A stretch of 50,723 nucleotides of DNA from contig CANQBI010000007.1 in assembly GCA_947589435.1 (NCBI GenBank), positions 1 to 50,723 on the forward strand, written 5' to 3'. The stretch comes from an uncultured Bacilli bacterium (GTDB lineage Bacteria; Bacillota_I; Bacilli_A; RF39; UBA660). This document shows positions 1 through 50,723 of the stretch, piece by piece. Under the pieces are notes generated by a model, which was not told the origin of the DNA, searched no databases, and saw nothing but the letters and a program-made list of their open reading frames with translations. Within the stretch, counting starts at the first letter, position 1. Each line of letters begins with the position of its first letter. A program made the translations under genes and the position numbers.

Positions 1-111
1 CAATAAATTGCCTCTAAACCCTCCAAGGGTTTACGTGCTGAAGCACGTGGCCTGAACCTATTTTTCGATACGGTCAAGAAAATAATTTATTTATTTTCTA
101 ACATCCCCTTT
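1..111. other. Hairpin-rich left edge, unidentified
   Basis: No gene seen. Three perfect or near-perfect stems follow each other: AAACCC/GGGTTT around 16-35, ACGTGC/GCACGT around 34-49, and AGAAAATAA/TTATTTTCT at about 77-99, with a T-run further on. This GC-rich, stem-dense sequence contrasts with the AT-rich surroundings and could be the end of a structured RNA gene that starts left of the window and terminates here on the + strand. I considered SRP RNA, tmRNA and 6S RNA but saw no diagnostic motif. The third stem may also serve as terminator for the minus-strand glycosyltransferase gene. Confidence 0.3.
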
Positions 112-1191
112 TTATTTTATATACTTTTCCATTTGTTCTAGATTAAGTTGTAATCTAATATTGTTTTTATCTAGTTCTAAAGCTTTTTTAACCCATTTAA
201 CACTTTCTTCATAATAACCTAAATTAAATGCACAAATACTTATTACATCATAAATAAAACTATTCCAAGCAAATTCTTCATTAATATAAGATTTGCTTTT
301 ATTTTTTATTTCTAGAGCTTTTCTTAAATAATTATAAGCATTTAAATAATCTTTATCTTCATAATAGATATAAGCAAGTTCGACATAACCTTCTCTAAGA
401 TGTGGGGCTTCATTAATGGCGTCTTGATACCATTTAATTGCCTCCTCTTTTTCTTTCTTAGCTTTATAGCATCTTCCAATAAAACGCATGGAAGCCGCTC
501 TTTCATCTTTCCATGTGGCTTTTTTTAAAGTTAAATGTTTCTTTAAAGTAGTAATCGATTCATCCCACTTTTTATAATACATATATTCTCTACCTAAATA
601 ATGCATATTCCGATCATCTTCTGGATCTTCTTTAACACTTAATTCTAAAAGGGGTAAATAAGAAGAACGGGATTTAGTTTTATCCGGATAGTGATTAACT
701 TCAATCGTATTACATAATACTTCTTTTTCTTCTTTTAAAGGAGTTAATACTTCATGAACCGGATGAGTCCATTTATAATAACCATTCTTATGAATTTTAT
801 TAATTAGAAAACTAGTTCCTGGATTACCATATTCATCAAAAGACCAATTATAGTTATATCTTACTCTGGTAACATCATCATTCCATACTTTTAAAATTTC
901 ATCTTTCCATCCTTTACTAAACACTTCATCTAAATCGACACAGACACAAATATCATATTCCGAAGGGACTAAGGAAAGGGAGGCATTCCGGGCTTCATCA
1001 AAACGCCAAGGATTAAAAATTTGGGTGTGGACTTCTACTCCTAAACTTTCGAGTAAACTCACCGTATTATCCGTTGAACCTGTATCTAAAACTACTATTT
1101 TATCGGCTTCCCTCATAGAATCAACCCAACGTTTAACAAACTTTTCTTCATTTTTCGTAATGGCATAAACACATACTTTATAATCTTTCAA
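112..1191 (-). CDS. Family 2 glycosyltransferase with C-terminal TPR repeats
   Basis: 359 aa. The N-terminal ~170 residues are a GT-A fold glycosyltransferase: the ITKNEE opening, the VVLDTGSTDNT nucleotide-sugar motif, and a VDLDE acidic motif (the DxD equivalent) near residue 86. Residues ~190-359 are tetratricopeptide repeats, seen as repeated W-Y-A-L-E patterns such as EAIKWYQDAINEAP. The family transfers a sugar from an activated nucleotide donor; the TPR part probably binds the acceptor protein or partner. Related layouts occur in peptide S-glycosyltransferases, but no substrate peptide gene is visible nearby. The start is TTG, preceded by AGGTGAT. It is divergent from the desulfurase gene. 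Confidence 0.85.
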   Translation of the reverse strand: MKDYKVCVYAITKNEEKFVKRWVDSMREADKIVVLDTGSTDNTVSLLESLGVEVHTQIFNPWRFDEARNASLSLVPSEYDICVCVDLDEVFSKGWKDEILKVWNDDVTRVRYNYNWSFDEYGNPGTSFLINKIHKNGYYKWTHPVHEVLTPLKEEKEVLCNTIEVNHYPDKTKSRSSYLPLLELSVKEDPEDDRNMHYLGREYMYYKKWDESITTLKKHLTLKKATWKDERAASMRFIGRCYKAKKEKEEAIKWYQDAINEAPHLREGYVELAYIYYEDKDYLNAYNYLRKALEIKNKSKSYINEEFAWNSFIYDVISICAFNLGYYEESVKWVKKALELDKNNIRLQLNLEQMEKYIK

Positions 1192-1263
1192 AATATCACC
1201 TAGAATATTTTATGTAAAATTATTTTTATTGGGTAATATTAATAACCAAAAATATGGAATTTA

Positions 1264-1272
1264 TGTTATAAT
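1264..1272 (+). promoter_or_regulatory. Extended -10 promoter of the cysteine desulfurase gene
   Basis: TG-T-TATAAT lies 23 bases before the ATG. No good -35 hexamer is seen at 17 bases, which fits an extended -10 promoter. Confidence 0.5.
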
Positions 1273-1294
1273 CTTTTATTAAGAAAGAAGGTTT

Positions 1295-2419
1295 ATGATG
1301 ATTTATTTAGATTATAGTGCTACTACTCCCGTTAATAGTGAGGTTTTAGATTCTTTTAATAAAGCATCTTTAATAACTGGAAATGCTAATTCCTTACATA
1401 AACTAGGAGTAAATGCCCAAAATTTAATCGATGCTTCAACCAAACAAATAACTAACCTTTTAAATTTACAAAATAAAGAAATAATTTATACTAGTGGTTC
1501 TACCGAAGCAAATAATTTAGCTATTATGGGTATTGCTTTAAAATATCAAACACGCGGTAAACATATTATAACCACAAAATATGAACACTCTTCCGTAAGT
1601 TCTACCCTAGATTATTTAAAAACATTAGGCTTTGAAATAAGTTATATAAATACTTTAGATAATGGTTTACTTGATTTAGAACATTTTAAAAGTTTACTTA
1701 GGGATGATACTATTCTTGTTACTGTTAATCATATTAATAGTGAACTAGGTCTTAAAATGCCAATAGAAGAAATAAGCAATATATTAAAAAATTATCCCAA
1801 ATGTTTCTTTCATGTCGATATGACTCAAAGCATTGGTAAAATAAAAGTTGATTTAAATAATATTGATTTAGTATCTATGTCTGCCCATAAAATATATGGT
1901 CTTAAAGGAATTGGAGCTTTAATTAAAAATAAAAACCTAGAATTAGAGCCAATTATTCATGGCGGAAAATCCACAACTAACTACAGGAGTGGTACTCCAT
2001 GTCATCCTTTAATTGCCTCTTTAGCTAAAGCCTTAAGACTATCTTTAGAAAATTTAGATAATAATTATAATTATGTTTTAGATTTAAATAACTATTTAAA
2101 AGATAATTTAAAAGAATTAAAAGATGTCTATATTAATAGTAATGAATATTGTATTCCTCATATTTTAAATGTTAGTATTAAGGACGTAAAAGCGGAAACT
2201 TTTATGCATGCTTTAGAAGAATATGATGTTTATGTTTCTACAAAAACAGCTTGTAGTGATAATGATGCCTATAGTGAAAGTGTTTATATTTTTACGAGTG
2301 ATATGGAAAGAGCTAAATCAAGTATTAGGATTAGTTTATCGCCACTTACTACTAAAGAAGAATTAGATAAATTTATCGAAATATTTAAAAAATGTTATAG
2401 CAAATTAAAACAATTATAG
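1295..2419 (+). CDS. Cysteine desulfurase (NifS/IscS family)
   Basis: 374 aa, full length for class V PLP aminotransferases. It removes sulfur from L-cysteine as an enzyme-bound persulfide for Fe-S clusters or tRNA thiolation. Visible features: N-terminal DYSATTPV, the cofactor region [22 protein letters not shown], the PLP-binding lysine in SAHKIYG, and the catalytic cysteine in KTACS. No IscU or MnmA neighbour is present, so the pathway served is open. Two consecutive ATG codons start it after AGAAGG. Confidence 0.92.
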
Positions 2420-2438
2420 GTTTTTATACTTTGCAAAA

Positions 2439-2470
2439 CCTCCCTATTTTCATATTTTATATTGGGGAGG
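2439..2470 (+). promoter_or_regulatory. Hairpin that can mask the ribosome binding site of the collagen-like gene
   Basis: CCTCCC at 2439-2444 is exactly complementary to GGGAGG at 2465-2470, which is the Shine-Dalgarno sequence of the ATG at 2476. A 20-base AT-rich loop separates them. If the mRNA starts upstream of 2439, the stem would hide the ribosome site. The stem is seen; the regulation is inferred. Confidence 0.45.
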
Positions 2471-2475
2471 CAAAA

Positions 2476-2988
<513 letters not shown>

Positions 2989-3085
2989 AAGTGGCACATA
3001 TAATTTTTTAGTAATATAAAATTATTTAAACAAAAAATCTAGAATATATTTTATTATAAACTAGATTTTTATATTAATTTTTATA

Positions 3086-3469
3086 TTAAAATGTAATAGT
3101 GTTAAAGCCAAGACTTTCTAAATATTTCATATTTTCTTCTGCAACTTTTTCGGCAATGTCTTTATCAAAATATGATATATACCATAAATAAGTAGTTGGG
3201 TCATCTTGTAATTGAAGCATATAATCTTGTGTTGGATTTACGGCATAGTTTCTAATTTTATTAAAACAATCCTCACATAGAAAACTATGAGTACACCATG
3301 TTAAATAGCCTTCAGTAATTTCTTTGCAACAGCCATCACAAGTGGCTACTTCTGGCAATATAGTTCCTTCTGTAGTTGTTTTTACATAATTTATTCCATT
3401 TGATAAATATTCTAATTTTTTGCCATATTTTTTTATATCTGTGGCATTAAAATCTTCCATTTTTTTCAT
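3086..3469 (-). CDS. Small cysteine-motif (putative zinc-binding) protein, element cargo
   Basis: 127 aa from the ATG at 3469, chosen because AAAGAGG precedes it. The upstream in-frame stretch is leftover recombinase-tail sequence, not part of this protein. Mid-protein cysteines CDGCC and, about 18 residues later, C-T-H-S-F-L-CEDC look like a zinc knuckle. The C-terminal half is acidic and aromatic. I do not recognise the family. It is the outermost gene on the left end of the element, a common cargo position beside a serine recombinase. Confidence 0.6.
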   Translation of the reverse strand: MKKMEDFNATDIKKYGKKLEYLSNGINYVKTTTEGTILPEVATCDGCCKEITEGYLTWCTHSFLCEDCFNKIRNYAVNPTQDYMLQLQDDPTTYLWYISYFDKDIAEKVAEENMKYLESLGFNTITF

Positions 3470-3473
3470 TTTT

Positions 3474-3582
3474 TCCTCTTTCCTTTCATCTTTATAAGTA
3501 TTAAAACTTAATATATCTATCAATTAATTTTTCTATCATTAATTTATTTGACATTTTAAAAGATAGAAATTCTTTGACTATT
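3474..3582 (-). pseudogene. Duplicated remnant of the serine recombinase 3' end
   Basis: The minus strand here encodes IVKEFLSFK then SNKLM, close to IVKEFLSLKKPNKLM in the intact recombinase. Further on, FNTYKDERK resembles QNPYKEKERK at the recombinase C-terminus. The frame is broken and about 30 bases are missing relative to 3892-4040. It indicates an earlier recombinase tail displaced by cargo insertion or recombination. Confidence 0.65.
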
Positions 3583-3589
3583 AAATCAC

Positions 3590-3886
3590 TTAGTTAAGTA
3601 AATCATCACTAAAATCGAATTTTCCTAAATCATATCCTTTTATATTACACTTTGTTATAATTTTGGTCTTTAACTTTTTAAGGTATTTATGATTATCAGT
3701 AAAATCCAATTTTTTTAAATCAAGCCCTCTAATATGATAATAAAAAATTTCTTTAAATTCATTACTAATTAATTTTTGCTCAAGTTCTATGTATAAATCA
3801 GAAATTTGTTTATTAATCTTTTTGCTTTCTTTTATTAAATTATCAATTTTAGCATTTAATTCTTTTATATTTTTATCTTCTTTCAT
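3590..3886 (-). CDS. Small coiled-coil protein with two DL-x-DF repeats, unknown function
   Basis: 98 aa. Residues 1-45 are a charged, probably coiled-coil helix. Residues ~50-98 hold two related units (GLDLKKLDFTDN and GYDLGKFDFSDD) that resemble the GLDLSKYDF units of the pentapeptide-like protein at 15692-16438 in the same element. It starts just after the recombinase stop (TAG then TATG), with its ribosome site GAAAGGA inside the recombinase end, so it is translationally coupled to the recombinase. Confidence 0.6.
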   Translation of the reverse strand: MKEDKNIKELNAKIDNLIKESKKINKQISDLYIELEQKLISNEFKEIFYYHIRGLDLKKLDFTDNHKYLKKLKTKIITKCNIKGYDLGKFDFSDDLLN

Positions 3887-3887
3887 A

Positions 3888-5519
3888 CTAATTTTTCCTT
3901 TCTTTTTCTTTATAAGGGTTTTGAACCTTATAATGTATATCTATTGTTCCATCTTCACCTATATAAATTACATCAATTAAATTTAATAACATTAATTTAT
4001 TAGGCTTTTTAAGTGATAAAAATTCTTTGACTATTTTTGAATAGTCTGGCTCTATAATATTTTTTTTGAGTATAGAATTTAAATCATCTTCATAATTTTT
4101 TAGTTTCTTTTTTTCATATTCTATTGCTTCTAATTTACTTTTAGTTACTCTTTGATATTGTTCTAAATCAATTACACCTTCTAACTTGTCATTATAAACA
4201 TTATCTATCTGTCTTTGGAGTTTTTCTATTTCTCGATTACTTTTATCAATGTTTAGTTTTAAATCAACTTGTAATTGTTTACTTTGTTTTTTATCTTTTA
4301 ATTTTTCAGCAAAATTATGACTATCAACATAATGCAGGCATTCCTCCTTGATATTTTTTAAAACTAACTTTTCTAACTTTTCGTAAATAAATCTATGAGC
4401 AGTACACACTGTTTTTCTGCTTCCGTATTTCCGATAGTAATTACAAACTGTGTAATTATTTGAACGCTCTTTATAATGTTGAATTCCAATACTATGATTA
4501 CATTCTTTGCATCTCATCATACCTTTTAAAAGATAATCATGGGTTTTTATTGTTTTATTTTTATTTGATTTAAACATTAATTGAACATTATTAAAAGTTT
4601 TCTCATCAATAATGGGTTCATGTGTATTTTTTACTATTTTCCATTGTTCTTTTGGTAGATATATTATCATTTTTGATTTATGGTTTAATCTAGTTGTTTT
4701 ACCTTGAACCATATGTCCTAGATACATTTCATTTTCAAGTATTCTTTTAATTGTATCAGGAGACCACAAATCAATAAGAGTTTTATTTAATTTCCTTTTA
4801 CTTCCTTTAATAATTGTGGGAATAGGGACTTTTTCATCAGTAAGAATTTTAGAAATATTATCAAGACTATTATTTTCCAATGCTAATTTAAATATTCTTT
4901 GTACTATTTCTTTTCCTTTGGGTTCAATTATAAAATGATAGGGGTCATCTGGATCTATTTGATATCCAAGCGGTGGCTCTCCACCTGTCCATTTTCCTAC
5001 TTTTCGATAATCAGTAAATGTTCCTCTTATTTTTTTAGAAGTTTGTCTTGCAAAGTTTTCATTACCCCAATTTATAACGGGGGCAACTTCATTACTTGGT
5101 GAATCAACAAAAGTGTCAATGTTTTCTAGTATTGAAATATAACGAACTTTATGCTCTGGAAACCATCTCTCAATATAATCATCAGTTTGAATATGGTCCC
5201 TTCCTAATCTTGATAAATCTTTAGTAATAACCATATTTACTTGTTTATTTTCTATTAATTTAATTAACTTATTAAAATCTTCTCTATCAAAAGTAGTTCC
5301 AGAAACACCATCATCTTTTAAAATAGCAACTTCTACAAATTGGCAATTAGGATATGCTTTTTTCTCTTCTTCAACGTATTTTTGACAAATTTCAATTTGG
5401 TTTCTTATACTTCGACTTTGTTCTTCCTTGCTTTTGCCTTGTTCTTCTTTAGAAAGTCTAGCATAAATAACATAACACATTACTCTAACAACACGCATAA
5501 AGTTATCATACAATTCCAA
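3888..5519 (-). CDS. Large serine recombinase (integrase/excisionase of the element)
   Basis: 543 aa. N-terminal resolvase domain with the catalytic serine in YARLS (near residue 23) and the family motifs DDGVSG, KDLSRLGRD and DDYIE. A recombinase domain follows (~residues 160-300, PPLGY), then a zinc ribbon (CKEC near 337, with later C-N and VC cysteines), and a C-terminal coiled coil (~395-475). The family cuts both strands at a dinucleotide core of attP and attB and rejoins after subunit rotation, without a homology requirement. Its gene lies next to attL, and the CTGCAA core is its likely crossover site. The start is TTG, preceded by GGAGGG. A 29-codon reading frame sits just upstream in the same direction. 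Confidence 0.93.
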   Translation of the reverse strand: MELYDNFMRVVRVMCYVIYARLSKEEQGKSKEEQSRSIRNQIEICQKYVEEEKKAYPNCQFVEVAILKDDGVSGTTFDREDFNKLIKLIENKQVNMVITKDLSRLGRDHIQTDDYIERWFPEHKVRYISILENIDTFVDSPSNEVAPVINWGNENFARQTSKKIRGTFTDYRKVGKWTGGEPPLGYQIDPDDPYHFIIEPKGKEIVQRIFKLALENNSLDNISKILTDEKVPIPTIIKGSKRKLNKTLIDLWSPDTIKRILENEMYLGHMVQGKTTRLNHKSKMIIYLPKEQWKIVKNTHEPIIDEKTFNNVQLMFKSNKNKTIKTHDYLLKGMMRCKECNHSIGIQHYKERSNNYTVCNYYRKYGSRKTVCTAHRFIYEKLEKLVLKNIKEECLHYVDSHNFAEKLKDKKQSKQLQVDLKLNIDKSNREIEKLQRQIDNVYNDKLEGVIDLEQYQRVTKSKLEAIEYEKKKLKNYEDDLNSILKKNIIEPDYSKIVKEFLSLKKPNKLMLLNLIDVIYIGEDGTIDIHYKVQNPYKEKERKN

Positions 5520-5538
5520 GCATATCCCTCCAATCTAT

Positions 5539-5628
5539 TTAATCTATAGTACAACATTCAATAAGCAGTTCTTCTATTACTTTTTGAATTGTTGGGCCAT
5601 TTTTATCAAAATGTATTACAACTTTCAT
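5539..5628 (-). CDS. 29-residue peptide preceding the serine recombinase
   Basis: Reading frame MKVVIHFDKNGPTIQKV... ending in CCTID, with a strong ribosome site (GGAGG, 5 bases before ATG). It lies 19 bases before the recombinase start, on the same strand. Its coding-like sequence and placement suggest a real gene, perhaps a small recombination directionality factor or a translational coupler. That role is inference only; 29 residues is too short for homology by eye. Confidence 0.5.
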   Translation of the reverse strand: MKVVIHFDKNGPTIQKVIEELLIECCTID

Positions 5629-5762
5629 TTAAACCTCCACTATAATTTATGTCGAGGTGAATACATTTTGACCTACTAATATTTTAGTTAAATCTTTTTA
5701 ATTTAACAGTAACCCTAATATTAATCTAACAGCTTTAAAATTAAATACAAGATTTCTAAATT

Positions 5763-6173
5763 TTAATTTCTATCTTTTATTTTAGTTAAACAAGGTGTTG
5801 AGTCATCTAATAAAATAAATGAAAGAAATAAATCTTGATATCTGGTATCTTTTATTTCATTTAAATAAGATATTGATTCATCTAATAAATCAAAGACCAA
5901 CAATGTGCCGTTATATCCAGCATCTTCGTATGTATCATCTATCTCAAGCAAAAAAAGTTTTTTAGTGGCTTGAGATAGTAATAATCTTTTAAATGGACTA
6001 GTTTTATACATTCTTTCAAACCAATTAATTAATTCCTCAAACTTTTTTATTTTGGCTATATCTCTTTCTTCCTTAATAAATTTTTTAAGAAAATAATTTA
6101 ATATTCTCATACATTCTTCAAACGTATATGTTGGAATTTCAATTTCTCTATCATATACTATAATTTTTTCCAT
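5763..6173 (-). CDS. Hypothetical element protein
   Basis: 136 aa, mostly helical and charged. It starts MEKIIVYDREIEIP and has aromatic/acidic segments (LLEIDDTYED). No signal peptide, membrane segment or catalytic motif is visible. It has its own GAAAGG ribosome site and is separated from the RecA-like gene by 180 bases containing an inverted repeat, so it may be separately transcribed. Family not recognised. Confidence 0.6.
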   Translation of the reverse strand: MEKIIVYDREIEIPTYTFEECMRILNYFLKKFIKEERDIAKIKKFEELINWFERMYKTSPFKRLLLSQATKKLFLLEIDDTYEDAGYNGTLLVFDLLDESISYLNEIKDTRYQDLFLSFILLDDSTPCLTKIKDRN

Positions 6174-6195
6174 TTTTTCTTTTCCTTTCTATTGT

Positions 6196-6225
6196 AGTTA
6201 AATACATCTATAGGTGTGTTTAACT
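6196..6225. repeat. Inverted repeat upstream of the 5763-6173 gene
   Basis: AGTTAAA ... TTTAACT arms with a partly symmetric centre. It could be an operator overlapping a TACAAT -10 on the minus strand, or a hairpin. The rest of 6226-6353 shows only another short repeat, AAACTG/CAGTTT, at about 6317-6334. Confidence 0.35.
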
Positions 6226-6353
6226 TTTTTCCCATCTTTTATTATCATCTTTTTCATAATGATAATATTTATTTTCTTTTTCTTTATATTACTTTTAGGT
6301 TTTTTGTGGCTAATATAAACTGCCTATTCAGTTTGACATTAAGTCTAGCACTT

Positions 6354-7364
6354 TTAAGATAAAAGGTTATTATAATAATTCATAACCATATCATTATATA
6401 AACATCGTTCATATTGTTGTTGTATATTTGGTAATAATTCCTTTAAACCATGTGTATTGTAAGTAGTATTATCTATAGTAATTTTAAAGTACCCCGTGCT
6501 TTGACTTATTACATTTAACTTAATCAAAGCATACACATAATTAGTAAAATTACTAATTCCTAAACCATAGACCAAATAAAATGGGATTTTTATTTCCGGC
6601 CTAATTTTATTGCTTTTAACAATTTCAAACTCTAAATTTTTACCGTTATCATTGTATTTAGTCATGTTTTTAAATTCGTTATAAACACTATTAGAAGTTA
6701 TGGGAGATACTTTAATTATAATATCCGAGTTGTATTTAACATTTTTGTTACCATATTCTTTTAATATAGTTCCTTTAGTGGTGTCAATTTTATTTCTATA
6801 TTGATTAAGTATAATAAAACATATATTTTTAGCCTTTGCTAAAGCATTATACTTATTCATAAACATTACTAAAGGTCTTGAATTATATATTGTACTATTG
6901 TCAGTAATAGACTTTCCTTTTTTTAAATCTAAAAAGCAATCATTTATTAAACAGGCAATAGAATCAATAATTATAAAAGATATTTCACTAGTGCTAATAT
7001 ACATATCAAGATATTCTTCTACCTTTTTGAAACTTGATTCTTTTAAATAGAAGAATTGCTTATTAATGTATTCTTCTAAACCAATAGAATTTACTAATTC
7101 TTTAGAAATAGAACCTTCGGCATCTAAATAAACAACATTATGTCCTTGACAACATAAATTTTTAGATATTTGTAAAGCAATAGTTGTTTTACCCATACTA
7201 CTTTCGGAAATAAACTGAACTATGTTTCCTAATTCTAAACCACCTTTAAGCAAAGTATCTAAAGCAATAATATTTGTCGGTACTATTTGACTTCCTATAT
7301 TAGAATTTTTAATTTTTTTAGATACATCTTCTAAAGTTATATTTTCCTTATTTACTCTTGCCAT
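6354..7364 (-). CDS. RecA-like recombinase/ATPase of the element
   Basis: 336 aa, close to RecA length. Residues ~25-210 are a RecA core: the lead-in IIALDTLLKGGLELGNIVQF, Walker A SESSMGKTT near residue 55, Walker B FIIIDSIA near residue 130, and the ILNQYRNKI segment where RecA has its DNA-binding loops. The C-terminus differs from bacterial RecA, as in phage UvsX and plasmid RecA paralogues. It probably forms filaments for strand exchange or replication-linked repair of the element. It follows a zinc-ribbon gene by 3 bases, so the two are cotranscribed. Confidence 0.8.
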   Translation of the reverse strand: MARVNKENITLEDVSKKIKNSNIGSQIVPTNIIALDTLLKGGLELGNIVQFISESSMGKTTIALQISKNLCCQGHNVVYLDAEGSISKELVNSIGLEEYINKQFFYLKESSFKKVEEYLDMYISTSEISFIIIDSIACLINDCFLDLKKGKSITDNSTIYNSRPLVMFMNKYNALAKAKNICFIILNQYRNKIDTTKGTILKEYGNKNVKYNSDIIIKVSPITSNSVYNEFKNMTKYNDNGKNLEFEIVKSNKIRPEIKIPFYLVYGLGISNFTNYVYALIKLNVISQSTGYFKITIDNTTYNTHGLKELLPNIQQQYERCLYNDMVMNYYNNLLS

Positions 7365-7367
7365 TTT

Positions 7368-7583
7368 TTAATTCCTTTCCGCATGGTAATTTTTAGTTAA
7401 CATTTTCTGATAACAATCATAACAAGTCATATATGGACTAGGTTTAGAAAATTTGCAATTACAAATATTGCAATAATTAAATAATTGGCCGATACTAAAT
7501 TGGTAATAGCAATTATCACAATTTTTATAGCCGTCTAATCTTTTTTCTTTTCCACAAGAACAGCAATAGCGATATTCTCTCAT
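7368..7583 (-). CDS. Small double zinc-ribbon protein
   Basis: 71 aa with eight cysteines in four pairs: CSCG, CDNC, CNIC and CYDC. This is typical of a two-ribbon nucleic-acid or protein adaptor. A strong AAAGGAGG precedes the ATG. It is directly upstream of the RecA-like gene, suggesting a shared recombination role; that is inferred from position alone. Confidence 0.7.
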   Translation of the reverse strand: MREYRYCCSCGKEKRLDGYKNCDNCYYQFSIGQLFNYCNICNCKFSKPSPYMTCYDCYQKMLTKNYHAERN

Positions 7584-7633
7584 TTTAATAACTTCCTCCT
7601 TTCAAATTATTACAACAAGAAAATGATTTTACC

Positions 7634-7662
7634 TTGACTAAAATATTTAAACATTTTATACT
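7634..7662 (+). promoter_or_regulatory. Promoter TTGACT-17-TATACT for the 7785 gene
   Basis: Near-consensus -35 and -10 with a 17-bp spacer. The ~115-base leader that follows contains an imperfect hairpin (AGCAAGAAA with TTTCCTTG) and a tandem AATGGTAAGA repeat just before the ribosome site. Confidence 0.65.
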
Positions 7663-7784
7663 ATCAAGCAAGAAACAATTATTTCCTTGTTGCTGAACTC
7701 ATCATAGCATGATAATTAATACTTAATTTAAATTAGTTTTAATGGTAAGATAATGGTAAGAATTTAATAGAAGGAGACTAAATT

Positions 7785-8873
7785 ATGGAAAGTATACAAT
7801 ATGCCCTTAATGCCAAAGATAGTGAAAAATATAATCCTAAAGTATATATTAAAAAAATTTATTATAAATGCGATGAAAATGAAAGTAATGATTTAGAAAC
7901 AGATAATACAATAGACTATACTTATGATAGTTCTACATGTTGGACATTTAAATCATGCAATCATTGTTTTATTGATAAAAGAAGTGCGTTTGATAGCATA
8001 ATAGATTTTGGAAAAAAGTTGGCAACAAAACCCGAAGAACTTAACGAAAAGGAGATTATTAATTCACCTCAAAAAAATTCTTCTTTAAACGATATTTTAG
8101 ATTATTTACATTATGTAAATAGCGAAGAGAAAAAGAACTATAGAACCTTTTTTACTGAAGTAGTAGAAGATTTTATTGACGAAAATTTTTATCCATATGC
8201 TACTTTTGATAAAGAAGATTTAATTATCAATTTTTGTGAAGATTGTATGACATTTTATATTTTATATCAAATACATATTTGGACTATAAAAATTATAAAT
8301 AATATTAATGAAAGTGTTAAAACCCAAAGTGAAAATGAAGAATTAAAGAAATTAATTAAGAATTTAGATAAGGCTTTAAATTTTGTTGATTTTAAAAGAC
8401 TTGTTTATACTATTGATTTAGATAAACTAATTTTCAACTTACCAAATAATTATTCTCCTAGTGAAGATTATAACTTTTATATAAATTTTAATTATCAAAA
8501 TGCCGACAAAAATCAAATTTTAAAATACTGTGAAATAATAAGAAGGGTATTAATCGGATACTTAATAGACATCATCCAACAAGACAATAATAATTATTTA
8601 ATTACAAAACAAAAAGTATTTTATAATTTTGAAAATAAAGAATATATTAATATTGAAACTACTAATTCTCTAATGGCTATAGTATGTAATGAGTTATTAT
8701 TTTGTATTTCATCCAATACAATGGCATTTGCAAGAATACCCTGTAAGAACCCGAATTGCACAAATTATATTAATAAAAAGGGAAGAACGGAATATTGTAA
8801 TAATCCGGAATGTCAAAATTATAGAAATAATAAAAAAAGCAATGACTTTTATCATCGCCAAAATAGCATTTAA
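7785..8873 (+). CDS. Protein with C-terminal zinc-finger-like motif, unknown function
   Basis: 362 aa. The last ~45 residues contain RIPCKNPNCTNYI and EYCNNPECQNYR, two cysteine pairs followed by a basic stretch, like CGNR or DUF6076-type fingers that close otherwise variable proteins. The rest is acidic and helical with an early CNHC motif. AAGGAG precedes the ATG. It is one of only two + genes in the element besides the fragment at its edge, and runs against the resolvase gene. It could be a DNA-binding regulator; not proven. Confidence 0.65.
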   Translation: MESIQYALNAKDSEKYNPKVYIKKIYYKCDENESNDLETDNTIDYTYDSSTCWTFKSCNHCFIDKRSAFDSIIDFGKKLATKPEELNEKEIINSPQKNSSLNDILDYLHYVNSEEKKNYRTFFTEVVEDFIDENFYPYATFDKEDLIINFCEDCMTFYILYQIHIWTIKIINNINESVKTQSENEELKKLIKNLDKALNFVDFKRLVYTIDLDKLIFNLPNNYSPSEDYNFYINFNYQNADKNQILKYCEIIRRVLIGYLIDIIQQDNNNYLITKQKVFYNFENKEYINIETTNSLMAIVCNELLFCISSNTMAFARIPCKNPNCTNYINKKGRTEYCNNPECQNYRNNKKSNDFYHRQNSI

Positions 8874-8908
8874 AAACAATAAGAAATCAAACTTATTGTT
8901 TTATTTTT
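8874..8908. terminator. Bidirectional Rho-independent terminator
   Basis: Perfect stem AAACAATAAG / CTTATTGTTT with an 8-base loop and T-runs on both strands, between two convergent genes. Confidence 0.85.
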
Positions 8909-9530
8909 GTTCAAATGTTTTAATATGGTTATAACAAGTGGTTCTACTTTTTACTCCGTAGAGTTTTTGCATTTCACATAAAGTTATTTCTTTATTTTTC
9001 CATTGTAAATAATATTTTAAAAATTTTGCATTATTTTCTAAATCTTTTTTAGTAACAATAGGCCTTCCTATTTGTTTTCCGGCTCTTCTTGCTGTTTCCA
9101 TTCCATATATAGTATTTTGTCTTTTGGCTTTATTGTCTAAATCTCCCAAAATTCCAAATAACATAATGATAAATTCATCAATAAAACTTAATTTTTCATT
9201 TCGACAATCAAATTTAAATTGTCCAATTTCTAACTTTAATTTATATTTTTTCACGATTTCTATAAGGGCAATCATATCTTGAATATTACGTGAAACTCTA
9301 TAAAAATCTGTCGCCGCCAAAACACTACCAGGGTTATTTTCTAATATAGTCATTAATTTATTAAATTCTGGTCTTTGATTTCTAGTTTTAGAGCCCGAAA
9401 CATATTCTACATATATATGTTCTCGCGGTATTCCCATATTCAAAAGTGCTTCAATTTCATAAAGTGCATCCTGTTTAGTTGTTGAACACCTTGCATATCC
9501 ATATTTCATTTTATTTTCTTCATTAATCAT
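8901..9530 (-). CDS. Small serine recombinase (resolvase/invertase family)
   Basis: About 209 aa, the usual size for Tn3/Hin-type enzymes. YGYARCSTTKQD holds the catalytic serine; EYVSGSKTRNRPEF-like and TDFYRVSRNIQDM segments follow. The C-terminal helix-turn-helix covers ~residues 165-205 (KLYGVKSRTTCYNHI). GRP at the hinge is typical. Role: resolving dimers or inverting DNA between short sites, distinct from the large integrase. The start is ambiguous: ATG at 9530 has AAAGGA upstream; an in-frame start at 9566 and one just before MKYGYARC are alternatives. Confidence 0.9.
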   Translation of the reverse strand: MINEENKMKYGYARCSTTKQDALYEIEALLNMGIPREHIYVEYVSGSKTRNQRPEFNKLMTILENNPGSVLAATDFYRVSRNIQDMIALIEIVKKYKLKLEIGQFKFDCRNEKLSFIDEFIIMLFGILGDLDNKAKRQNTIYGMETARRAGKQIGRPIVTKKDLENNAKFLKYYLQWKNKEITLCEMQKLYGVKSRTTCYNHIKTFEQK

Positions 9531-9563
9531 AAATTTATTTATTCCTTTCATAAGTCCAATGAA

Positions 9564-9589
9564 CAATCAAAGGTATATTTTTTTGATTG
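9564..9589. repeat. Inverted repeat before the resolvase gene
   Basis: CAATCAAA / TTTGATTG with a 10-base spacer, just upstream of the resolvase start. Candidate resolvase binding site or operator. Confidence 0.4.
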
Positions 9590-9683
9590 AACATTTATAT
9601 ATAAAATTACCAGTATTATCACCAATAAATAAAGTAAATAATACTGCACAATTAAGGGTTCCTTAAAATGAACGGCATATCTC

Positions 9684-9710
9684 AAACAAAAATGATACCA
9701 ATTTGTATCA
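9684..9710 (-). terminator. Terminator after the 9735-12682 operon
   Basis: TGATAC / GTATCA stem with a 6-base loop followed on the minus strand by TTTTTGTTT. Confidence 0.7.
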
Positions 9711-9734
9711 CTTTTTATTTGCTAAAATATATAA

Positions 9735-10007
9735 TTAATCGACATTTTTTAATATGTCAATAGCATCTACCTCTAATGCTCTAGCCATTTCATCAATATC
9801 ATCGATTGTAATATATTTTAAAATATCATATTTTAAATATTTTTTTATTTTACTTTCTTTTATACTTGTTCTATTACTTAAAAATACAATATAATCATCA
9901 ATTTTTTTGTCTTTGCTTATATTTTTGTTATCTAGAATTTCAAGTAAATTTTTTGTAATTCCATTACCTAATCTTATTCTATCTTCATAAGTTATCTTAA
10001 CTTTCAT
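9735..10007 (-). CDS. Small HTH-like regulator
   Basis: 90 aa. The C-terminal segment TIDDIDEMARALEVDAIDIL matches the last helices of a Cro/CI-type domain, like the neighbour at 10392-10631 (ELEKVAAALEVDPLFL). The N-terminal half is charged and divergent, so DNA binding is uncertain. GAAGGAAG precedes the ATG. Last gene before the operon terminator. Confidence 0.6.
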   Translation of the reverse strand: MKVKITYEDRIRLGNGITKNLLEILDNKNISKDKKIDDYIVFLSNRTSIKESKIKKYLKYDILKYITIDDIDEMARALEVDAIDILKNVD

Positions 10008-10116
10008 ACTTCCTTCTTTCTTTTTTAGTGCTATAATGAAACATTTTGAAAGATTCTAACAACATTTTATTTAATTTAACATATAAAACATCACCTAAAA
10101 ACAAATCTAAACACTT

Positions 10117-10395
10117 TTATACTAGCCAATCAGGTATTTTTACTTCTTCTTCATCATCATTTTTTCCTTTTGCATTTTCAATATTAGAGTTTTCATCTAA
10201 TTTAAAACTTTTCAATATTTTATAAATGTATTTTAAATTCGTTACACCATTAAAAACTGCTTCTTTTAATGCACTTCTTATTTGTTCTTCAGTAAAGCCT
10301 TCATTATTTAGCCAATCTTCTATGATTTCTTTTTCTTTTGGTGTTAAAATCCTGTTCATCTCTAATTGAAATTCATTTATAATTTCTATATTCAT
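10117..10395 (-). CDS. DnaD-type replication initiation domain protein
   Basis: 92 aa. Residues ~8-70 follow the DnaD C-terminal domain pattern: F-x-E-M-x-R-x-LTPKE, I-x-DW, then EEQIRSALKEAVFNGVTNLKYIYKIL. Full DnaD proteins carry an N-terminal winged helix; here the domain stands alone after an XRE-like gene it overlaps by 4 bases. It likely helps load the replicative helicase or restart factor on the element. The acidic tail ends IPDWLV. Confidence 0.75.
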   Translation of the reverse strand: MNIEIINEFQLEMNRILTPKEKEIIEDWLNNEGFTEEQIRSALKEAVFNGVTNLKYIYKILKSFKLDENSNIENAKGKNDDEEEVKIPDWLV

Positions 10396-10631
10396 TTAAT
10401 TTTCTCCTTTTCTTTATCATAATTAATAAGAAATAATGGATCAACTTCTAAAGCCGCGGCAACTTTTTCCAATTCTCCAAATGAAAATCTCCTTGACTTT
10501 ATATCTAAATCAAACATTAATCTTGTTTTCAAAAGATTTTTGTGTAACTTTTGTGCTAGTTGCAATTCACTTATTTTATTATCTTTGCAATAATTTAATA
10601 TATTAACTGTTATTTTATCTTTTAAATTCAT
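10392..10631 (-). CDS. XRE-family HTH protein
   Basis: 79 aa Cro/CI-type helix-turn-helix (ISELQLAQKLHKNLLKTRLMF, then the wing-proximal ELEKVAAALEVDPLFLIN). Overlaps the DnaD-domain gene, suggesting the pair acts like a split DnaD-type initiator, or that it autoregulates the operon. Both are inference. Confidence 0.7.
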   Translation of the reverse strand: MNLKDKITVNILNYCKDNKISELQLAQKLHKNLLKTRLMFDLDIKSRRFSFGELEKVAAALEVDPLFLINYDKEKEKIK

Positions 10632-10642
10632 AATTTTTCCTC

Positions 10643-10921
10643 CTAATATTCATTGGCGAATAGAATTGTTGTTGAACTTCTATCAGCTTCAGTTATTATA
10701 TAAATTTTTCCTTGGCTGATATTATATGCTTCTAAAATTCTATCACCATTTTTTATAGCCATATCATTTGCTTTAATATCTTCTTCTACTAAATTCCCCC
10801 AGCAACCCATTATGTATTTATTGAAACAATCTAGAACTTCTTTAGAAAATTTTTCATTTCTACTAATCGTATCAGCAATTCCTCTTGACATATATACATT
10901 CCCAATATTAAATTTAAGCAT
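10643..10921 (-). CDS. Conserved plasmid/phage-type small protein of unknown function
   Basis: 92 aa. The pattern W-G-N-L-V-EED...N-D-A-I-x-NGDRILEAY...GKIYIITEADRSSTTILFANEY is one I associate with short conserved proteins common on Firmicutes phages, plasmids and integrative elements. Function unknown. Overlaps the upstream PcfJ-like gene by 8 bases. Confidence 0.7.
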   Translation of the reverse strand: MLKFNIGNVYMSRGIADTISRNEKFSKEVLDCFNKYIMGCWGNLVEEDIKANDMAIKNGDRILEAYNISQGKIYIITEADRSSTTILFANEY

Positions 10922-12338
10922 TTTCTAATGACACCCTTTCTAATACTTTTTTTGTCCATGTGTTTAAAAATTTTTCTTGTTCTTTATTTATAGGTTCATT
11001 AAATTTACTTCGAGCCTGAACAACTTTTGAATTTTGTATTTCTACAGTTACTAAAGATTTATCTATATTTTCCAAACTTCTTAAAAAGTAAATGTCGCTT
11101 TCCCCGAGAGCATACCTTTTACAATAAGTAAGTAAACAATTTTTTTGACTATTTGCTTCTTGTTGCATACTTGCTACAGAAGGGGCGGGATAAATTATAT
11201 ACTTATTGTTTTGATAAATAGTTTTATTAAGTTTTTCTAATCTTATTTTGATTAATTTATCATTTTGTTCATTTTCCACTAATTTAATCAGTTTTACTAA
11301 TTTATCATGTTCTTTCATTAAATTTTCAGGATATAGTATTTTTTTATCTTTAAGGTCATATTGTAATAATCGACACATATCTAAATAGTCCAAATAATCT
11401 CTGGTATAATATTTATTTTTACTTAAAACTTTATAATAAGCAACTTCCAAATTTACATATTTTGATAATTTTTCTAAATCACTATAACCAATTAATTTAT
11501 TAATCAAATTTATATCTTCTTTTTTTAGTAATCGTAAAACTTTTAATTGTTCAAAATTAATATTATTTTTAACCATAAAAGGTAAAAATGTTTTAGATAC
11601 TCCAAAAATTTCTTGAAAATTACTTCCTTTAGTGAATTTGTCCGCATCGCTAGCAAGGTTATATAATTTCATTTTTATTAGCATCTCAAAACTATGATAA
11701 CGAGCCAATCTCAAACATTCTACAAAATCAATATAACCTGCTCTTAAAACATATTTATCTAACTGTGAATATTTAAATTCCGTATTTTTAAATAATCTTT
11801 TCAAATTAGAGGGACATACAATTCCATAAACATCTCTATAAGCCCATTTACTTCGCGCACGCCAATGAGTAAAGGTGGTATTATGAGAAACATACATATT
11901 GCCCATTTTGTTTATTAGTTGATTAGTTGTATAGTCATGGGTTTCTTCATCTTCAATAATTGTTCTCATAAACTCTGTAACATTACTTTTTAATATATTA
12001 CCATCATAATATGTACGTAGTTCAAATGTTCTAAGTATCAAAGTATTATTTACTTTATCTAATAACTGTAAATTATCTTTAAATGTATATTCTTTAAGAC
12101 GATTAGTTTTTACTAATAACTTTTGTTTACAATTAGGACATTTAATTTTGCAATCAACCTTTGTTTTAGCAATAAACTTATTACCGCAACAGGTGCAGTA
12201 GCAGTTACCGCCTTTGCTTTTTATAATCAAATTGTGAAGTTTTTTATTTTCATTTATAAATTTTTGAAATGAATTTGGGATAGTAAATTCTTTATCTGCT
12301 AGAGCGAGGATTAATCTATATTTTTTCTTGATATACAT
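10914..12338 (-). CDS. PcfJ-like protein
   Basis: 474 aa. Near the N-terminus are two cysteine pairs (CTCCG and CPNC, ~residues 48-75), a zinc ribbon. The C-terminal ~100 residues fit PcfJ: A-N-S-QKNCLLTYCKRYALGESDIYFLR, then TVEIQNSKVVQARSKFNEPI, and a closing W-TKKVL. PcfJ proteins are found with PcfK on conjugative plasmids and integrative elements; their molecular role is unsettled. It starts at the stop of the PcfK-like gene, so the two are coupled. Confidence 0.8.
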   Translation of the reverse strand: MYIKKKYRLILALADKEFTIPNSFQKFINENKKLHNLIIKSKGGNCYCTCCGNKFIAKTKVDCKIKCPNCKQKLLVKTNRLKEYTFKDNLQLLDKVNNTLILRTFELRTYYDGNILKSNVTEFMRTIIEDEETHDYTTNQLINKMGNMYVSHNTTFTHWRARSKWAYRDVYGIVCPSNLKRLFKNTEFKYSQLDKYVLRAGYIDFVECLRLARYHSFEMLIKMKLYNLASDADKFTKGSNFQEIFGVSKTFLPFMVKNNINFEQLKVLRLLKKEDINLINKLIGYSDLEKLSKYVNLEVAYYKVLSKNKYYTRDYLDYLDMCRLLQYDLKDKKILYPENLMKEHDKLVKLIKLVENEQNDKLIKIRLEKLNKTIYQNNKYIIYPAPSVASMQQEANSQKNCLLTYCKRYALGESDIYFLRSLENIDKSLVTVEIQNSKVVQARSKFNEPINKEQEKFLNTWTKKVLERVSLENA

Positions 12339-12682
12339 TATATCTCCAACTTTAACTGATTTTCATTTTTGGGTGGCTTTTCTTCATTATTTGATTTTTT
12401 AATAATTGCATTATTAATTCCTAACTCTTCATTACTTTTAGAGTAGTAGTTGATTATCCATTTAAATACTTCATTATCTTCAATAAAAGCGACATTATCA
12501 ACTGCCTTTTTTCTTGCTAAATCCTTTACATAAGTAAACATATCAGTTAGGTTTTTTTCTTCATTCATGTATAAATCTTTCATACTTGATTGTTTCATTA
12601 GAAAAACTACAATTCGTTTAAGCGATTCTCCGGGACTCTTTAATGCTAAATATTGTTCTTTTATTCTTTCATATCCATTCAT
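12338..12682 (-). CDS. PcfK-like protein (AcrIIA9-related family)
   Basis: 114 aa, on the short side for PcfK. The segment EDNEVFKWIINYYSKSNEELG corresponds to the conserved EVFxxAxxYY motif; the N-terminal half is helical (SLKRIVVFLMKQSS). PcfK-like proteins share a family with the Cas9 inhibitor AcrIIA9, but most members are not shown to inhibit Cas9. First gene of the 12682-9735 operon; AAGGAG precedes the ATG. Confidence 0.65.
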   Translation of the reverse strand: MNGYERIKEQYLALKSPGESLKRIVVFLMKQSSMKDLYMNEEKNLTDMFTYVKDLARKKAVDNVAFIEDNEVFKWIINYYSKSNEELGINNAIIKKSNNEEKPPKNENQLKLEI

Positions 12683-12751
12683 TTATCAATCTCCTTATTT
12701 AAGGCTTGTTTTTCTTATACACCTCACTTTCCACCAAACCTTAATTAAATT

Positions 12752-12782
12752 TAACCAGCCTTAAATTTAAAATGAAACCCCT
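12752..12782 (+). repeat. 31-bp direct repeat, copy 1
   Basis: TAACCAGCCTTAAATTTAAA then ATGAAACCCCT. Copy 2 at 15061-15090 differs by one indel and two substitutions. The pair flanks the 12914-14986 cargo block and this copy lies upstream of the PcfK/PcfJ operon. Confidence 0.75.
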
Positions 12783-12873
12783 GTGAAGAGATAAATACCA
12801 GTTAATGACAAATAACTGAAATAATCTGATAATTAATTTCATTATAATCGGTCTATATTGATTATTTCTTCAC

Positions 12874-12903
12874 AATAAAAGACATATAATTAAATACGTC
12901 TTT
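12874..12903 (-). terminator. Terminator after the 12914 gene
   Basis: AAAGAC / GTCTTT stem with an AT-rich partly paired loop, followed on the minus strand by TATTG. Confidence 0.55.
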
Positions 12904-12913
12904 ATTAACTTTA

Positions 12914-13252
12914 CTACTGCCTTAAAACTTCTATACATTTATTATTTTTATCACATACAACTTCAAAATAATCTCCCCAAGTAAATACTCTTTTATTATC
13001 ATTAGAAATATTTACACTTGTATGTGGTCCTAAATAACTTTCTATATATTGTAAATCCTTACCTAAAATAGAACCATTTTTATATAAATTATTTATTGAA
13101 TTTTTTTTCATACGAGCGACTTTATTTTCTAAACCAATTCTAATTATAATCATTGATACTATAATTAATATCATTCCTAATATTCTAAAGCCAGGAATTG
13201 CAACTGTTGCCATAAAGCCAAAAATTAAAAGTATTATTCCTAAAATTATCAT
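12914..13252 (-). CDS. Small membrane protein
   Basis: 112 aa from the ATG at 13252, chosen for a perfect AAAGGAGGTG site. Residues 1-45 form two hydrophobic segments (MIILGIILLIFGFMATV and ILGMILIIVSMIII), then a soluble domain of ~65 residues with a cysteine pair near the end (VVCDKNNKC). It follows the lipoprotein gene, so the two may act together at the membrane. Both soluble domains contain a similar TWG segment (VFTWGDY here, TFTWGAN in the lipoprotein). Family unknown. Confidence 0.65.
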   Translation of the reverse strand: MIILGIILLIFGFMATVAIPGFRILGMILIIVSMIIIRIGLENKVARMKKNSINNLYKNGSILGKDLQYIESYLGPHTSVNISNDNKRVFTWGDYFEVVCDKNNKCIEVLRQ

Positions 13253-13283
13253 TTTTTCACCTCCTTTATTTTTATAAAACATA

Positions 13284-13646
13284 CTATTTTAAATTAGCAC
13301 CCCAAGTAAATGTATAACCATTTAAAACGAAAGAATTAGTATTTTCATAAATAATAACTGAATCAGTTTTGTCTCCAGCATCAAAAGACCATATAATTTT
13401 TAAAAATCCATAATCTTTAGAAAATTCTACATAACAAAGTCCAATATCTTTTTCTCCATTATTAATCCAACAAGAAGGTGTAGAAATCTTTGAATTCTTT
13501 TCTGGATCATTAATAATCAATTCATAACCATTGGAACTATCCCATGCACTATGAAAAATATTTTTATCATTTGAGGTATCATCACTACAACCAGTAATTG
13601 TTAAAAACATAATTACAAGAACAAAACAAATAAATACTTTTTTCAT
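13284..13646 (-). CDS. Small lipoprotein
   Basis: 120 aa. Signal MKKVFICFVLVIMFL followed by the lipobox LTITGC; the mature protein would be lipid-anchored at Cys20. The mature part is ~100 residues, beta-rich, with two more cysteines. As mobile-element cargo it could be an immunity, entry-exclusion or superinfection protein; no motif decides this. Confidence 0.75.
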   Translation of the reverse strand: MKKVFICFVLVIMFLTITGCSDDTSNDKNIFHSAWDSSNGYELIINDPEKNSKISTPSCWINNGEKDIGLCYVEFSKDYGFLKIIWSFDAGDKTDSVIIYENTNSFVLNGYTFTWGANLK

Positions 13647-13664
13647 ACTTCTAAATTTCCTTTT

Positions 13665-14480
13665 CTAATTTCCTAATAATTTCATATATTCTTCTTTAGC
13701 AATGTTTATTTTTCCGCTATTATTAAATTTTCGATTTGGTAAAGTATTTTTAAAAGATATTTTTCTTTCTTTAAATACTTTAAAATTATCATAAAATACA
13801 TAACCTTTAGCAAAATATTGCTCCATTTCTTCATTAGTACCTGTAAATATTCCAAATGGGTATTGATACAAGCACTTGTATAATTTCCATTCATTTTCAG
13901 TTTTAGGAATATCAAATTGTTCATATCTTACAACCGTACATTCAGCAACAATGTAATCATCTTGTTTAAATAATATTTTACTTCCAGGAACTATGTAATT
14001 AGAACTGAATGGAGCATTAGTTCCATACATATGAGTTTTAGCAAATTCATCGATTGCTTTATTATCAGCATATTTAGGATTATAACTTAAAACGAAATAT
14101 TGAATATCTTTAACTTCTGATTGTATATCTTCTTCATATTCTACATAATCTTTTAATTCTATAACTTCAACATTTGTTATATTATAATCTTGTCTAAGTA
14201 ACTTTGTAAGGTTGCAATCATCTTCATAACATATTACTACATAATTTCTATTATTAATCATATCTTCTATATGACCATGTCGAATAAAATTTCTTGATTG
14301 ATATTCAAATTCTACAGTAACTCTTTCGCCATTTTTATACTCAATATCATCAATATCAAAACCTTTAGTAGATTTTGGCGAAACCAATTTAGGAAATCCA
14401 AGTTCTTTATGAATACTTGAAAATATGGCTATTACTCCTTGTTCTTGGGTGATAGGAGAATATATTTTTACCTTTTTCAA
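13665..14480 (-). CDS. Putative nuclease-fold protein with C-terminal PUA/EVE-like part
   Basis: 271 aa from a TTG at 14480, preceded by GAGGTG; the ATG at 14498 has no ribosome site. Residues ~40-110 (GFDIDDIEYKNGERVTVEFE, NFIRHGH, YVVICYEDD) match a restriction-endonuclease-like pattern I associate with uncharacterised phage and mobile-element proteins. From ~140 on, a beta-rich segment (YFVLSYNPKY, GSKILFKQDDYIVAECTVV) resembles EVE/ASCH folds that read modified bases. It is divergent from an HTH repressor. A defence nuclease is plausible but unproven; the acidic and Lys/Gln catalytic set is not clear by eye. Confidence 0.6.
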   Translation of the reverse strand: MKKVKIYSPITQEQGVIAIFSSIHKELGFPKLVSPKSTKGFDIDDIEYKNGERVTVEFEYQSRNFIRHGHIEDMINNRNYVVICYEDDCNLTKLLRQDYNITNVEVIELKDYVEYEEDIQSEVKDIQYFVLSYNPKYADNKAIDEFAKTHMYGTNAPFSSNYIVPGSKILFKQDDYIVAECTVVRYEQFDIPKTENEWKLYKCLYQYPFGIFTGTNEEMEQYFAKGYVFYDNFKVFKERKISFKNTLPNRKFNNSGKINIAKEEYMKLLGN

Positions 14481-14550
14481 TCTTAACACCTCAAGCATAT
14501 TTTATCATTTTTATTTTTAATTGTAAACCTTTCTAGTATAGGTTATATTT

Positions 14551-14580
14551 CTTCGGGGTATAATAAAAAATGCCCTGAAG
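14551..14580. promoter_or_regulatory. Operator-like inverted repeat over a TATAAT box
   Basis: CTTCGGGG / CCCTGAAG arms (one mismatch) enclose TATAAT at 14559-14564, between the divergent nuclease-like and HTH genes. Likely binding site of the HTH protein, repressing its own promoter. Confidence 0.55.
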
Positions 14581-14608
14581 TTGGTAAAATTTTATTGGGG
14601 TGATAAAA

Positions 14609-14986
14609 TTGAGAATAAATGATAAAGAAAACTATGATAAAATTAAAAACTCAATTAAAATGCACAACTTAAAAGAAATTATATCTAATCGAGGTCTTTC
14701 TATTGTTAAAGTAGGTGTAAATTCTAAAATAAGTGATACCACAATACTTAGTTACATAAATGGAAGTAAAATACCTAGTTTACCAACACTTATAAGCATG
14801 GCGGATTATTTATCTTGTAATATTGATTATTTACTTGATAGAACTAACAACCCAATGAAAGTAGATGATATAAGTAATTTGGATCCCGAGGTATCACAAT
14901 TAATTTGTAACTATTTAACTTTATCAAAAGATAATCAAAGACTTGTAAAAGGCTATATAAAAGGATTAATTGATTCAGAAAAATAA
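14609..14986 (+). CDS. XRE/CI-type transcriptional repressor
   Basis: About 125 aa. The start TTG at 14609 is favoured by GGGGTG six bases upstream; GTG at 14600 is the alternative. HTH at ~residues 20-75 (LKEIISNRGLSIVKVG, SYINGSKIPSLPTLISMADYL, the CNIDYLLDRT end typical of Cro/CI), then a helical C-terminal segment. Divergent from the nuclease-like gene, with a symmetric operator between; probably controls it. Confidence 0.85.
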   Translation: MRINDKENYDKIKNSIKMHNLKEIISNRGLSIVKVGVNSKISDTTILSYINGSKIPSLPTLISMADYLSCNIDYLLDRTNNPMKVDDISNLDPEVSQLICNYLTLSKDNQRLVKGYIKGLIDSEK

Positions 14987-14994
14987 TAATTTAT

Positions 14995-15036
14995 AAGAAG
15001 TACTAATACTAATAATTGTACTTCTTTTGTTTTTTT
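14995..15036 (+). terminator. Rho-independent terminator after the repressor gene
   Basis: Perfect 9-bp stem AAGAAGTAC / GTACTTCTT followed by TTGTTTTTTT. Confidence 0.9.
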
Positions 15037-15060
15037 AAAAATGAATTTCTAATAATAATG

Positions 15061-15090
15061 TAACAGCCTTCAATTTAAAATGCAACCCCT
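15061..15090 (+). repeat. 31-bp direct repeat, copy 2
   Basis: TAACAGCCTTCAATTTAAAA then TGCAACCCCT; near-copy of 12752-12782 in the same orientation. A weaker resemblance (TAACAGC...AAAATT) occurs around 5727. Confidence 0.75.
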
Positions 15091-15125
15091 AAATAAAAAA
15101 TAAGTTATAATGCAATATTTATAAC

Positions 15126-15692
15126 TTATTTTAATTTTGCTATTACTATTATTTGATAACCTTTTTCAACCAAATTATTATTTACTGATAATATAATGTT
15201 ACTATTTTGATTTATTTTAGAACTAATATTTTCTGTAATTTCTTCTATTTCAGCAATTCCTATATTATCATTTCCGTTAATATTAACAATATAAGAGTCT
15301 TCGATATTATATTCTTTTAATTTTTTACATAGATTTTCAATAACGGCTTCAATATTATTGCCACTTTCTAGAATTGCAATACAATCGCCATTAATATATT
15401 TCTTAATATCATCGGTAGATAGATTAATAATTCCTTTGCCTAAAAGATTATAAATAATATTGTTTGTTATTTCTATTAAATTGTTTTTAGCATAAATAAA
15501 GTTAGAAGTCTTTAATTTGTTACTTAATAATATTGGCTTATCATTAAAGATTAATATATAAGAATTAGTTGTTTTAAGTTTTATTGATACATAATCATCT
15601 TGGGTTATATCTCCAATAATGATAATAATATCATTTTTATCATTTTTAGTTATACCTTTTAAGTTTATTAAACTAATATTATTATCAAACAT
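15126..15692 (-). CDS. FtsZ C-terminal-domain-like protein without a GTPase domain
   Basis: 188 aa. From ~residue 45 it follows FtsZ from the end of the GTPase domain: SYILIFNDKPILL (FtsZ LIVIPNDRLL), NNIIYNLLGKGIINLSTDDI (FtsZ GLINLDFADV), GDCIAILESG (FtsZ SALMGIG), SYIVNINGNDNIGIAEIEEI (FtsZ VLMNITGGxxLSLYEV), and SNIILSVNNNLVEKGYQIIVIAKLK (FtsZ MIFGSVINENLKDEIVVTVIATG). The N-terminal nucleotide-binding half, including GGGTGTG, is absent, so it cannot bind GTP as FtsZ does. It could join FtsZ filaments as a non-catalytic subunit or blocker. Starts inside the stop of the upstream gene (TAATG), with AAGGAGG. Confidence 0.65.
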   Translation of the reverse strand: MFDNNISLINLKGITKNDKNDIIIIIGDITQDDYVSIKLKTTNSYILIFNDKPILLSNKLKTSNFIYAKNNLIEITNNIIYNLLGKGIINLSTDDIKKYINGDCIAILESGNNIEAVIENLCKKLKEYNIEDSYIVNINGNDNIGIAEIEEITENISSKINQNSNIILSVNNNLVEKGYQIIVIAKLK

Positions 15693-16438
15693 TACATTGC
15701 TTCCTCCTTTAAATTATCTTTATCAATGGAACCAGTTATATCTACGGAATTTCTATCAAATATTGATTCAGTTATATCAACATTATTAAAATTTCCTACA
15801 ATAGTTACACCTAATAAATTAGCACCTTGAAGTGATTTCTCACGAACTTGTTGCACATTTATAGTTGCATTTGTATTTTTTAAACAAGCATATTCTACCA
15901 CTACATCCCCAAAGTCTTTAGTAGATAAATCAAGACTTTCTAAATTAGTGCCATATAAAGATTTATTTTTTACTAATTGTGGATTAATATTAGCATTGGT
16001 ACCAGATAAATCAGCAAGTTCAATATCTACGTTATTAAAGTTCATGTTACTTAAATCTAATCCTGATAAATTAGTACCATTTAATGACTTATCATAAACA
16101 ATTTGAGGATTAACAACAGCATTTGTTCCTGTTAAAATAGTATGTTCTAATTTTACATTATCAAAATTAGCATTTGATAAATCTAATCCTTCTAAACAAG
16201 AAAATGATAAATCTTTATCCTTTATTTTTTGGGGATTAATAACTGCTCCAGTATCTTTTAAATTAGCTCCCACAATATCTACACCCGTAAAATCATATTT
16301 ACTTAAATCAAGACCTTCTAAATTACATGCTTTTATATTCTTGTCTTTTACTTTTTGGGGGTCAAAAATGACTTTATTTAAATCAAGACTTCGTAAATCC
16401 ATTCCTGCAACATTAACATTTGTAAAATCTTCTTTCAT
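15692..16438 (-). CDS. Pentapeptide-like repeat protein
   Basis: 248 aa made almost wholly of ~40-residue units: GLDLSNMNFNNVDIELADLS, GTNANINPQLV, KNKSLYGTNL, with about five copies. The A/N-L/F-x-x spacing resembles pentapeptide repeats, which form right-handed beta-helices; some mimic DNA and bind gyrase. The conserved NPQ.V.DKSL insert is not standard. No signal or membrane segment. Middle gene of a tight three-gene operon. Gyrase targeting is a guess from the fold. Confidence 0.65.
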   Translation of the reverse strand: MKEDFTNVNVAGMDLRSLDLNKVIFDPQKVKDKNIKACNLEGLDLSKYDFTGVDIVGANLKDTGAVINPQKIKDKDLSFSCLEGLDLSNANFDNVKLEHTILTGTNAVVNPQIVYDKSLNGTNLSGLDLSNMNFNNVDIELADLSGTNANINPQLVKNKSLYGTNLESLDLSTKDFGDVVVEYACLKNTNATINVQQVREKSLQGANLLGVTIVGNFNNVDITESIFDRNSVDITGSIDKDNLKEEAM

Positions 16439-16450
16439 ATATAAACTCCA

Positions 16451-17011
16451 TTAAATGTTATTAACTTTTATTGTACTAAGTGGTCCATAGCAATTTTTTT
16501 CAACAACAATTTCATAATCATTTGTATCATTAATTCTATTCATAAATAATACTATATCACAATCATTAAGTAATGATACCTTATCGATATCTTCTTCTAA
16601 TTTATGTAAAACAATTATTGGAATATTTAATATTCTTGATAAAATTTTAAATTTTCTCAAACATTCTTTAATATCACTATCACTATTTTTTATTGCCAAA
16701 CAAGAATAATCAATTACAACTAAATTTATATTATTAATTTCTTCGCGAATTTTATCTAATAAGTCATTTAATTTTAAAGATTTATTAATAATCAATGTAT
16801 TGGTGTTTATTATTTTTGCTGACTTGTCATTTGTATTTTCTAAATTAAAATAAAATATTTTTTGAGTTATTTGTGTTGATACATAATTGATAATATCAAT
16901 AGCAAAAGTTGATATATCAATATCTTGTTTACCTTCAATTAATATAAGTTCTTTTTCATTTATTCCATGAATTAAGTTGTCTAATTCATTAAAACCGGTG
17001 TTTATATTCAT
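16451..17011 (-). CDS. DnaB/RecA-fold ATPase-like protein lacking a P-loop
   Basis: 186 aa. It tracks the DnaB helicase C-terminal domain: TGFNELDNLIHGINEKELILI (DnaB TGFxxLDxLTxGLxxxDLIIV), VVIDYSCLA as Walker B, LSRILNIPIIVLHKLEEDID (DnaB LAxELNVPVIxLSQLxR), CDIVLFMNR (DADIVxFIYR), and VEKNCYGPLSTIKV (AKxRxGPTGTVxL). Where DnaB has GKT in Walker A, it reads GKQDIDIST, so ATP binding is probably lost. It is also shorter than the DnaB motor domain. Possible inhibitor or loader that mimics the helicase. First gene of the operon; AGAAAGGAAG precedes the ATG, and TATAAT lies 35-40 bases upstream. Confidence 0.65.
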   Translation of the reverse strand: MNINTGFNELDNLIHGINEKELILIEGKQDIDISTFAIDIINYVSTQITQKIFYFNLENTNDKSAKIINTNTLIINKSLKLNDLLDKIREEINNINLVVIDYSCLAIKNSDSDIKECLRKFKILSRILNIPIIVLHKLEEDIDKVSLLNDCDIVLFMNRINDTNDYEIVVEKNCYGPLSTIKVNNI

Positions 17012-17263
17012 TTATAAGCACTTCCTTTCTAGTAATTATATTGTACACCAGAATAAAAATAAATAAAAGATATCTTAAGATTTAATCAAAAAATTTTTTA
17101 TTTTTTCAAAAAAAAGTTAAAAGTAATCCCACATATTTACCCATTAATAACACTTCTAACAAACAAAAGAGATTTATTAATATAATTAACCACTTTGAAT
17201 AAATATTTAACAAAAACAACCATTTTTTAATTTGCTTTTTTCCCATAAAACCTAAAGAAAATG

Positions 17264-17290
17264 ATATGTGCCACTTTTATATATCTGCAA
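17264..17290. other. attR junction: right 15-bp arm and core CTGCAA
   Basis: ATATGTGCCACTTTT (17264-17278), a six-base spacer, then CTGCAA (17285-17290). Collagen sequence resumes at 17291 in the frame left at 2980. Confidence 0.8.
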
Positions 17291-17571
17291 CCGGCCCTAC
17301 AGGGGCAACTGGCGCAACCGGTGATGTTGGTCCGACTGGTGATGTTGGTCCTACCGGTCCAACGGGTGATGCCGGAATTCAAGGTCCTACAGGAGATACA
17401 GGTCCGACTGGTCCTACGGGAGACACTGGTCCTACGGGAGACACTGGTCCTACCGGGGATGCTGGTATTCAAGGTGTTGCAGGTCCAATTGGCGAAACTG
17501 GCCCAACGGGTCCTACCGGTCCAACAGGTCCGACTGGTCCTACCGGAGATACTGGTCCAGCAGCTGCTTAA
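17266..17571 (+). pseudogene. Collagen-like gene, 3' part separated by the mobile element
   Basis: From 17291 it encodes [20 protein letters not shown] and further Gly-X-Y triplets, ending [11 protein letters not shown], with no C-terminal globular domain. The first eight codons of the open frame (MCHFYISA) come from the element end and core. No clear ribosome site precedes the ATG at 17266, so it is probably silent until excision. It continues the 2476-2980 frame exactly. Confidence 0.85.
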
Positions 17572-17575
17572 AACT

Positions 17576-17603
17576 AAAGAGAAGTTCATCTTCTCTTTTA
17601 ATT
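17576..17603 (+). terminator. Terminator of the collagen-like gene
   Basis: AAAGAGAAG / CTTCTCTTT stem with a 5-base loop, then TTAATTT. Confidence 0.75.
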
Positions 17604-17631
17604 TGACAATAATTATAAAATTTGGTATTCT
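17603..17631 (+). promoter_or_regulatory. Promoter TTGACA-17-TATTCT of the GNAT gene
   Basis: Consensus -35, 17-bp spacer and a near-consensus -10, 25 bases before the ATG. Confidence 0.75.
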
Positions 17632-17656
17632 CTAATAAAATTAAAGGAGTTTTAAA

Positions 17657-18142
17657 ATGATAAGAAAAGCCACTATTCAAGATGCTAAAGATATTGCTAC
17701 AATTAATATTAGGAGTTGGAAACAAACTTATAAAGGAATATTTCCTCAAGAATTCTTAGATAATTTAACTGTAAATGATGAAAATATAGAGAAATGTCAA
17801 AATAAAATAAAGGAATATGCTGTTTATATAAAAGATAATAAAATTGTTGGAATAATTAGATATGGAAAAAATAAAAAAGGTTATGATAATAACTATGGTG
17901 AAATATATGCTTTATATATAGATAGTAAATATCATCACCAAGGTATTGGCAAAGAATTAGTTAAATATGTCATTAACGAATTAAAAAATAATTATGATTA
18001 TATTTTAGTAAGTACTTTAGTTAATAATCCCGCTAATACTTTTTATCAAAAAATTGGTGGAAAATTAATTGGCAAAAGTAATTTTATATTAGAAAATAAA
18101 TCTTATTTAGAAAATTTATATGAATTTAAAACTAAGGAATAA
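17657..18142 (+). CDS. GNAT-family N-acetyltransferase
   Basis: 161 aa, standard GNAT length. MIRKATIQDAKDIATINIRSWKQTYKGIFP is a typical start; GEIYALYIDSKYHHQGIGKEL holds beta-4 and the acetyl-CoA pyrophosphate loop (Q-x-x-GIG); NNPANTFYQKIGGKLIG is the C-terminal motif. It transfers an acetyl group from acetyl-CoA to an amine; the substrate is unknown. AAAGGAG precedes the ATG. Single-gene transcript. Confidence 0.9.
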   Translation: MIRKATIQDAKDIATINIRSWKQTYKGIFPQEFLDNLTVNDENIEKCQNKIKEYAVYIKDNKIVGIIRYGKNKKGYDNNYGEIYALYIDSKYHHQGIGKELVKYVINELKNNYDYILVSTLVNNPANTFYQKIGGKLIGKSNFILENKSYLENLYEFKTKE

Positions 18143-18160
18143 AAATATTATTCCTTTTTT
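18134..18160 (+). terminator. Terminator of the GNAT gene
   Basis: AAGGAATAA / TTATTCCTT stem followed by T-run; overlaps the stop codon. Confidence 0.85.
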
Positions 18161-18168
18161 ATTTCATA

Positions 18169-18193
18169 GAAAAAGGAACTAATTAGTAGTTCC
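18169..18193 (-). terminator. Terminator of the proline-rich protein gene
   Basis: On the minus strand GGAACTA / TAGTTCC, then TTTTTC; the stem includes the stop codon region. Confidence 0.85.
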
Positions 18194-19639
18194 CATTGAA
18201 TCAGCTTTACGATAAATACAAGTATAACTTTGTCCTTCAAAATAACTTCTTAAAGTGCTATATTTTGCAATATTATCTTGACCATATTTTGTTTCTAATT
18301 CGCTTCTTTCAACACTTTTAGAGAAAGTTATAGATTTATTTGAATCATCAAATGTTGCTTCGCCACTTAAATCTTCGATTGTAATTGTTTTATCTGTTTG
18401 ATATTTAGTTTTAAGATTTTGATAATCAACATCATTAGTGTAAGTATAAGTAACTTCTTCATAAGCAATATCGGCAAAATCATTACTATTTGTACCATTG
18501 ATATCGGCAATAGCAAAACGTTCAGATGTAACTTTTTGAGCGTTTATAGAAGATACACTTTGAGGGACTGTACTACATACTAAATATCCTTTAACTGTAT
18601 ATTCATTTACAACTAACTCGCCTTCAACTTCTTTTTCTTGTCCCGCACTATTTTTAACTTTTAGTTTTACAGGATATGTACCTTTAGATTGTAAATTAGC
18701 TTTTACTGTTTCTTCATCTACAAAAGTAATTGTTAAACCATCAGCATTTTCCACAAATTCACTTGGTTCTAGGGTTTCATTAATAGATTTTACTACTTGT
18801 TTTAAAGTAATATTTAAACTTTCGACAACCGTTACTTTACCAGTACGATGAGTTTCACCACAAGTAATAACAAATTCATATTCCCCGGCTTTAGAAGTAT
18901 CTATTTTTGTTGTATCAACATGACATGCAGAAATATCAGTTCCGGTTACTGTAGCATAATCAGCATTATTACCAGATGGAACAGAAGCTCCTACTTCTAA
19001 TTCAAAATTCTTAGGTACAATAGATATTTTAGCAACTTTATTATTTAATAAATTAGTATATTTTAAAACATAGAATGTTCCAAAACCAACTCCTGCTAGA
19101 ACAATAATAACAATTACCACAAATAATGTTTTATTTGTTTTCTTTTGAGGTTGTCCTTCAGGTTCTAATGATAATGGAGGTGTTGTGCCAATGGTACTTG
19201 AACTTTCAAATCCTGGCATACTTCCTGGAGTAGGTATACTACTTGGATTAGTATATGCAGGTTCAGGCATTGGTGTTGGAGTTGGCACTACTGGGGTGGG
19301 ATTTATTGGTTCAGGATTAACTGGTGGCACAGGCTCTGGAGCAATTGGTGCTGGTGCAGGTGCAGGATTTGGTCCAACAGGATTTGTAGGTTCCATTTCT
19401 CCTATAGGTGCAGCAGGTCCTGGTTGTTCCGGACTAGTACCTAAACCATTATTTATTGGACTTGGTGTTGGTGCTCCTACTTGTGGTCCTACCCCTGGCA
19501 TTGGACTAGGACTAACTGGTGTAGGACTTGGAACTGGTTGTTCTAAACTTTCAACACTCGGATTTGGTCCCATTCCTGTATTTGGAGCATCTCCGACATT
19601 ACCCAAAACCGTCCCATTAAAATTATTATTCTCGTTCAT
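18179..19639 (-). CDS. Membrane-anchored protein with proline-rich cytoplasmic N-terminus
   Basis: 486 aa. Residues 1-165 are a low-complexity Pro/Gly/Asn tract (PSPTPVSPSPMPG, PNPAPAPAPIAPEP), without a signal peptide. A basic KKTNK precedes one membrane segment (~170-192, TLFVVIVIIVLAGVGFGTFYVL), and ~290 extracytoplasmic residues follow with Ig-like beta patterns (TSKAGEYEFVITCGETHRTGKVTV) and a final CIYRK. Such proteins occur next to cell-wall genes but no role is known. RBS AGAGGGG. Transcribed in the same direction as murD upstream, 64 bases apart. Confidence 0.75.
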   Translation of the reverse strand: MNENNNFNGTVLGNVGDAPNTGMGPNPSVESLEQPVPSPTPVSPSPMPGVGPQVGAPTPSPINNGLGTSPEQPGPAAPIGEMEPTNPVGPNPAPAPAPIAPEPVPPVNPEPINPTPVVPTPTPMPEPAYTNPSSIPTPGSMPGFESSSTIGTTPPLSLEPEGQPQKKTNKTLFVVIVIIVLAGVGFGTFYVLKYTNLLNNKVAKISIVPKNFELEVGASVPSGNNADYATVTGTDISACHVDTTKIDTSKAGEYEFVITCGETHRTGKVTVVESLNITLKQVVKSINETLEPSEFVENADGLTITFVDEETVKANLQSKGTYPVKLKVKNSAGQEKEVEGELVVNEYTVKGYLVCSTVPQSVSSINAQKVTSERFAIADINGTNSNDFADIAYEEVTYTYTNDVDYQNLKTKYQTDKTITIEDLSGEATFDDSNKSITFSKSVERSELETKYGQDNIAKYSTLRSYFEGQSYTCIYRKADSMGTTN

Positions 19640-19703
19640 TTCGAACCCCTCTTACATCTTTTATATTCTTTATATATTTTTATCTATATACCTTATTATA
19701 TCT

Positions 19704-21023
19704 TTAATTGAATAATTTTTCAACTAGTTTTTTAAATTCGTCCCCCCGGTCTTCAAATTTTGCATATTGGTCCCAAGAAGCACTAGATGGTGATAATAAT
19801 ACTATTTCCCCATCTTTGGCATCCTTTTTAATTTCTTCCATAGCCTTATTCAAAGTATGACATACTTTACAAGAAATATTTTTACTATCAGCATATTCTT
19901 TTACTCTTTCCTCTACTTCCCCAATTGCATAAATCATTTTAACTTTATTTATTTCAGGGTTTAGTTCCGTAAAATCTTGACTTCTTTCTTTTCCCCCTAA
20001 AATTAAATTAACTTTTCCATTCATAGTTTTTAAAGCTATTAAAGTTGAAGTTGGATTAGTAGCTTTCGAATCATTATAAAAAGTTATTTTACTTTTACTA
20101 TCCACTATTTCTAAACGATGCTCTACACCATTAAATTCTTTAAAATAATTTTTAATAATGTCTATATTCCAGGCAAAATCTTTTAAAACTAATAGACTTG
20201 CTAAAATATTTTCATAATTATGATTTCCTTTTATTTTAATATCTTCTAATTTAAGAACTAATTTTTTATCAATAAATATACCTTCCTCATTATAATAATT
20301 ATCTTCATTATTAAAGTATATTTTCATAGATTTTATATCTTTCGTTATATTTAAAGAATCTTCATTTTGATAATTAATAATTGCTTTATCAGATTCAGTA
20401 TGATGATTAAATATTTTCTTTTTCGTATTTATATAATTTTCATAATTACCATGAAAATCCAAATGCGTTGGACATAAATTAGTAAGCACACTATAATCCG
20501 TTTTAAAATCTATTAAGTTATATAATTGATGGTCAGATATTTCTAAAACTAAAATACTATCATCTTTAACTTTATCTATTAAATCACTCAAAGGATAACC
20601 AATATTACCTCCTAGAATAACTGGTAAATTATGTAAAAGCATTAAATCATATAACATCTTAGTGGTAGTTGTTTTTCCATTTGAACCCGTTATCCCAATT
20701 ATTTTACATTTAGGTAAGTAATGATAAGCCACTTCCATTTCATTAACTATTTTAATATTTAAAGCCCTAGCCTTTTTAACACAAGGATGAAATGGTTCAA
20801 TTCCTGGGTTTTTAATTAATAAATCAAAACTATCATCTAAGATTTCTTCTCCTGTTTCACTTTTTATAAATTTAACATTTAATTTATTTAATTCACTTAT
20901 TACATTTTCATCTTGTTCTTTTTTATCCATCACAATTATTTCATTTTTACTTGCTAGTATTTTAGTTACCGCTAAACCACTTTTAGCTAATCCTAAAACT
21001 AATATTTTTTGACCCTCTATCAT
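19704..21023 (-). CDS. murD: UDP-N-acetylmuramoyl-L-alanine--D-glutamate ligase
   Basis: 439 aa from the ATG at 21023, which has AGAAGGA upstream; an ATG 18 bases earlier is in frame but less likely. MurD adds D-glutamate to UDP-MurNAc-L-Ala in the cytoplasm, using ATP. Features: N-terminal Rossmann KILVLGLAKSGLA, P-loop ITGSNGKTTTTKML, the central-domain LEISDHQL and HLDFHGN, HRLE plus NDSKATNPTS, LILGGKERSQDF, and the late LLSPSSASWDQY. Complete family motifs and length. murC is 14 kb away rather than in a dcw cluster. Confidence 0.96.
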   Translation of the reverse strand: MIEGQKILVLGLAKSGLAVTKILASKNEIIVMDKKEQDENVISELNKLNVKFIKSETGEEILDDSFDLLIKNPGIEPFHPCVKKARALNIKIVNEMEVAYHYLPKCKIIGITGSNGKTTTTKMLYDLMLLHNLPVILGGNIGYPLSDLIDKVKDDSILVLEISDHQLYNLIDFKTDYSVLTNLCPTHLDFHGNYENYINTKKKIFNHHTESDKAIINYQNEDSLNITKDIKSMKIYFNNEDNYYNEEGIFIDKKLVLKLEDIKIKGNHNYENILASLLVLKDFAWNIDIIKNYFKEFNGVEHRLEIVDSKSKITFYNDSKATNPTSTLIALKTMNGKVNLILGGKERSQDFTELNPEINKVKMIYAIGEVEERVKEYADSKNISCKVCHTLNKAMEEIKKDAKDGEIVLLSPSSASWDQYAKFEDRGDEFKKLVEKLFN

Positions 21024-21082
21024 GAAAATTCCTTCTTTCATTCTAATTATATACTTATTTAAGAAAAAAAAGCAATTATTTT

Positions 21083-21337
21083 AAAAAAATAACGAAGTAA
21101 ATAGGCTATTTCGTAAAATAAACCATCTTCGTTTTTTCTTTAGACTAAAAGTCTTAGATAATCTTTGTCTTCTATCTTCCCTAGTATATAACCTTAATCA
21201 TATAGTCATTCAAGTTATAGAAGGCTTAAGGCGAACCGCACGCGTATTGTCCACATTATTGTTGTTCAAGTTGCCGCTCGTATTCACATTCCACGCATTG
21301 CCTGAGCCATACCTAACCTTTATATCAAGATTACCTA
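21083..21337 (-). ncRNA. DGR-repeat-like transcription unit, copy A
   Basis: Minus strand. TATAAT (21343-21348) precedes a ~255-nt unit ending in a terminator, AACGAAG / CTTCGTT (21091-21133), followed by T7. Inside, from 21314 down to the TGA at 21210, lies coding-like sequence without a start codon: RYGSGNAWNVNTSGNLNNNN then VDNTRAVRLKPSIT. Asn-rich AAY codons around invariant TGG, GGC and GCGGTTCGCC are typical of template or variable repeats of diversity-generating retroelements acting on C-type-lectin-fold proteins. It is a paralogue of 44853-45120. No reverse transcriptase is nearby. The family assignment is inferred. Confidence 0.55.
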
Positions 21338-21378
21338 CTTATATTATACTATAAAATAAGAATTATAATATCAATTTA

Positions 21379-22158
21379 TTAAGTAATAATTTTATCTGAA
21401 ATTATGAATGGATTTGTTTCTGTTCCCCCACCTGATATACTTATATCACGAGTTAGGAAGAAAACCGGGCGAACCGGATACTCAATGTTTGGACTAAGAC
21501 CAATAGTACCATCTCCCCCAAAACTATATGTACTCCAACAAGTCCTATCATCATTAGTCATAATCCATTCTTCTAGGGAATCGTTATTATTATTTTCTTT
21601 TATACCATTTCTTAAATGTAACCAACTGTTGGAATATGGATATCCATCAGAACTAGACATAACAAGTTCAACCATATGTATTAATCCGATAGGATATCCT
21701 TCTTTCCCATTTGTTTTTCCAGTTGTTATGACAGCACTATTATAATCACTAAAATTATCGCCTTTATACCATTTTTGGATGGTTATCAAATCGCTCCAAT
21801 TATGTGTTCCTACTATTCCTTTTATTGTTTTTAAAAATGTATCATTTAAAAAAACTCTTATACTTGTACTTGCTGAATCCCAATCAACCGAACCACTCGA
21901 TGATGACCATTTGACCTTATCTACAGTAGGTGTTGCTTTAATTATTTTCATTTGATAACTTTTTAACTCTAAATCAGTATTTACATTATCTGTTGTTATT
22001 CCTATAATTCTATACATATACGTTTGTTTATCTCCTAAACATATATCTTTATTATTTGTTCCAAAACAGATAAAATTATTTAAATTGCCATTATCTACAT
22101 CAGCTTTAGTTCCCACATATCTTAATAATAGTTCTTTATCAATAGAGACATTTTTCAA
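21379..22158 (-). CDS. C-terminal part of a frameshifted surface protein
   Basis: 259 codons open. Real sequence begins upstream of the first ATG, in the frame YSYKIITKTTTSQYLKN, which continues the 22155-22583 product if one A is added to the A5 run at 22202-22206. It ends PNIEYPVRPVFFLTRDISIS...TNPFIIS. The VRP-FFL closing strand is seen in lectin-fold surface proteins of uncultured Firmicutes. Asp, Asn, Ser, Trp and Tyr are abundant. The two parts were probably one ~400-residue protein; this part may not be translated separately. Confidence 0.65.
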   Translation of the reverse strand: MKNVSIDKELLLRYVGTKADVDNGNLNNFICFGTNNKDICLGDKQTYMYRIIGITTDNVNTDLELKSYQMKIIKATPTVDKVKWSSSSGSVDWDSASTSIRVFLNDTFLKTIKGIVGTHNWSDLITIQKWYKGDNFSDYNSAVITTGKTNGKEGYPIGLIHMVELVMSSSDGYPYSNSWLHLRNGIKENNNNDSLEEWIMTNDDRTCWSTYSFGGDGTIGLSPNIEYPVRPVFFLTRDISISGGGTETNPFIISDKIIT

Positions 22159-22583
22159 ATATTGACTAGTAGTTGTTTTTGTAATAATTTTATAACTGTA
22201 CTTTTTCTAGCAAATTTTAGTGTACAATATATTGTCTTACTTGTACTTATTGTTGCCTTCCATTCGGTTGTATCAAATTGTATTACATCGGTTGTTGGGG
22301 TTATATTATTCCCTGTTGCATCTGTACATTCACTTCCATAGTATTCAAATGTATTTATATCTGGCCATGCACTGGCACTTGTTCCCTTATCTTCCCATGT
22401 GAAGTCCTCTTTTTGTTGCATTATCGCTATTTGTTTTGTTTCTTTTAAATTATCACTTATTTTTATGTTTTCTAATATTTTATTATCATTTGATATATTT
22501 ACTTCTTTTACATAATTATATATTTCATATATTACTCCAATTGTAAATATTACTACTAATATATTTAATACTTTTTTCTTCAT
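22155..22583 (-). CDS. N-terminal part of a frameshifted surface protein
   Basis: 142 aa. MKKKVLNILVVIFTIGVIYEI is a signal anchor. An extracytoplasmic region follows with an Ig-like strand pattern and cysteines (YYGSECTDATG, KTIYCTLKFA). After TLKFARK the frame turns to KSTVIKLLQKQL and stops, while the next frame holds a sensible continuation. A single-base deletion in A5 at 22202-22206 explains both. Preceded by a short gap after 22593-23285, in one operon. Confidence 0.7.
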   Translation of the reverse strand: MKKKVLNILVVIFTIGVIYEIYNYVKEVNISNDNKILENIKISDNLKETKQIAIMQQKEDFTWEDKGTSASAWPDINTFEYYGSECTDATGNNITPTTDVIQFDTTEWKATISTSKTIYCTLKFARKSTVIKLLQKQLLVNI

Positions 22584-22592
22584 TTCTACCTC

Positions 22593-23285
22593 CTAATTTT
22601 TATTAAAATATGCATAACATATATTTGGTCCACTTGTTTTAAAGGTGAATTTTCCATCTATATAATTAATTTCGGTAGCTATATTTGTATTCTTACAACT
22701 GGATGCTTTATAGGTATAACCACTCGTTGGTATTGTTTCACTCATTGTGTAATGTTTATCATTATAGATAACCATTCCTAAGTTATCTTCAATTAAAGCA
22801 AAGACTATAACATCATCTTTAGTTAAATCTTTTCCATAATCATAATATATCCTACATACTATTTGATTTGGTTTACTTTGTTTTACTATTACTTTTACTA
22901 ATCCATTACTATCTACTGAGAATACATTATTACCATTCATTGTATAGGTTGCATCTTTAGGTATACAATTACTTTTTTCTTCATTAACTTTAAATCCCCA
23001 AACAACTGCTGGAGGGCCTTCCATTATAGTATAATTCTTAGGGTCAGTTATATCTTGGATATAATACATTAAATTTATATCCGTATTTCTATCTGGTAAA
23101 GGTGAAGTATCTCCTTTACCACTAAAGTTTCCTACTTTACCGGTAAATATCGGAACTGGTCCAGTTGAATAATTATAATAAGCATGTGTACTTCTTAAAC
23201 AAATAAATAAAACCATTACCAAAAAACATATTATTAGATATACTATTTTTACATTTAATAACTTTTTTAACTTTTCTTTTGTCAT
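22593..23285 (-). CDS. Membrane-anchored extracellular protein
   Basis: 230 aa. A basic start, MTKEKLKKLLNVK, then one hydrophobic segment (IVYLIICFLVMVLFICL) followed by THAYYNYS: a type II anchor or signal peptide. The outer part is beta-rich with scattered cysteines (SNCIPKD, IVCRIYY, SCKNT, NICYAYF) that could form disulfides. No known domain recognised. AAGGATTG precedes the ATG. First gene of an operon with the frameshifted surface protein, 9 bases away. Confidence 0.7.
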   Translation of the reverse strand: MTKEKLKKLLNVKIVYLIICFLVMVLFICLRSTHAYYNYSTGPVPIFTGKVGNFSGKGDTSPLPDRNTDINLMYYIQDITDPKNYTIMEGPPAVVWGFKVNEEKSNCIPKDATYTMNGNNVFSVDSNGLVKVIVKQSKPNQIVCRIYYDYGKDLTKDDVIVFALIEDNLGMVIYNDKHYTMSETIPTSGYTYKASSCKNTNIATEINYIDGKFTFKTSGPNICYAYFNKN

Positions 23286-23358
23286 TTAATCAATCCTTTT
23301 TATGAGTTGCATTTACCGAATAATAAACACAAACAAAAAAATATATTCACTTATTAAT

Positions 23359-23455
23359 GTGCTATCATTATGCTATCTATAATATGATTATACTATTAAT
23401 GATAGCACTATGCAAGCATAAATTTTTAGAAAAATGAATTAATATATAGATAGCA
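23359..23455. promoter_or_regulatory. Nested inverted repeats in front of the ribbon-helix-helix gene
   Basis: GTGCTATCATTA (23359-23370) is the exact inverse of TAATGATAGCAC (23397-23408). TGCTATCTATA (23371-23381) is the exact inverse of TATAGATAGCA (23445-23455). All share the GATAGCA core, as expected for multiple operator half-sites. The first pair encloses TATAAT- and TATACT-like boxes. Confidence 0.65.
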
Positions 23456-23468
23456 AGGAGATATCACA

Positions 23469-23633
23469 ATGAATAAAGAAATTATTTATGTAAGAATTGA
23501 TGAAGATATTAAAAAAGAATTAGATATGTTAGCTTTAGAGGAACAAAGAAGTTTAAATAATTTAGTTGTTTTTATACTTACTAAATATTTAGAAAATGCG
23601 AAGAAAAATAAGCAAACAAAAAAGAGTGAATGA
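23469..23633 (+). CDS. Ribbon-helix-helix (Arc/CopG-type) regulator
   Basis: 54 aa. IIYVRIDEDIKKELDMLALE, then EQRSLNNLVVFILTKYLE: a beta-strand, helix, turn, helix pattern of Arc/CopG proteins, with a lysine-rich tail. AAGGAG lies eight bases before the ATG. The strand encodes it alone between two minus-strand surface-protein genes, with nested operators upstream, so it likely represses itself and perhaps the divergent surface operon. No toxin partner is seen. Confidence 0.8.
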   Translation: MNKEIIYVRIDEDIKKELDMLALEEQRSLNNLVVFILTKYLENAKKNKQTKKSE

Positions 23634-23643
23634 ACACTCCTTT

Positions 23644-26600
23644 TTATTTGGTTATATGTAAATTACTTGTATCTTGTTGTATTGAACTTTCATAGATATT
23701 ACTTGTGAAATCTTTAGTATTATTTTTTAAAGCATAATATAATTTACTTCTAAGGGCCGTACTATTGGTAAACTTTCTATCTCCTTTGGCGGCATCTTTA
23801 ACTAAAGCTTCATAGAATTCTTGAACATATTCTTTTACATTAACATAATTTGGATTAATATAACCTAGTTTATTCTTAGCTTCATTAAAGCGATATTTTT
23901 TATATTCATCAAAGTCTTCAAATTTTCCTTCACTAATTGTTTTTAAAGCCATTTTATCAGATTTAAAGTTTACTTCATTTAAGTTATCTGTACTTGGATT
24001 AGTAAAGTTAGCATAGAATTTTCTTTTAACATAATTTCTATTACTTGCATATTCTACAAATCCTTTATCATAACCAGCGTAACCTAACATTTCATAACTT
24101 ATCCATTTTAGAGAATAGGAATCAGGTCTTCCTTCTGGGTTATTTGGTTGATACCAATGAACAACATTAAATCCTTCGCCACCATATAAACTAACACCAC
24201 GATTAGATTCTCCAGTTATTCCTGGATAAATCATTAATCTATTTTTAATGATATCATCAATAGAATTTAATTCCATATTAGCAAAATCATCAGCGGTTAA
24301 AAGATTATATCTCGTATTTCTTCTGGCCATATAGATTGCGTATTCATCTTCACCATAAGTTTTACCTGTTAACTCACCATCGGCTTTACCATCAACACGG
24401 GCAAATTGTAAATTTTCATTTGGATAACTTACTTGAATAGCAACATTGGCTTTTTGTTCATCAGATAATTCTAAGAAAGCAAGGGCCTCAAGATAATCCA
24501 TTGTATAAATAGTATTGAAGGCTCTATTATAAAATTCATAGATTTTATCTTCACTATTTATTCTATCTGGTCTAAGGTTAGAACCAACTTTTAAATTATC
24601 ATTAAAGTTAATTGATAAATTCATAACCATACCAAATTCTTCAAAACTTTGCATTAAGAAGGAATCAGCATAATCTTCTCCACCAGAGTCAAATCTTCTG
24701 CCGTTATTCTTTAAGAATAATCTCGCATCAATATTATGGGCTGATTCGTGTGACCAAGTTTTATAAGTTACGTGACCAACATCTAAAGTTCCATCAGTAG
24801 CTAGAGTACTATCTAAAACACCCGCCACTTGCCATTCGATGTAACTACCCCAAGCGGCAGCATTTACCGCGGCATTCGCAGCCCATAAATTAACAACTTC
24901 ATTAAAGTTTTTATGGAATGGTTCCGTTGTTGAATATGGTGTATTGGATACTCCTATACCATACTCATTTTTCGTAATTCTTTTATCAATTTGGAATAAA
25001 TGCATGTTATTAAATAACTTTGAATCTTTTAAAATTGCATAAGCTGTTTCATAATAACTTTGCATTCTCGTAGTATATGAATCTAATTTTTCTAAAAAGG
25101 CTTCATGTTGTTCAGGATCAAATGGATCAGTTATATAAGTTCTTTGAGCCCCGATAATAAATTGAACTGGACTAGAAATTATATAAGCTGCATTTTCCGG
25201 TAAAGTTAAAATTGGTAAAACAAAGTTGTAAACCCGGTAATTAAGCCCACTATTGTTATCTTCATGACTAAAATGATCCCATAAAGTATATAATATTTCT
25301 TCATTTTCATATACTGGAAGTTCTCTTAAAATTCCTTTAAACTCGCTTCTTACCCATTCATCCATATCATAATCACTAAGATTTGTAACAAGATACTCTA
25401 ATAATTTAGATACCGTATTAAGTTTAGTATAACTACTTAAAACTTTATTATATTTAGTATTGGTTTCATTAGTATTAAAGTTAGCTCCAGTTGCATCTTC
25501 TAAGAATAAATCAGCAATCTTACTTGGAGTTAAACTCTTATCAAATCCTTCCATATTAAATAACATAAAATCATATATCTTCATACCATCAATATCTAAG
25601 TCATAAAATCTTCTAAAGTAATTATAAACATATAATACTTTTTCAATTCTTTGCTTATCTTTAATTTCTCTTTCTAGATAATTATTAATACTTTCATCAC
25701 TTGATGTACTTGTATAATTACTATTAGCTAAGAATTTTAAAACAAATTCTTTTAATTCTTGACTAGTAACATCATTATAGAAATCTCTATATATTCTACT
25801 ATCATTATTAGTAGTTAAAATATCTAAATTGTTGGTATAATCTAATTTCTTTAAATAATTAACTAAATTATTAACGATTTGCGAATTAGTATCAATAACA
25901 TAATGACCATAATTATAATCAATATTTAAATCATTAAGACGATAAGTTACCACCATATCATATATTTTATCAAAACTTAAATTATATTCTTTGGTAGTAT
26001 TATCCGTAAATATTATTTTAATTTTATTAATCTTTTTATAATCATCAGTTGTAAGATAGGTAGTTAGACTGCCATCTTTAGATATTGGCACAATATGTTT
26101 AATTTCTTTTGTTGTTAAATCACTATCGGTAATATTTTTACCCGTTTCAATTATTTTCGCATTATCATAGAAGGGCATTAAACGCATTAAATTACGATAT
26201 AAGATTTCTTTACTTTCTTCATAATTATCTTCTTTTTCAAGTTTAGTCTTATTTTCAAAAGCAAAGGATGGCAAGTTTTCCAAAGAGGCATTTCTAAAAT
26301 CCCATATATCTTCGGAAAATTTGGCTTTATCGACAAATAGATGTATTAAATTTTCCTCTTTAGTAAAGTTAAGGGCTCCTTCTTCATTAGTGCTTTCATC
26401 ACTTAAATAATAATTATTTTCTTTTACTTTATTAGTATTAGCAATAGCATTAGCATAACCTGTCGTAAAACTTACATTGTTTCTTATTGTATTATTACTA
26501 TCACCTTGTAAAATACCCCCACATAAAACATTACCATAACCAGATGAGAAGGAAACATTTGTAAAGTTATTTTCCACAGTTGATGATATAGCGTAGCCAA

Positions 26601-29600
26601 TTAGGCCTCCTCTAAAGTTCCAACCACCATTAATTTTTCCACTAGTATAACAATTTTTAATTGTGGATGTATTAGATCTTCCGATTAAACCACCAATTTG
26701 TTGATAATGGCTATTAAAGGAAATATTAAATCCTGTTGCCCGGCAATTTTCAATCGTCGAATTTTCCGCATAACCGATTAAAGTACCTACTTGTGCCTCA
26801 TCACTAACCTTGGTTAAATTATTAACTAAGACTTTTTCAATCGTTGCATTTTTAACCGTATTAGCTAAAGCACCCCTCGCATTACTATTACTTAACTTAA
26901 TATCTTCTAGTCTTAAATCACTAACTTTACCACCACTTATGGTATTAAATAAAGGTTTAGTTAAGTTTTTAATGGTATGACCATTACCCTCTAGGGTACC
27001 CGTATATTCATTAATATAATAATCGCCCATAAGATTTAAAACGCTAGCATCATAATCTTTAGTTAATTTAATATTATCATTATTATTTAATTTTTCTAGT
27101 AATGATGCTAAAGCGATATCCGGATGTCCTTCATTTTTGGCTTTTCCATTTACTATTTCCCCAAAAGGAATAAATATTTCTTTAGTTTCTTTTTTATTTT
27201 CATGCGTTACAAATTCATATTCTAAATCAAATGTTAATTGATTATTATCGGTAGCAACACTTCTTATTCTGGCTCTTACACTAGGAAGATTATTCATCAC
27301 TACTTCAACAAAATAATTAGCATATTTTTTTTCAATATCCGAAACAGAAACTTCATTGATTAAAGAAATGATTTCTTCCCCATTTTCTTTTTCAATTTTA
27401 TATAAACTAATATCTATAATATCTTTTAATTCAATATTGTTTTTCTCTAAATTTATTATTTCGGATAAAACCGTAACATTATTTTGATAATTATCACTAT
27501 TATCTAGTTTTTCTTGGTCCCTATCAAAAGAAGCATTTATTTTAATATAATATCTTAAAACATCAGCTTTTTTAGGAATTGTTAATTCTTCATTATATTC
27601 TTTTGTTTCTACATTACCTTTATCATCTTTAATTGTCACAATAGCCTTATCTATTAATGTATGGTCATTATCTTTTAGAGTTGTATAAATTTTAATTTCA
27701 CTATCTTCTTCTTCTTCATATCTAAAATCTTTAATTCTTAAGACATCTTTTAAAACTTCAAAGGTAAACTTACAAGGACTATTTAATGTAACTACTTTAC
27801 CATTATCAAAAATAATATCCGTAATAGTAAGTGTTTTTTTACCCGCACTTGGATAACCATTTAAAGTTAAAGAGTAACCAGTATTAGTTTTAGTAATATC
27901 ATATTCTTTATTATCAATTTTAACTTTTACGGGATTCATATTTAAATCTTCATTTAAACCAATAATATTAAAATCATAACGAATATTTTCCTCTTTTTCA
28001 AAATATGCATTATTCTTTTTACTAATTAACGCACCATCAGTAATCCTAATATCTTTATAAGTATCTTCACTAAATAAACCATATTTTATATTATAAATTT
28101 CCTTATTTTGATATTCGTTTATATCACCCGTAATTTTGTTAATATCTTCATCATCAGTATCTAAATCAAAACTAGCTGTAATTAATAAGTCTAAGATTTC
28201 ATCTTTAGGAATGCCCTCTAAAATGATGTGATTATGTCCTCTTGTAACTTCATAAGTTTTATCTCCAAGTTTAAGAAGTCCATCTTTAAATTCATCTTCA
28301 CTTGAAGTAGCATTTTCATCTAAAATGATATCAAAATCAAAAGTAACTTCTTCCTTTTCATAATTATCACTAATTATTAAATTTTCCACTTTTGGCATAT
28401 CTTTTAAAACATCAATTTTAATTGTTTTAGGATTAACAGAATAAAAATCATTAACAATATTATAGTAGTTATTAATAGCAAGTTGCACCCTGCTAACTTT
28501 TAATTCCATAACACCTGAGGTATTTGGAACATTTAAGAATACTCTCGAACGATAACTAAATCCCGAAACAGCACTGGCACTATAATTTAAATCATTAATC
28601 GTAATATTTGATACTATTTGATAGGCCGCATTTTTATAATGGGCTTTAGCATAATTATTAATGGCATCACCAACAAAAGTAGTAACCGCTAGTTGATAGT
28701 TTTTTTCACCCTTAGCGGGATAATAATTTTTAGAATCAGTTTTACCATCAGTAGTAAAGAATAATTCACTTATATAAATATCATCACTATGGGTAAGAAT
28801 TTCGGCCTCTCCAATATTTTGATTAGTATATTTATACTTATCTCCTAGAGTGTAATTCGCTAAAAATCTTACGGTATAAAGGCCATCTGTTTCCTTTTCA
28901 TAAGAAAGTTCAATTGGAACATTTTGTTCTTCGTGATAAGTAATTTCTTCTTCACTAAGAACTTTTTGATCAATTATCTTCCCTAAAGAATCTACTAAAA
29001 CAACTTTTAAAGCATTAAAAGTTTTATCTTCATCCGCTAATTTAAAAGATACTTTTATTTTTTGATTAGAGCCTTCATCGACTAAATTAATATTTTCGGC
29101 TTTCGGAGCTCTTTTCAAAATATAATATGTTAAATTATTTACTGTATAATCTTCTTTATTTTTAAATGATTTTAAAGTATTTAATTCGACACTTTCTAAA
29201 GAAACTGTATGTTTACCAAAAGAAGTATCAGCATTAGTTAAAGTTATTTCATAATTGTTTCCTTCTTTTTTAGAAATGGAATATTCATGAGCCTCAGCGT
29301 CATTTATTTTTAACATAGCACTTTCAATTTTAGCATTAACTCTATTAGTGCTTGTAAAAGACACTACTGGGAATTCTCCGGGTACCACTGAATCGGTAAT
29401 TGAAAATCCAGTTAAAGTAAAATTATAATCTTTTAAAAGTTTAAATGTATGACTAAAGATAATTTCATCTTGATAATTATTTTTATCATTATCCTTATCT
29501 TTATCTAAATCATAACTACCATTTACTTCAATTTTATATTCATCATTTTCGATTAGTTCTAAATTTTCAATGACATTTTTATCTTGTGTTATTTCTATAC

Positions 29601-31002
29601 TAGTAATTTCTTTATTATCTTTTAAGATAGTAGCTTTACCATTTTCTAAAACTTTATCCTCATCTAAAATATCAAAACTTAAACTTTTATTTTCTTCATC
29701 ATAACTGAAATTAGTAACACTAGGTACTTCTTTTAAAATTTCTCTTTCCATAGTTAAATTAACCGGAATTTCTTTATCATTACTAGTATAAACTTCGGTC
29801 ATTTTAAAAGTTTTAACACCAGCTTCCGTATGCCCAATGATAGTTACAACATAATCTTCTCCGGAAGTGGTAACATCATAAAATTCATCATTTATTTTAA
29901 CTTTATATAAACTAATTCCTTTAGGACTTACTTCCGCTCTAAATCTTAAAGTAATTTCTCCTTTTTTAACATAATAATCATTTTCTTTATAAGGGTCGCT
30001 TACTTTAACTGTTGTTTTAACTTCGGATGCGGTATGACCAGCATCATTAAGATCAACTTTACCATCATTATTGGTATCTAAATCCGGAATATTTGGCTCA
30101 GTTGAATTGTTATTATCTTCTTCAGTATTATCTTCAGTATTGCTACTATTATTGTTATTATTAGATGGTTTCTTTACCGATTTTTTAGAAGAAACCTCTT
30201 CCTCTTCTTCACTAGTTATATTAATTAAATAATCAATTATTTCTTGAGCATCATTATAATCTTTGACTCCATCGTTATTAACATCTCTTTTATTTAAATT
30301 GAAATTAACTAAAATACCTAGAGCCACGACTAAAGCAATTTCCCCAAGACCAAGAATACCAATAAGTAAAGTTATAGCCTTAAATTTAACTACTAAATAA
30401 ATAAGTAAAATTAAACCTAAAATACCCGCAATACTTAAAGTAATAATAACGGGTTTATTACTAACGGCCTTGATTAAAGGTTCATTATCATCATTTATTT
30501 CTTCTTCTTTGTTATTATTTACAAGTTCATTATCTTTAGCATTTCCTGTAACATGCACACTAGATAATACTTTATCAAAATTAATTATATTACTGCCATC
30601 AGAGACTTTAATATTAGTAAGAGCAATGGTCGTATCTCCTCCTAGTGAATCTTCTTTTACTTTTAAAGTAATATTAAAAAGATTACCAGATACTTTTCCA
30701 GATTTATTAATAAGCCCAAATTTATGGGTGGATTCACTAAAACTAATAGTAGTATTTTCATTATCTGAAGCAAAATCTTCACTATCTAAAACTTCAAAAT
30801 AATTTTCATCATATTTTAAAGTAGCCATTAAAGCATAGGCTTCCATATCTTCAGGAAGAGTTGCTGTAACAGTAATTTCATCACCTGGTTTTAAATCATT
30901 TTGACTAACATTTAAAATAATACCTTCTTTAGCTAAAACTAAAATAGGTAACATTAAACTTACGATTAAAGCACTAAGAAAATATTTAAATTTATTTATC
31001 AT
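23644..31002 (-). CDS. Giant cohesin/dockerin/GLUG surface zinc metalloprotease (M26-like)
   Basis: 2452 aa. Signal peptide 1-24. A cohesin-like domain (~25-155, LKPGDEITVTATLP, LKYDENYFEVLD). One or two membrane segments (~184-236). Two dockerin-like calcium loops (DVNNDGVKDYNDA ~240; DTNNDGKVDLNDA ~310). Several ~200-residue beta repeats (SYDLDKDKDND, SFDLDTDDED, SFDRDQEKLDN). GLUG-type repeats at ~1480-1570 (GGLIGRSNTSTIKNCYTSG). A zincin with HESAH at 2085-2089, followed by GRRFDSGGEDYADSF. HExxH with NxGRR and a downstream glutamate recalls streptococcal ZmpB/IgA1 proteases (family M26). No C-terminal sortase motif; anchoring is by the N-terminal membrane segment. Substrate unknown; a host glycoprotein such as IgA or mucin is possible. 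Confidence 0.85.
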   Translation of the reverse strand: MINKFKYFLSALIVSLMLPILVLAKEGIILNVSQNDLKPGDEITVTATLPEDMEAYALMATLKYDENYFEVLDSEDFASDNENTTISFSESTHKFGLINKSGKVSGNLFNITLKVKEDSLGGDTTIALTNIKVSDGSNIINFDKVLSSVHVTGNAKDNELVNNNKEEEINDDNEPLIKAVSNKPVIITLSIAGILGLILLIYLVVKFKAITLLIGILGLGEIALVVALGILVNFNLNKRDVNNDGVKDYNDAQEIIDYLINITSEEEEEVSSKKSVKKPSNNNNNSSNTEDNTEEDNNNSTEPNIPDLDTNNDGKVDLNDAGHTASEVKTTVKVSDPYKENDYYVKKGEITLRFRAEVSPKGISLYKVKINDEFYDVTTSGEDYVVTIIGHTEAGVKTFKMTEVYTSNDKEIPVNLTMEREILKEVPSVTNFSYDEENKSLSFDILDEDKVLENGKATILKDNKEITSIEITQDKNVIENLELIENDEYKIEVNGSYDLDKDKDNDKNNYQDEIIFSHTFKLLKDYNFTLTGFSITDSVVPGEFPVVSFTSTNRVNAKIESAMLKINDAEAHEYSISKKEGNNYEITLTNADTSFGKHTVSLESVELNTLKSFKNKEDYTVNNLTYYILKRAPKAENINLVDEGSNQKIKVSFKLADEDKTFNALKVVLVDSLGKIIDQKVLSEEEITYHEEQNVPIELSYEKETDGLYTVRFLANYTLGDKYKYTNQNIGEAEILTHSDDIYISELFFTTDGKTDSKNYYPAKGEKNYQLAVTTFVGDAINNYAKAHYKNAAYQIVSNITINDLNYSASAVSGFSYRSRVFLNVPNTSGVMELKVSRVQLAINNYYNIVNDFYSVNPKTIKIDVLKDMPKVENLIISDNYEKEEVTFDFDIILDENATSSEDEFKDGLLKLGDKTYEVTRGHNHIILEGIPKDEILDLLITASFDLDTDDEDINKITGDINEYQNKEIYNIKYGLFSEDTYKDIRITDGALISKKNNAYFEKEENIRYDFNIIGLNEDLNMNPVKVKIDNKEYDITKTNTGYSLTLNGYPSAGKKTLTITDIIFDNGKVVTLNSPCKFTFEVLKDVLRIKDFRYEEEEDSEIKIYTTLKDNDHTLIDKAIVTIKDDKGNVETKEYNEELTIPKKADVLRYYIKINASFDRDQEKLDNSDNYQNNVTVLSEIINLEKNNIELKDIIDISLYKIEKENGEEIISLINEVSVSDIEKKYANYFVEVVMNNLPSVRARIRSVATDNNQLTFDLEYEFVTHENKKETKEIFIPFGEIVNGKAKNEGHPDIALASLLEKLNNNDNIKLTKDYDASVLNLMGDYYINEYTGTLEGNGHTIKNLTKPLFNTISGGKVSDLRLEDIKLSNSNARGALANTVKNATIEKVLVNNLTKVSDEAQVGTLIGYAENSTIENCRATGFNISFNSHYQQIGGLIGRSNTSTIKNCYTSGKINGGWNFRGGLIGYAISSTVENNFTNVSFSSGYGNVLCGGILQGDSNNTIRNNVSFTTGYANAIANTNKVKENNYYLSDESTNEEGALNFTKEENLIHLFVDKAKFSEDIWDFRNASLENLPSFAFENKTKLEKEDNYEESKEILYRNLMRLMPFYDNAKIIETGKNITDSDLTTKEIKHIVPISKDGSLTTYLTTDDYKKINKIKIIFTDNTTKEYNLSFDKIYDMVVTYRLNDLNIDYNYGHYVIDTNSQIVNNLVNYLKKLDYTNNLDILTTNNDSRIYRDFYNDVTSQELKEFVLKFLANSNYTSTSSDESINNYLEREIKDKQRIEKVLYVYNYFRRFYDLDIDGMKIYDFMLFNMEGFDKSLTPSKIADLFLEDATGANFNTNETNTKYNKVLSSYTKLNTVSKLLEYLVTNLSDYDMDEWVRSEFKGILRELPVYENEEILYTLWDHFSHEDNNSGLNYRVYNFVLPILTLPENAAYIISSPVQFIIGAQRTYITDPFDPEQHEAFLEKLDSYTTRMQSYYETAYAILKDSKLFNNMHLFQIDKRITKNEYGIGVSNTPYSTTEPFHKNFNEVVNLWAANAAVNAAAWGSYIEWQVAGVLDSTLATDGTLDVGHVTYKTWSHESAHNIDARLFLKNNGRRFDSGGEDYADSFLMQSFEEFGMVMNLSINFNDNLKVGSNLRPDRINSEDKIYEFYNRAFNTIYTMDYLEALAFLELSDEQKANVAIQVSYPNENLQFARVDGKADGELTGKTYGEDEYAIYMARRNTRYNLLTADDFANMELNSIDDIIKNRLMIYPGITGESNRGVSLYGGEGFNVVHWYQPNNPEGRPDSYSLKWISYEMLGYAGYDKGFVEYASNRNYVKRKFYANFTNPSTDNLNEVNFKSDKMALKTISEGKFEDFDEYKKYRFNEAKNKLGYINPNYVNVKEYVQEFYEALVKDAAKGDRKFTNSTALRSKLYYALKNNTKDFTSNIYESSIQQDTSNLHITK

Positions 31003-31054
31003 TTAAAATCCCCCTTTTTTAAATAATTTTTTAATATTTCTAAAGGTAGATATT

Positions 31055-31083
31055 ATTATACCAAAAACATCTTTTGGAGACAA
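31055..31083 (-). promoter_or_regulatory. Promoter TTGTCT-17-TATAAT of the giant protease gene
   Basis: 17-bp spacer; 53 bases from -10 to the ATG, with an AAAGGGGG-type ribosome site. The spacer is itself nearly palindromic (CCAAAAGATGTTTTTGG). Confidence 0.75.
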
Positions 31084-31184
31084 TATTTTATCTTAAAGTT
31101 TTTCAAAATTTTCCACTTTTATATTTTATGAATTAAACAACTTGTTAATTATAATACAAGCCTAGAACAAAAGTAAAACTCAAT

Positions 31185-31322
31185 AAATAAATTTATTTCG
31201 TTTCACCTATGTTTTGCCTCACGGCTTATCTTTCCTGCTTCTTAGGATGTTACTCCTCCACAGGCCATATTTCCGACGGTTGCCGCCGTACTTGCTTTTA
31301 TTTTTTTATTTTCCCTAGGTAC
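31185..31322 (-). ncRNA. Strongly promoted structured RNA of unknown family
   Basis: Directly downstream of a perfect consensus promoter and free of a reading frame. ACCTA at 31319-31315 pairs with TAGGT at 31209-31205, closing a ~115-nt domain that holds ACGG/CCGT, CCTG/CAGG enclosing AGGA/TCCT, and GCC-GTGA-GGC, a GNRA-type tetraloop. GC-rich stems in AT-rich DNA suggest selection for structure. The SRP tetranucleotide motif GGAAGG-AGCAGCC, RNase P and tmRNA signatures are not seen; 6S RNA cannot be excluded. The 3' end is uncertain. Confidence 0.65.
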
Positions 31323-31328
31323 ATTTTA

Positions 31329-31357
31329 ATTATACTATACGAACAAATGAATGTCAA
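31329..31357 (-). promoter_or_regulatory. Perfect TTGACA-17-TATAAT promoter of the structured RNA
   Basis: Both hexamers exact with a 17-bp spacer; implies very high expression. No start codon follows. Confidence 0.9.
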
Positions 31358-31390
31358 GACACAATTTCACTTTTTTGTATGACTTTCTTA

Positions 31391-31415
31391 TTATATAAAA
31401 AAGGCTTTAAGCCTT
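31391..31415 (-). terminator. Terminator of the nrdD-nrdG operon
   Basis: AAGGCTT / AAGCCTT stem then TTTTTATA on the minus strand, directly after the nrdG stop. Confidence 0.8.
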
Positions 31416-31970
31416 CTAAATATATGTTTTGGGTTTTTTTTGAAATTTTTCCATAATTCCATCACTTTCAGGAAGTATGGTAACTTTTTTATTTTTTAAT
31501 GTTTTCGGAACATCAATTAATCTTTGATTACTAGAGCCTCTAAATAAAAGATTTAAGTCTTTTAAATCATTTACAAATAGACCATCTACTAAAACATCAA
31601 GATAATCTAATAATTCTAAATATTTCGGATTCTTTTCCCCCATTTTAAGAATTTGTTCATAAGTAAATCCCGTATAACACCAAACATTTAAACCTATGCC
31701 TTTAGCAAATTTAGCAATTTCCATTACCGGTTCAATTTGGTATAAAGGGTCTCCTCCAGATAAAGTAATTCCATCTTGATTTTTTAAGTTTTTAATTTCC
31801 TCAAAGATTTCTTCTAAAGTAAATTCAGCTCCTCCCTTAAAATCGTGAGTTTGAGGATTTTGACAAAAAGGACAATTATGGGAACAACCTTGTGTCCAAA
31901 TAACTGCCCTTACACCATATCCATCAACGACACTATCACTTTGAATAGGAGCCGCGAGTCTGATTGTCAT
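31416..31970 (-). CDS. nrdG: Anaerobic ribonucleotide reductase activating protein
   Basis: 184 aa, full length. Radical-SAM enzyme that makes the glycyl radical on NrdD using SAM and a 4Fe-4S cluster. The cluster motif is CSHNCPFC (residues 29-36); TLSGGDPL is the SAM-binding GGE-like segment; VLVDGLF is conserved in NrdG. Follows the separately encoded glycyl-radical tail by 8 bases, so all three parts are made together. Confidence 0.95.
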   Translation of the reverse strand: MTIRLAAPIQSDSVVDGYGVRAVIWTQGCSHNCPFCQNPQTHDFKGGAEFTLEEIFEEIKNLKNQDGITLSGGDPLYQIEPVMEIAKFAKGIGLNVWCYTGFTYEQILKMGEKNPKYLELLDYLDVLVDGLFVNDLKDLNLLFRGSSNQRLIDVPKTLKNKKVTILPESDGIMEKFQKKPKTYI

Positions 31971-31978
31971 ACTTTATT

Positions 31979-32161
31979 TTAGGCTGCCTTTTTATCTTGG
32001 AACATTTCTTTGACACCTGTATGTTTTACTCTATCTTGTTCCTCAGCCTTTTTGGCATTATTAAATCTTTCTGTTGTTCCTACTAAATAACCTGTAATTC
32101 TTCTAATTCTTTCAAAACCAACACCTTCCCCGATAGTTTTTACTCTTTTTTGTGCTTCCAT
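31979..32161 (-). CDS. Separate glycyl-radical domain of NrdD
   Basis: 60 aa. GFERIRRITGYLVGTTERFN and then AKKAEEQDRVKH are the C-terminal end of ordinary NrdD, carrying the radical glycine in RITGYLVG. It has its own strong AAGGAGG site and an unrelated ~13-residue N-terminus. The main NrdD stops 21 bases earlier, without this motif. Presumably it docks with NrdD and is activated by NrdG, as the free-standing glycyl-radical protein GrcA does for pyruvate formate-lyase. In trans function is inferred. Confidence 0.88.
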   Translation of the reverse strand: MEAQKRVKTIGEGVGFERIRRITGYLVGTTERFNNAKKAEEQDRVKHTGVKEMFQDKKAA

Positions 32162-32182
32162 AATATTTCCTCCTTCTTTTTA

Positions 32183-34459
32183 TTAGCAATCACAATTAAG
32201 ACTTGTTATTCTTTCAAGTGGTACGCCTTCGAAATTCTTTCTTCCACATCTTGGACATACATCATTGATAACTCCGACATAACCACAAACTGGGTCCCGA
32301 TCTACTGGATGGTTAACAGCCCCATACCCAATATCGTTATCATGCATTACCCTAATAATTCTTTCAAATGCTTCCACATTGTTTGCAGTATCGCCATCTA
32401 TTTCAATATAAGAAATATGGCCCGCATTTGTTAATTTATGATATTTTCCTTCTACTTCTAGTTTATGTTGAATAGTTGTATGGTAATAAACTGGAACGTG
32501 GAAAGAATTGGTATAATATTCTCTATCTGTTACTCCTTTAATCTTACCATAGATTGAACGGTCAATCCCTACGAAACGACCACTTAAACCTTCAGCTGGA
32601 GTGGCAAGACAAGTGAAGTTTAACTTCATTTCTTGACTATATTCGTCACATTTTTTACGCATGTAACTTACAATTTCTAAACCTAACTTTTGGGCTTTTT
32701 CTGATTCCCCATGATGTTCGCCGATTAAGGCTTTTAAACATTCCGCAAGGCCGATAAAGCCAATAGATAATGTTCCGTGTTTTAATATTTTTCTAATTTT
32801 TTGGCCTGGTTCAAGTTTTTCGGAATCAAGCCAAACATGAGCTCCAAGTAAGAATTTAAAATTCTCGACTCCTTTACTACATTGAACATCGAATCTTTGC
32901 AGTAATTGACCTTTACAAAGTTCTAATAAATCATCAAGTTCTTGGTAGAATCCTTTCATGTCGGCTTTTGTTCTGGTGCCATCAACAATCCCATATTTTA
33001 TTCCAAGTCTTGGTAAATTAATGGTCGTAAATGATAAGTTTCCTCTTCCTGGGGTAATTTCTTTATCCGGATAGCAAACGTTACCAATTACTCTCGTCCG
33101 ACATCCCATATAACCAACTTCTGTTTTAGGATCTCCCTCTTTTAAATAAGGTTTATTGAATGAAGAATCCAAAAATGAGAAATTAGGGAATAATCTTTTA
33201 GCTGATACTTTACAAGCTAGTTTGAATAAATCATAGTTAGGATCTTCCTTATTATAACTAACTCCTTCTTTTAATTTGAAGATAGATATTGGGAAGATTG
33301 GTGTTTCTCCATGTCCTAAACCTTCGTCTGTAGCTAGTAAGAAATTCTTTATAACCATTCTTCCTTCTGGAGATGTATCGGTTCCAAAGTTTACGGATGA
33401 GAACGGAACTTGGGCACCAGCTCTTGAATGCATTGTATTTAAATTATGAATAAATGCTTCCATAGCTTGGTAAGTAATTCTGTCTGTTTTCGCTAAGGCC
33501 TTATCATAACTTTTAACAAATAATTCTTCTAATCTTTCACTAGTTATAAAATCTTTAAATACTTCTTTAGCATCAATATCTATGGTATCTAAATTATTAA
33601 TAACTTCCTCTACTTTATCAAAATCAACATTACCTAAGAAGCCTTCTAAATCTAGGTAATCATAAGTCATTTGTTTTAATTGTTTCTTAAATGTTTTCTT
33701 AACTCCCGGAGCCATATAGTAATCAAACATTGGAATACTTTGACCACCATGTTGATCATTTTGATTAGCTTGAATACAAATGGCCGCTAAAGCGGTATAA
33801 CTCATTATATCATTTGGTGTTCTTAAAAAACCATGTCCGGTAGTAAATCCATTTTTAAATAATTTGTCTAAATCAATTTGGTTACAGGTGGTTGTACCCA
33901 TTGCCCAGAAGTCTAAATCATGAATATGAATGGCTCCTTCATCATGGGCTCTGGCGTATTTCGCATCCATAAGATAAGCTTTCGCAAATTCTTTCGAAAC
34001 CGTTGAACCAAAATGAAGCATTGTTCCCATGGGACCATCGCCATCAACATTGGCATTTTCTCTTTTCAAGTTTTCTTCTTTACTACTTTTTAGTCCTAAA
34101 GATTCAATTGCTTTAACAAATTTATGTTGTTGTTTAACAGCAAACACTTCTCTTGAGGCATTTCTTCTCTCTCTATATTCGGAGAAAGATTTATAAACTT
34201 CTTCATCTGTTTTTTTAAGTTCTTTTTCAATAATATCTTGAATTTCTTCAATTCCAATTGTTTTTCTTTCTTCGTATTCTTTTTCAATATATTTAAGAAC
34301 TTTTTCTTTAACTTTATTAACTATTTTTTCATCATAGTCATCATATACACTATCGTAGCCTTTTTTTATAGCAAGGGCTATTTTGGCCTCATTGAAAGGC
34401 ACTCTTTGGCCACTTCTCTTAACGACAATTAAATCGTTACCTACTACATCTTTAATCAT
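32183..34459 (-). CDS. nrdD: Anaerobic ribonucleoside-triphosphate reductase, main part
   Basis: 758 aa. Class III reductase making dNTPs from NTPs without oxygen. N-terminal ATP-cone (VVKRSGQRVPFNEAKIALAI, ~residues 10-95), then the catalytic barrel (HIHDLDFWAMGTTTCNQIDL, GGQSIPMFDYYMAPG, NPxDRDPVCGY near the end) and zinc cysteines VCPRCGRK plus a closing NCDC. The usual C-terminal RxxGYL radical motif is missing and is encoded by the next gene. The ATP-cone allows dATP feedback. Divergent from murC, with a long inverted repeat between. Confidence 0.95.
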   Translation of the reverse strand: MIKDVVGNDLIVVKRSGQRVPFNEAKIALAIKKGYDSVYDDYDEKIVNKVKEKVLKYIEKEYEERKTIGIEEIQDIIEKELKKTDEEVYKSFSEYRERRNASREVFAVKQQHKFVKAIESLGLKSSKEENLKRENANVDGDGPMGTMLHFGSTVSKEFAKAYLMDAKYARAHDEGAIHIHDLDFWAMGTTTCNQIDLDKLFKNGFTTGHGFLRTPNDIMSYTALAAICIQANQNDQHGGQSIPMFDYYMAPGVKKTFKKQLKQMTYDYLDLEGFLGNVDFDKVEEVINNLDTIDIDAKEVFKDFITSERLEELFVKSYDKALAKTDRITYQAMEAFIHNLNTMHSRAGAQVPFSSVNFGTDTSPEGRMVIKNFLLATDEGLGHGETPIFPISIFKLKEGVSYNKEDPNYDLFKLACKVSAKRLFPNFSFLDSSFNKPYLKEGDPKTEVGYMGCRTRVIGNVCYPDKEITPGRGNLSFTTINLPRLGIKYGIVDGTRTKADMKGFYQELDDLLELCKGQLLQRFDVQCSKGVENFKFLLGAHVWLDSEKLEPGQKIRKILKHGTLSIGFIGLAECLKALIGEHHGESEKAQKLGLEIVSYMRKKCDEYSQEMKLNFTCLATPAEGLSGRFVGIDRSIYGKIKGVTDREYYTNSFHVPVYYHTTIQHKLEVEGKYHKLTNAGHISYIEIDGDTANNVEAFERIIRVMHDNDIGYGAVNHPVDRDPVCGYVGVINDVCPRCGRKNFEGVPLERITSLNCDC

Positions 34460-34485
34460 TTTTTACCTCTCCCATTTACAATACC

Positions 34486-34515
34486 ATTATACTCATAAAG
34501 GACTTCTTTTAGCAA
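34486..34515 (-). promoter_or_regulatory. Promoter TTGCTA-18-TATAAT of nrdD
   Basis: -10 exact, -35 four of six, 18-bp spacer, 27 bases before the nrdD start. No NrdR box is apparent. Confidence 0.65.
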
Positions 34516-34540
34516 TGTTTTTTTTGCAAAAAATTTCGTT

Positions 34541-34660
34541 TTTGTAAATCGAACAATTACAAATTTTGAATTTTTTTTCATAAAAAAACATTTTTATTAA
34601 GGTTCTACCTAGTAATTATTTTTTTCCTCTTTTTAAAAATTTTTTTGTTCGTTTTACAAA
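34541..34660. promoter_or_regulatory. Paired 16-bp inverted repeat between nrdD and murC
   Basis: TTTGTAAATCGAACAA (34541-34556) and TTGTTCGTTTTACAAA (34645-34660) match inversely at 15 of 16 positions, 88 bases apart. Candidate operator pair for a regulator of nrdD. The 220-base gap otherwise shows only A/T runs. Confidence 0.55.
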
Positions 34661-34704
34661 TTAATTTTTGTCAATATTAGTAAATGATATTTTGGTACTT
34701 TTTA

Positions 34705-34733
34705 TTGCTATCTTTTATCTTAAAGATTATAAT
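34705..34733 (+). promoter_or_regulatory. Promoter TTGCTA-17-TATAAT of murC
   Basis: -10 exact, 17-bp spacer; followed by AAGGAGG before the ATG. Confidence 0.7.
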
Positions 34734-34763
34734 ATATTTATATAATTTATTAAGGAGGTTTAT

Positions 34764-36128
34764 ATGTATAAAGATAAAACTATTCACTTTATTGGAATTG
34801 GGGGTATTTCCATGAGTGGAATTGCCGAGATTATCCAAAGTATGGGGGCTATTGTTACCGGTTCGGATATGCAAGAGTCAAAAGTTGTTAAAGCTTTAGA
34901 AGAAAAAGGCATCAAAATAACTATTGGCACCAACCCAGATAATATTGATGCATCTGATATGGTTGTTTATACGGCGGCGATTAGTGAAGATAATGAAGAA
35001 TTAAAAAGAGCAAGAGAACTTAAGAAACCAACTTTTGAAAGGGCCGAATTTCTCGGCGAACTTACCAAAGAATATAAACATGTTTTATGTATTTCGGGAA
35101 CGCATGGCAAAAGTACCACTACCGGAATGATTTCTTCGGTTTTTTTGGAAGCAAAACTACCTACGACTATTCAAATCGGGGCAATATTACCCAAGATTAA
35201 TGCGAACTACTATGTGGGAGGTCATGATTACTTTATTATGGAAGCCTGTGAATACAAAGATAGTTTCTTATCTTTTTGTCCTACAAGTGCCATTGTTTTA
35301 AATATTGATGATGATCATTTAGATTATTTTAAAAATTTAGATAATATTAAAGTATCTTTCACGAAATATATCCATAAACTACCAAAGAATGGTAATTTAA
35401 TTATTAATAGGGATGATGAAAATACTATGAGCTTAGAGTTACCAGATACTAATATTTATACTTATGGAATTAATAGTGATGCCGATTTAGTAGCCAAAAA
35501 TATTACTTATGATGAATTAGGTCATCCTATATTTGATGTCTACTTTAAAAATGAATTATATTTATCTTTGCATTTAAGCGTTTTAGGTAAACATAATATT
35601 TATAATGCTCTAGCTTCTGTTTTAATGTGTTTAGTTCATAATGTGGATAAAGAAGCGATTATCAAAGGTATTAATGAATATCATGGTGTAGAAAGAAGAT
35701 TTGAATATATTGGCAAATATAAAGATAACATATTAGTTTATGATGATTATGCGCATCATCCAACCGAAATAACTTCTACTTATAATGCTGCCAAAAGTAT
35801 TAAGTGTCATCAAAACTGGGCCATATTTCAATCCCATACTTATTCTCGGACTAAAGAACATTTAGAAGAATTTGCGGATATCTTAAAAAAATTTGATAAT
35901 GTTATTATTGCTCCAATATATCCGGCGAGAGAAACTAATATATATAATGTTAAAGAAGAAGATTTAGTTGAACTTATTAAAAAAGATAACCCTAATGTCT
36001 GTTATATTCCCACATTTGAGAAAATAGTCAAATATTTAAAAGAAAACGTTCAAGATAATGATTTAGTCTTAACTATTGGAGCAGGTCCCGTTAATGAAGT
36101 AGGACTTTATCTTTTAGACAAAAAATAA
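34764..36128 (+). CDS. murC: UDP-N-acetylmuramate--L-alanine ligase
   Basis: 454 aa. Adds L-alanine to UDP-MurNAc in the cytoplasm, the first stem-peptide step. Features: HFIGIGGISMSGIAEI, SDMQES, P-loop SGTHGKSTTTGMIS, NIDDDHLDYF, the VERRFEYIG and YDDYAHHPTE motifs, and QSHTYSRTKE. All family hallmarks and length present. Own promoter and strong AAGGAGG; ends in a clear terminator. Confidence 0.97.
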   Translation: MYKDKTIHFIGIGGISMSGIAEIIQSMGAIVTGSDMQESKVVKALEEKGIKITIGTNPDNIDASDMVVYTAAISEDNEELKRARELKKPTFERAEFLGELTKEYKHVLCISGTHGKSTTTGMISSVFLEAKLPTTIQIGAILPKINANYYVGGHDYFIMEACEYKDSFLSFCPTSAIVLNIDDDHLDYFKNLDNIKVSFTKYIHKLPKNGNLIINRDDENTMSLELPDTNIYTYGINSDADLVAKNITYDELGHPIFDVYFKNELYLSLHLSVLGKHNIYNALASVLMCLVHNVDKEAIIKGINEYHGVERRFEYIGKYKDNILVYDDYAHHPTEITSTYNAAKSIKCHQNWAIFQSHTYSRTKEHLEEFADILKKFDNVIIAPIYPARETNIYNVKEEDLVELIKKDNPNVCYIPTFEKIVKYLKENVQDNDLVLTIGAGPVNEVGLYLLDKK

Positions 36129-36160
36129 AGTTGCCCGATTTGCAACTTTTATTTTTTTAT
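36128..36160. terminator. Terminator of murC, probably bidirectional
   Basis: AAAGTTGC / GCAACTTT stem with a 7-base loop, then TATTTTTTT. Confidence 0.9.
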
Positions 36161-36507
36161 CTACTTTTTATTTGGTCTTCTTCAATGTATTCTTCTCTTA
36201 CAAAAGTATTAGTTTCATAATCATACCTTTGAATATATTTAGTAACCTTACCATCTTCATATAGATTAAAGATAGCTGGAGTCCTATAATCTTCTTTAAC
36301 TACTCCATCTTCACCCATTATGGTTTTAACACCAATAACTTCTCCATCTTTACTTTGTAAAGTGTAGCCTGAAGGTAAAGTCATCATCTTTTCTTCTTTA
36401 TCTAGTTTTTCTTTGGAATTTTGAATCAATTTACAAGATGCTATAGCAAGTCCTAAAATACTAGCGACTCCAACAAATGTTAACCCTTTTTTAACTGTTT
36501 CATTCAT
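36157..36507 (-). CDS. Small membrane-anchored protein, unknown function
   Basis: 116 aa. A hydrophobic N-terminus (VKKGLTFVGVASILGLAIASCKLI) is a signal anchor or lipoprotein-like leader with a cysteine at its end, but no clean lipobox. The rest is charged (GYTLQSKDGEVIGVKT, KYIQRYDYETNTF). It has its own consensus promoter right behind addA, so it is a highly expressed single gene. Family unknown. Confidence 0.7.
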   Translation of the reverse strand: MNETVKKGLTFVGVASILGLAIASCKLIQNSKEKLDKEEKMMTLPSGYTLQSKDGEVIGVKTIMGEDGVVKEDYRTPAIFNLYEDGKVTKYIQRYDYETNTFVREEYIEEDQIKSR

Positions 36508-36535
36508 TTTTTATATCCCCCTTACACGTACTTTA

Positions 36536-36564
36536 ATTATACCATAAATGTCAAACAATGTCAA
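36536..36564 (-). promoter_or_regulatory. Perfect TTGACA-17-TATAAT promoter of the 36157 gene
   Basis: Both hexamers exact; the spacer contains a second TTGACA. Confidence 0.9.
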
Positions 36565-36572
36565 TTCAATGG

Positions 36573-39500
36573 CTATCTAACTGTTTCTTTAAGATGTTTT
36601 TCTGTAAGTTTATTATTCTCTATACTATATAAATAAATATAAATATCTTTATTAAATAAATATTTAAGATAGTTATAATAAACTTTTAATTGCTCTAAAT
36701 AGGCTTCATCTTCGGTATTAGCCAGTTTATAATCCACAATAACTATTTTATCTTGATATACTAATAAAAGGTCAATTATTCCATGATACAAAGCATTATT
36801 ATTTTGATAAGTAAATTCATATTCTTTATATATTTTCGTATTTTCATTAATATTTAATTTATCTTTTAAATAATTAATATTTTCATAATATTTATTATCT
36901 TTTGAAACATTTCTAAAATCAGTTAATTCGAAAATCTTATGGGCATCTTCTCCCTTACTCATGGCGGTTTTTTCCTCTAGGGTATTAAGTCTTACTTCTT
37001 CTTTTGATGCTCTAACTCTTTTAACTTCTTTAACTTCTACATTGATACTTTTATAAGTAATTACTTCCTTACTAGTTAGTTTTTCAAATTCTTTTTCATT
37101 ATCTAATAAATAATTTTTAGATATTTTTAAATCTTCAATATTTAGATTATGAGTATATTCTTTTAAATTCAAAGAAATGGAATTTAAAATACTTAAGAAA
37201 GAATTATATTTACTTCTTATTTGATAAGGAACTATTCCACTTATATAATTATCGGCATTTAATGGGGCCACAATAACCATTTTTTCTTTAGCTCTTGTTA
37301 AAGCCACATATAAAAGTCTAATCCTTTCCGAAATGTTTTCTATTAAATATTTATTTTTAAATAAGGAATAAAGGATAGTATTATCTAGTCCTTCTTTAAA
37401 GAAAGGAACAATTAAACCATACTCTTTATCAAAAATAAAGCGACTTTTTACATCCTCAATATTAAATAATTTATAATAACCACTATAGTAACAAATGCTA
37501 AATTCTAAACCTTTTGATTTATGAATATTCATAATTTTTACTGCATTATCAGTGCTATTTCGACTTTTAAATTTAGTGGTATCTTTACTATTAATTAAAT
37601 CTTTTAAGACACCCAAAAATTCTTGTTTATTGTAACCCATATCACTTAAGTTTTTGGCCATTTCTAAAATACTATCAATTCTTCTTATGTGTTCTTTTAC
37701 GTCTCCAATAGTTATTAATTTTTCATTAATATGAAATTTATCTATAACTTCTTTTATTAAATCATAACTTGTTAAGTTATCTAAGTTTAAAGAAATATCT
37801 AAAGCTATTTTATAAAGAGTGGTATCTTTGTAACTTTCATTCTTTAAAATTTCAAATATTTCCTTATCAGGATAACTAAATAAGAAACTTCTTCCGATAC
37901 TCATAAATGAATACTTAAATTCAAAATCAAAGATATTATCTTTAATTTTTAAAATTAAGTTAAGAATATTATAGATTATATTGATATCAATATCTTTAGT
38001 TAAGGCTTTATCTTCCCATATCTCTAAAGGAATATTTAAGTATTCAAATATTTTTTTATAAAGAGTAAAATCTGTTCCTCGGTCCATTATAATACAAAAA
38101 TCTTTATAAGTAATGCATCTTAACTTTTTCGTATCTTTATCAATTACTTGATAATTACCTTTAATCTTTTTTAAGATATCTCTTGCAATATAAAAGGCCT
38201 CAATTTCATTATTGTTATATTCATCACTTACAGGATAACTTATAATTTCCAAATCATTATTTTCTTTGGCATTTTTTTCATATACTTCGTTCCCAAAATT
38301 CATTTGGTGTTCTTCCCGGTAACTGGCACCCCCAATAGCGTCATCCATGATTAAATTGAAGATATCATTTATACCTTTGATAACTTCTTTTCGGGACCGG
38401 AAATTTTTTAATAAATCAATTCTAATTCCTTTTTTCCCATCTTTATATGAATCATATTTAGCTTTAAATATTTCCGGATTAGCATTCCGAAAGCCATAGA
38501 TAGATTGTTTGATATCTCCAACCATATAGACATTATCGTTTTCTATTAAACTAATAAATTCTTCTTGTAAATCATTAGTATCTTGATATTCATCCACACA
38601 TATTTCTTGAAAACTATTTTTAACTTCTTCTAAAATATGGGGATTATCTTTAAGAAGTTTAATAGCCATTTTCGAAATATCAATAAATTCATATAAATCA
38701 TTATCTTCTTTATATTTATCTAATTTTAATTTAAACTTCTTGATAATCTTAATAATAACTTTTATTGTAGCTTTAGTACTATCTAAAGTTTCTTTAATTT
38801 CTTTTTCATCTTTAAATCTTAATTCATTTTTTAAATCTTTAAGAACATTATCTATATTCTCTTTATATTCTTTTATCTCTTCACTACCTCTTGGTCTTCT
38901 CGGAATAGAAACATTTATATTTTCTTTAATTTCATCATAAGTTTTGCTAATTAAAAGTTTTTCTAAAGATTTTACCATTTCTTCATAATAATCGGGATAA
39001 TCACTATTTTCTAAATAATATAAATTAGTTTCTATTTCTTCTAAATATTTTCTTAAAACCTCTGCATATTCTTGGAAATATTTTTCTTCATTTTGGGAAT
39101 TAAAATAGACATCAAAATAATTATCTAAAAAACTATCTAAATCACTAACTAAAGATAATTTTTCATAGATTTCCAAAAGATCATTTTTAATTTCTCTATC
39201 ATTTTTAATGGTAAATATATCTAAGAACTTTAAAAATTCGGCATCTTCCTTTTTGTATAAATCTTCAAAAATTTCTTCCATATAACGAGCCTTTATGACT
39301 CTTATAATACTATCATCAATAATTTGTAAATCTTTAGACACATTTAAAACATCATTATATTTTTTAATAAGGGATAATGTATAAGCATCAAAGGTGGTAA
39401 TGTAAGCGCTTTCCAAGTAATCTAAACTTTCTTTTAATTCTGGATAATCCCTAATACTTTTTCTTATGCGGTCTTTCATCTCGGCCGCCGCCGCATTTGT

Positions 39501-39662
39501 AAAAGTTAAAATTAAAAGTTTATTTATGTTAATACCACTTTTTAATTTTTCAATTACTCTTTCTGTTAAAACGGCTGTTTTACCGGAACCTGCTCCCGCC
39601 GAAACAATTATATTTTTACCATGTTCATAAATTGCTCTTTCTTGTTCTTTAGTCCAAGCCAT
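36573..39662 (-). CDS. addA: ATP-dependent helicase/nuclease subunit A
   Basis: 1029 aa, slightly shorter than the usual ~1200. AddAB (RexAB) processes double-strand breaks for RecA loading. Walker A IIVSAGAGSGKTAVL (residues ~18-32), TFTNAAAAEMKDRI, DEYQDTNDLQEEF (Walker B), GDIKQSIYGFR, the late helicase motif LLYVALTRAKEKM, and a C-terminal RecB-type nuclease with GIIDLLLVYQDKIVIVDYK. Starts one base after the addB stop. Confidence 0.95.
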   Translation of the reverse strand: MAWTKEQERAIYEHGKNIIVSAGAGSGKTAVLTERVIEKLKSGININKLLILTFTNAAAAEMKDRIRKSIRDYPELKESLDYLESAYITTFDAYTLSLIKKYNDVLNVSKDLQIIDDSIIRVIKARYMEEIFEDLYKKEDAEFLKFLDIFTIKNDREIKNDLLEIYEKLSLVSDLDSFLDNYFDVYFNSQNEEKYFQEYAEVLRKYLEEIETNLYYLENSDYPDYYEEMVKSLEKLLISKTYDEIKENINVSIPRRPRGSEEIKEYKENIDNVLKDLKNELRFKDEKEIKETLDSTKATIKVIIKIIKKFKLKLDKYKEDNDLYEFIDISKMAIKLLKDNPHILEEVKNSFQEICVDEYQDTNDLQEEFISLIENDNVYMVGDIKQSIYGFRNANPEIFKAKYDSYKDGKKGIRIDLLKNFRSRKEVIKGINDIFNLIMDDAIGGASYREEHQMNFGNEVYEKNAKENNDLEIISYPVSDEYNNNEIEAFYIARDILKKIKGNYQVIDKDTKKLRCITYKDFCIIMDRGTDFTLYKKIFEYLNIPLEIWEDKALTKDIDINIIYNILNLILKIKDNIFDFEFKYSFMSIGRSFLFSYPDKEIFEILKNESYKDTTLYKIALDISLNLDNLTSYDLIKEVIDKFHINEKLITIGDVKEHIRRIDSILEMAKNLSDMGYNKQEFLGVLKDLINSKDTTKFKSRNSTDNAVKIMNIHKSKGLEFSICYYSGYYKLFNIEDVKSRFIFDKEYGLIVPFFKEGLDNTILYSLFKNKYLIENISERIRLLYVALTRAKEKMVIVAPLNADNYISGIVPYQIRSKYNSFLSILNSISLNLKEYTHNLNIEDLKISKNYLLDNEKEFEKLTSKEVITYKSINVEVKEVKRVRASKEEVRLNTLEEKTAMSKGEDAHKIFELTDFRNVSKDNKYYENINYLKDKLNINENTKIYKEYEFTYQNNNALYHGIIDLLLVYQDKIVIVDYKLANTEDEAYLEQLKVYYNYLKYLFNKDIYIYLYSIENNKLTEKHLKETVR

Positions 39663-39663
39663 A

Positions 39664-42015
39664 TTAAATACCTCCTAAAAAGGCTAAATCTTTTTGGTCC
39701 TCTAAAGTGATGAAGTCTGCTTCTTCCTTATAACAAATATCTTTAAAAGGACAATATTGGCAACCAACATTTTTATCATAGCCAATTCTTTTCGGATTAA
39801 TGGAAAAATCCCCACTCAAAATACTTTCGATACTTTTATCGATAATATTCTCCGTTATCTCTATTAATTTATTAATCTCTTCATTACTTAAAACTTTACT
39901 AGTGGAATAAAAATCCCCATCACTTTTTAATCTTAAGCCTTTAATAATTTCACTATTTGGCATACTACTATCTAAATATTTTAAAATACTTAAATCTTTA
40001 TTCGAATAACCTTTTAATTTTAAACTATCTTGACGGGCTTTAATATAATCATCACTTCTTTTTAAATTCTTATCCAAAATATTTTGCAAGTAAAATCCAG
40101 CATATAAAGGATTTTTAAATAAATGCGATTTACTTACTAAATAAAGATAAATAGGTAGTTGTAAAGACATACCATATGGAACATAATTTAAATTAATATC
40201 CACTAAACCCGTTTTATAATCCATAATTGAGACAATTGTGGCATCACTCATCTCTTTATATAAAATCTTATCGACAAATCCCACAAATTTAACGGGAATA
40301 TCTTTATCTTTTTTTATACTTATATATTTTTCATGGTATTCTTTATCTAGGCTAATATACTTCTTTTCATCTTTTAAATAATCTATGACAAATTTTAAAT
40401 CATTCATTAGTTTACTAACATAAAACTTCTCTTTAGGGGTTAATACTTTCTCTTTTAAATGGAGATAATTATTTACTTCTTCTTTTATATCATTATCATT
40501 ATTTAAACATTTTTCTAAAACATCATGAAATAAAGAACCAATAAATGTATCAAAAGTTTCTTCAAAAGGGTCTAATTTTAAAACATTATCTAAATAATAC
40601 CGAAAAGCACATTTATTATAATTATTTAATGAAGAATAAGATAAAGTTAAGCCCTTACCTAAATACTCTTTTAAAGACTTATTATCAATACCTTTAAAAG
40701 TATGGTCATAAGTTTTATAAGTGGGATTTTCTAAATTGTTTTGATATACTTTTAAATCTTCACTAATAAGACCATATTTTTTAAAGTTATCAAGCTCATA
40801 AGTATATTTAACTAAATCATAAGAAGATGAATAATGAATGTTTGGTAGTTTATAATTTTTAATAACTTCTAAATCTAATAAACCAACTAAACTAGAAGGA
40901 TAAAATATTTCTTTATCATCTTCTAATTTATAAGTAATTACTAAATTATTTATACTTTCTAATTTTTGAATAACGTTATTTTTTAAAGTTTTATTATACT
41001 CATAAGTACTATATAAACTTACTTCATCTTTTAAATTATCCGTAATATAATCTTCATCTTTTTTATAAGATGGCATACTAGAGGAAGTAAAATTCATTAG
41101 AATAACATAGTCATTAGAACTTACATAATCATCAATACTAATAAATTTAATAGATTTATCTAATTTAGTTAAATTTAAATGGGTATTTTTAAAATCTTCT
41201 TTAATTAAAGGAATAATATCTTCTTTATTTTCTATTTGGACATAATTATTTAAAATATTGATAATTTTCCGAACGACTTCTTCATTTTCATCTTTAATTA
41301 AATTAAGAGATTCCTCTAAAGAATTAGTATTTAAAGATTCTAAAAACTTTTGGGTTATATCAAGCCCCAATAAATTAGTAATTGAAGGAATATTAAGAGG
41401 AATATGGTAATAGTTAAATATTCTTTCTAATTCTCTATAATAAGATTTATCCACATTCATTAATTTAATATGATTAACATCTATTCCTTGATCAATTAAA
41501 GAAGCAATATATTCGGCCACATAATTAATTTCTGCTTCTAATGTTTTAAATTCATAAACTTTTTCTAATCTTTTTAAGGACTCTTTTGTTTCATAAGTAA
41601 CATCATATTCATTAAATATTTCTTCTTCCCATTTTTCTATTGTAAGATAACCCCTTACTAATATTTTTTTATTTTCTAAATAACTTTTAAAATAAGGATT
41701 TATTTTAAGTAAGTTATGATTAAGTAAATCTTTTTTTAAATTACTTAAAAATTGTAATTTAGGATTATGATAATCTTTATCTAAAACAAAATATAAATTA
41801 TCTAAATACATTTTAGCAATGCTAACTTTTACTTTATATTTCTTTACCACATAACTAAGTGTCTTAGCCGATGTCTTAAAAAAATATTCTTGGAAAAATT
41901 CCTTCTTGGACATTATTTTGGCATTTAAAAGAAGATGGTTACTAGAAGCATAATCTAGAATAGCCATTTTGAAACTTTCTTCACAAATAATTAAATCATA
42001 ATCCTGAATCGCCAT
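39664..42015 (-). CDS. addB: ATP-dependent nuclease subunit B
   Basis: 783 aa from the ATG at 42015, which has AAGGAG; this start overlaps the dusB end region. Much shorter than Bacillus AddB (~1160) and without a visible Walker A. The C-terminal RecB-family nuclease is kept: SYSSLNNYNKCAFRYYLDN, GSLFHDVLEK, IMDYKTG, and the iron-sulfur cysteines C-x2-CPFKDIC at the end with the earlier C of YNKC. It partners AddA directly downstream. Confidence 0.9.
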   Translation of the reverse strand: MAIQDYDLIICEESFKMAILDYASSNHLLLNAKIMSKKEFFQEYFFKTSAKTLSYVVKKYKVKVSIAKMYLDNLYFVLDKDYHNPKLQFLSNLKKDLLNHNLLKINPYFKSYLENKKILVRGYLTIEKWEEEIFNEYDVTYETKESLKRLEKVYEFKTLEAEINYVAEYIASLIDQGIDVNHIKLMNVDKSYYRELERIFNYYHIPLNIPSITNLLGLDITQKFLESLNTNSLEESLNLIKDENEEVVRKIINILNNYVQIENKEDIIPLIKEDFKNTHLNLTKLDKSIKFISIDDYVSSNDYVILMNFTSSSMPSYKKDEDYITDNLKDEVSLYSTYEYNKTLKNNVIQKLESINNLVITYKLEDDKEIFYPSSLVGLLDLEVIKNYKLPNIHYSSSYDLVKYTYELDNFKKYGLISEDLKVYQNNLENPTYKTYDHTFKGIDNKSLKEYLGKGLTLSYSSLNNYNKCAFRYYLDNVLKLDPFEETFDTFIGSLFHDVLEKCLNNDNDIKEEVNNYLHLKEKVLTPKEKFYVSKLMNDLKFVIDYLKDEKKYISLDKEYHEKYISIKKDKDIPVKFVGFVDKILYKEMSDATIVSIMDYKTGLVDINLNYVPYGMSLQLPIYLYLVSKSHLFKNPLYAGFYLQNILDKNLKRSDDYIKARQDSLKLKGYSNKDLSILKYLDSSMPNSEIIKGLRLKSDGDFYSTSKVLSNEEINKLIEITENIIDKSIESILSGDFSINPKRIGYDKNVGCQYCPFKDICYKEEADFITLEDQKDLAFLGGI

Positions 42016-42016
42016 T

Positions 42017-42988
42017 TTATTCTCCTTTATAATCATCAATTAATTTAAGTAGTTCATCCACACTTTCACATTTACATATTTCTAGTTTTAAATTTTTGGT
42101 ATTAGGTAGTCCTTTTAAATAATACATGAGAATTGTTCTTAAATTTAAAATACCTAATTTTTCGCCTTTTTCCTTGACTATTTCTTGGATATTTTTTTTC
42201 ATCATCTCTTTTTTCTCTTCAATACTTACTTTTTTTATTTCTTTATTATTATCGATATAATCAATACAATCTCTAAAAATCCATGGATTACCTAAGGCTC
42301 CTCTTCCAATCATGACTGCCGTACATCCACAATAATCTAACATATTTTTAGCATCATAACAACTAGTAATATCGCCATTACCAATAACTGGAATGTTTAC
42401 AGCATCGACTACTTCTTTTATGACATCTAAATGAGCATGACCGGTATATCCTTCACTTCTAGTTCTTCCGTGAACAAAGATAGCCTTAGCCCCTGCTTCT
42501 TCACATATTTTGGCGATTTTAACAGCATTAATATGCTCATTATCCCAGCCAATTCGAATTTTGACTGTAACCGGAACCGAAACGGCTTTAACTACGGCTG
42601 AAACTATTTCTCTTACCTTTTCGGGATTTTTTAAAAGAGCACTTCCTGCTTCATTTTTAATAGCTACTTTAGGAACGGGACAACCCATATTAATATCTAT
42701 GATATCGGGATGCATATAATCTTCCACTATTTTAGCGGCCTTAGCCATCGTTTCCGGGTCACTTCCAAAAATCTGCTCAGAAATAGGTCTTTCTAATTCA
42801 TCCATTTTTAAAAGTTCATAAGTTTTTTTCGATTCATAAACTAAAGCCTTATCGGAAACCATTTCTCCCACAACAAGACCAGCCCCCATCTTTTTACAAA
42901 TACTTCTATATGAAGTACTGGTAATTCCCGCCATGGGCGCTAAAACATATCTATTGGCAATTTCCACATTTCCGATTTTCCACTTCAT
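42017..42988 (-). CDS. dusB: tRNA-dihydrouridine synthase
   Basis: 323 aa. FMN enzyme that reduces uridine to dihydrouridine in tRNA, using NADPH. VLAPMAGITSTSYRSICKKMG, SEQIFGSDPETMAKAA, DINMGCPVPKVAIKNEAGSA (with the catalytic cysteine), VKIRIGWD, FVHGRTRSEGYTG, IGNGDITSC, and MIGRGALGNPWIF are all present. Second gene of the pduL-dusB-addB-addA run. Its start lies 9 bases after pduL. Confidence 0.95.
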   Translation of the reverse strand: MKWKIGNVEIANRYVLAPMAGITSTSYRSICKKMGAGLVVGEMVSDKALVYESKKTYELLKMDELERPISEQIFGSDPETMAKAAKIVEDYMHPDIIDINMGCPVPKVAIKNEAGSALLKNPEKVREIVSAVVKAVSVPVTVKIRIGWDNEHINAVKIAKICEEAGAKAIFVHGRTRSEGYTGHAHLDVIKEVVDAVNIPVIGNGDITSCYDAKNMLDYCGCTAVMIGRGALGNPWIFRDCIDYIDNNKEIKKVSIEEKKEMMKKNIQEIVKEKGEKLGILNLRTILMYYLKGLPNTKNLKLEICKCESVDELLKLIDDYKGE

Positions 42989-42997
42989 AAAACCACC

Positions 42998-43561
42998 TTA
43001 TTTTACTATCATTGTTACTTCATCATTATCATTCAATAAAAAGGCATTAGCGTCATCCGTATCTAAATGGAGTTCATAATAGCCATTATCACTCACCTTA
43101 ACCATCGCTTCAATTATACCTTTTTTCTCTCCCCCAATTTGAATATTTACCATATCCCCATCTTTAATGCCATAATTAGAAGCATTTTTTGCATTGATAT
43201 GAACATGACGATTAGCAATAATTAAACCTTTAACTGTTACTTTATCTTTTGGTGTTTCTAAAGTAATATCTAAGCTATCATCTAAATCACCACTTCTTCT
43301 TACTGGAGGATTTAAACCTAAATTTCTGGCATCAAGTTTAGATACTTCAATTTGATTATAAGGACGGAATGGACCCAATACTCTTACATTTTCGATTTTT
43401 TTATTTCCACTTGAAATAGTTAACGTTTTAGTTGAGGCAAACTCACCTTCTTGATTTAAATAATTACGTACTTCAATTTCATCATCAAACAATTTATCAT
43501 ATACTTCTTTAGTTAAATGAACATGTCTATTACTAACACGTGCTTTAATTTTATATTCCAT
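42998..43561 (-). CDS. pduL: PduL-type phosphate acyltransferase
   Basis: 187 aa. Converts acyl-CoA and phosphate to acyl-phosphate plus CoA; in fermenters this feeds acetate kinase for ATP. Two halves with the zinc histidine motifs VSNRHVHL and IANRHVHI, plus GPFRPYNQIEVSKLDA and PPVRRSGDL. No microcompartment encapsulation peptide is seen at the N-terminus and no shell genes nearby, so a housekeeping phosphotransacetylase role is likelier. GGTGAT precedes the ATG; a TATAAT lies 20-25 bases upstream. Confidence 0.92.
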   Translation of the reverse strand: MEYKIKARVSNRHVHLTKEVYDKLFDDEIEVRNYLNQEGEFASTKTLTISSGNKKIENVRVLGPFRPYNQIEVSKLDARNLGLNPPVRRSGDLDDSLDITLETPKDKVTVKGLIIANRHVHINAKNASNYGIKDGDMVNIQIGGEKKGIIEAMVKVSDNGYYELHLDTDDANAFLLNDNDEVTMIVK

Positions 43562-43642
43562 CTAAATCACCTATATATAATTATACCTTATTTAAAAGAA
43601 TAATTATAGTTATTTTAGTTCATAATATTAATGGTGATAGAA

Positions 43643-43837
43643 ATGAAAAAACCAGGATGTAGTAAGTGCCAAGAGTCTCAAACGCAAGGAAGATGCTATA
43701 TTGATGAAGAAACAGGCCTTTTATGTGTTACTTTGGAAAAGAAAATTGATCTTCCTAAAGGAAAAAAGGTTTTAGTGCCTCAAATATGTACAGAATGTGG
43801 AACAACTGAATGGATTACCATTGACACAACTGAATAA
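43643..43837 (+). CDS. Small four-cysteine (zinc-binding) protein
   Basis: 64 aa from the ATG at 43643, preceded by GGTGAT; an ATG 12 bases upstream is in frame but lacks a ribosome site. CSKCQESQTQGRC near the start and CTECG near the end could bind zinc; lysine-rich centre. No function recognised. Confidence 0.65.
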   Translation: MKKPGCSKCQESQTQGRCYIDEETGLLCVTLEKKIDLPKGKKVLVPQICTECGTTEWITIDTTE

Positions 43838-43866
43838 TTTTAATTTTAATTTTTTAAAATTACCCC

Positions 43867-43895
43867 TTTACTTTATGTATCATTTATTGTATAAT
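43867..43895 (+). promoter_or_regulatory. Promoter TTTACT-17-TATAAT of the small RNA
   Basis: Exact -10, 17-bp spacer; followed by sequence with no reading frame and a terminator. Confidence 0.7.
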
Positions 43896-43901
43896 TAAGT
43901 T

Positions 43902-44020
43902 GTCAAAGGAATATAATATAAATAAAGATATTTATTTTATATCTCCCCGAGCCAGTTAAGTGGCTCGATCCGTGTTGGCGCTAGGCGCCGCTTATAATTG
44001 CAACCTTTTTGGTTGCTTTT
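43902..44020 (+). ncRNA. Small RNA with CUCCCC motif and three hairpins
   Basis: ~120 nt. An AT-rich 5' arm, with AAGATAT/ATATCT pairing, leads to CTCCCC; then GAGCCA/TGGCTC, GGCGC-TAG-GCGCC, and a terminal GCAACC/GGTTGC stem with T-run (44000-44020). The single-stranded CTCCCC is complementary to Shine-Dalgarno sequences, as in RsaE/RoxS-type sRNAs. Family not identified; base-pairing targets are inferred. Confidence 0.65.
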
Positions 44021-44026
44021 ATAATT

Positions 44027-44716
44027 CTATAATCTTTTTCTTGATAACTCTCTTATTATATTTCTCATTTCATCTTTTTCAAGGAAATAAATTTCATGAT
44101 TTGAATAATTTGATTTGTTTTGATACTTGTAATCAACTTTATCTATGTAAGTTAACATATCTGCTATTTGAAATAATCTATTTTCAACATGGTCAAATTC
44201 TACTATGTGTTCATAATTTTCAAAGTTTTCTTTAAATACTTTATCTATTACTTTTCCTAAATCATTTTGACCATTGTCATAATATACTTCTATTTTATTG
44301 AACTTACTAAAATATTTTTCATTTCTTTTTATCATATTATTTATTTCATTATAGATTTTCTTTTTTAATGTTTTTAAATTACTAGCATATTTTTTATCAA
44401 TTATAAGTGTAAAATATTTTGCTTCAATTTTTTTGGCAAACAAATATAAAGCATTAAAAATACTTTTTCTTACATTTAAAGGCATTTTACTATATTCTCC
44501 TCTATTGTTAATTAGATTGGCTGTATGAACCATTCCATCATAACCAATCCTTTTTAATCTTTTATTTAAATCATTTATTTCTTTTGCTATATCATATTTT
44601 GGATTATATAAAACAAATGAGACTAAATAAAACTTAGATGAACCTTTACTTGTTCCAAAATCACCAGACTCATCGATATAAATTTTTAATAAATTTGCTA
44701 CTTTTAATGCTGTCAT
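44027..44716 (-). CDS. DUF3800-family protein
   Basis: 229 aa. IYIDESGDFG near the N-terminus is the DUF3800 signature (RNase H-like fold, acidic metal site); later acidic motifs are VYYDNG and VENRLFQIADMLTY. The family is common near mobile DNA and defence genes; enzymatic activity is presumed nuclease-like but not shown. No good ribosome site precedes the ATG, and no partner gene is present. Confidence 0.8.
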   Translation of the reverse strand: MTALKVANLLKIYIDESGDFGTSKGSSKFYLVSFVLYNPKYDIAKEINDLNKRLKRIGYDGMVHTANLINNRGEYSKMPLNVRKSIFNALYLFAKKIEAKYFTLIIDKKYASNLKTLKKKIYNEINNMIKRNEKYFSKFNKIEVYYDNGQNDLGKVIDKVFKENFENYEHIVEFDHVENRLFQIADMLTYIDKVDYKYQNKSNYSNHEIYFLEKDEMRNIIRELSRKRL

Positions 44717-44852
44717 GTTGTAAAATATTTATATGATTTTTATAATATCATATATTTCTCCCTTCACTTATATTATTGTAAAAAAATCTCTGATTTCCTT
44801 TTTTTTCGCGAAATTTGTTTAAAAAAAGAACACATTTGTTGTAAAAACACAT

Positions 44853-45120
44853 AAAAATAACGGAGTAATAGATATATTTCGTAAAATATATCATCTCCGT
44901 TTTTAATTTGGAAATATATTCCTAGATAATCTTTGTCTTCTATCTTCCATAGTATATAGCCATAGCCATATATTCATTCAAGTTATAGAAGGCTTAAGGC
45001 GAACCGCAAACGTATTGCTCACATTATTGTTCCAGTCCAAGTTGCCGTTCGAATACACAATCCACGCATTGTAATAAGGACTATTGTAGCCATACCTAAC
45101 ACTTATATCAAGATTACCTA
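44853..45120 (-). ncRNA. DGR-repeat-like transcription unit, copy B
   Basis: Minus strand, TATAAT at 45126-45131. Coding-like part from 45097 to the TGA at 44978-44980: RYGYNSPYYNAWIVYSNGNL then DWNNNVSNTFAVRLKPSIT, with a stop just upstream and no start codon. The 3' part shares GAAGATAGAAGACAAAGATT with copy A. The terminator AACGGAG / CTCCGTT (44859-44901) keeps pairing where copy A has AACGAAG / CTTCGTT. Small hairpin GGAA/TTCC replaces AGACT/AGTCT of copy A. Compensated changes favour a functional RNA. Confidence 0.55.
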
Positions 45121-45192
45121 TCTATATTATACAATAAAAGAGGACTTCTGGCTCCCTTTTATTTTTTTTAGGATTGTAATATAATTTTATTT

Positions 45193-45305
45193 GGAAACAT
45201 AGGCTAAAAATTTTGTCCGATTTTCAAATATTATTTCAAGACCTGAGAAATAATTAAAAAAAAATTAAAAAAAATTCGATAGTATTTGTCGTAGACTATG
45301 TTTCC
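45193..45305. repeat. 113-bp A-rich segment bounded by a perfect 10-bp inverted repeat
   Basis: GGAAACATAG (45193-45202) and CTATGTTTCC (45296-45305) enclose A/T-rich sequence with runs of 8-9 A. No reading frame. Could be the closed stem of an RNA or a small mobile-element remnant. Confidence 0.45.
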
Positions 45306-45312
45306 GCTTATT

Positions 45313-45350
45313 TTAAAAATAAAGTACAAAGTTTTATCCTTTGTACTTTT
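45313..45350 (-). terminator. Terminator of the rmuC operon
   Basis: AAAGTACAAAG / CTTTGTACTTT stem, then ATTTTTAA on the minus strand. Confidence 0.9.
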
Positions 45351-45964
45351 TAAATTAATCTAATACTAGTTATTTCTTCATTATTTATTTCTATTTCATA
45401 AATATTATATAAATCATCATTATCATCATAAATAATATTATCATTATAAATTAAAACTAAGTTATCATCTAAATTATAATCTATTTTAGTATATTTAAGT
45501 AAAAAGGCTAAAATAGCTCTTTTATGCGTAAATATTGCGGGTTCTTTTCCTTTATTAGCTAACCCTTTAATAATAAAGTCCATTCTATTAGATGCTTCAA
45601 TTAAAGATTCTCCACCTTCAAGTTTATAAGTAAATTCTCTTTCTTGAATACCTTTAAGCATTGGCATACTTTTAGTGCCCAAAATACCTACTTTGACATC
45701 ATTTAATTTACTATCTAGATAAACTTCTAAATCTAACTTTTGACTTAAATATTTAGAAGTTGATATAGCACTACTAAAGGTTGAAGAATAAATACTTTCG
45801 ATATTATTAAAACATTTTTCTTCCGCAATTTTTTGGGCTACTCTTTCCCCTTCAATACTTAAAGGTCTTAAAGCCCTAATAGGATCTAAAGGAGTATCAT
45901 AATTATAATTTAAATTATTAAATAAAGCATTATTACTAATTAGGTACAGTTTCATCTTCATCAC
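45350..45964 (-). CDS. Histidine-phosphatase-fold protein lacking the RHG motif
   Basis: 204 aa. The layout fits the phosphoglycerate-mutase-like fold: PLSIEGERVAQKIAEE, IYSSTFSSAISTSKYLS (the YSS-x-x-RAxxTA equivalent), LEGGESLIEASNRM, and AIFTHKRAILAFL (the second histidine region). The catalytic RHG near the N-terminus is replaced by ISNN, and GH by THK, so classic phosphohistidine chemistry is probably lost. Its start overlaps the rmuC end, so translation is coupled. Three in-frame ATG codons (MMKM) make the exact start unclear. Confidence 0.75.
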   Translation of the reverse strand: MMKMKLYLISNNALFNNLNYNYDTPLDPIRALRPLSIEGERVAQKIAEEKCFNNIESIYSSTFSSAISTSKYLSQKLDLEVYLDSKLNDVKVGILGTKSMPMLKGIQEREFTYKLEGGESLIEASNRMDFIIKGLANKGKEPAIFTHKRAILAFLLKYTKIDYNLDDNLVLIYNDNIIYDDNDDLYNIYEIEINNEEITSIRLI

Positions 45965-47054
45965 TCTTAAAATCTATTTCTAATTCTTTATCATTTTTTA
46001 ATTTATCAATCTCGGCATTTTTAATACTTTCAAATCTTTTCGTTATCTTTTCGGTTGTGGTATGCAGTTCATCTAGGCTTTGATTAACACTTTTAACACT
46101 TCTAGATAGTTTATCCCATCTTTCTTTATAACGACCAAATTCAACACCCAATTTGTCTAATTCTTCATGAATAACTTTCGCATATTTATCTCTTTCCATA
46201 TTCTTTAAAATCATACTAATAATCGATAATGTACTAATTAAAGTCGTTGGGCCCGTAATCCAAACTTTATTGTTATAAGCATAATTAATTAATTCAGGAT
46301 GGTAGGCATTAATCTCGGCAAAAATGGCTTCCGCTGGTAAAAACATAATGGCCTCTTCCGTAGTTTCTCCCGGAATTATATACTTATCTTTAATATCGTT
46401 AATATGTTTTTTAACATCACTTACAAAACTTTTTTCATAACTATCACGCTCATCTTTACTACGATTTTTATCCACCATTCTTTGATAGTTTTCTAAAGGA
46501 AACTTACTATCTATCGCAATAGTTCCTAAAGGTGATGGGGCATATAAAAGACAATCGGCAATACTACCATTACTCATTTTATGTTGAATACTATAAATAC
46601 CTGTTTCTTTAGGTCCAAAAGCATTATTTAAGATGTATTCTAGGTTTACTTCTCCAAATGTACCTCTTGTCTTCTTATCCGTTAAAACACTTTGTAATGA
46701 CACTATTTCACTATTTAAACCATCGATTTTCTTTTGGGCTTCATCGATTTTATTTAATCTTTCTAAAACATTCATAAATGTTTTATTACTTTTTTCAAAA
46801 TTATCATTTAATTCTTTATTAACCCGATCATTAATAACATTTAATTTATATTCTATTTTATTATCTAAGACTTCAAAATCACTTCGTAAATCTTTACTAA
46901 AATTAAGTTTAAAATCGCCAATTTCTTTAGTTAAAGCCGTTTCTAATTTACCTAATCTTTCAATAGTATCTTTACTACCATTATTTTTTAAAATTAAGAT
47001 AATTAATAAAATAACAACTAAAGCAATTAAACCAATTATTATATAATCTAACAT
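45936..47054 (-). CDS. rmuC: DNA recombination protein RmuC
   Basis: 372 aa. N-terminal membrane segment (DYIIIGLIALVVILLIILIL), coiled coil (~25-125), then the RmuC nuclease-fold domain: KTRGTFGEVNLEYILNNAF, DCLLYAPSPLGTIAIDSKFP, FLPAEAIFAEI, ITGPTTLISTLSII. RmuC limits inversions at short repeats by acting on DNA intermediates. GGAGG precedes the ATG. Cotranscribed with the phosphatase-like gene. Confidence 0.93.
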   Translation of the reverse strand: MLDYIIIGLIALVVILLIILILKNNGSKDTIERLGKLETALTKEIGDFKLNFSKDLRSDFEVLDNKIEYKLNVINDRVNKELNDNFEKSNKTFMNVLERLNKIDEAQKKIDGLNSEIVSLQSVLTDKKTRGTFGEVNLEYILNNAFGPKETGIYSIQHKMSNGSIADCLLYAPSPLGTIAIDSKFPLENYQRMVDKNRSKDERDSYEKSFVSDVKKHINDIKDKYIIPGETTEEAIMFLPAEAIFAEINAYHPELINYAYNNKVWITGPTTLISTLSIISMILKNMERDKYAKVIHEELDKLGVEFGRYKERWDKLSRSVKSVNQSLDELHTTTEKITKRFESIKNAEIDKLKNDKELEIDFKSDEDETVPN

Positions 47055-47099
47055 ATCCTAGCCTCCACTTTAATTATACCACAAAATAAGAAGATATGA

Positions 47100-47738
47100 C
47101 TATCTTCTTAAATTTAATGTTAAGGGTTTACTTTCTTCAATTTGTTCCCTTTTAACCATGGTTAAATAATTTTTAAAATCTTTTAATTCTTGATAACTAG
47201 CTCTTTCTAAAAATAATTTAAAATTCAAATTCTCTTCTTGATATAATTTATAAGTATTATTAAGTAATAAATCATTTTCTTCTTCTAATTCTTCTTTTAG
47301 ATTATTCTTTCTTTTTTCTTCTAAGTTATGCCCTTTTTCTAATACTTCGTTTATTCTTATTTGATTATATCTTTGTAACATCACACAATAAGCATTTTTA
47401 ATAAGGCCATATAGACAAAATAAATAAAGTAATATAGAAACATGACCAAGTTCTAATAACAATTCTAAACTAATAACTAATTTGACAAAGTAGAATGTTC
47501 CATTTACAAAAAGCATCTTTTTAAACTTCCTTATTTTTTCTAAAGTAACCGCATCTCCCAAAGTATAATTAAAAGCATGCTTATGAGCTAAATTAATCGC
47601 TTCTTCCATACTTTTAGATTCAATATAACAAGGAATAAAAGCCATCAAAAAACCTATTTTTAAAATTAATTTTTTAAAAATTTTAATTCCCAAAAGTTCA
47701 TAGATTTTTAGTTCTAACTTTTTATTCTTTCTAGTCAT
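47100..47738 (-). CDS. Membrane protein, unknown family
   Basis: 212 aa from the ATG at 47738, preceded by GGGGG; an upstream in-frame TTG is less likely. Hydrophobic segments at ~24-40 (KLILKIGFLMAFIPCYI) and ~80-125 (FVNGTFYFVKLVISLELLLEL, VSILLYLFCLYGLI), then a charged helical tail. The middle (EEAINLAHKHAFNYTLGDA) faintly recalls small membrane acyltransferases, not enough to assign. Own promoter behind the symporter terminator. Confidence 0.65.
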   Translation of the reverse strand: MTRKNKKLELKIYELLGIKIFKKLILKIGFLMAFIPCYIESKSMEEAINLAHKHAFNYTLGDAVTLEKIRKFKKMLFVNGTFYFVKLVISLELLLELGHVSILLYLFCLYGLIKNAYCVMLQRYNQIRINEVLEKGHNLEEKRKNNLKEELEEENDLLLNNTYKLYQEENLNFKLFLERASYQELKDFKNYLTMVKREQIEESKPLTLNLRR

Positions 47739-47761
47739 ATTTACCCCCAAAAACTAGGAGT

Positions 47762-47790
47762 ATGATAACACAAATCATCCATTTTGTCCA
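47762..47790 (-). promoter_or_regulatory. Promoter TGGACA-17-TATCAT of the 47100 gene
   Basis: Five of six in each hexamer, 17-bp spacer, directly after the upstream terminator. Confidence 0.6.
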
Positions 47791-47791
47791 T

Positions 47792-47817
47792 GAAAAAAGG
47801 ATTATTTTCTAATCCTT
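47792..47817 (-). terminator. Terminator of the symporter gene
   Basis: AAGGATTA / TAATCCTT stem starting at the stop codon, then TTTTTC. Confidence 0.9.
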
Positions 47818-49032
47818 AACTTTTAAAAAATTTTTACCATCAACCATTCTACTAACAATGAATGAAGAAGCACTATCACCGACAACATTTAAAACCGTGG
47901 CTGGGGCATCAATAATCGTGGCAATAATCGTAAGAATTGGTAAAGCAGAGACAGGAAGCCCTAAAAAACTTAAAATAAAGGCCTCAGATATAGTTCCACC
48001 ACCAACAGGTACTGCGGTAATTAATAACGTGGCTAGAATAGATACCAAAATAATGGTACCTAAACTTGGTTTAATATTAAATAAATAAACTAAAAACATA
48101 ACTTTAAAGACACTACCGATAACGGAACCATCTTTATGAAAACTCGTTCCCATCGGAATCGTAGCCTCACAAATATCACTTGAGATACCCATCTTTTTCG
48201 TACTCGTTACATTTACCGGAATGGATGCAGCCGAAGAACAAGTAGCTAAAGAAGTAATAGTGGGTGGTAAAATATTTAACCAATATCTTTTTAAACCAGA
48301 AACACCACTAACTAAAATAATGTAAAGAGAATAAACAATAAAATAAACAAATAAACACGTTAAAGTATAAACAATAAAGGTTTTTAAAAATCCCATTGCA
48401 ATCGTACTTCCATAAGTACCAATTAAAGAAGCAATATAACATCCAAGACCAATTGGAGCATAATACATTATATAATTAATCATTTTAAGAACTGTTTCAT
48501 TTAAACCTAAAATAACTTCTTTTACTCGTTCCCCTTTACTCGCACTTCTTAAAGCAAGACCAAAGATAATAGAAATTAAAAGTAAAGGTATAATACTATC
48601 TTTAGATAAAAGTAAATTAAAATCACTTACTGTAAGTAAACTAGCCGTTCTTTCAAGTAAAGATAAATCATTATCTACCACACTATTTTCATCTAATAAA
48701 CCGATTAAATCAGAATTATTCTTTTCTACTAAATTTACATTTTTAGTTACCACTATTCCTATTAAAGACGCTATTAAACTCATAATAATAAAAGTAATAA
48801 CTATTCTACTCATTATTTTACCTAATCTTTTTGGACTATCCATTTTAATAATGGATGATGTTATTGTTAAGAATATTAATGGCACAATTACCACAAATAA
48901 TAAGTTAATAAAGATATCTCCTAATGGTTTTAATATAGTAGTTTTACTTCCAAATATTAAGCCAATAATCGCTCCAATTATTATAGATAATAAAAGAATT
49001 AACGTACTCTTATAATTTTTAATAAATTTCAT
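47809..49032 (-). CDS. Dicarboxylate/amino acid:cation symporter (DAACS family)
   Basis: 407 aa with about eight membrane segments and two re-entrant hairpins. Imports glutamate, aspartate, serine or dicarboxylates with Na+ or H+. Visible: PLGDIFINLLFVVIVPLIFLTI (TM2 region), the serine-rich hairpin TCSSAASIPVN, MGTSFHKDGSVIGSVFKVMFL (TM7), GGGTISEAFILSFLGLP, and TIIDAPATVLNVVGDSASSF (TM8). The substrate cannot be set by eye. Confidence 0.93.
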   Translation of the reverse strand: MKFIKNYKSTLILLLSIIIGAIIGLIFGSKTTILKPLGDIFINLLFVVIVPLIFLTITSSIIKMDSPKRLGKIMSRIVITFIIMSLIASLIGIVVTKNVNLVEKNNSDLIGLLDENSVVDNDLSLLERTASLLTVSDFNLLLSKDSIIPLLLISIIFGLALRSASKGERVKEVILGLNETVLKMINYIMYYAPIGLGCYIASLIGTYGSTIAMGFLKTFIVYTLTCLFVYFIVYSLYIILVSGVSGLKRYWLNILPPTITSLATCSSAASIPVNVTSTKKMGISSDICEATIPMGTSFHKDGSVIGSVFKVMFLVYLFNIKPSLGTIILVSILATLLITAVPVGGGTISEAFILSFLGLPVSALPILTIIATIIDAPATVLNVVGDSASSFIVSRMVDGKNFLKVKD

Positions 49033-49055
49033 TTAACCCCTCCACTAAATTATAT

Positions 49056-49091
49056 GCAAAAGAAAAAACATACTACCGAAATAGTATGTTT
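49056..49091 (-). terminator. Terminator of the anchored beta-helix protein gene
   Basis: AAACATACTA / TAGTATGTTT stem then TTTCTTTT. A second 9-bp stem (TTTTGAAGA / TCTTCAAAA) lies upstream near 49150. Confidence 0.85.
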
Positions 49092-49221
49092 CATTTATAC
49101 TAAATTGCTTTAATAAAGTTAAGGAAGTATAGATTGAGAATGTTTTGAAGATGTTTGCGAGTTTCTTCAAAATTTATTTTTTATATAAATCCTTATATTT
49201 TATTCGCAATTAAGTAACTTA

Positions 49222-50712
49222 TTAGTCTTCTCTTTTTCTTGTTGTGAATGTAACTGTTGCAAGACTTATTAGTCCTAAACCAGCATATACTAGGATATTA
49301 TCGTTAGTATTTGGGTTTGAAGGAATATCTGTATTTCCTTGATTTCCTGAACCTTCTCCTTCAGTACCAGTTTGGCCTTCTCCTGGAGTTCCTTCTTCTG
49401 GAGTTCCAACTGTAGTATTTCCACCTTCAGTATTAACTTCTCCTTCAACTAAGTTAGTTGTAAATTCTTCAGCAGTATAGATTTTTCCTTCTTCTGTTTT
49501 AACTTCGCCAACTAATCCTCCAACGAAAGTTCCACCTGAAATCATGTCTTTATGATTATCAAACATAACTTGAGCACTTTTTTCGCTAATTAACATAGCA
49601 GGTAATTGATTATCATCAGCATCTTTACCACTTGTAAATGTACCTTTAGAAATAGCTAATTTAGTATCTTTGGATACAGTTCCAATATACATAGCATATT
49701 CATCTTCTCCATTAGCAGTAAATGTACCATCAGTAATCTTTACATCAATATATCTTGGATCATTATAACTACTAAGACCATTTACTGCTTCTTGTCCTAA
49801 AATAGAAATAGCATGTCCTGTACTTCCATCATGAGCACCATTAGTATTTGCTACATCTTTAGCTTCATAAGTACCACCTGTAATACTAACTTTACCACTT
49901 CTAACTGTTACTGCTTGAGCACCCTTTACAGTAGCATTAATAGTCCAATCTGCATAACCAGATGCATACAATGCAGTAGAATTATTTGATGTATAAGTAC
50001 CACTAGTTACATCAATAACTGGCGCATTAGAATCATTTTTAATAAATCCATTAACTTTTACTACATAAGCATCAGCTTCCCAAGTACCATTCATTTCTAC
50101 TTTTGTATTTTTAGCATATCTAATTGCAGATGAATCACCAACAACTAAGCCATGTAATTTTGAAGTAACAGTAACATTCTTTCCGAATGATACAGATGTA
50201 GATTTTCCAGCATCAGCATTGCCTGCTACTAATACAGCAGCTGCATCTGTTTTATTTGCTTCATTATTAACTAAATTAACTGAATCTTCTACTTTTAATG
50301 TAGCTCCAGCTTCAACAGTAATTAATGATTTTTCGGCACTATCTGTATTTTCAACTGTTCCCTCTCCTTTTATAGTAAGTCTTCCAGTTGCTGAAACTTT
50401 AATTCCATAAGCTCCACTAATTGTAAGAGTCTTACCATTTAAATCAATAGTAACTTTATTATTAATTGTAATATCGCTTGATGATTCTGTGATATCATCT
50501 AATAAAGTGATTGTATCGCCTTTTTCTGCTTTAGCTAAAGCTCCAGTTGATGCCGTAGTTAAATTTGCTACGCAATCATATCCTTCAGAATGAGTTACCA
50601 TTAACTTATATCTAGATGCATCACAACTTCCAGAAGCGTGTACACCCATAGCCATTACAGCAAATGCCATAACAGCAATCGCAAACATTTTTAAATTTTT
50701 CATTTTTTTCAC
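49222..50712 (-). CDS. Cell-wall-anchored beta-helix surface protein
   Basis: 496 aa, GTG start with AAAGG upstream. Signal peptide to ~residue 27 (MKNLKMFAIAVMAFAVMAMG, then HASG). Residues ~55-400 are parallel beta-helix-like repeats (ITINNKVTIDLNGKTLTISG, GTYEAKDV, GTFTANGE, GTFTSGKD), as in adhesins and pectate-lyase folds. A Gly/Glu/Thr linker follows, then NPNTND, a hydrophobic segment (NILVYAGLGLISLATVTF) and TTRKRED: a sortase-type tail with NPNTND in place of LPXTG. It is probably covalently bound to the wall by a non-A sortase. The upstream promoter is outside the window. Confidence 0.85.
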   Translation of the reverse strand: MKKMKNLKMFAIAVMAFAVMAMGVHASGSCDASRYKLMVTHSEGYDCVANLTTASTGALAKAEKGDTITLLDDITESSSDITINNKVTIDLNGKTLTISGAYGIKVSATGRLTIKGEGTVENTDSAEKSLITVEAGATLKVEDSVNLVNNEANKTDAAAVLVAGNADAGKSTSVSFGKNVTVTSKLHGLVVGDSSAIRYAKNTKVEMNGTWEADAYVVKVNGFIKNDSNAPVIDVTSGTYTSNNSTALYASGYADWTINATVKGAQAVTVRSGKVSITGGTYEAKDVANTNGAHDGSTGHAISILGQEAVNGLSSYNDPRYIDVKITDGTFTANGEDEYAMYIGTVSKDTKLAISKGTFTSGKDADDNQLPAMLISEKSAQVMFDNHKDMISGGTFVGGLVGEVKTEEGKIYTAEEFTTNLVEGEVNTEGGNTTVGTPEEGTPGEGQTGTEGEGSGNQGNTDIPSNPNTNDNILVYAGLGLISLATVTFTTRKRED

Positions 50713-50723
50713 AAACCTTTCCT

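Follow-up and report, generated by a model that had tools for sequence, protein, structure and literature searches.

A collagen-like gene of an uncultured Bacilli bacterium split at a Gly-X-Thr codon by a large-serine-recombinase element

What is a recombinase element doing inside a collagen-like gene, and does the choice of such a gene follow a rule? The question is raised by contig CANQBI010000007.1 of an uncultured Bacilli bacterium (assembly GCA_947589435.1), whose 50,723 analysed nucleotides are referred to here as the window. Two gene halves lie in the same reading frame (2476-2988, and a tail to 17571), each matching Pfam Collagen, with a gene encoding Resolvase, Recombinase and zinc ribbon domains between them. 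The gene has thus been cut by a ~14-kb large-serine-recombinase (LSR) element, as the sequence-only reading had claimed; the element measures 14,316 bp from core to core, and beyond the core the frame of the 5' half closes inside it as T-A-N-G-stop. That reading had also proposed CTGCAA as the joining site and a rejoined product of 261 aa. Copies of CTGCAA do exist at both junctions, formed where the palindromic arms adjoin the core, but we rejected it as the crossover: it inserts an additional Ala-Thr (GDT-AT-GPT) that shifts the triplet register and disrupts Gly-X-Y, while an AC core agrees with the ends of related elements. None of the listed collagen ORFs contains the string TATG. Since comparison with those ends centres the dyad on 2974-2975 and 17290-17291, AC is taken as the crossover; joining there gives GGA GAT ACC GGC CCT (GDT-GPT), an uninterrupted Gly-X-Y frame and a product of 259 aa, so that the predicted restoration in frame stands and the 261-aa product does not. 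An uninterrupted gene had been expected in related genomes, and the proposal holds on this point because six relatives carry the gene intact and in frame, next to the same cysteine desulfurase gene; only one of them (G008) matches the window gene order on both sides. Features are collected in Table 1.

Table 1. Coordinates of the split gene, the element and its ends within the window.
Feature	Position	Strand	Basis
Conserved collagen-like gene promoter, ACTTTGCA - 15 nt - CATATTTTA, -10 of CATANNNTA type	2428..2459	+	20-region alignment
Collagen-like gene, 5' part, N-terminal domain + Gly-X-Y	2476..2988	+	ORF, ATG 2476; Pfam Collagen 4e-16; relatives in genus
attL core AC, first two bases of Thr codon (Gly-Asp-Thr)	2974..2975	+	Comparison of element ends
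Left attP arm (TGCAAATGGTTAAAAGTGGCACATAT...), inverted copy of right arm	2976..3007	+	Inverted repeat and end comparison
Small cysteine-containing protein	3086..3523	-	ORF; RING match below cutoff
98-aa protein	3590..3886	-	ORF
Large serine recombinase (integrase)	3888..5519	-	Pfam PF07508, PF00239, PF13408; PHROG integrase 1.5e-88
29-aa mini-ORF (MKVVIHF...), directly upstream of recombinase	5539..5628	-	Counterparts in related loci
RecA/UvsX-like ATPase	6354..7364	-	Pfam, PHROGs
Second serine recombinase, small, resolvase type	8901..9566	-	Pfam, PHROGs
DnaD/DnaB_2-like replication protein	10117..10395	-	Profile searches
PcfJ-like protein	10914..12338	-	PF14284 2.5e-27
PcfK-like protein, next to PcfJ-like	12338-12682		PF14058 5.5e-6, right at cut-off
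Cro/C1-type repressor	14600..14986	+	Profile searches
Pentapeptide-repeat protein	15692..16438	-	Pfam search
DnaB_C-like ATPase	16451..17011	-	Profile searches
Right attP arm (...ATATGTGCCACTTTTATATATCTGCA)	17258..17289	+	Inverted repeat and end comparison
attR core AC, first two bases of Thr codon, Gly-Pro-Thr next	17290..17291	+	Comparison of element ends
Collagen-like gene, 3' part, 93 codons + stop, Gly-X-Y up to GDTGPAAA	17290..17571	+	Pfam Collagen

The element ends are inverted copies of each other (84% over 32 nt), and attP is a palindromic dyad with the 2-bp core at its centre, the arms in the window being symmetric at 18 of 22 positions. Both the shared central dinucleotide of attL and attR and the domain set of the recombinase are those of an LSR integrative element. 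Comparison of sequences places the insertion point at the AC that opens a Thr codon within GGNNNN-AC-NGGNCC (Gly-X-Thr-Gly-Pro). The host genome contains this motif 27 times, and the split collagen-like gene accounts for 23 of these copies, all oriented with the gene; the same motif read backwards, as a control, gave 3. A genome scan yielded 37 recombinase loci, and targets were surveyed in the 18 of at least 54% identity, the other 19 having 26-39%; all relatives compared are draft metagenome bins or draft assemblies. The recombinase clade is monophyletic (support 100/100) and comprises 18 distinct elements (54-100% identity), with one further relative at 48%. Every one of the 18 has one or both ends in a collagen-like frame, placed on the first two bases (AC) of a Thr codon, a recurrence which argues that the junction geometry is not due to chance. 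The 48% relative, read by eye, has a collagen-like end at the same dinucleotide of a Thr codon, and the codon phase of that end is constant in all 19 members looked at. Three genomes (G029, G002, G067) share ends, core and frame with the window element. Rejoining in frame is predicted for 11/11 elements whose two ends share a contig, and leaves Gly-X-Y unbroken in 10 of these (32 nt tested). One member, L085, was counted through its attR alone; a match to the arm pattern at L085:12212 was dropped, as it lies outside any collagen frame.

Prophage identity was rejected, since no capsid, tail or terminase/packaging match was obtained with PHROGs and Pfam among the 21 ORFs of the element; a Pfam search of the same ORFs for relaxase, coupling protein and secretion genes returned only the PcfJ/PcfK-like proteins, which falls short of a conjugative element (ICE). 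Against viral contigs, the PcfJ-like protein found no relatives and the recombinase a single one at 25% identity; in the eight matches listed for each, the recombinase is 25-32% identical to phage and 28-33% to plasmid proteins. The product of 3086..3523 is possibly an accessory factor, by our guess, and a protein similar by eye occupies the same place in L071, while the adjacent 98-aa protein matched no family in Pfam and PHROG profile searches. The 29-aa mini-ORF is a candidate directionality factor or leader peptide, again as a guess; of 17 related loci searched for it, 9 have a counterpart. PADLOC, run on 10 of the 21 ORFs, gave one weak match.

Evidence for movement comes from G029, whose copy is 97.4-98.2% identical to the window element (apart from ~0.7 kb, 12849-13576, with no match there) and sits in the orthologous collagen-like gene of another species, at a different Gly-X-Thr codon. 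Because a nearly identical copy occupies another codon while the flanks are only 82.9% identical, we conclude that the element moves, and it looks mobile rather than domesticated. These data very probably describe an integrative mobile element in which no phage structural gene was detected, with an LSR that recognizes collagen-gene DNA and with the collagen repeats as its multi-site landing pad. The recombinase would insert the circular element at one of about two dozen sites in the gene, in a single orientation dictated by the non-palindromic core; the host gene would then be truncated, usually at a stop supplied by the element end, as here, and excision, precise given a directionality factor, would restore the 259 aa of unbroken Gly-X-Y. 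Some observations count against this explanation: attB symmetry is weak (5 of 15 positions in the window, 5 to 11 of 15 across eleven sites), the recombinase of L082, identical to G400, is decayed, no transfer machinery was recognized in the element, and neither an empty site nor a circular form of the window element was seen within its own species. A generic attP circle pattern had 0 matches in the viral contigs.

Several systems offer points of comparison. The gin element splits gerE in Bacillus cereus ATCC10987 and excises in sporulation with GirC and GirX, and identical copies in two strains have been read as recent transfer (PMC5595907). The element described here resembles gin in being non-phage, with serine recombinases, a split gene, inverted-repeat att sites around a central dinucleotide and precise rejoining (predicted in our case); gin as described occupies a single site within a regulator gene and its excision is demonstrated, whereas our element targets a codon motif repeated along collagen-like genes and its excision is a prediction (PMC5595907). 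In Bacillus subtilis, spsM is interrupted by the SP-beta prophage, with SprB as accessory factor (PMC4191935). There too an LSR interrupts a gene through an att overlap and precise excision restores it, as predicted here, the need in the spore envelope being known for spsM; unlike that prophage with its SprB, our element has no detected phage structural genes and many possible sites (PMC4191935). Multi-targeting LSRs are likewise related recombinases using several sites or genes, in which a common short motif surrounds the core dinucleotide; DUF4368 is present in most of that clade, whose worked example has a TT core in T/A-rich sequence, whereas the elements described here target the codon pattern of a protein repeat and keep to one gene class (PMC10083194). 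The word "collagen" is absent from the main text of that paper (PMC10083194), and, judged by titles and abstract openings, none of the open-licence literature matches listed reports a recombinase element inside a collagen-like gene.

Could the element also serve the host as a developmental switch, with mother-cell excision during sporulation rebuilding a spore-surface collagen-like gene? Skin, which interrupts sigK, is a sporulation gene-intervening element, and the precise in-frame reconstitution typical of this class is predicted here as well. Spo0A_C and SpoIVA are each found in 35 of 38 genomes of the genus, and CATANNNTA stands at the identical place in 20/20 aligned upstream regions, the window included; on both grounds the spore idea has gained weight, and a spore-surface role of the gene with excision at sporulation time is possible. 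This promoter, with a GGGGAGG ribosome-binding site directly after it, differs from the spoIVA type, and its -10 is putatively that of sigma-K, judged against the sigma-K consensus; it scores 26.5 bits versus 17.5 for the next window site, under a model trained partly on this very site. Gene tails past the element continue in frame for up to 292 codons, but recent insertion alone may explain them, and that of L074 has just 20 codons. Furthermore, no sporulation-type promoter was found clearly ahead of the recombinase or of a small gene in the window: the best in-element site for the collagen-type motif reaches 12.9 bits (lowest training score, 15.3), and the best spoIVA-type sites, scored with no shuffle control, fall outside the element (25058, +, 13.5 bits) or overlap its right arm (17268, -, 13.1 bits). 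The mini-ORF aside, compact members have no obvious directionality-factor gene, and different sites in two species are what a mobile element would leave. The switch, which is compatible with the landing-pad explanation, is regarded as unlikely.

It is less probable still that the element works as a surface-variation device, setting the length of the collagen stalk by hops among Gly-X-Thr repeats while compact members contribute a coiled-coil surface protein. The insertion codon does differ between the window and G029, 14 of 17 attL have an in-frame stop within five codons, and ten compact elements encode a coiled-coil cargo protein that looks secreted by eye; but that stop may be incidental, overlapping the presumed recombinase-bound arm (TTAAAAGTGGCAC), and the window element has no coiled-coil cargo. 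A single ancestral insertion, with the surrounding collagen repeats reshuffled by homologous recombination, might account for the differing positions, given that both sites hold a Gly-Asp-Thr triplet and that repeats are able to recombine. The 2-3% divergence of the elements is, however, far under the 17% of the flanks, on which ground it was rejected as sole cause, and insertions occur in several different collagen-like genes of other genomes, making it very improbable. Assembly chimerism deserves almost no credence: the bin is a draft and assemblies do break at repeats, but the same ends and core recur in other assemblies and the flank gene order matches relatives.

On the landing-pad explanation, collagen-like genes in these gut bacteria are repeated targets of such elements, and a codon-pattern landing site would explain their repeated splitting, the constant codon phase, and the many sites per element within one gene class. 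A recombinase whose target is short and well defined is thereby provided with a set of attP/attB pairs, and whether gut spore-formers rebuild a surface gene in sporulation becomes a directly testable question. We also advance, tentatively and with more doubt than belief, a wider proposal: Gly-X-Thr-Gly-Pro codons would form a partly palindromic, many-copy attB whose AC is used by at least two LSR families, the spore-surface collagen-like genes of gut Bacilli would be standing landing pads, and mother-cell excision would rebuild the stalk in a widespread insert-and-restore system of the spore surface. AC is indeed also used by a second LSR family.

The window, contig C7 of a draft genome of 1.44 Mb, holds a collagen-like gene split in frame by an element encoding a large serine recombinase (LSR), as the sequence-only reading had proposed; the crossover, however, is not the CTGCAA given there, since an AC core fits all four elements whose ends were compared (window and genomes G029, G002 and G067, loci L052, L053 and L054). 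The arm AAAAGTGGCACAT was searched in 18 fetched loci and in the window, whose element ends are inverted copies of each other. In the joined ends (attP) the dyad centre is the dinucleotide AC in 4/4 elements, flanked by 11-nt arms and then by GTGGCAC blocks. The AC-joined empty sites read GGA GAT AC.C GGC, GGA GAT AC.T GGT, GGT CCA AC.A GGT and GGA GCT AC.A GGT, respectively, all of them Gly-X-Thr-Gly in unbroken register, and the restored window protein has 259 aa (166 + 93 codons) rather than 261. The CTGCAA string is present, but is generated by the arms adjoining the core; joining there inserts Ala-Thr out of register, and the resulting TATG occurs in none of the collagen ORFs listed, which argues against this crossover.

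Features of the window and of compared loci (G, genome; L, locus; C, contig)
Feature	Location	Strand	Remark
Collagen-like gene, 5' part	window, ATG 2476, cut at 2974-2975	+	
Collagen-like gene, 3' tail	window, 17290 to end 17571	+	
LSR gene	window, 3888-5519	-	Pfam scan
Mini-ORF	window, 5539-5628	-	directly upstream of LSR; MKVVIHF...IEELL type
Glycosyltransferase-TPR fusion gene	window, 112-1191	-	
2452-aa secreted-looking protein	window, 23644-31002	-	
Second LSR family	L083:1629-4740; L057:4889-9136; L056:9177 with L131:3581 (G014)		in collagen-like genes
Second LSR family, one end	L128, L129, L132		in collagen-like genes
Compact-element cargo	L053, L074, L075, L077, L078, L080, L081, L082, L083, L084		signal-like N-terminus (by eye)
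spoIVA pieces, G014	C19:10396-10788; C7:13040-14152 (L150, L151)		
Different LSR, G014	C7:11439-12959		

Searching the genome collection with an alignment of three LSRs yielded 37 loci, 18 of at least 54% identity (among them L105, a short fragment at 76%) and 19 at 26-39%; targets were examined for the first group. Fifteen of these 18 are from uncultured Bacilli of "Lapin" samples, which we read as rabbit. Merging duplicates (L070, L072 and L081, which agree with the G029, G002 and G067 contigs in length and ends, are those contigs again) and pairing L079 with L105, two contigs of one bin, left 18 distinct elements, window counted. In every one, one or both ends fall within a collagen-like reading frame, where AC opens a Thr codon (attL at 17 loci, attR at 13). 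Both ends lie on one contig in 11 elements, all of which rejoin in frame, and Gly-X-Y is then unbroken over the 32 nt tested in ten, Asp replacing one Gly in the exception, L082. The 18 LSRs form a single clade (support 100/100); a 19th element, with an LSR of 48% identity, likewise has its AC junction in a collagen-like tail (by eye), and the outgroup LSRs L067-L069 (38-41%) had no collagen ORF under the filter used (0/3). A stop codon follows within five codons of the core in 14/17 attL frames and may be incidental, since it overlaps the arm. Of the 13 tails, 12 terminate at a stop codon 6 to 292 codons on (20 in L074) and one leaves its contig.

The window and G029 elements are 98.2% identical over 9.9 kb and 97.4% over 3.7 kb, with about 0.7 kb between the two stretches unmatched; identity in the flanking genes is 82.9% over 2.7 kb. 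The insertion point differs too, lying six codons upstream of the stop of the host gene in G029 and 93 codons upstream of it in the window. Uninterrupted versions of the gene, which the earlier reading proposed to look for, do exist in related genomes, where, as in the window, they directly adjoin the cysteine desulfurase gene (G008, G009, G022, G025, G028 and G003); the 486-aa neighbour ORF stands on the gene's other side only in G008 and beyond the desulfurase in the other five, and the collagen-like gene leaves the contig in L058, L060 and L066. Comparison of these loci shows a mobile, non-phage LSR element, belonging to a family whose examined members all sit in collagen-repeat codons.

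All 11 two-ended empty sites share G at -6, the AC core, GG at +3/+4 and C at +7 (A = 0), and ten have C at +6, part of this conservation being the collagen codon pattern itself. Of the 27 copies of GGNNNNACNGGNCC in the host genome, 12 lie in the split gene's left half and 11 in its right half, these 23 all running in gene orientation, and 4 lie elsewhere, against 3 copies of the backwards control; Gly-X-Thr-Gly-Pro codons thus provide a many-copy target. This target is partly palindromic (mirror match at 5 to 11 of 15 positions in the eleven sites, 5/15 in the window), and because the AC core is not, each element should take one fixed orientation relative to its host gene. The eight LSRs with genes sense to the host gene are one clade (100/100).

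Among the 21 ORFs between the gene halves, scanned against Pfam and PHROGs, no capsid, tail or terminase family was found, nor any relaxase (Pfam). Encoded are RecA/UvsX-like and DnaB_C-like ATPases, a DnaD-like protein, PcfJ/PcfK-like proteins, repressors, a pentapeptide protein and a second, small serine recombinase; across 148 genomes, the window's PcfJ matches a G029 protein at 99%, every other match being at 39% or below. Compact forms of 3.1-3.5 kb make up nine of the 11 two-ended elements (two of the lengths come from the comparison of the four element ends, the others from end positions); they consist of the LSR and one gene for a coiled-coil, secreted-looking protein (by eye; ten loci). 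InlB-repeat-type matches near the C-terminus of this cargo are weak and below cutoff (4/7 scanned), and its promoters resemble ordinary TTTACA/TATAAT (by eye). Genes of replication type occur in the larger relatives L071 and L126 (G413): DnaB_C and RecA-like ones in L071, and, judged by eye, primase/helicase- and SSB-like ones in L115/L126. The compact elements may thus have arisen by reduction. Counterparts of the mini-ORF (28-38 aa) occur in 9/17 related loci searched, including L115, and a similar string terminates a longer ORF in L071.

A developmental switch, in which element excision restores a collagen-like spore gene, is also possible. Spo0A_C and SpoIVA are each present in 35/38 genomes of the genus. 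Twenty collagen-like upstream regions, window included, contain ACTTTNCA (with variants), 15/16 nt and then CATANNNTA (the latter in 20/20), placed immediately before the ribosome-binding site; 20 spoIVA upstream regions contain GTATAAA (with variants), 13/14 nt and CATAGCATT (19/20; CATATCATT in the remaining one). We take CATANNNTA to be a sigma-K -10 and the spoIVA-type promoter to be sigma-E, so the collagen-like gene may be a late mother-cell gene; regulated excision of the window element, as formerly suggested, would then be possible. Against this, the collagen-type promoter model, trained on 20 sites including the window's own (lowest training score 15.3 bits), finds nothing above 12.9 bits inside the element. 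The only other window site above 15.3 bits is 24669 (+), at 17.5 bits within another gene, and five shuffles gave one site of at least 18 bits. A spoIVA-type scan of the window, run without shuffle control, gave 25058 (+) at 13.5 bits and 17268 (-) at 13.1 bits, a site that overlaps the right arm.

Insertion into collagen-like genes extends to a second, distantly related and longer LSR family (about 640-700 aa), whose arms end in CGATTG and whose core is again AC in a Thr codon. One collagen-like gene, in L083, contains members of both families. Second-family matches of at least 47% identity number eight in 148 genomes, the right-end pattern being present in five (G020, G087:C18, G010, G014, G110) and absent, by the pattern used, in G106, G087:C6 and G008. 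The spoIVA gene of G014 is divided into two parts lying on separate contigs; a different LSR stops about 60 nt short of the 3' part, and inverted arms CAAAAGTGATACCC / GGGTATCACTTTT border the cut (by eye). This appears to be a further element that interrupts a sporulation gene in the manner of skin, the link between the contigs being inferred.

The closest known systems are gin in gerE (PMC5595907), SP-beta in spsM (PMC4191935) and multi-targeting LSRs (PMC10083194); the word "collagen" does not occur in the main text of the last. Among the papers listed from a literature collection of limited coverage, none describes recombinase elements in collagen-like genes.

The glycosyltransferase-TPR fusion shares a locus with collagen-like genes in many relatives and may, as a guess, glycosylate the Thr-rich stalk. 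A string in the 2452-aa protein, HESAHNID, is reminiscent of a metallopeptidase motif (by eye). In two genomes (L054/L081 and L078) the collagen-like N-terminal part is itself two ORFs, divided at a similar place (VTIREV / VTIRQV, stop, restart at MNNEINYVLDF).
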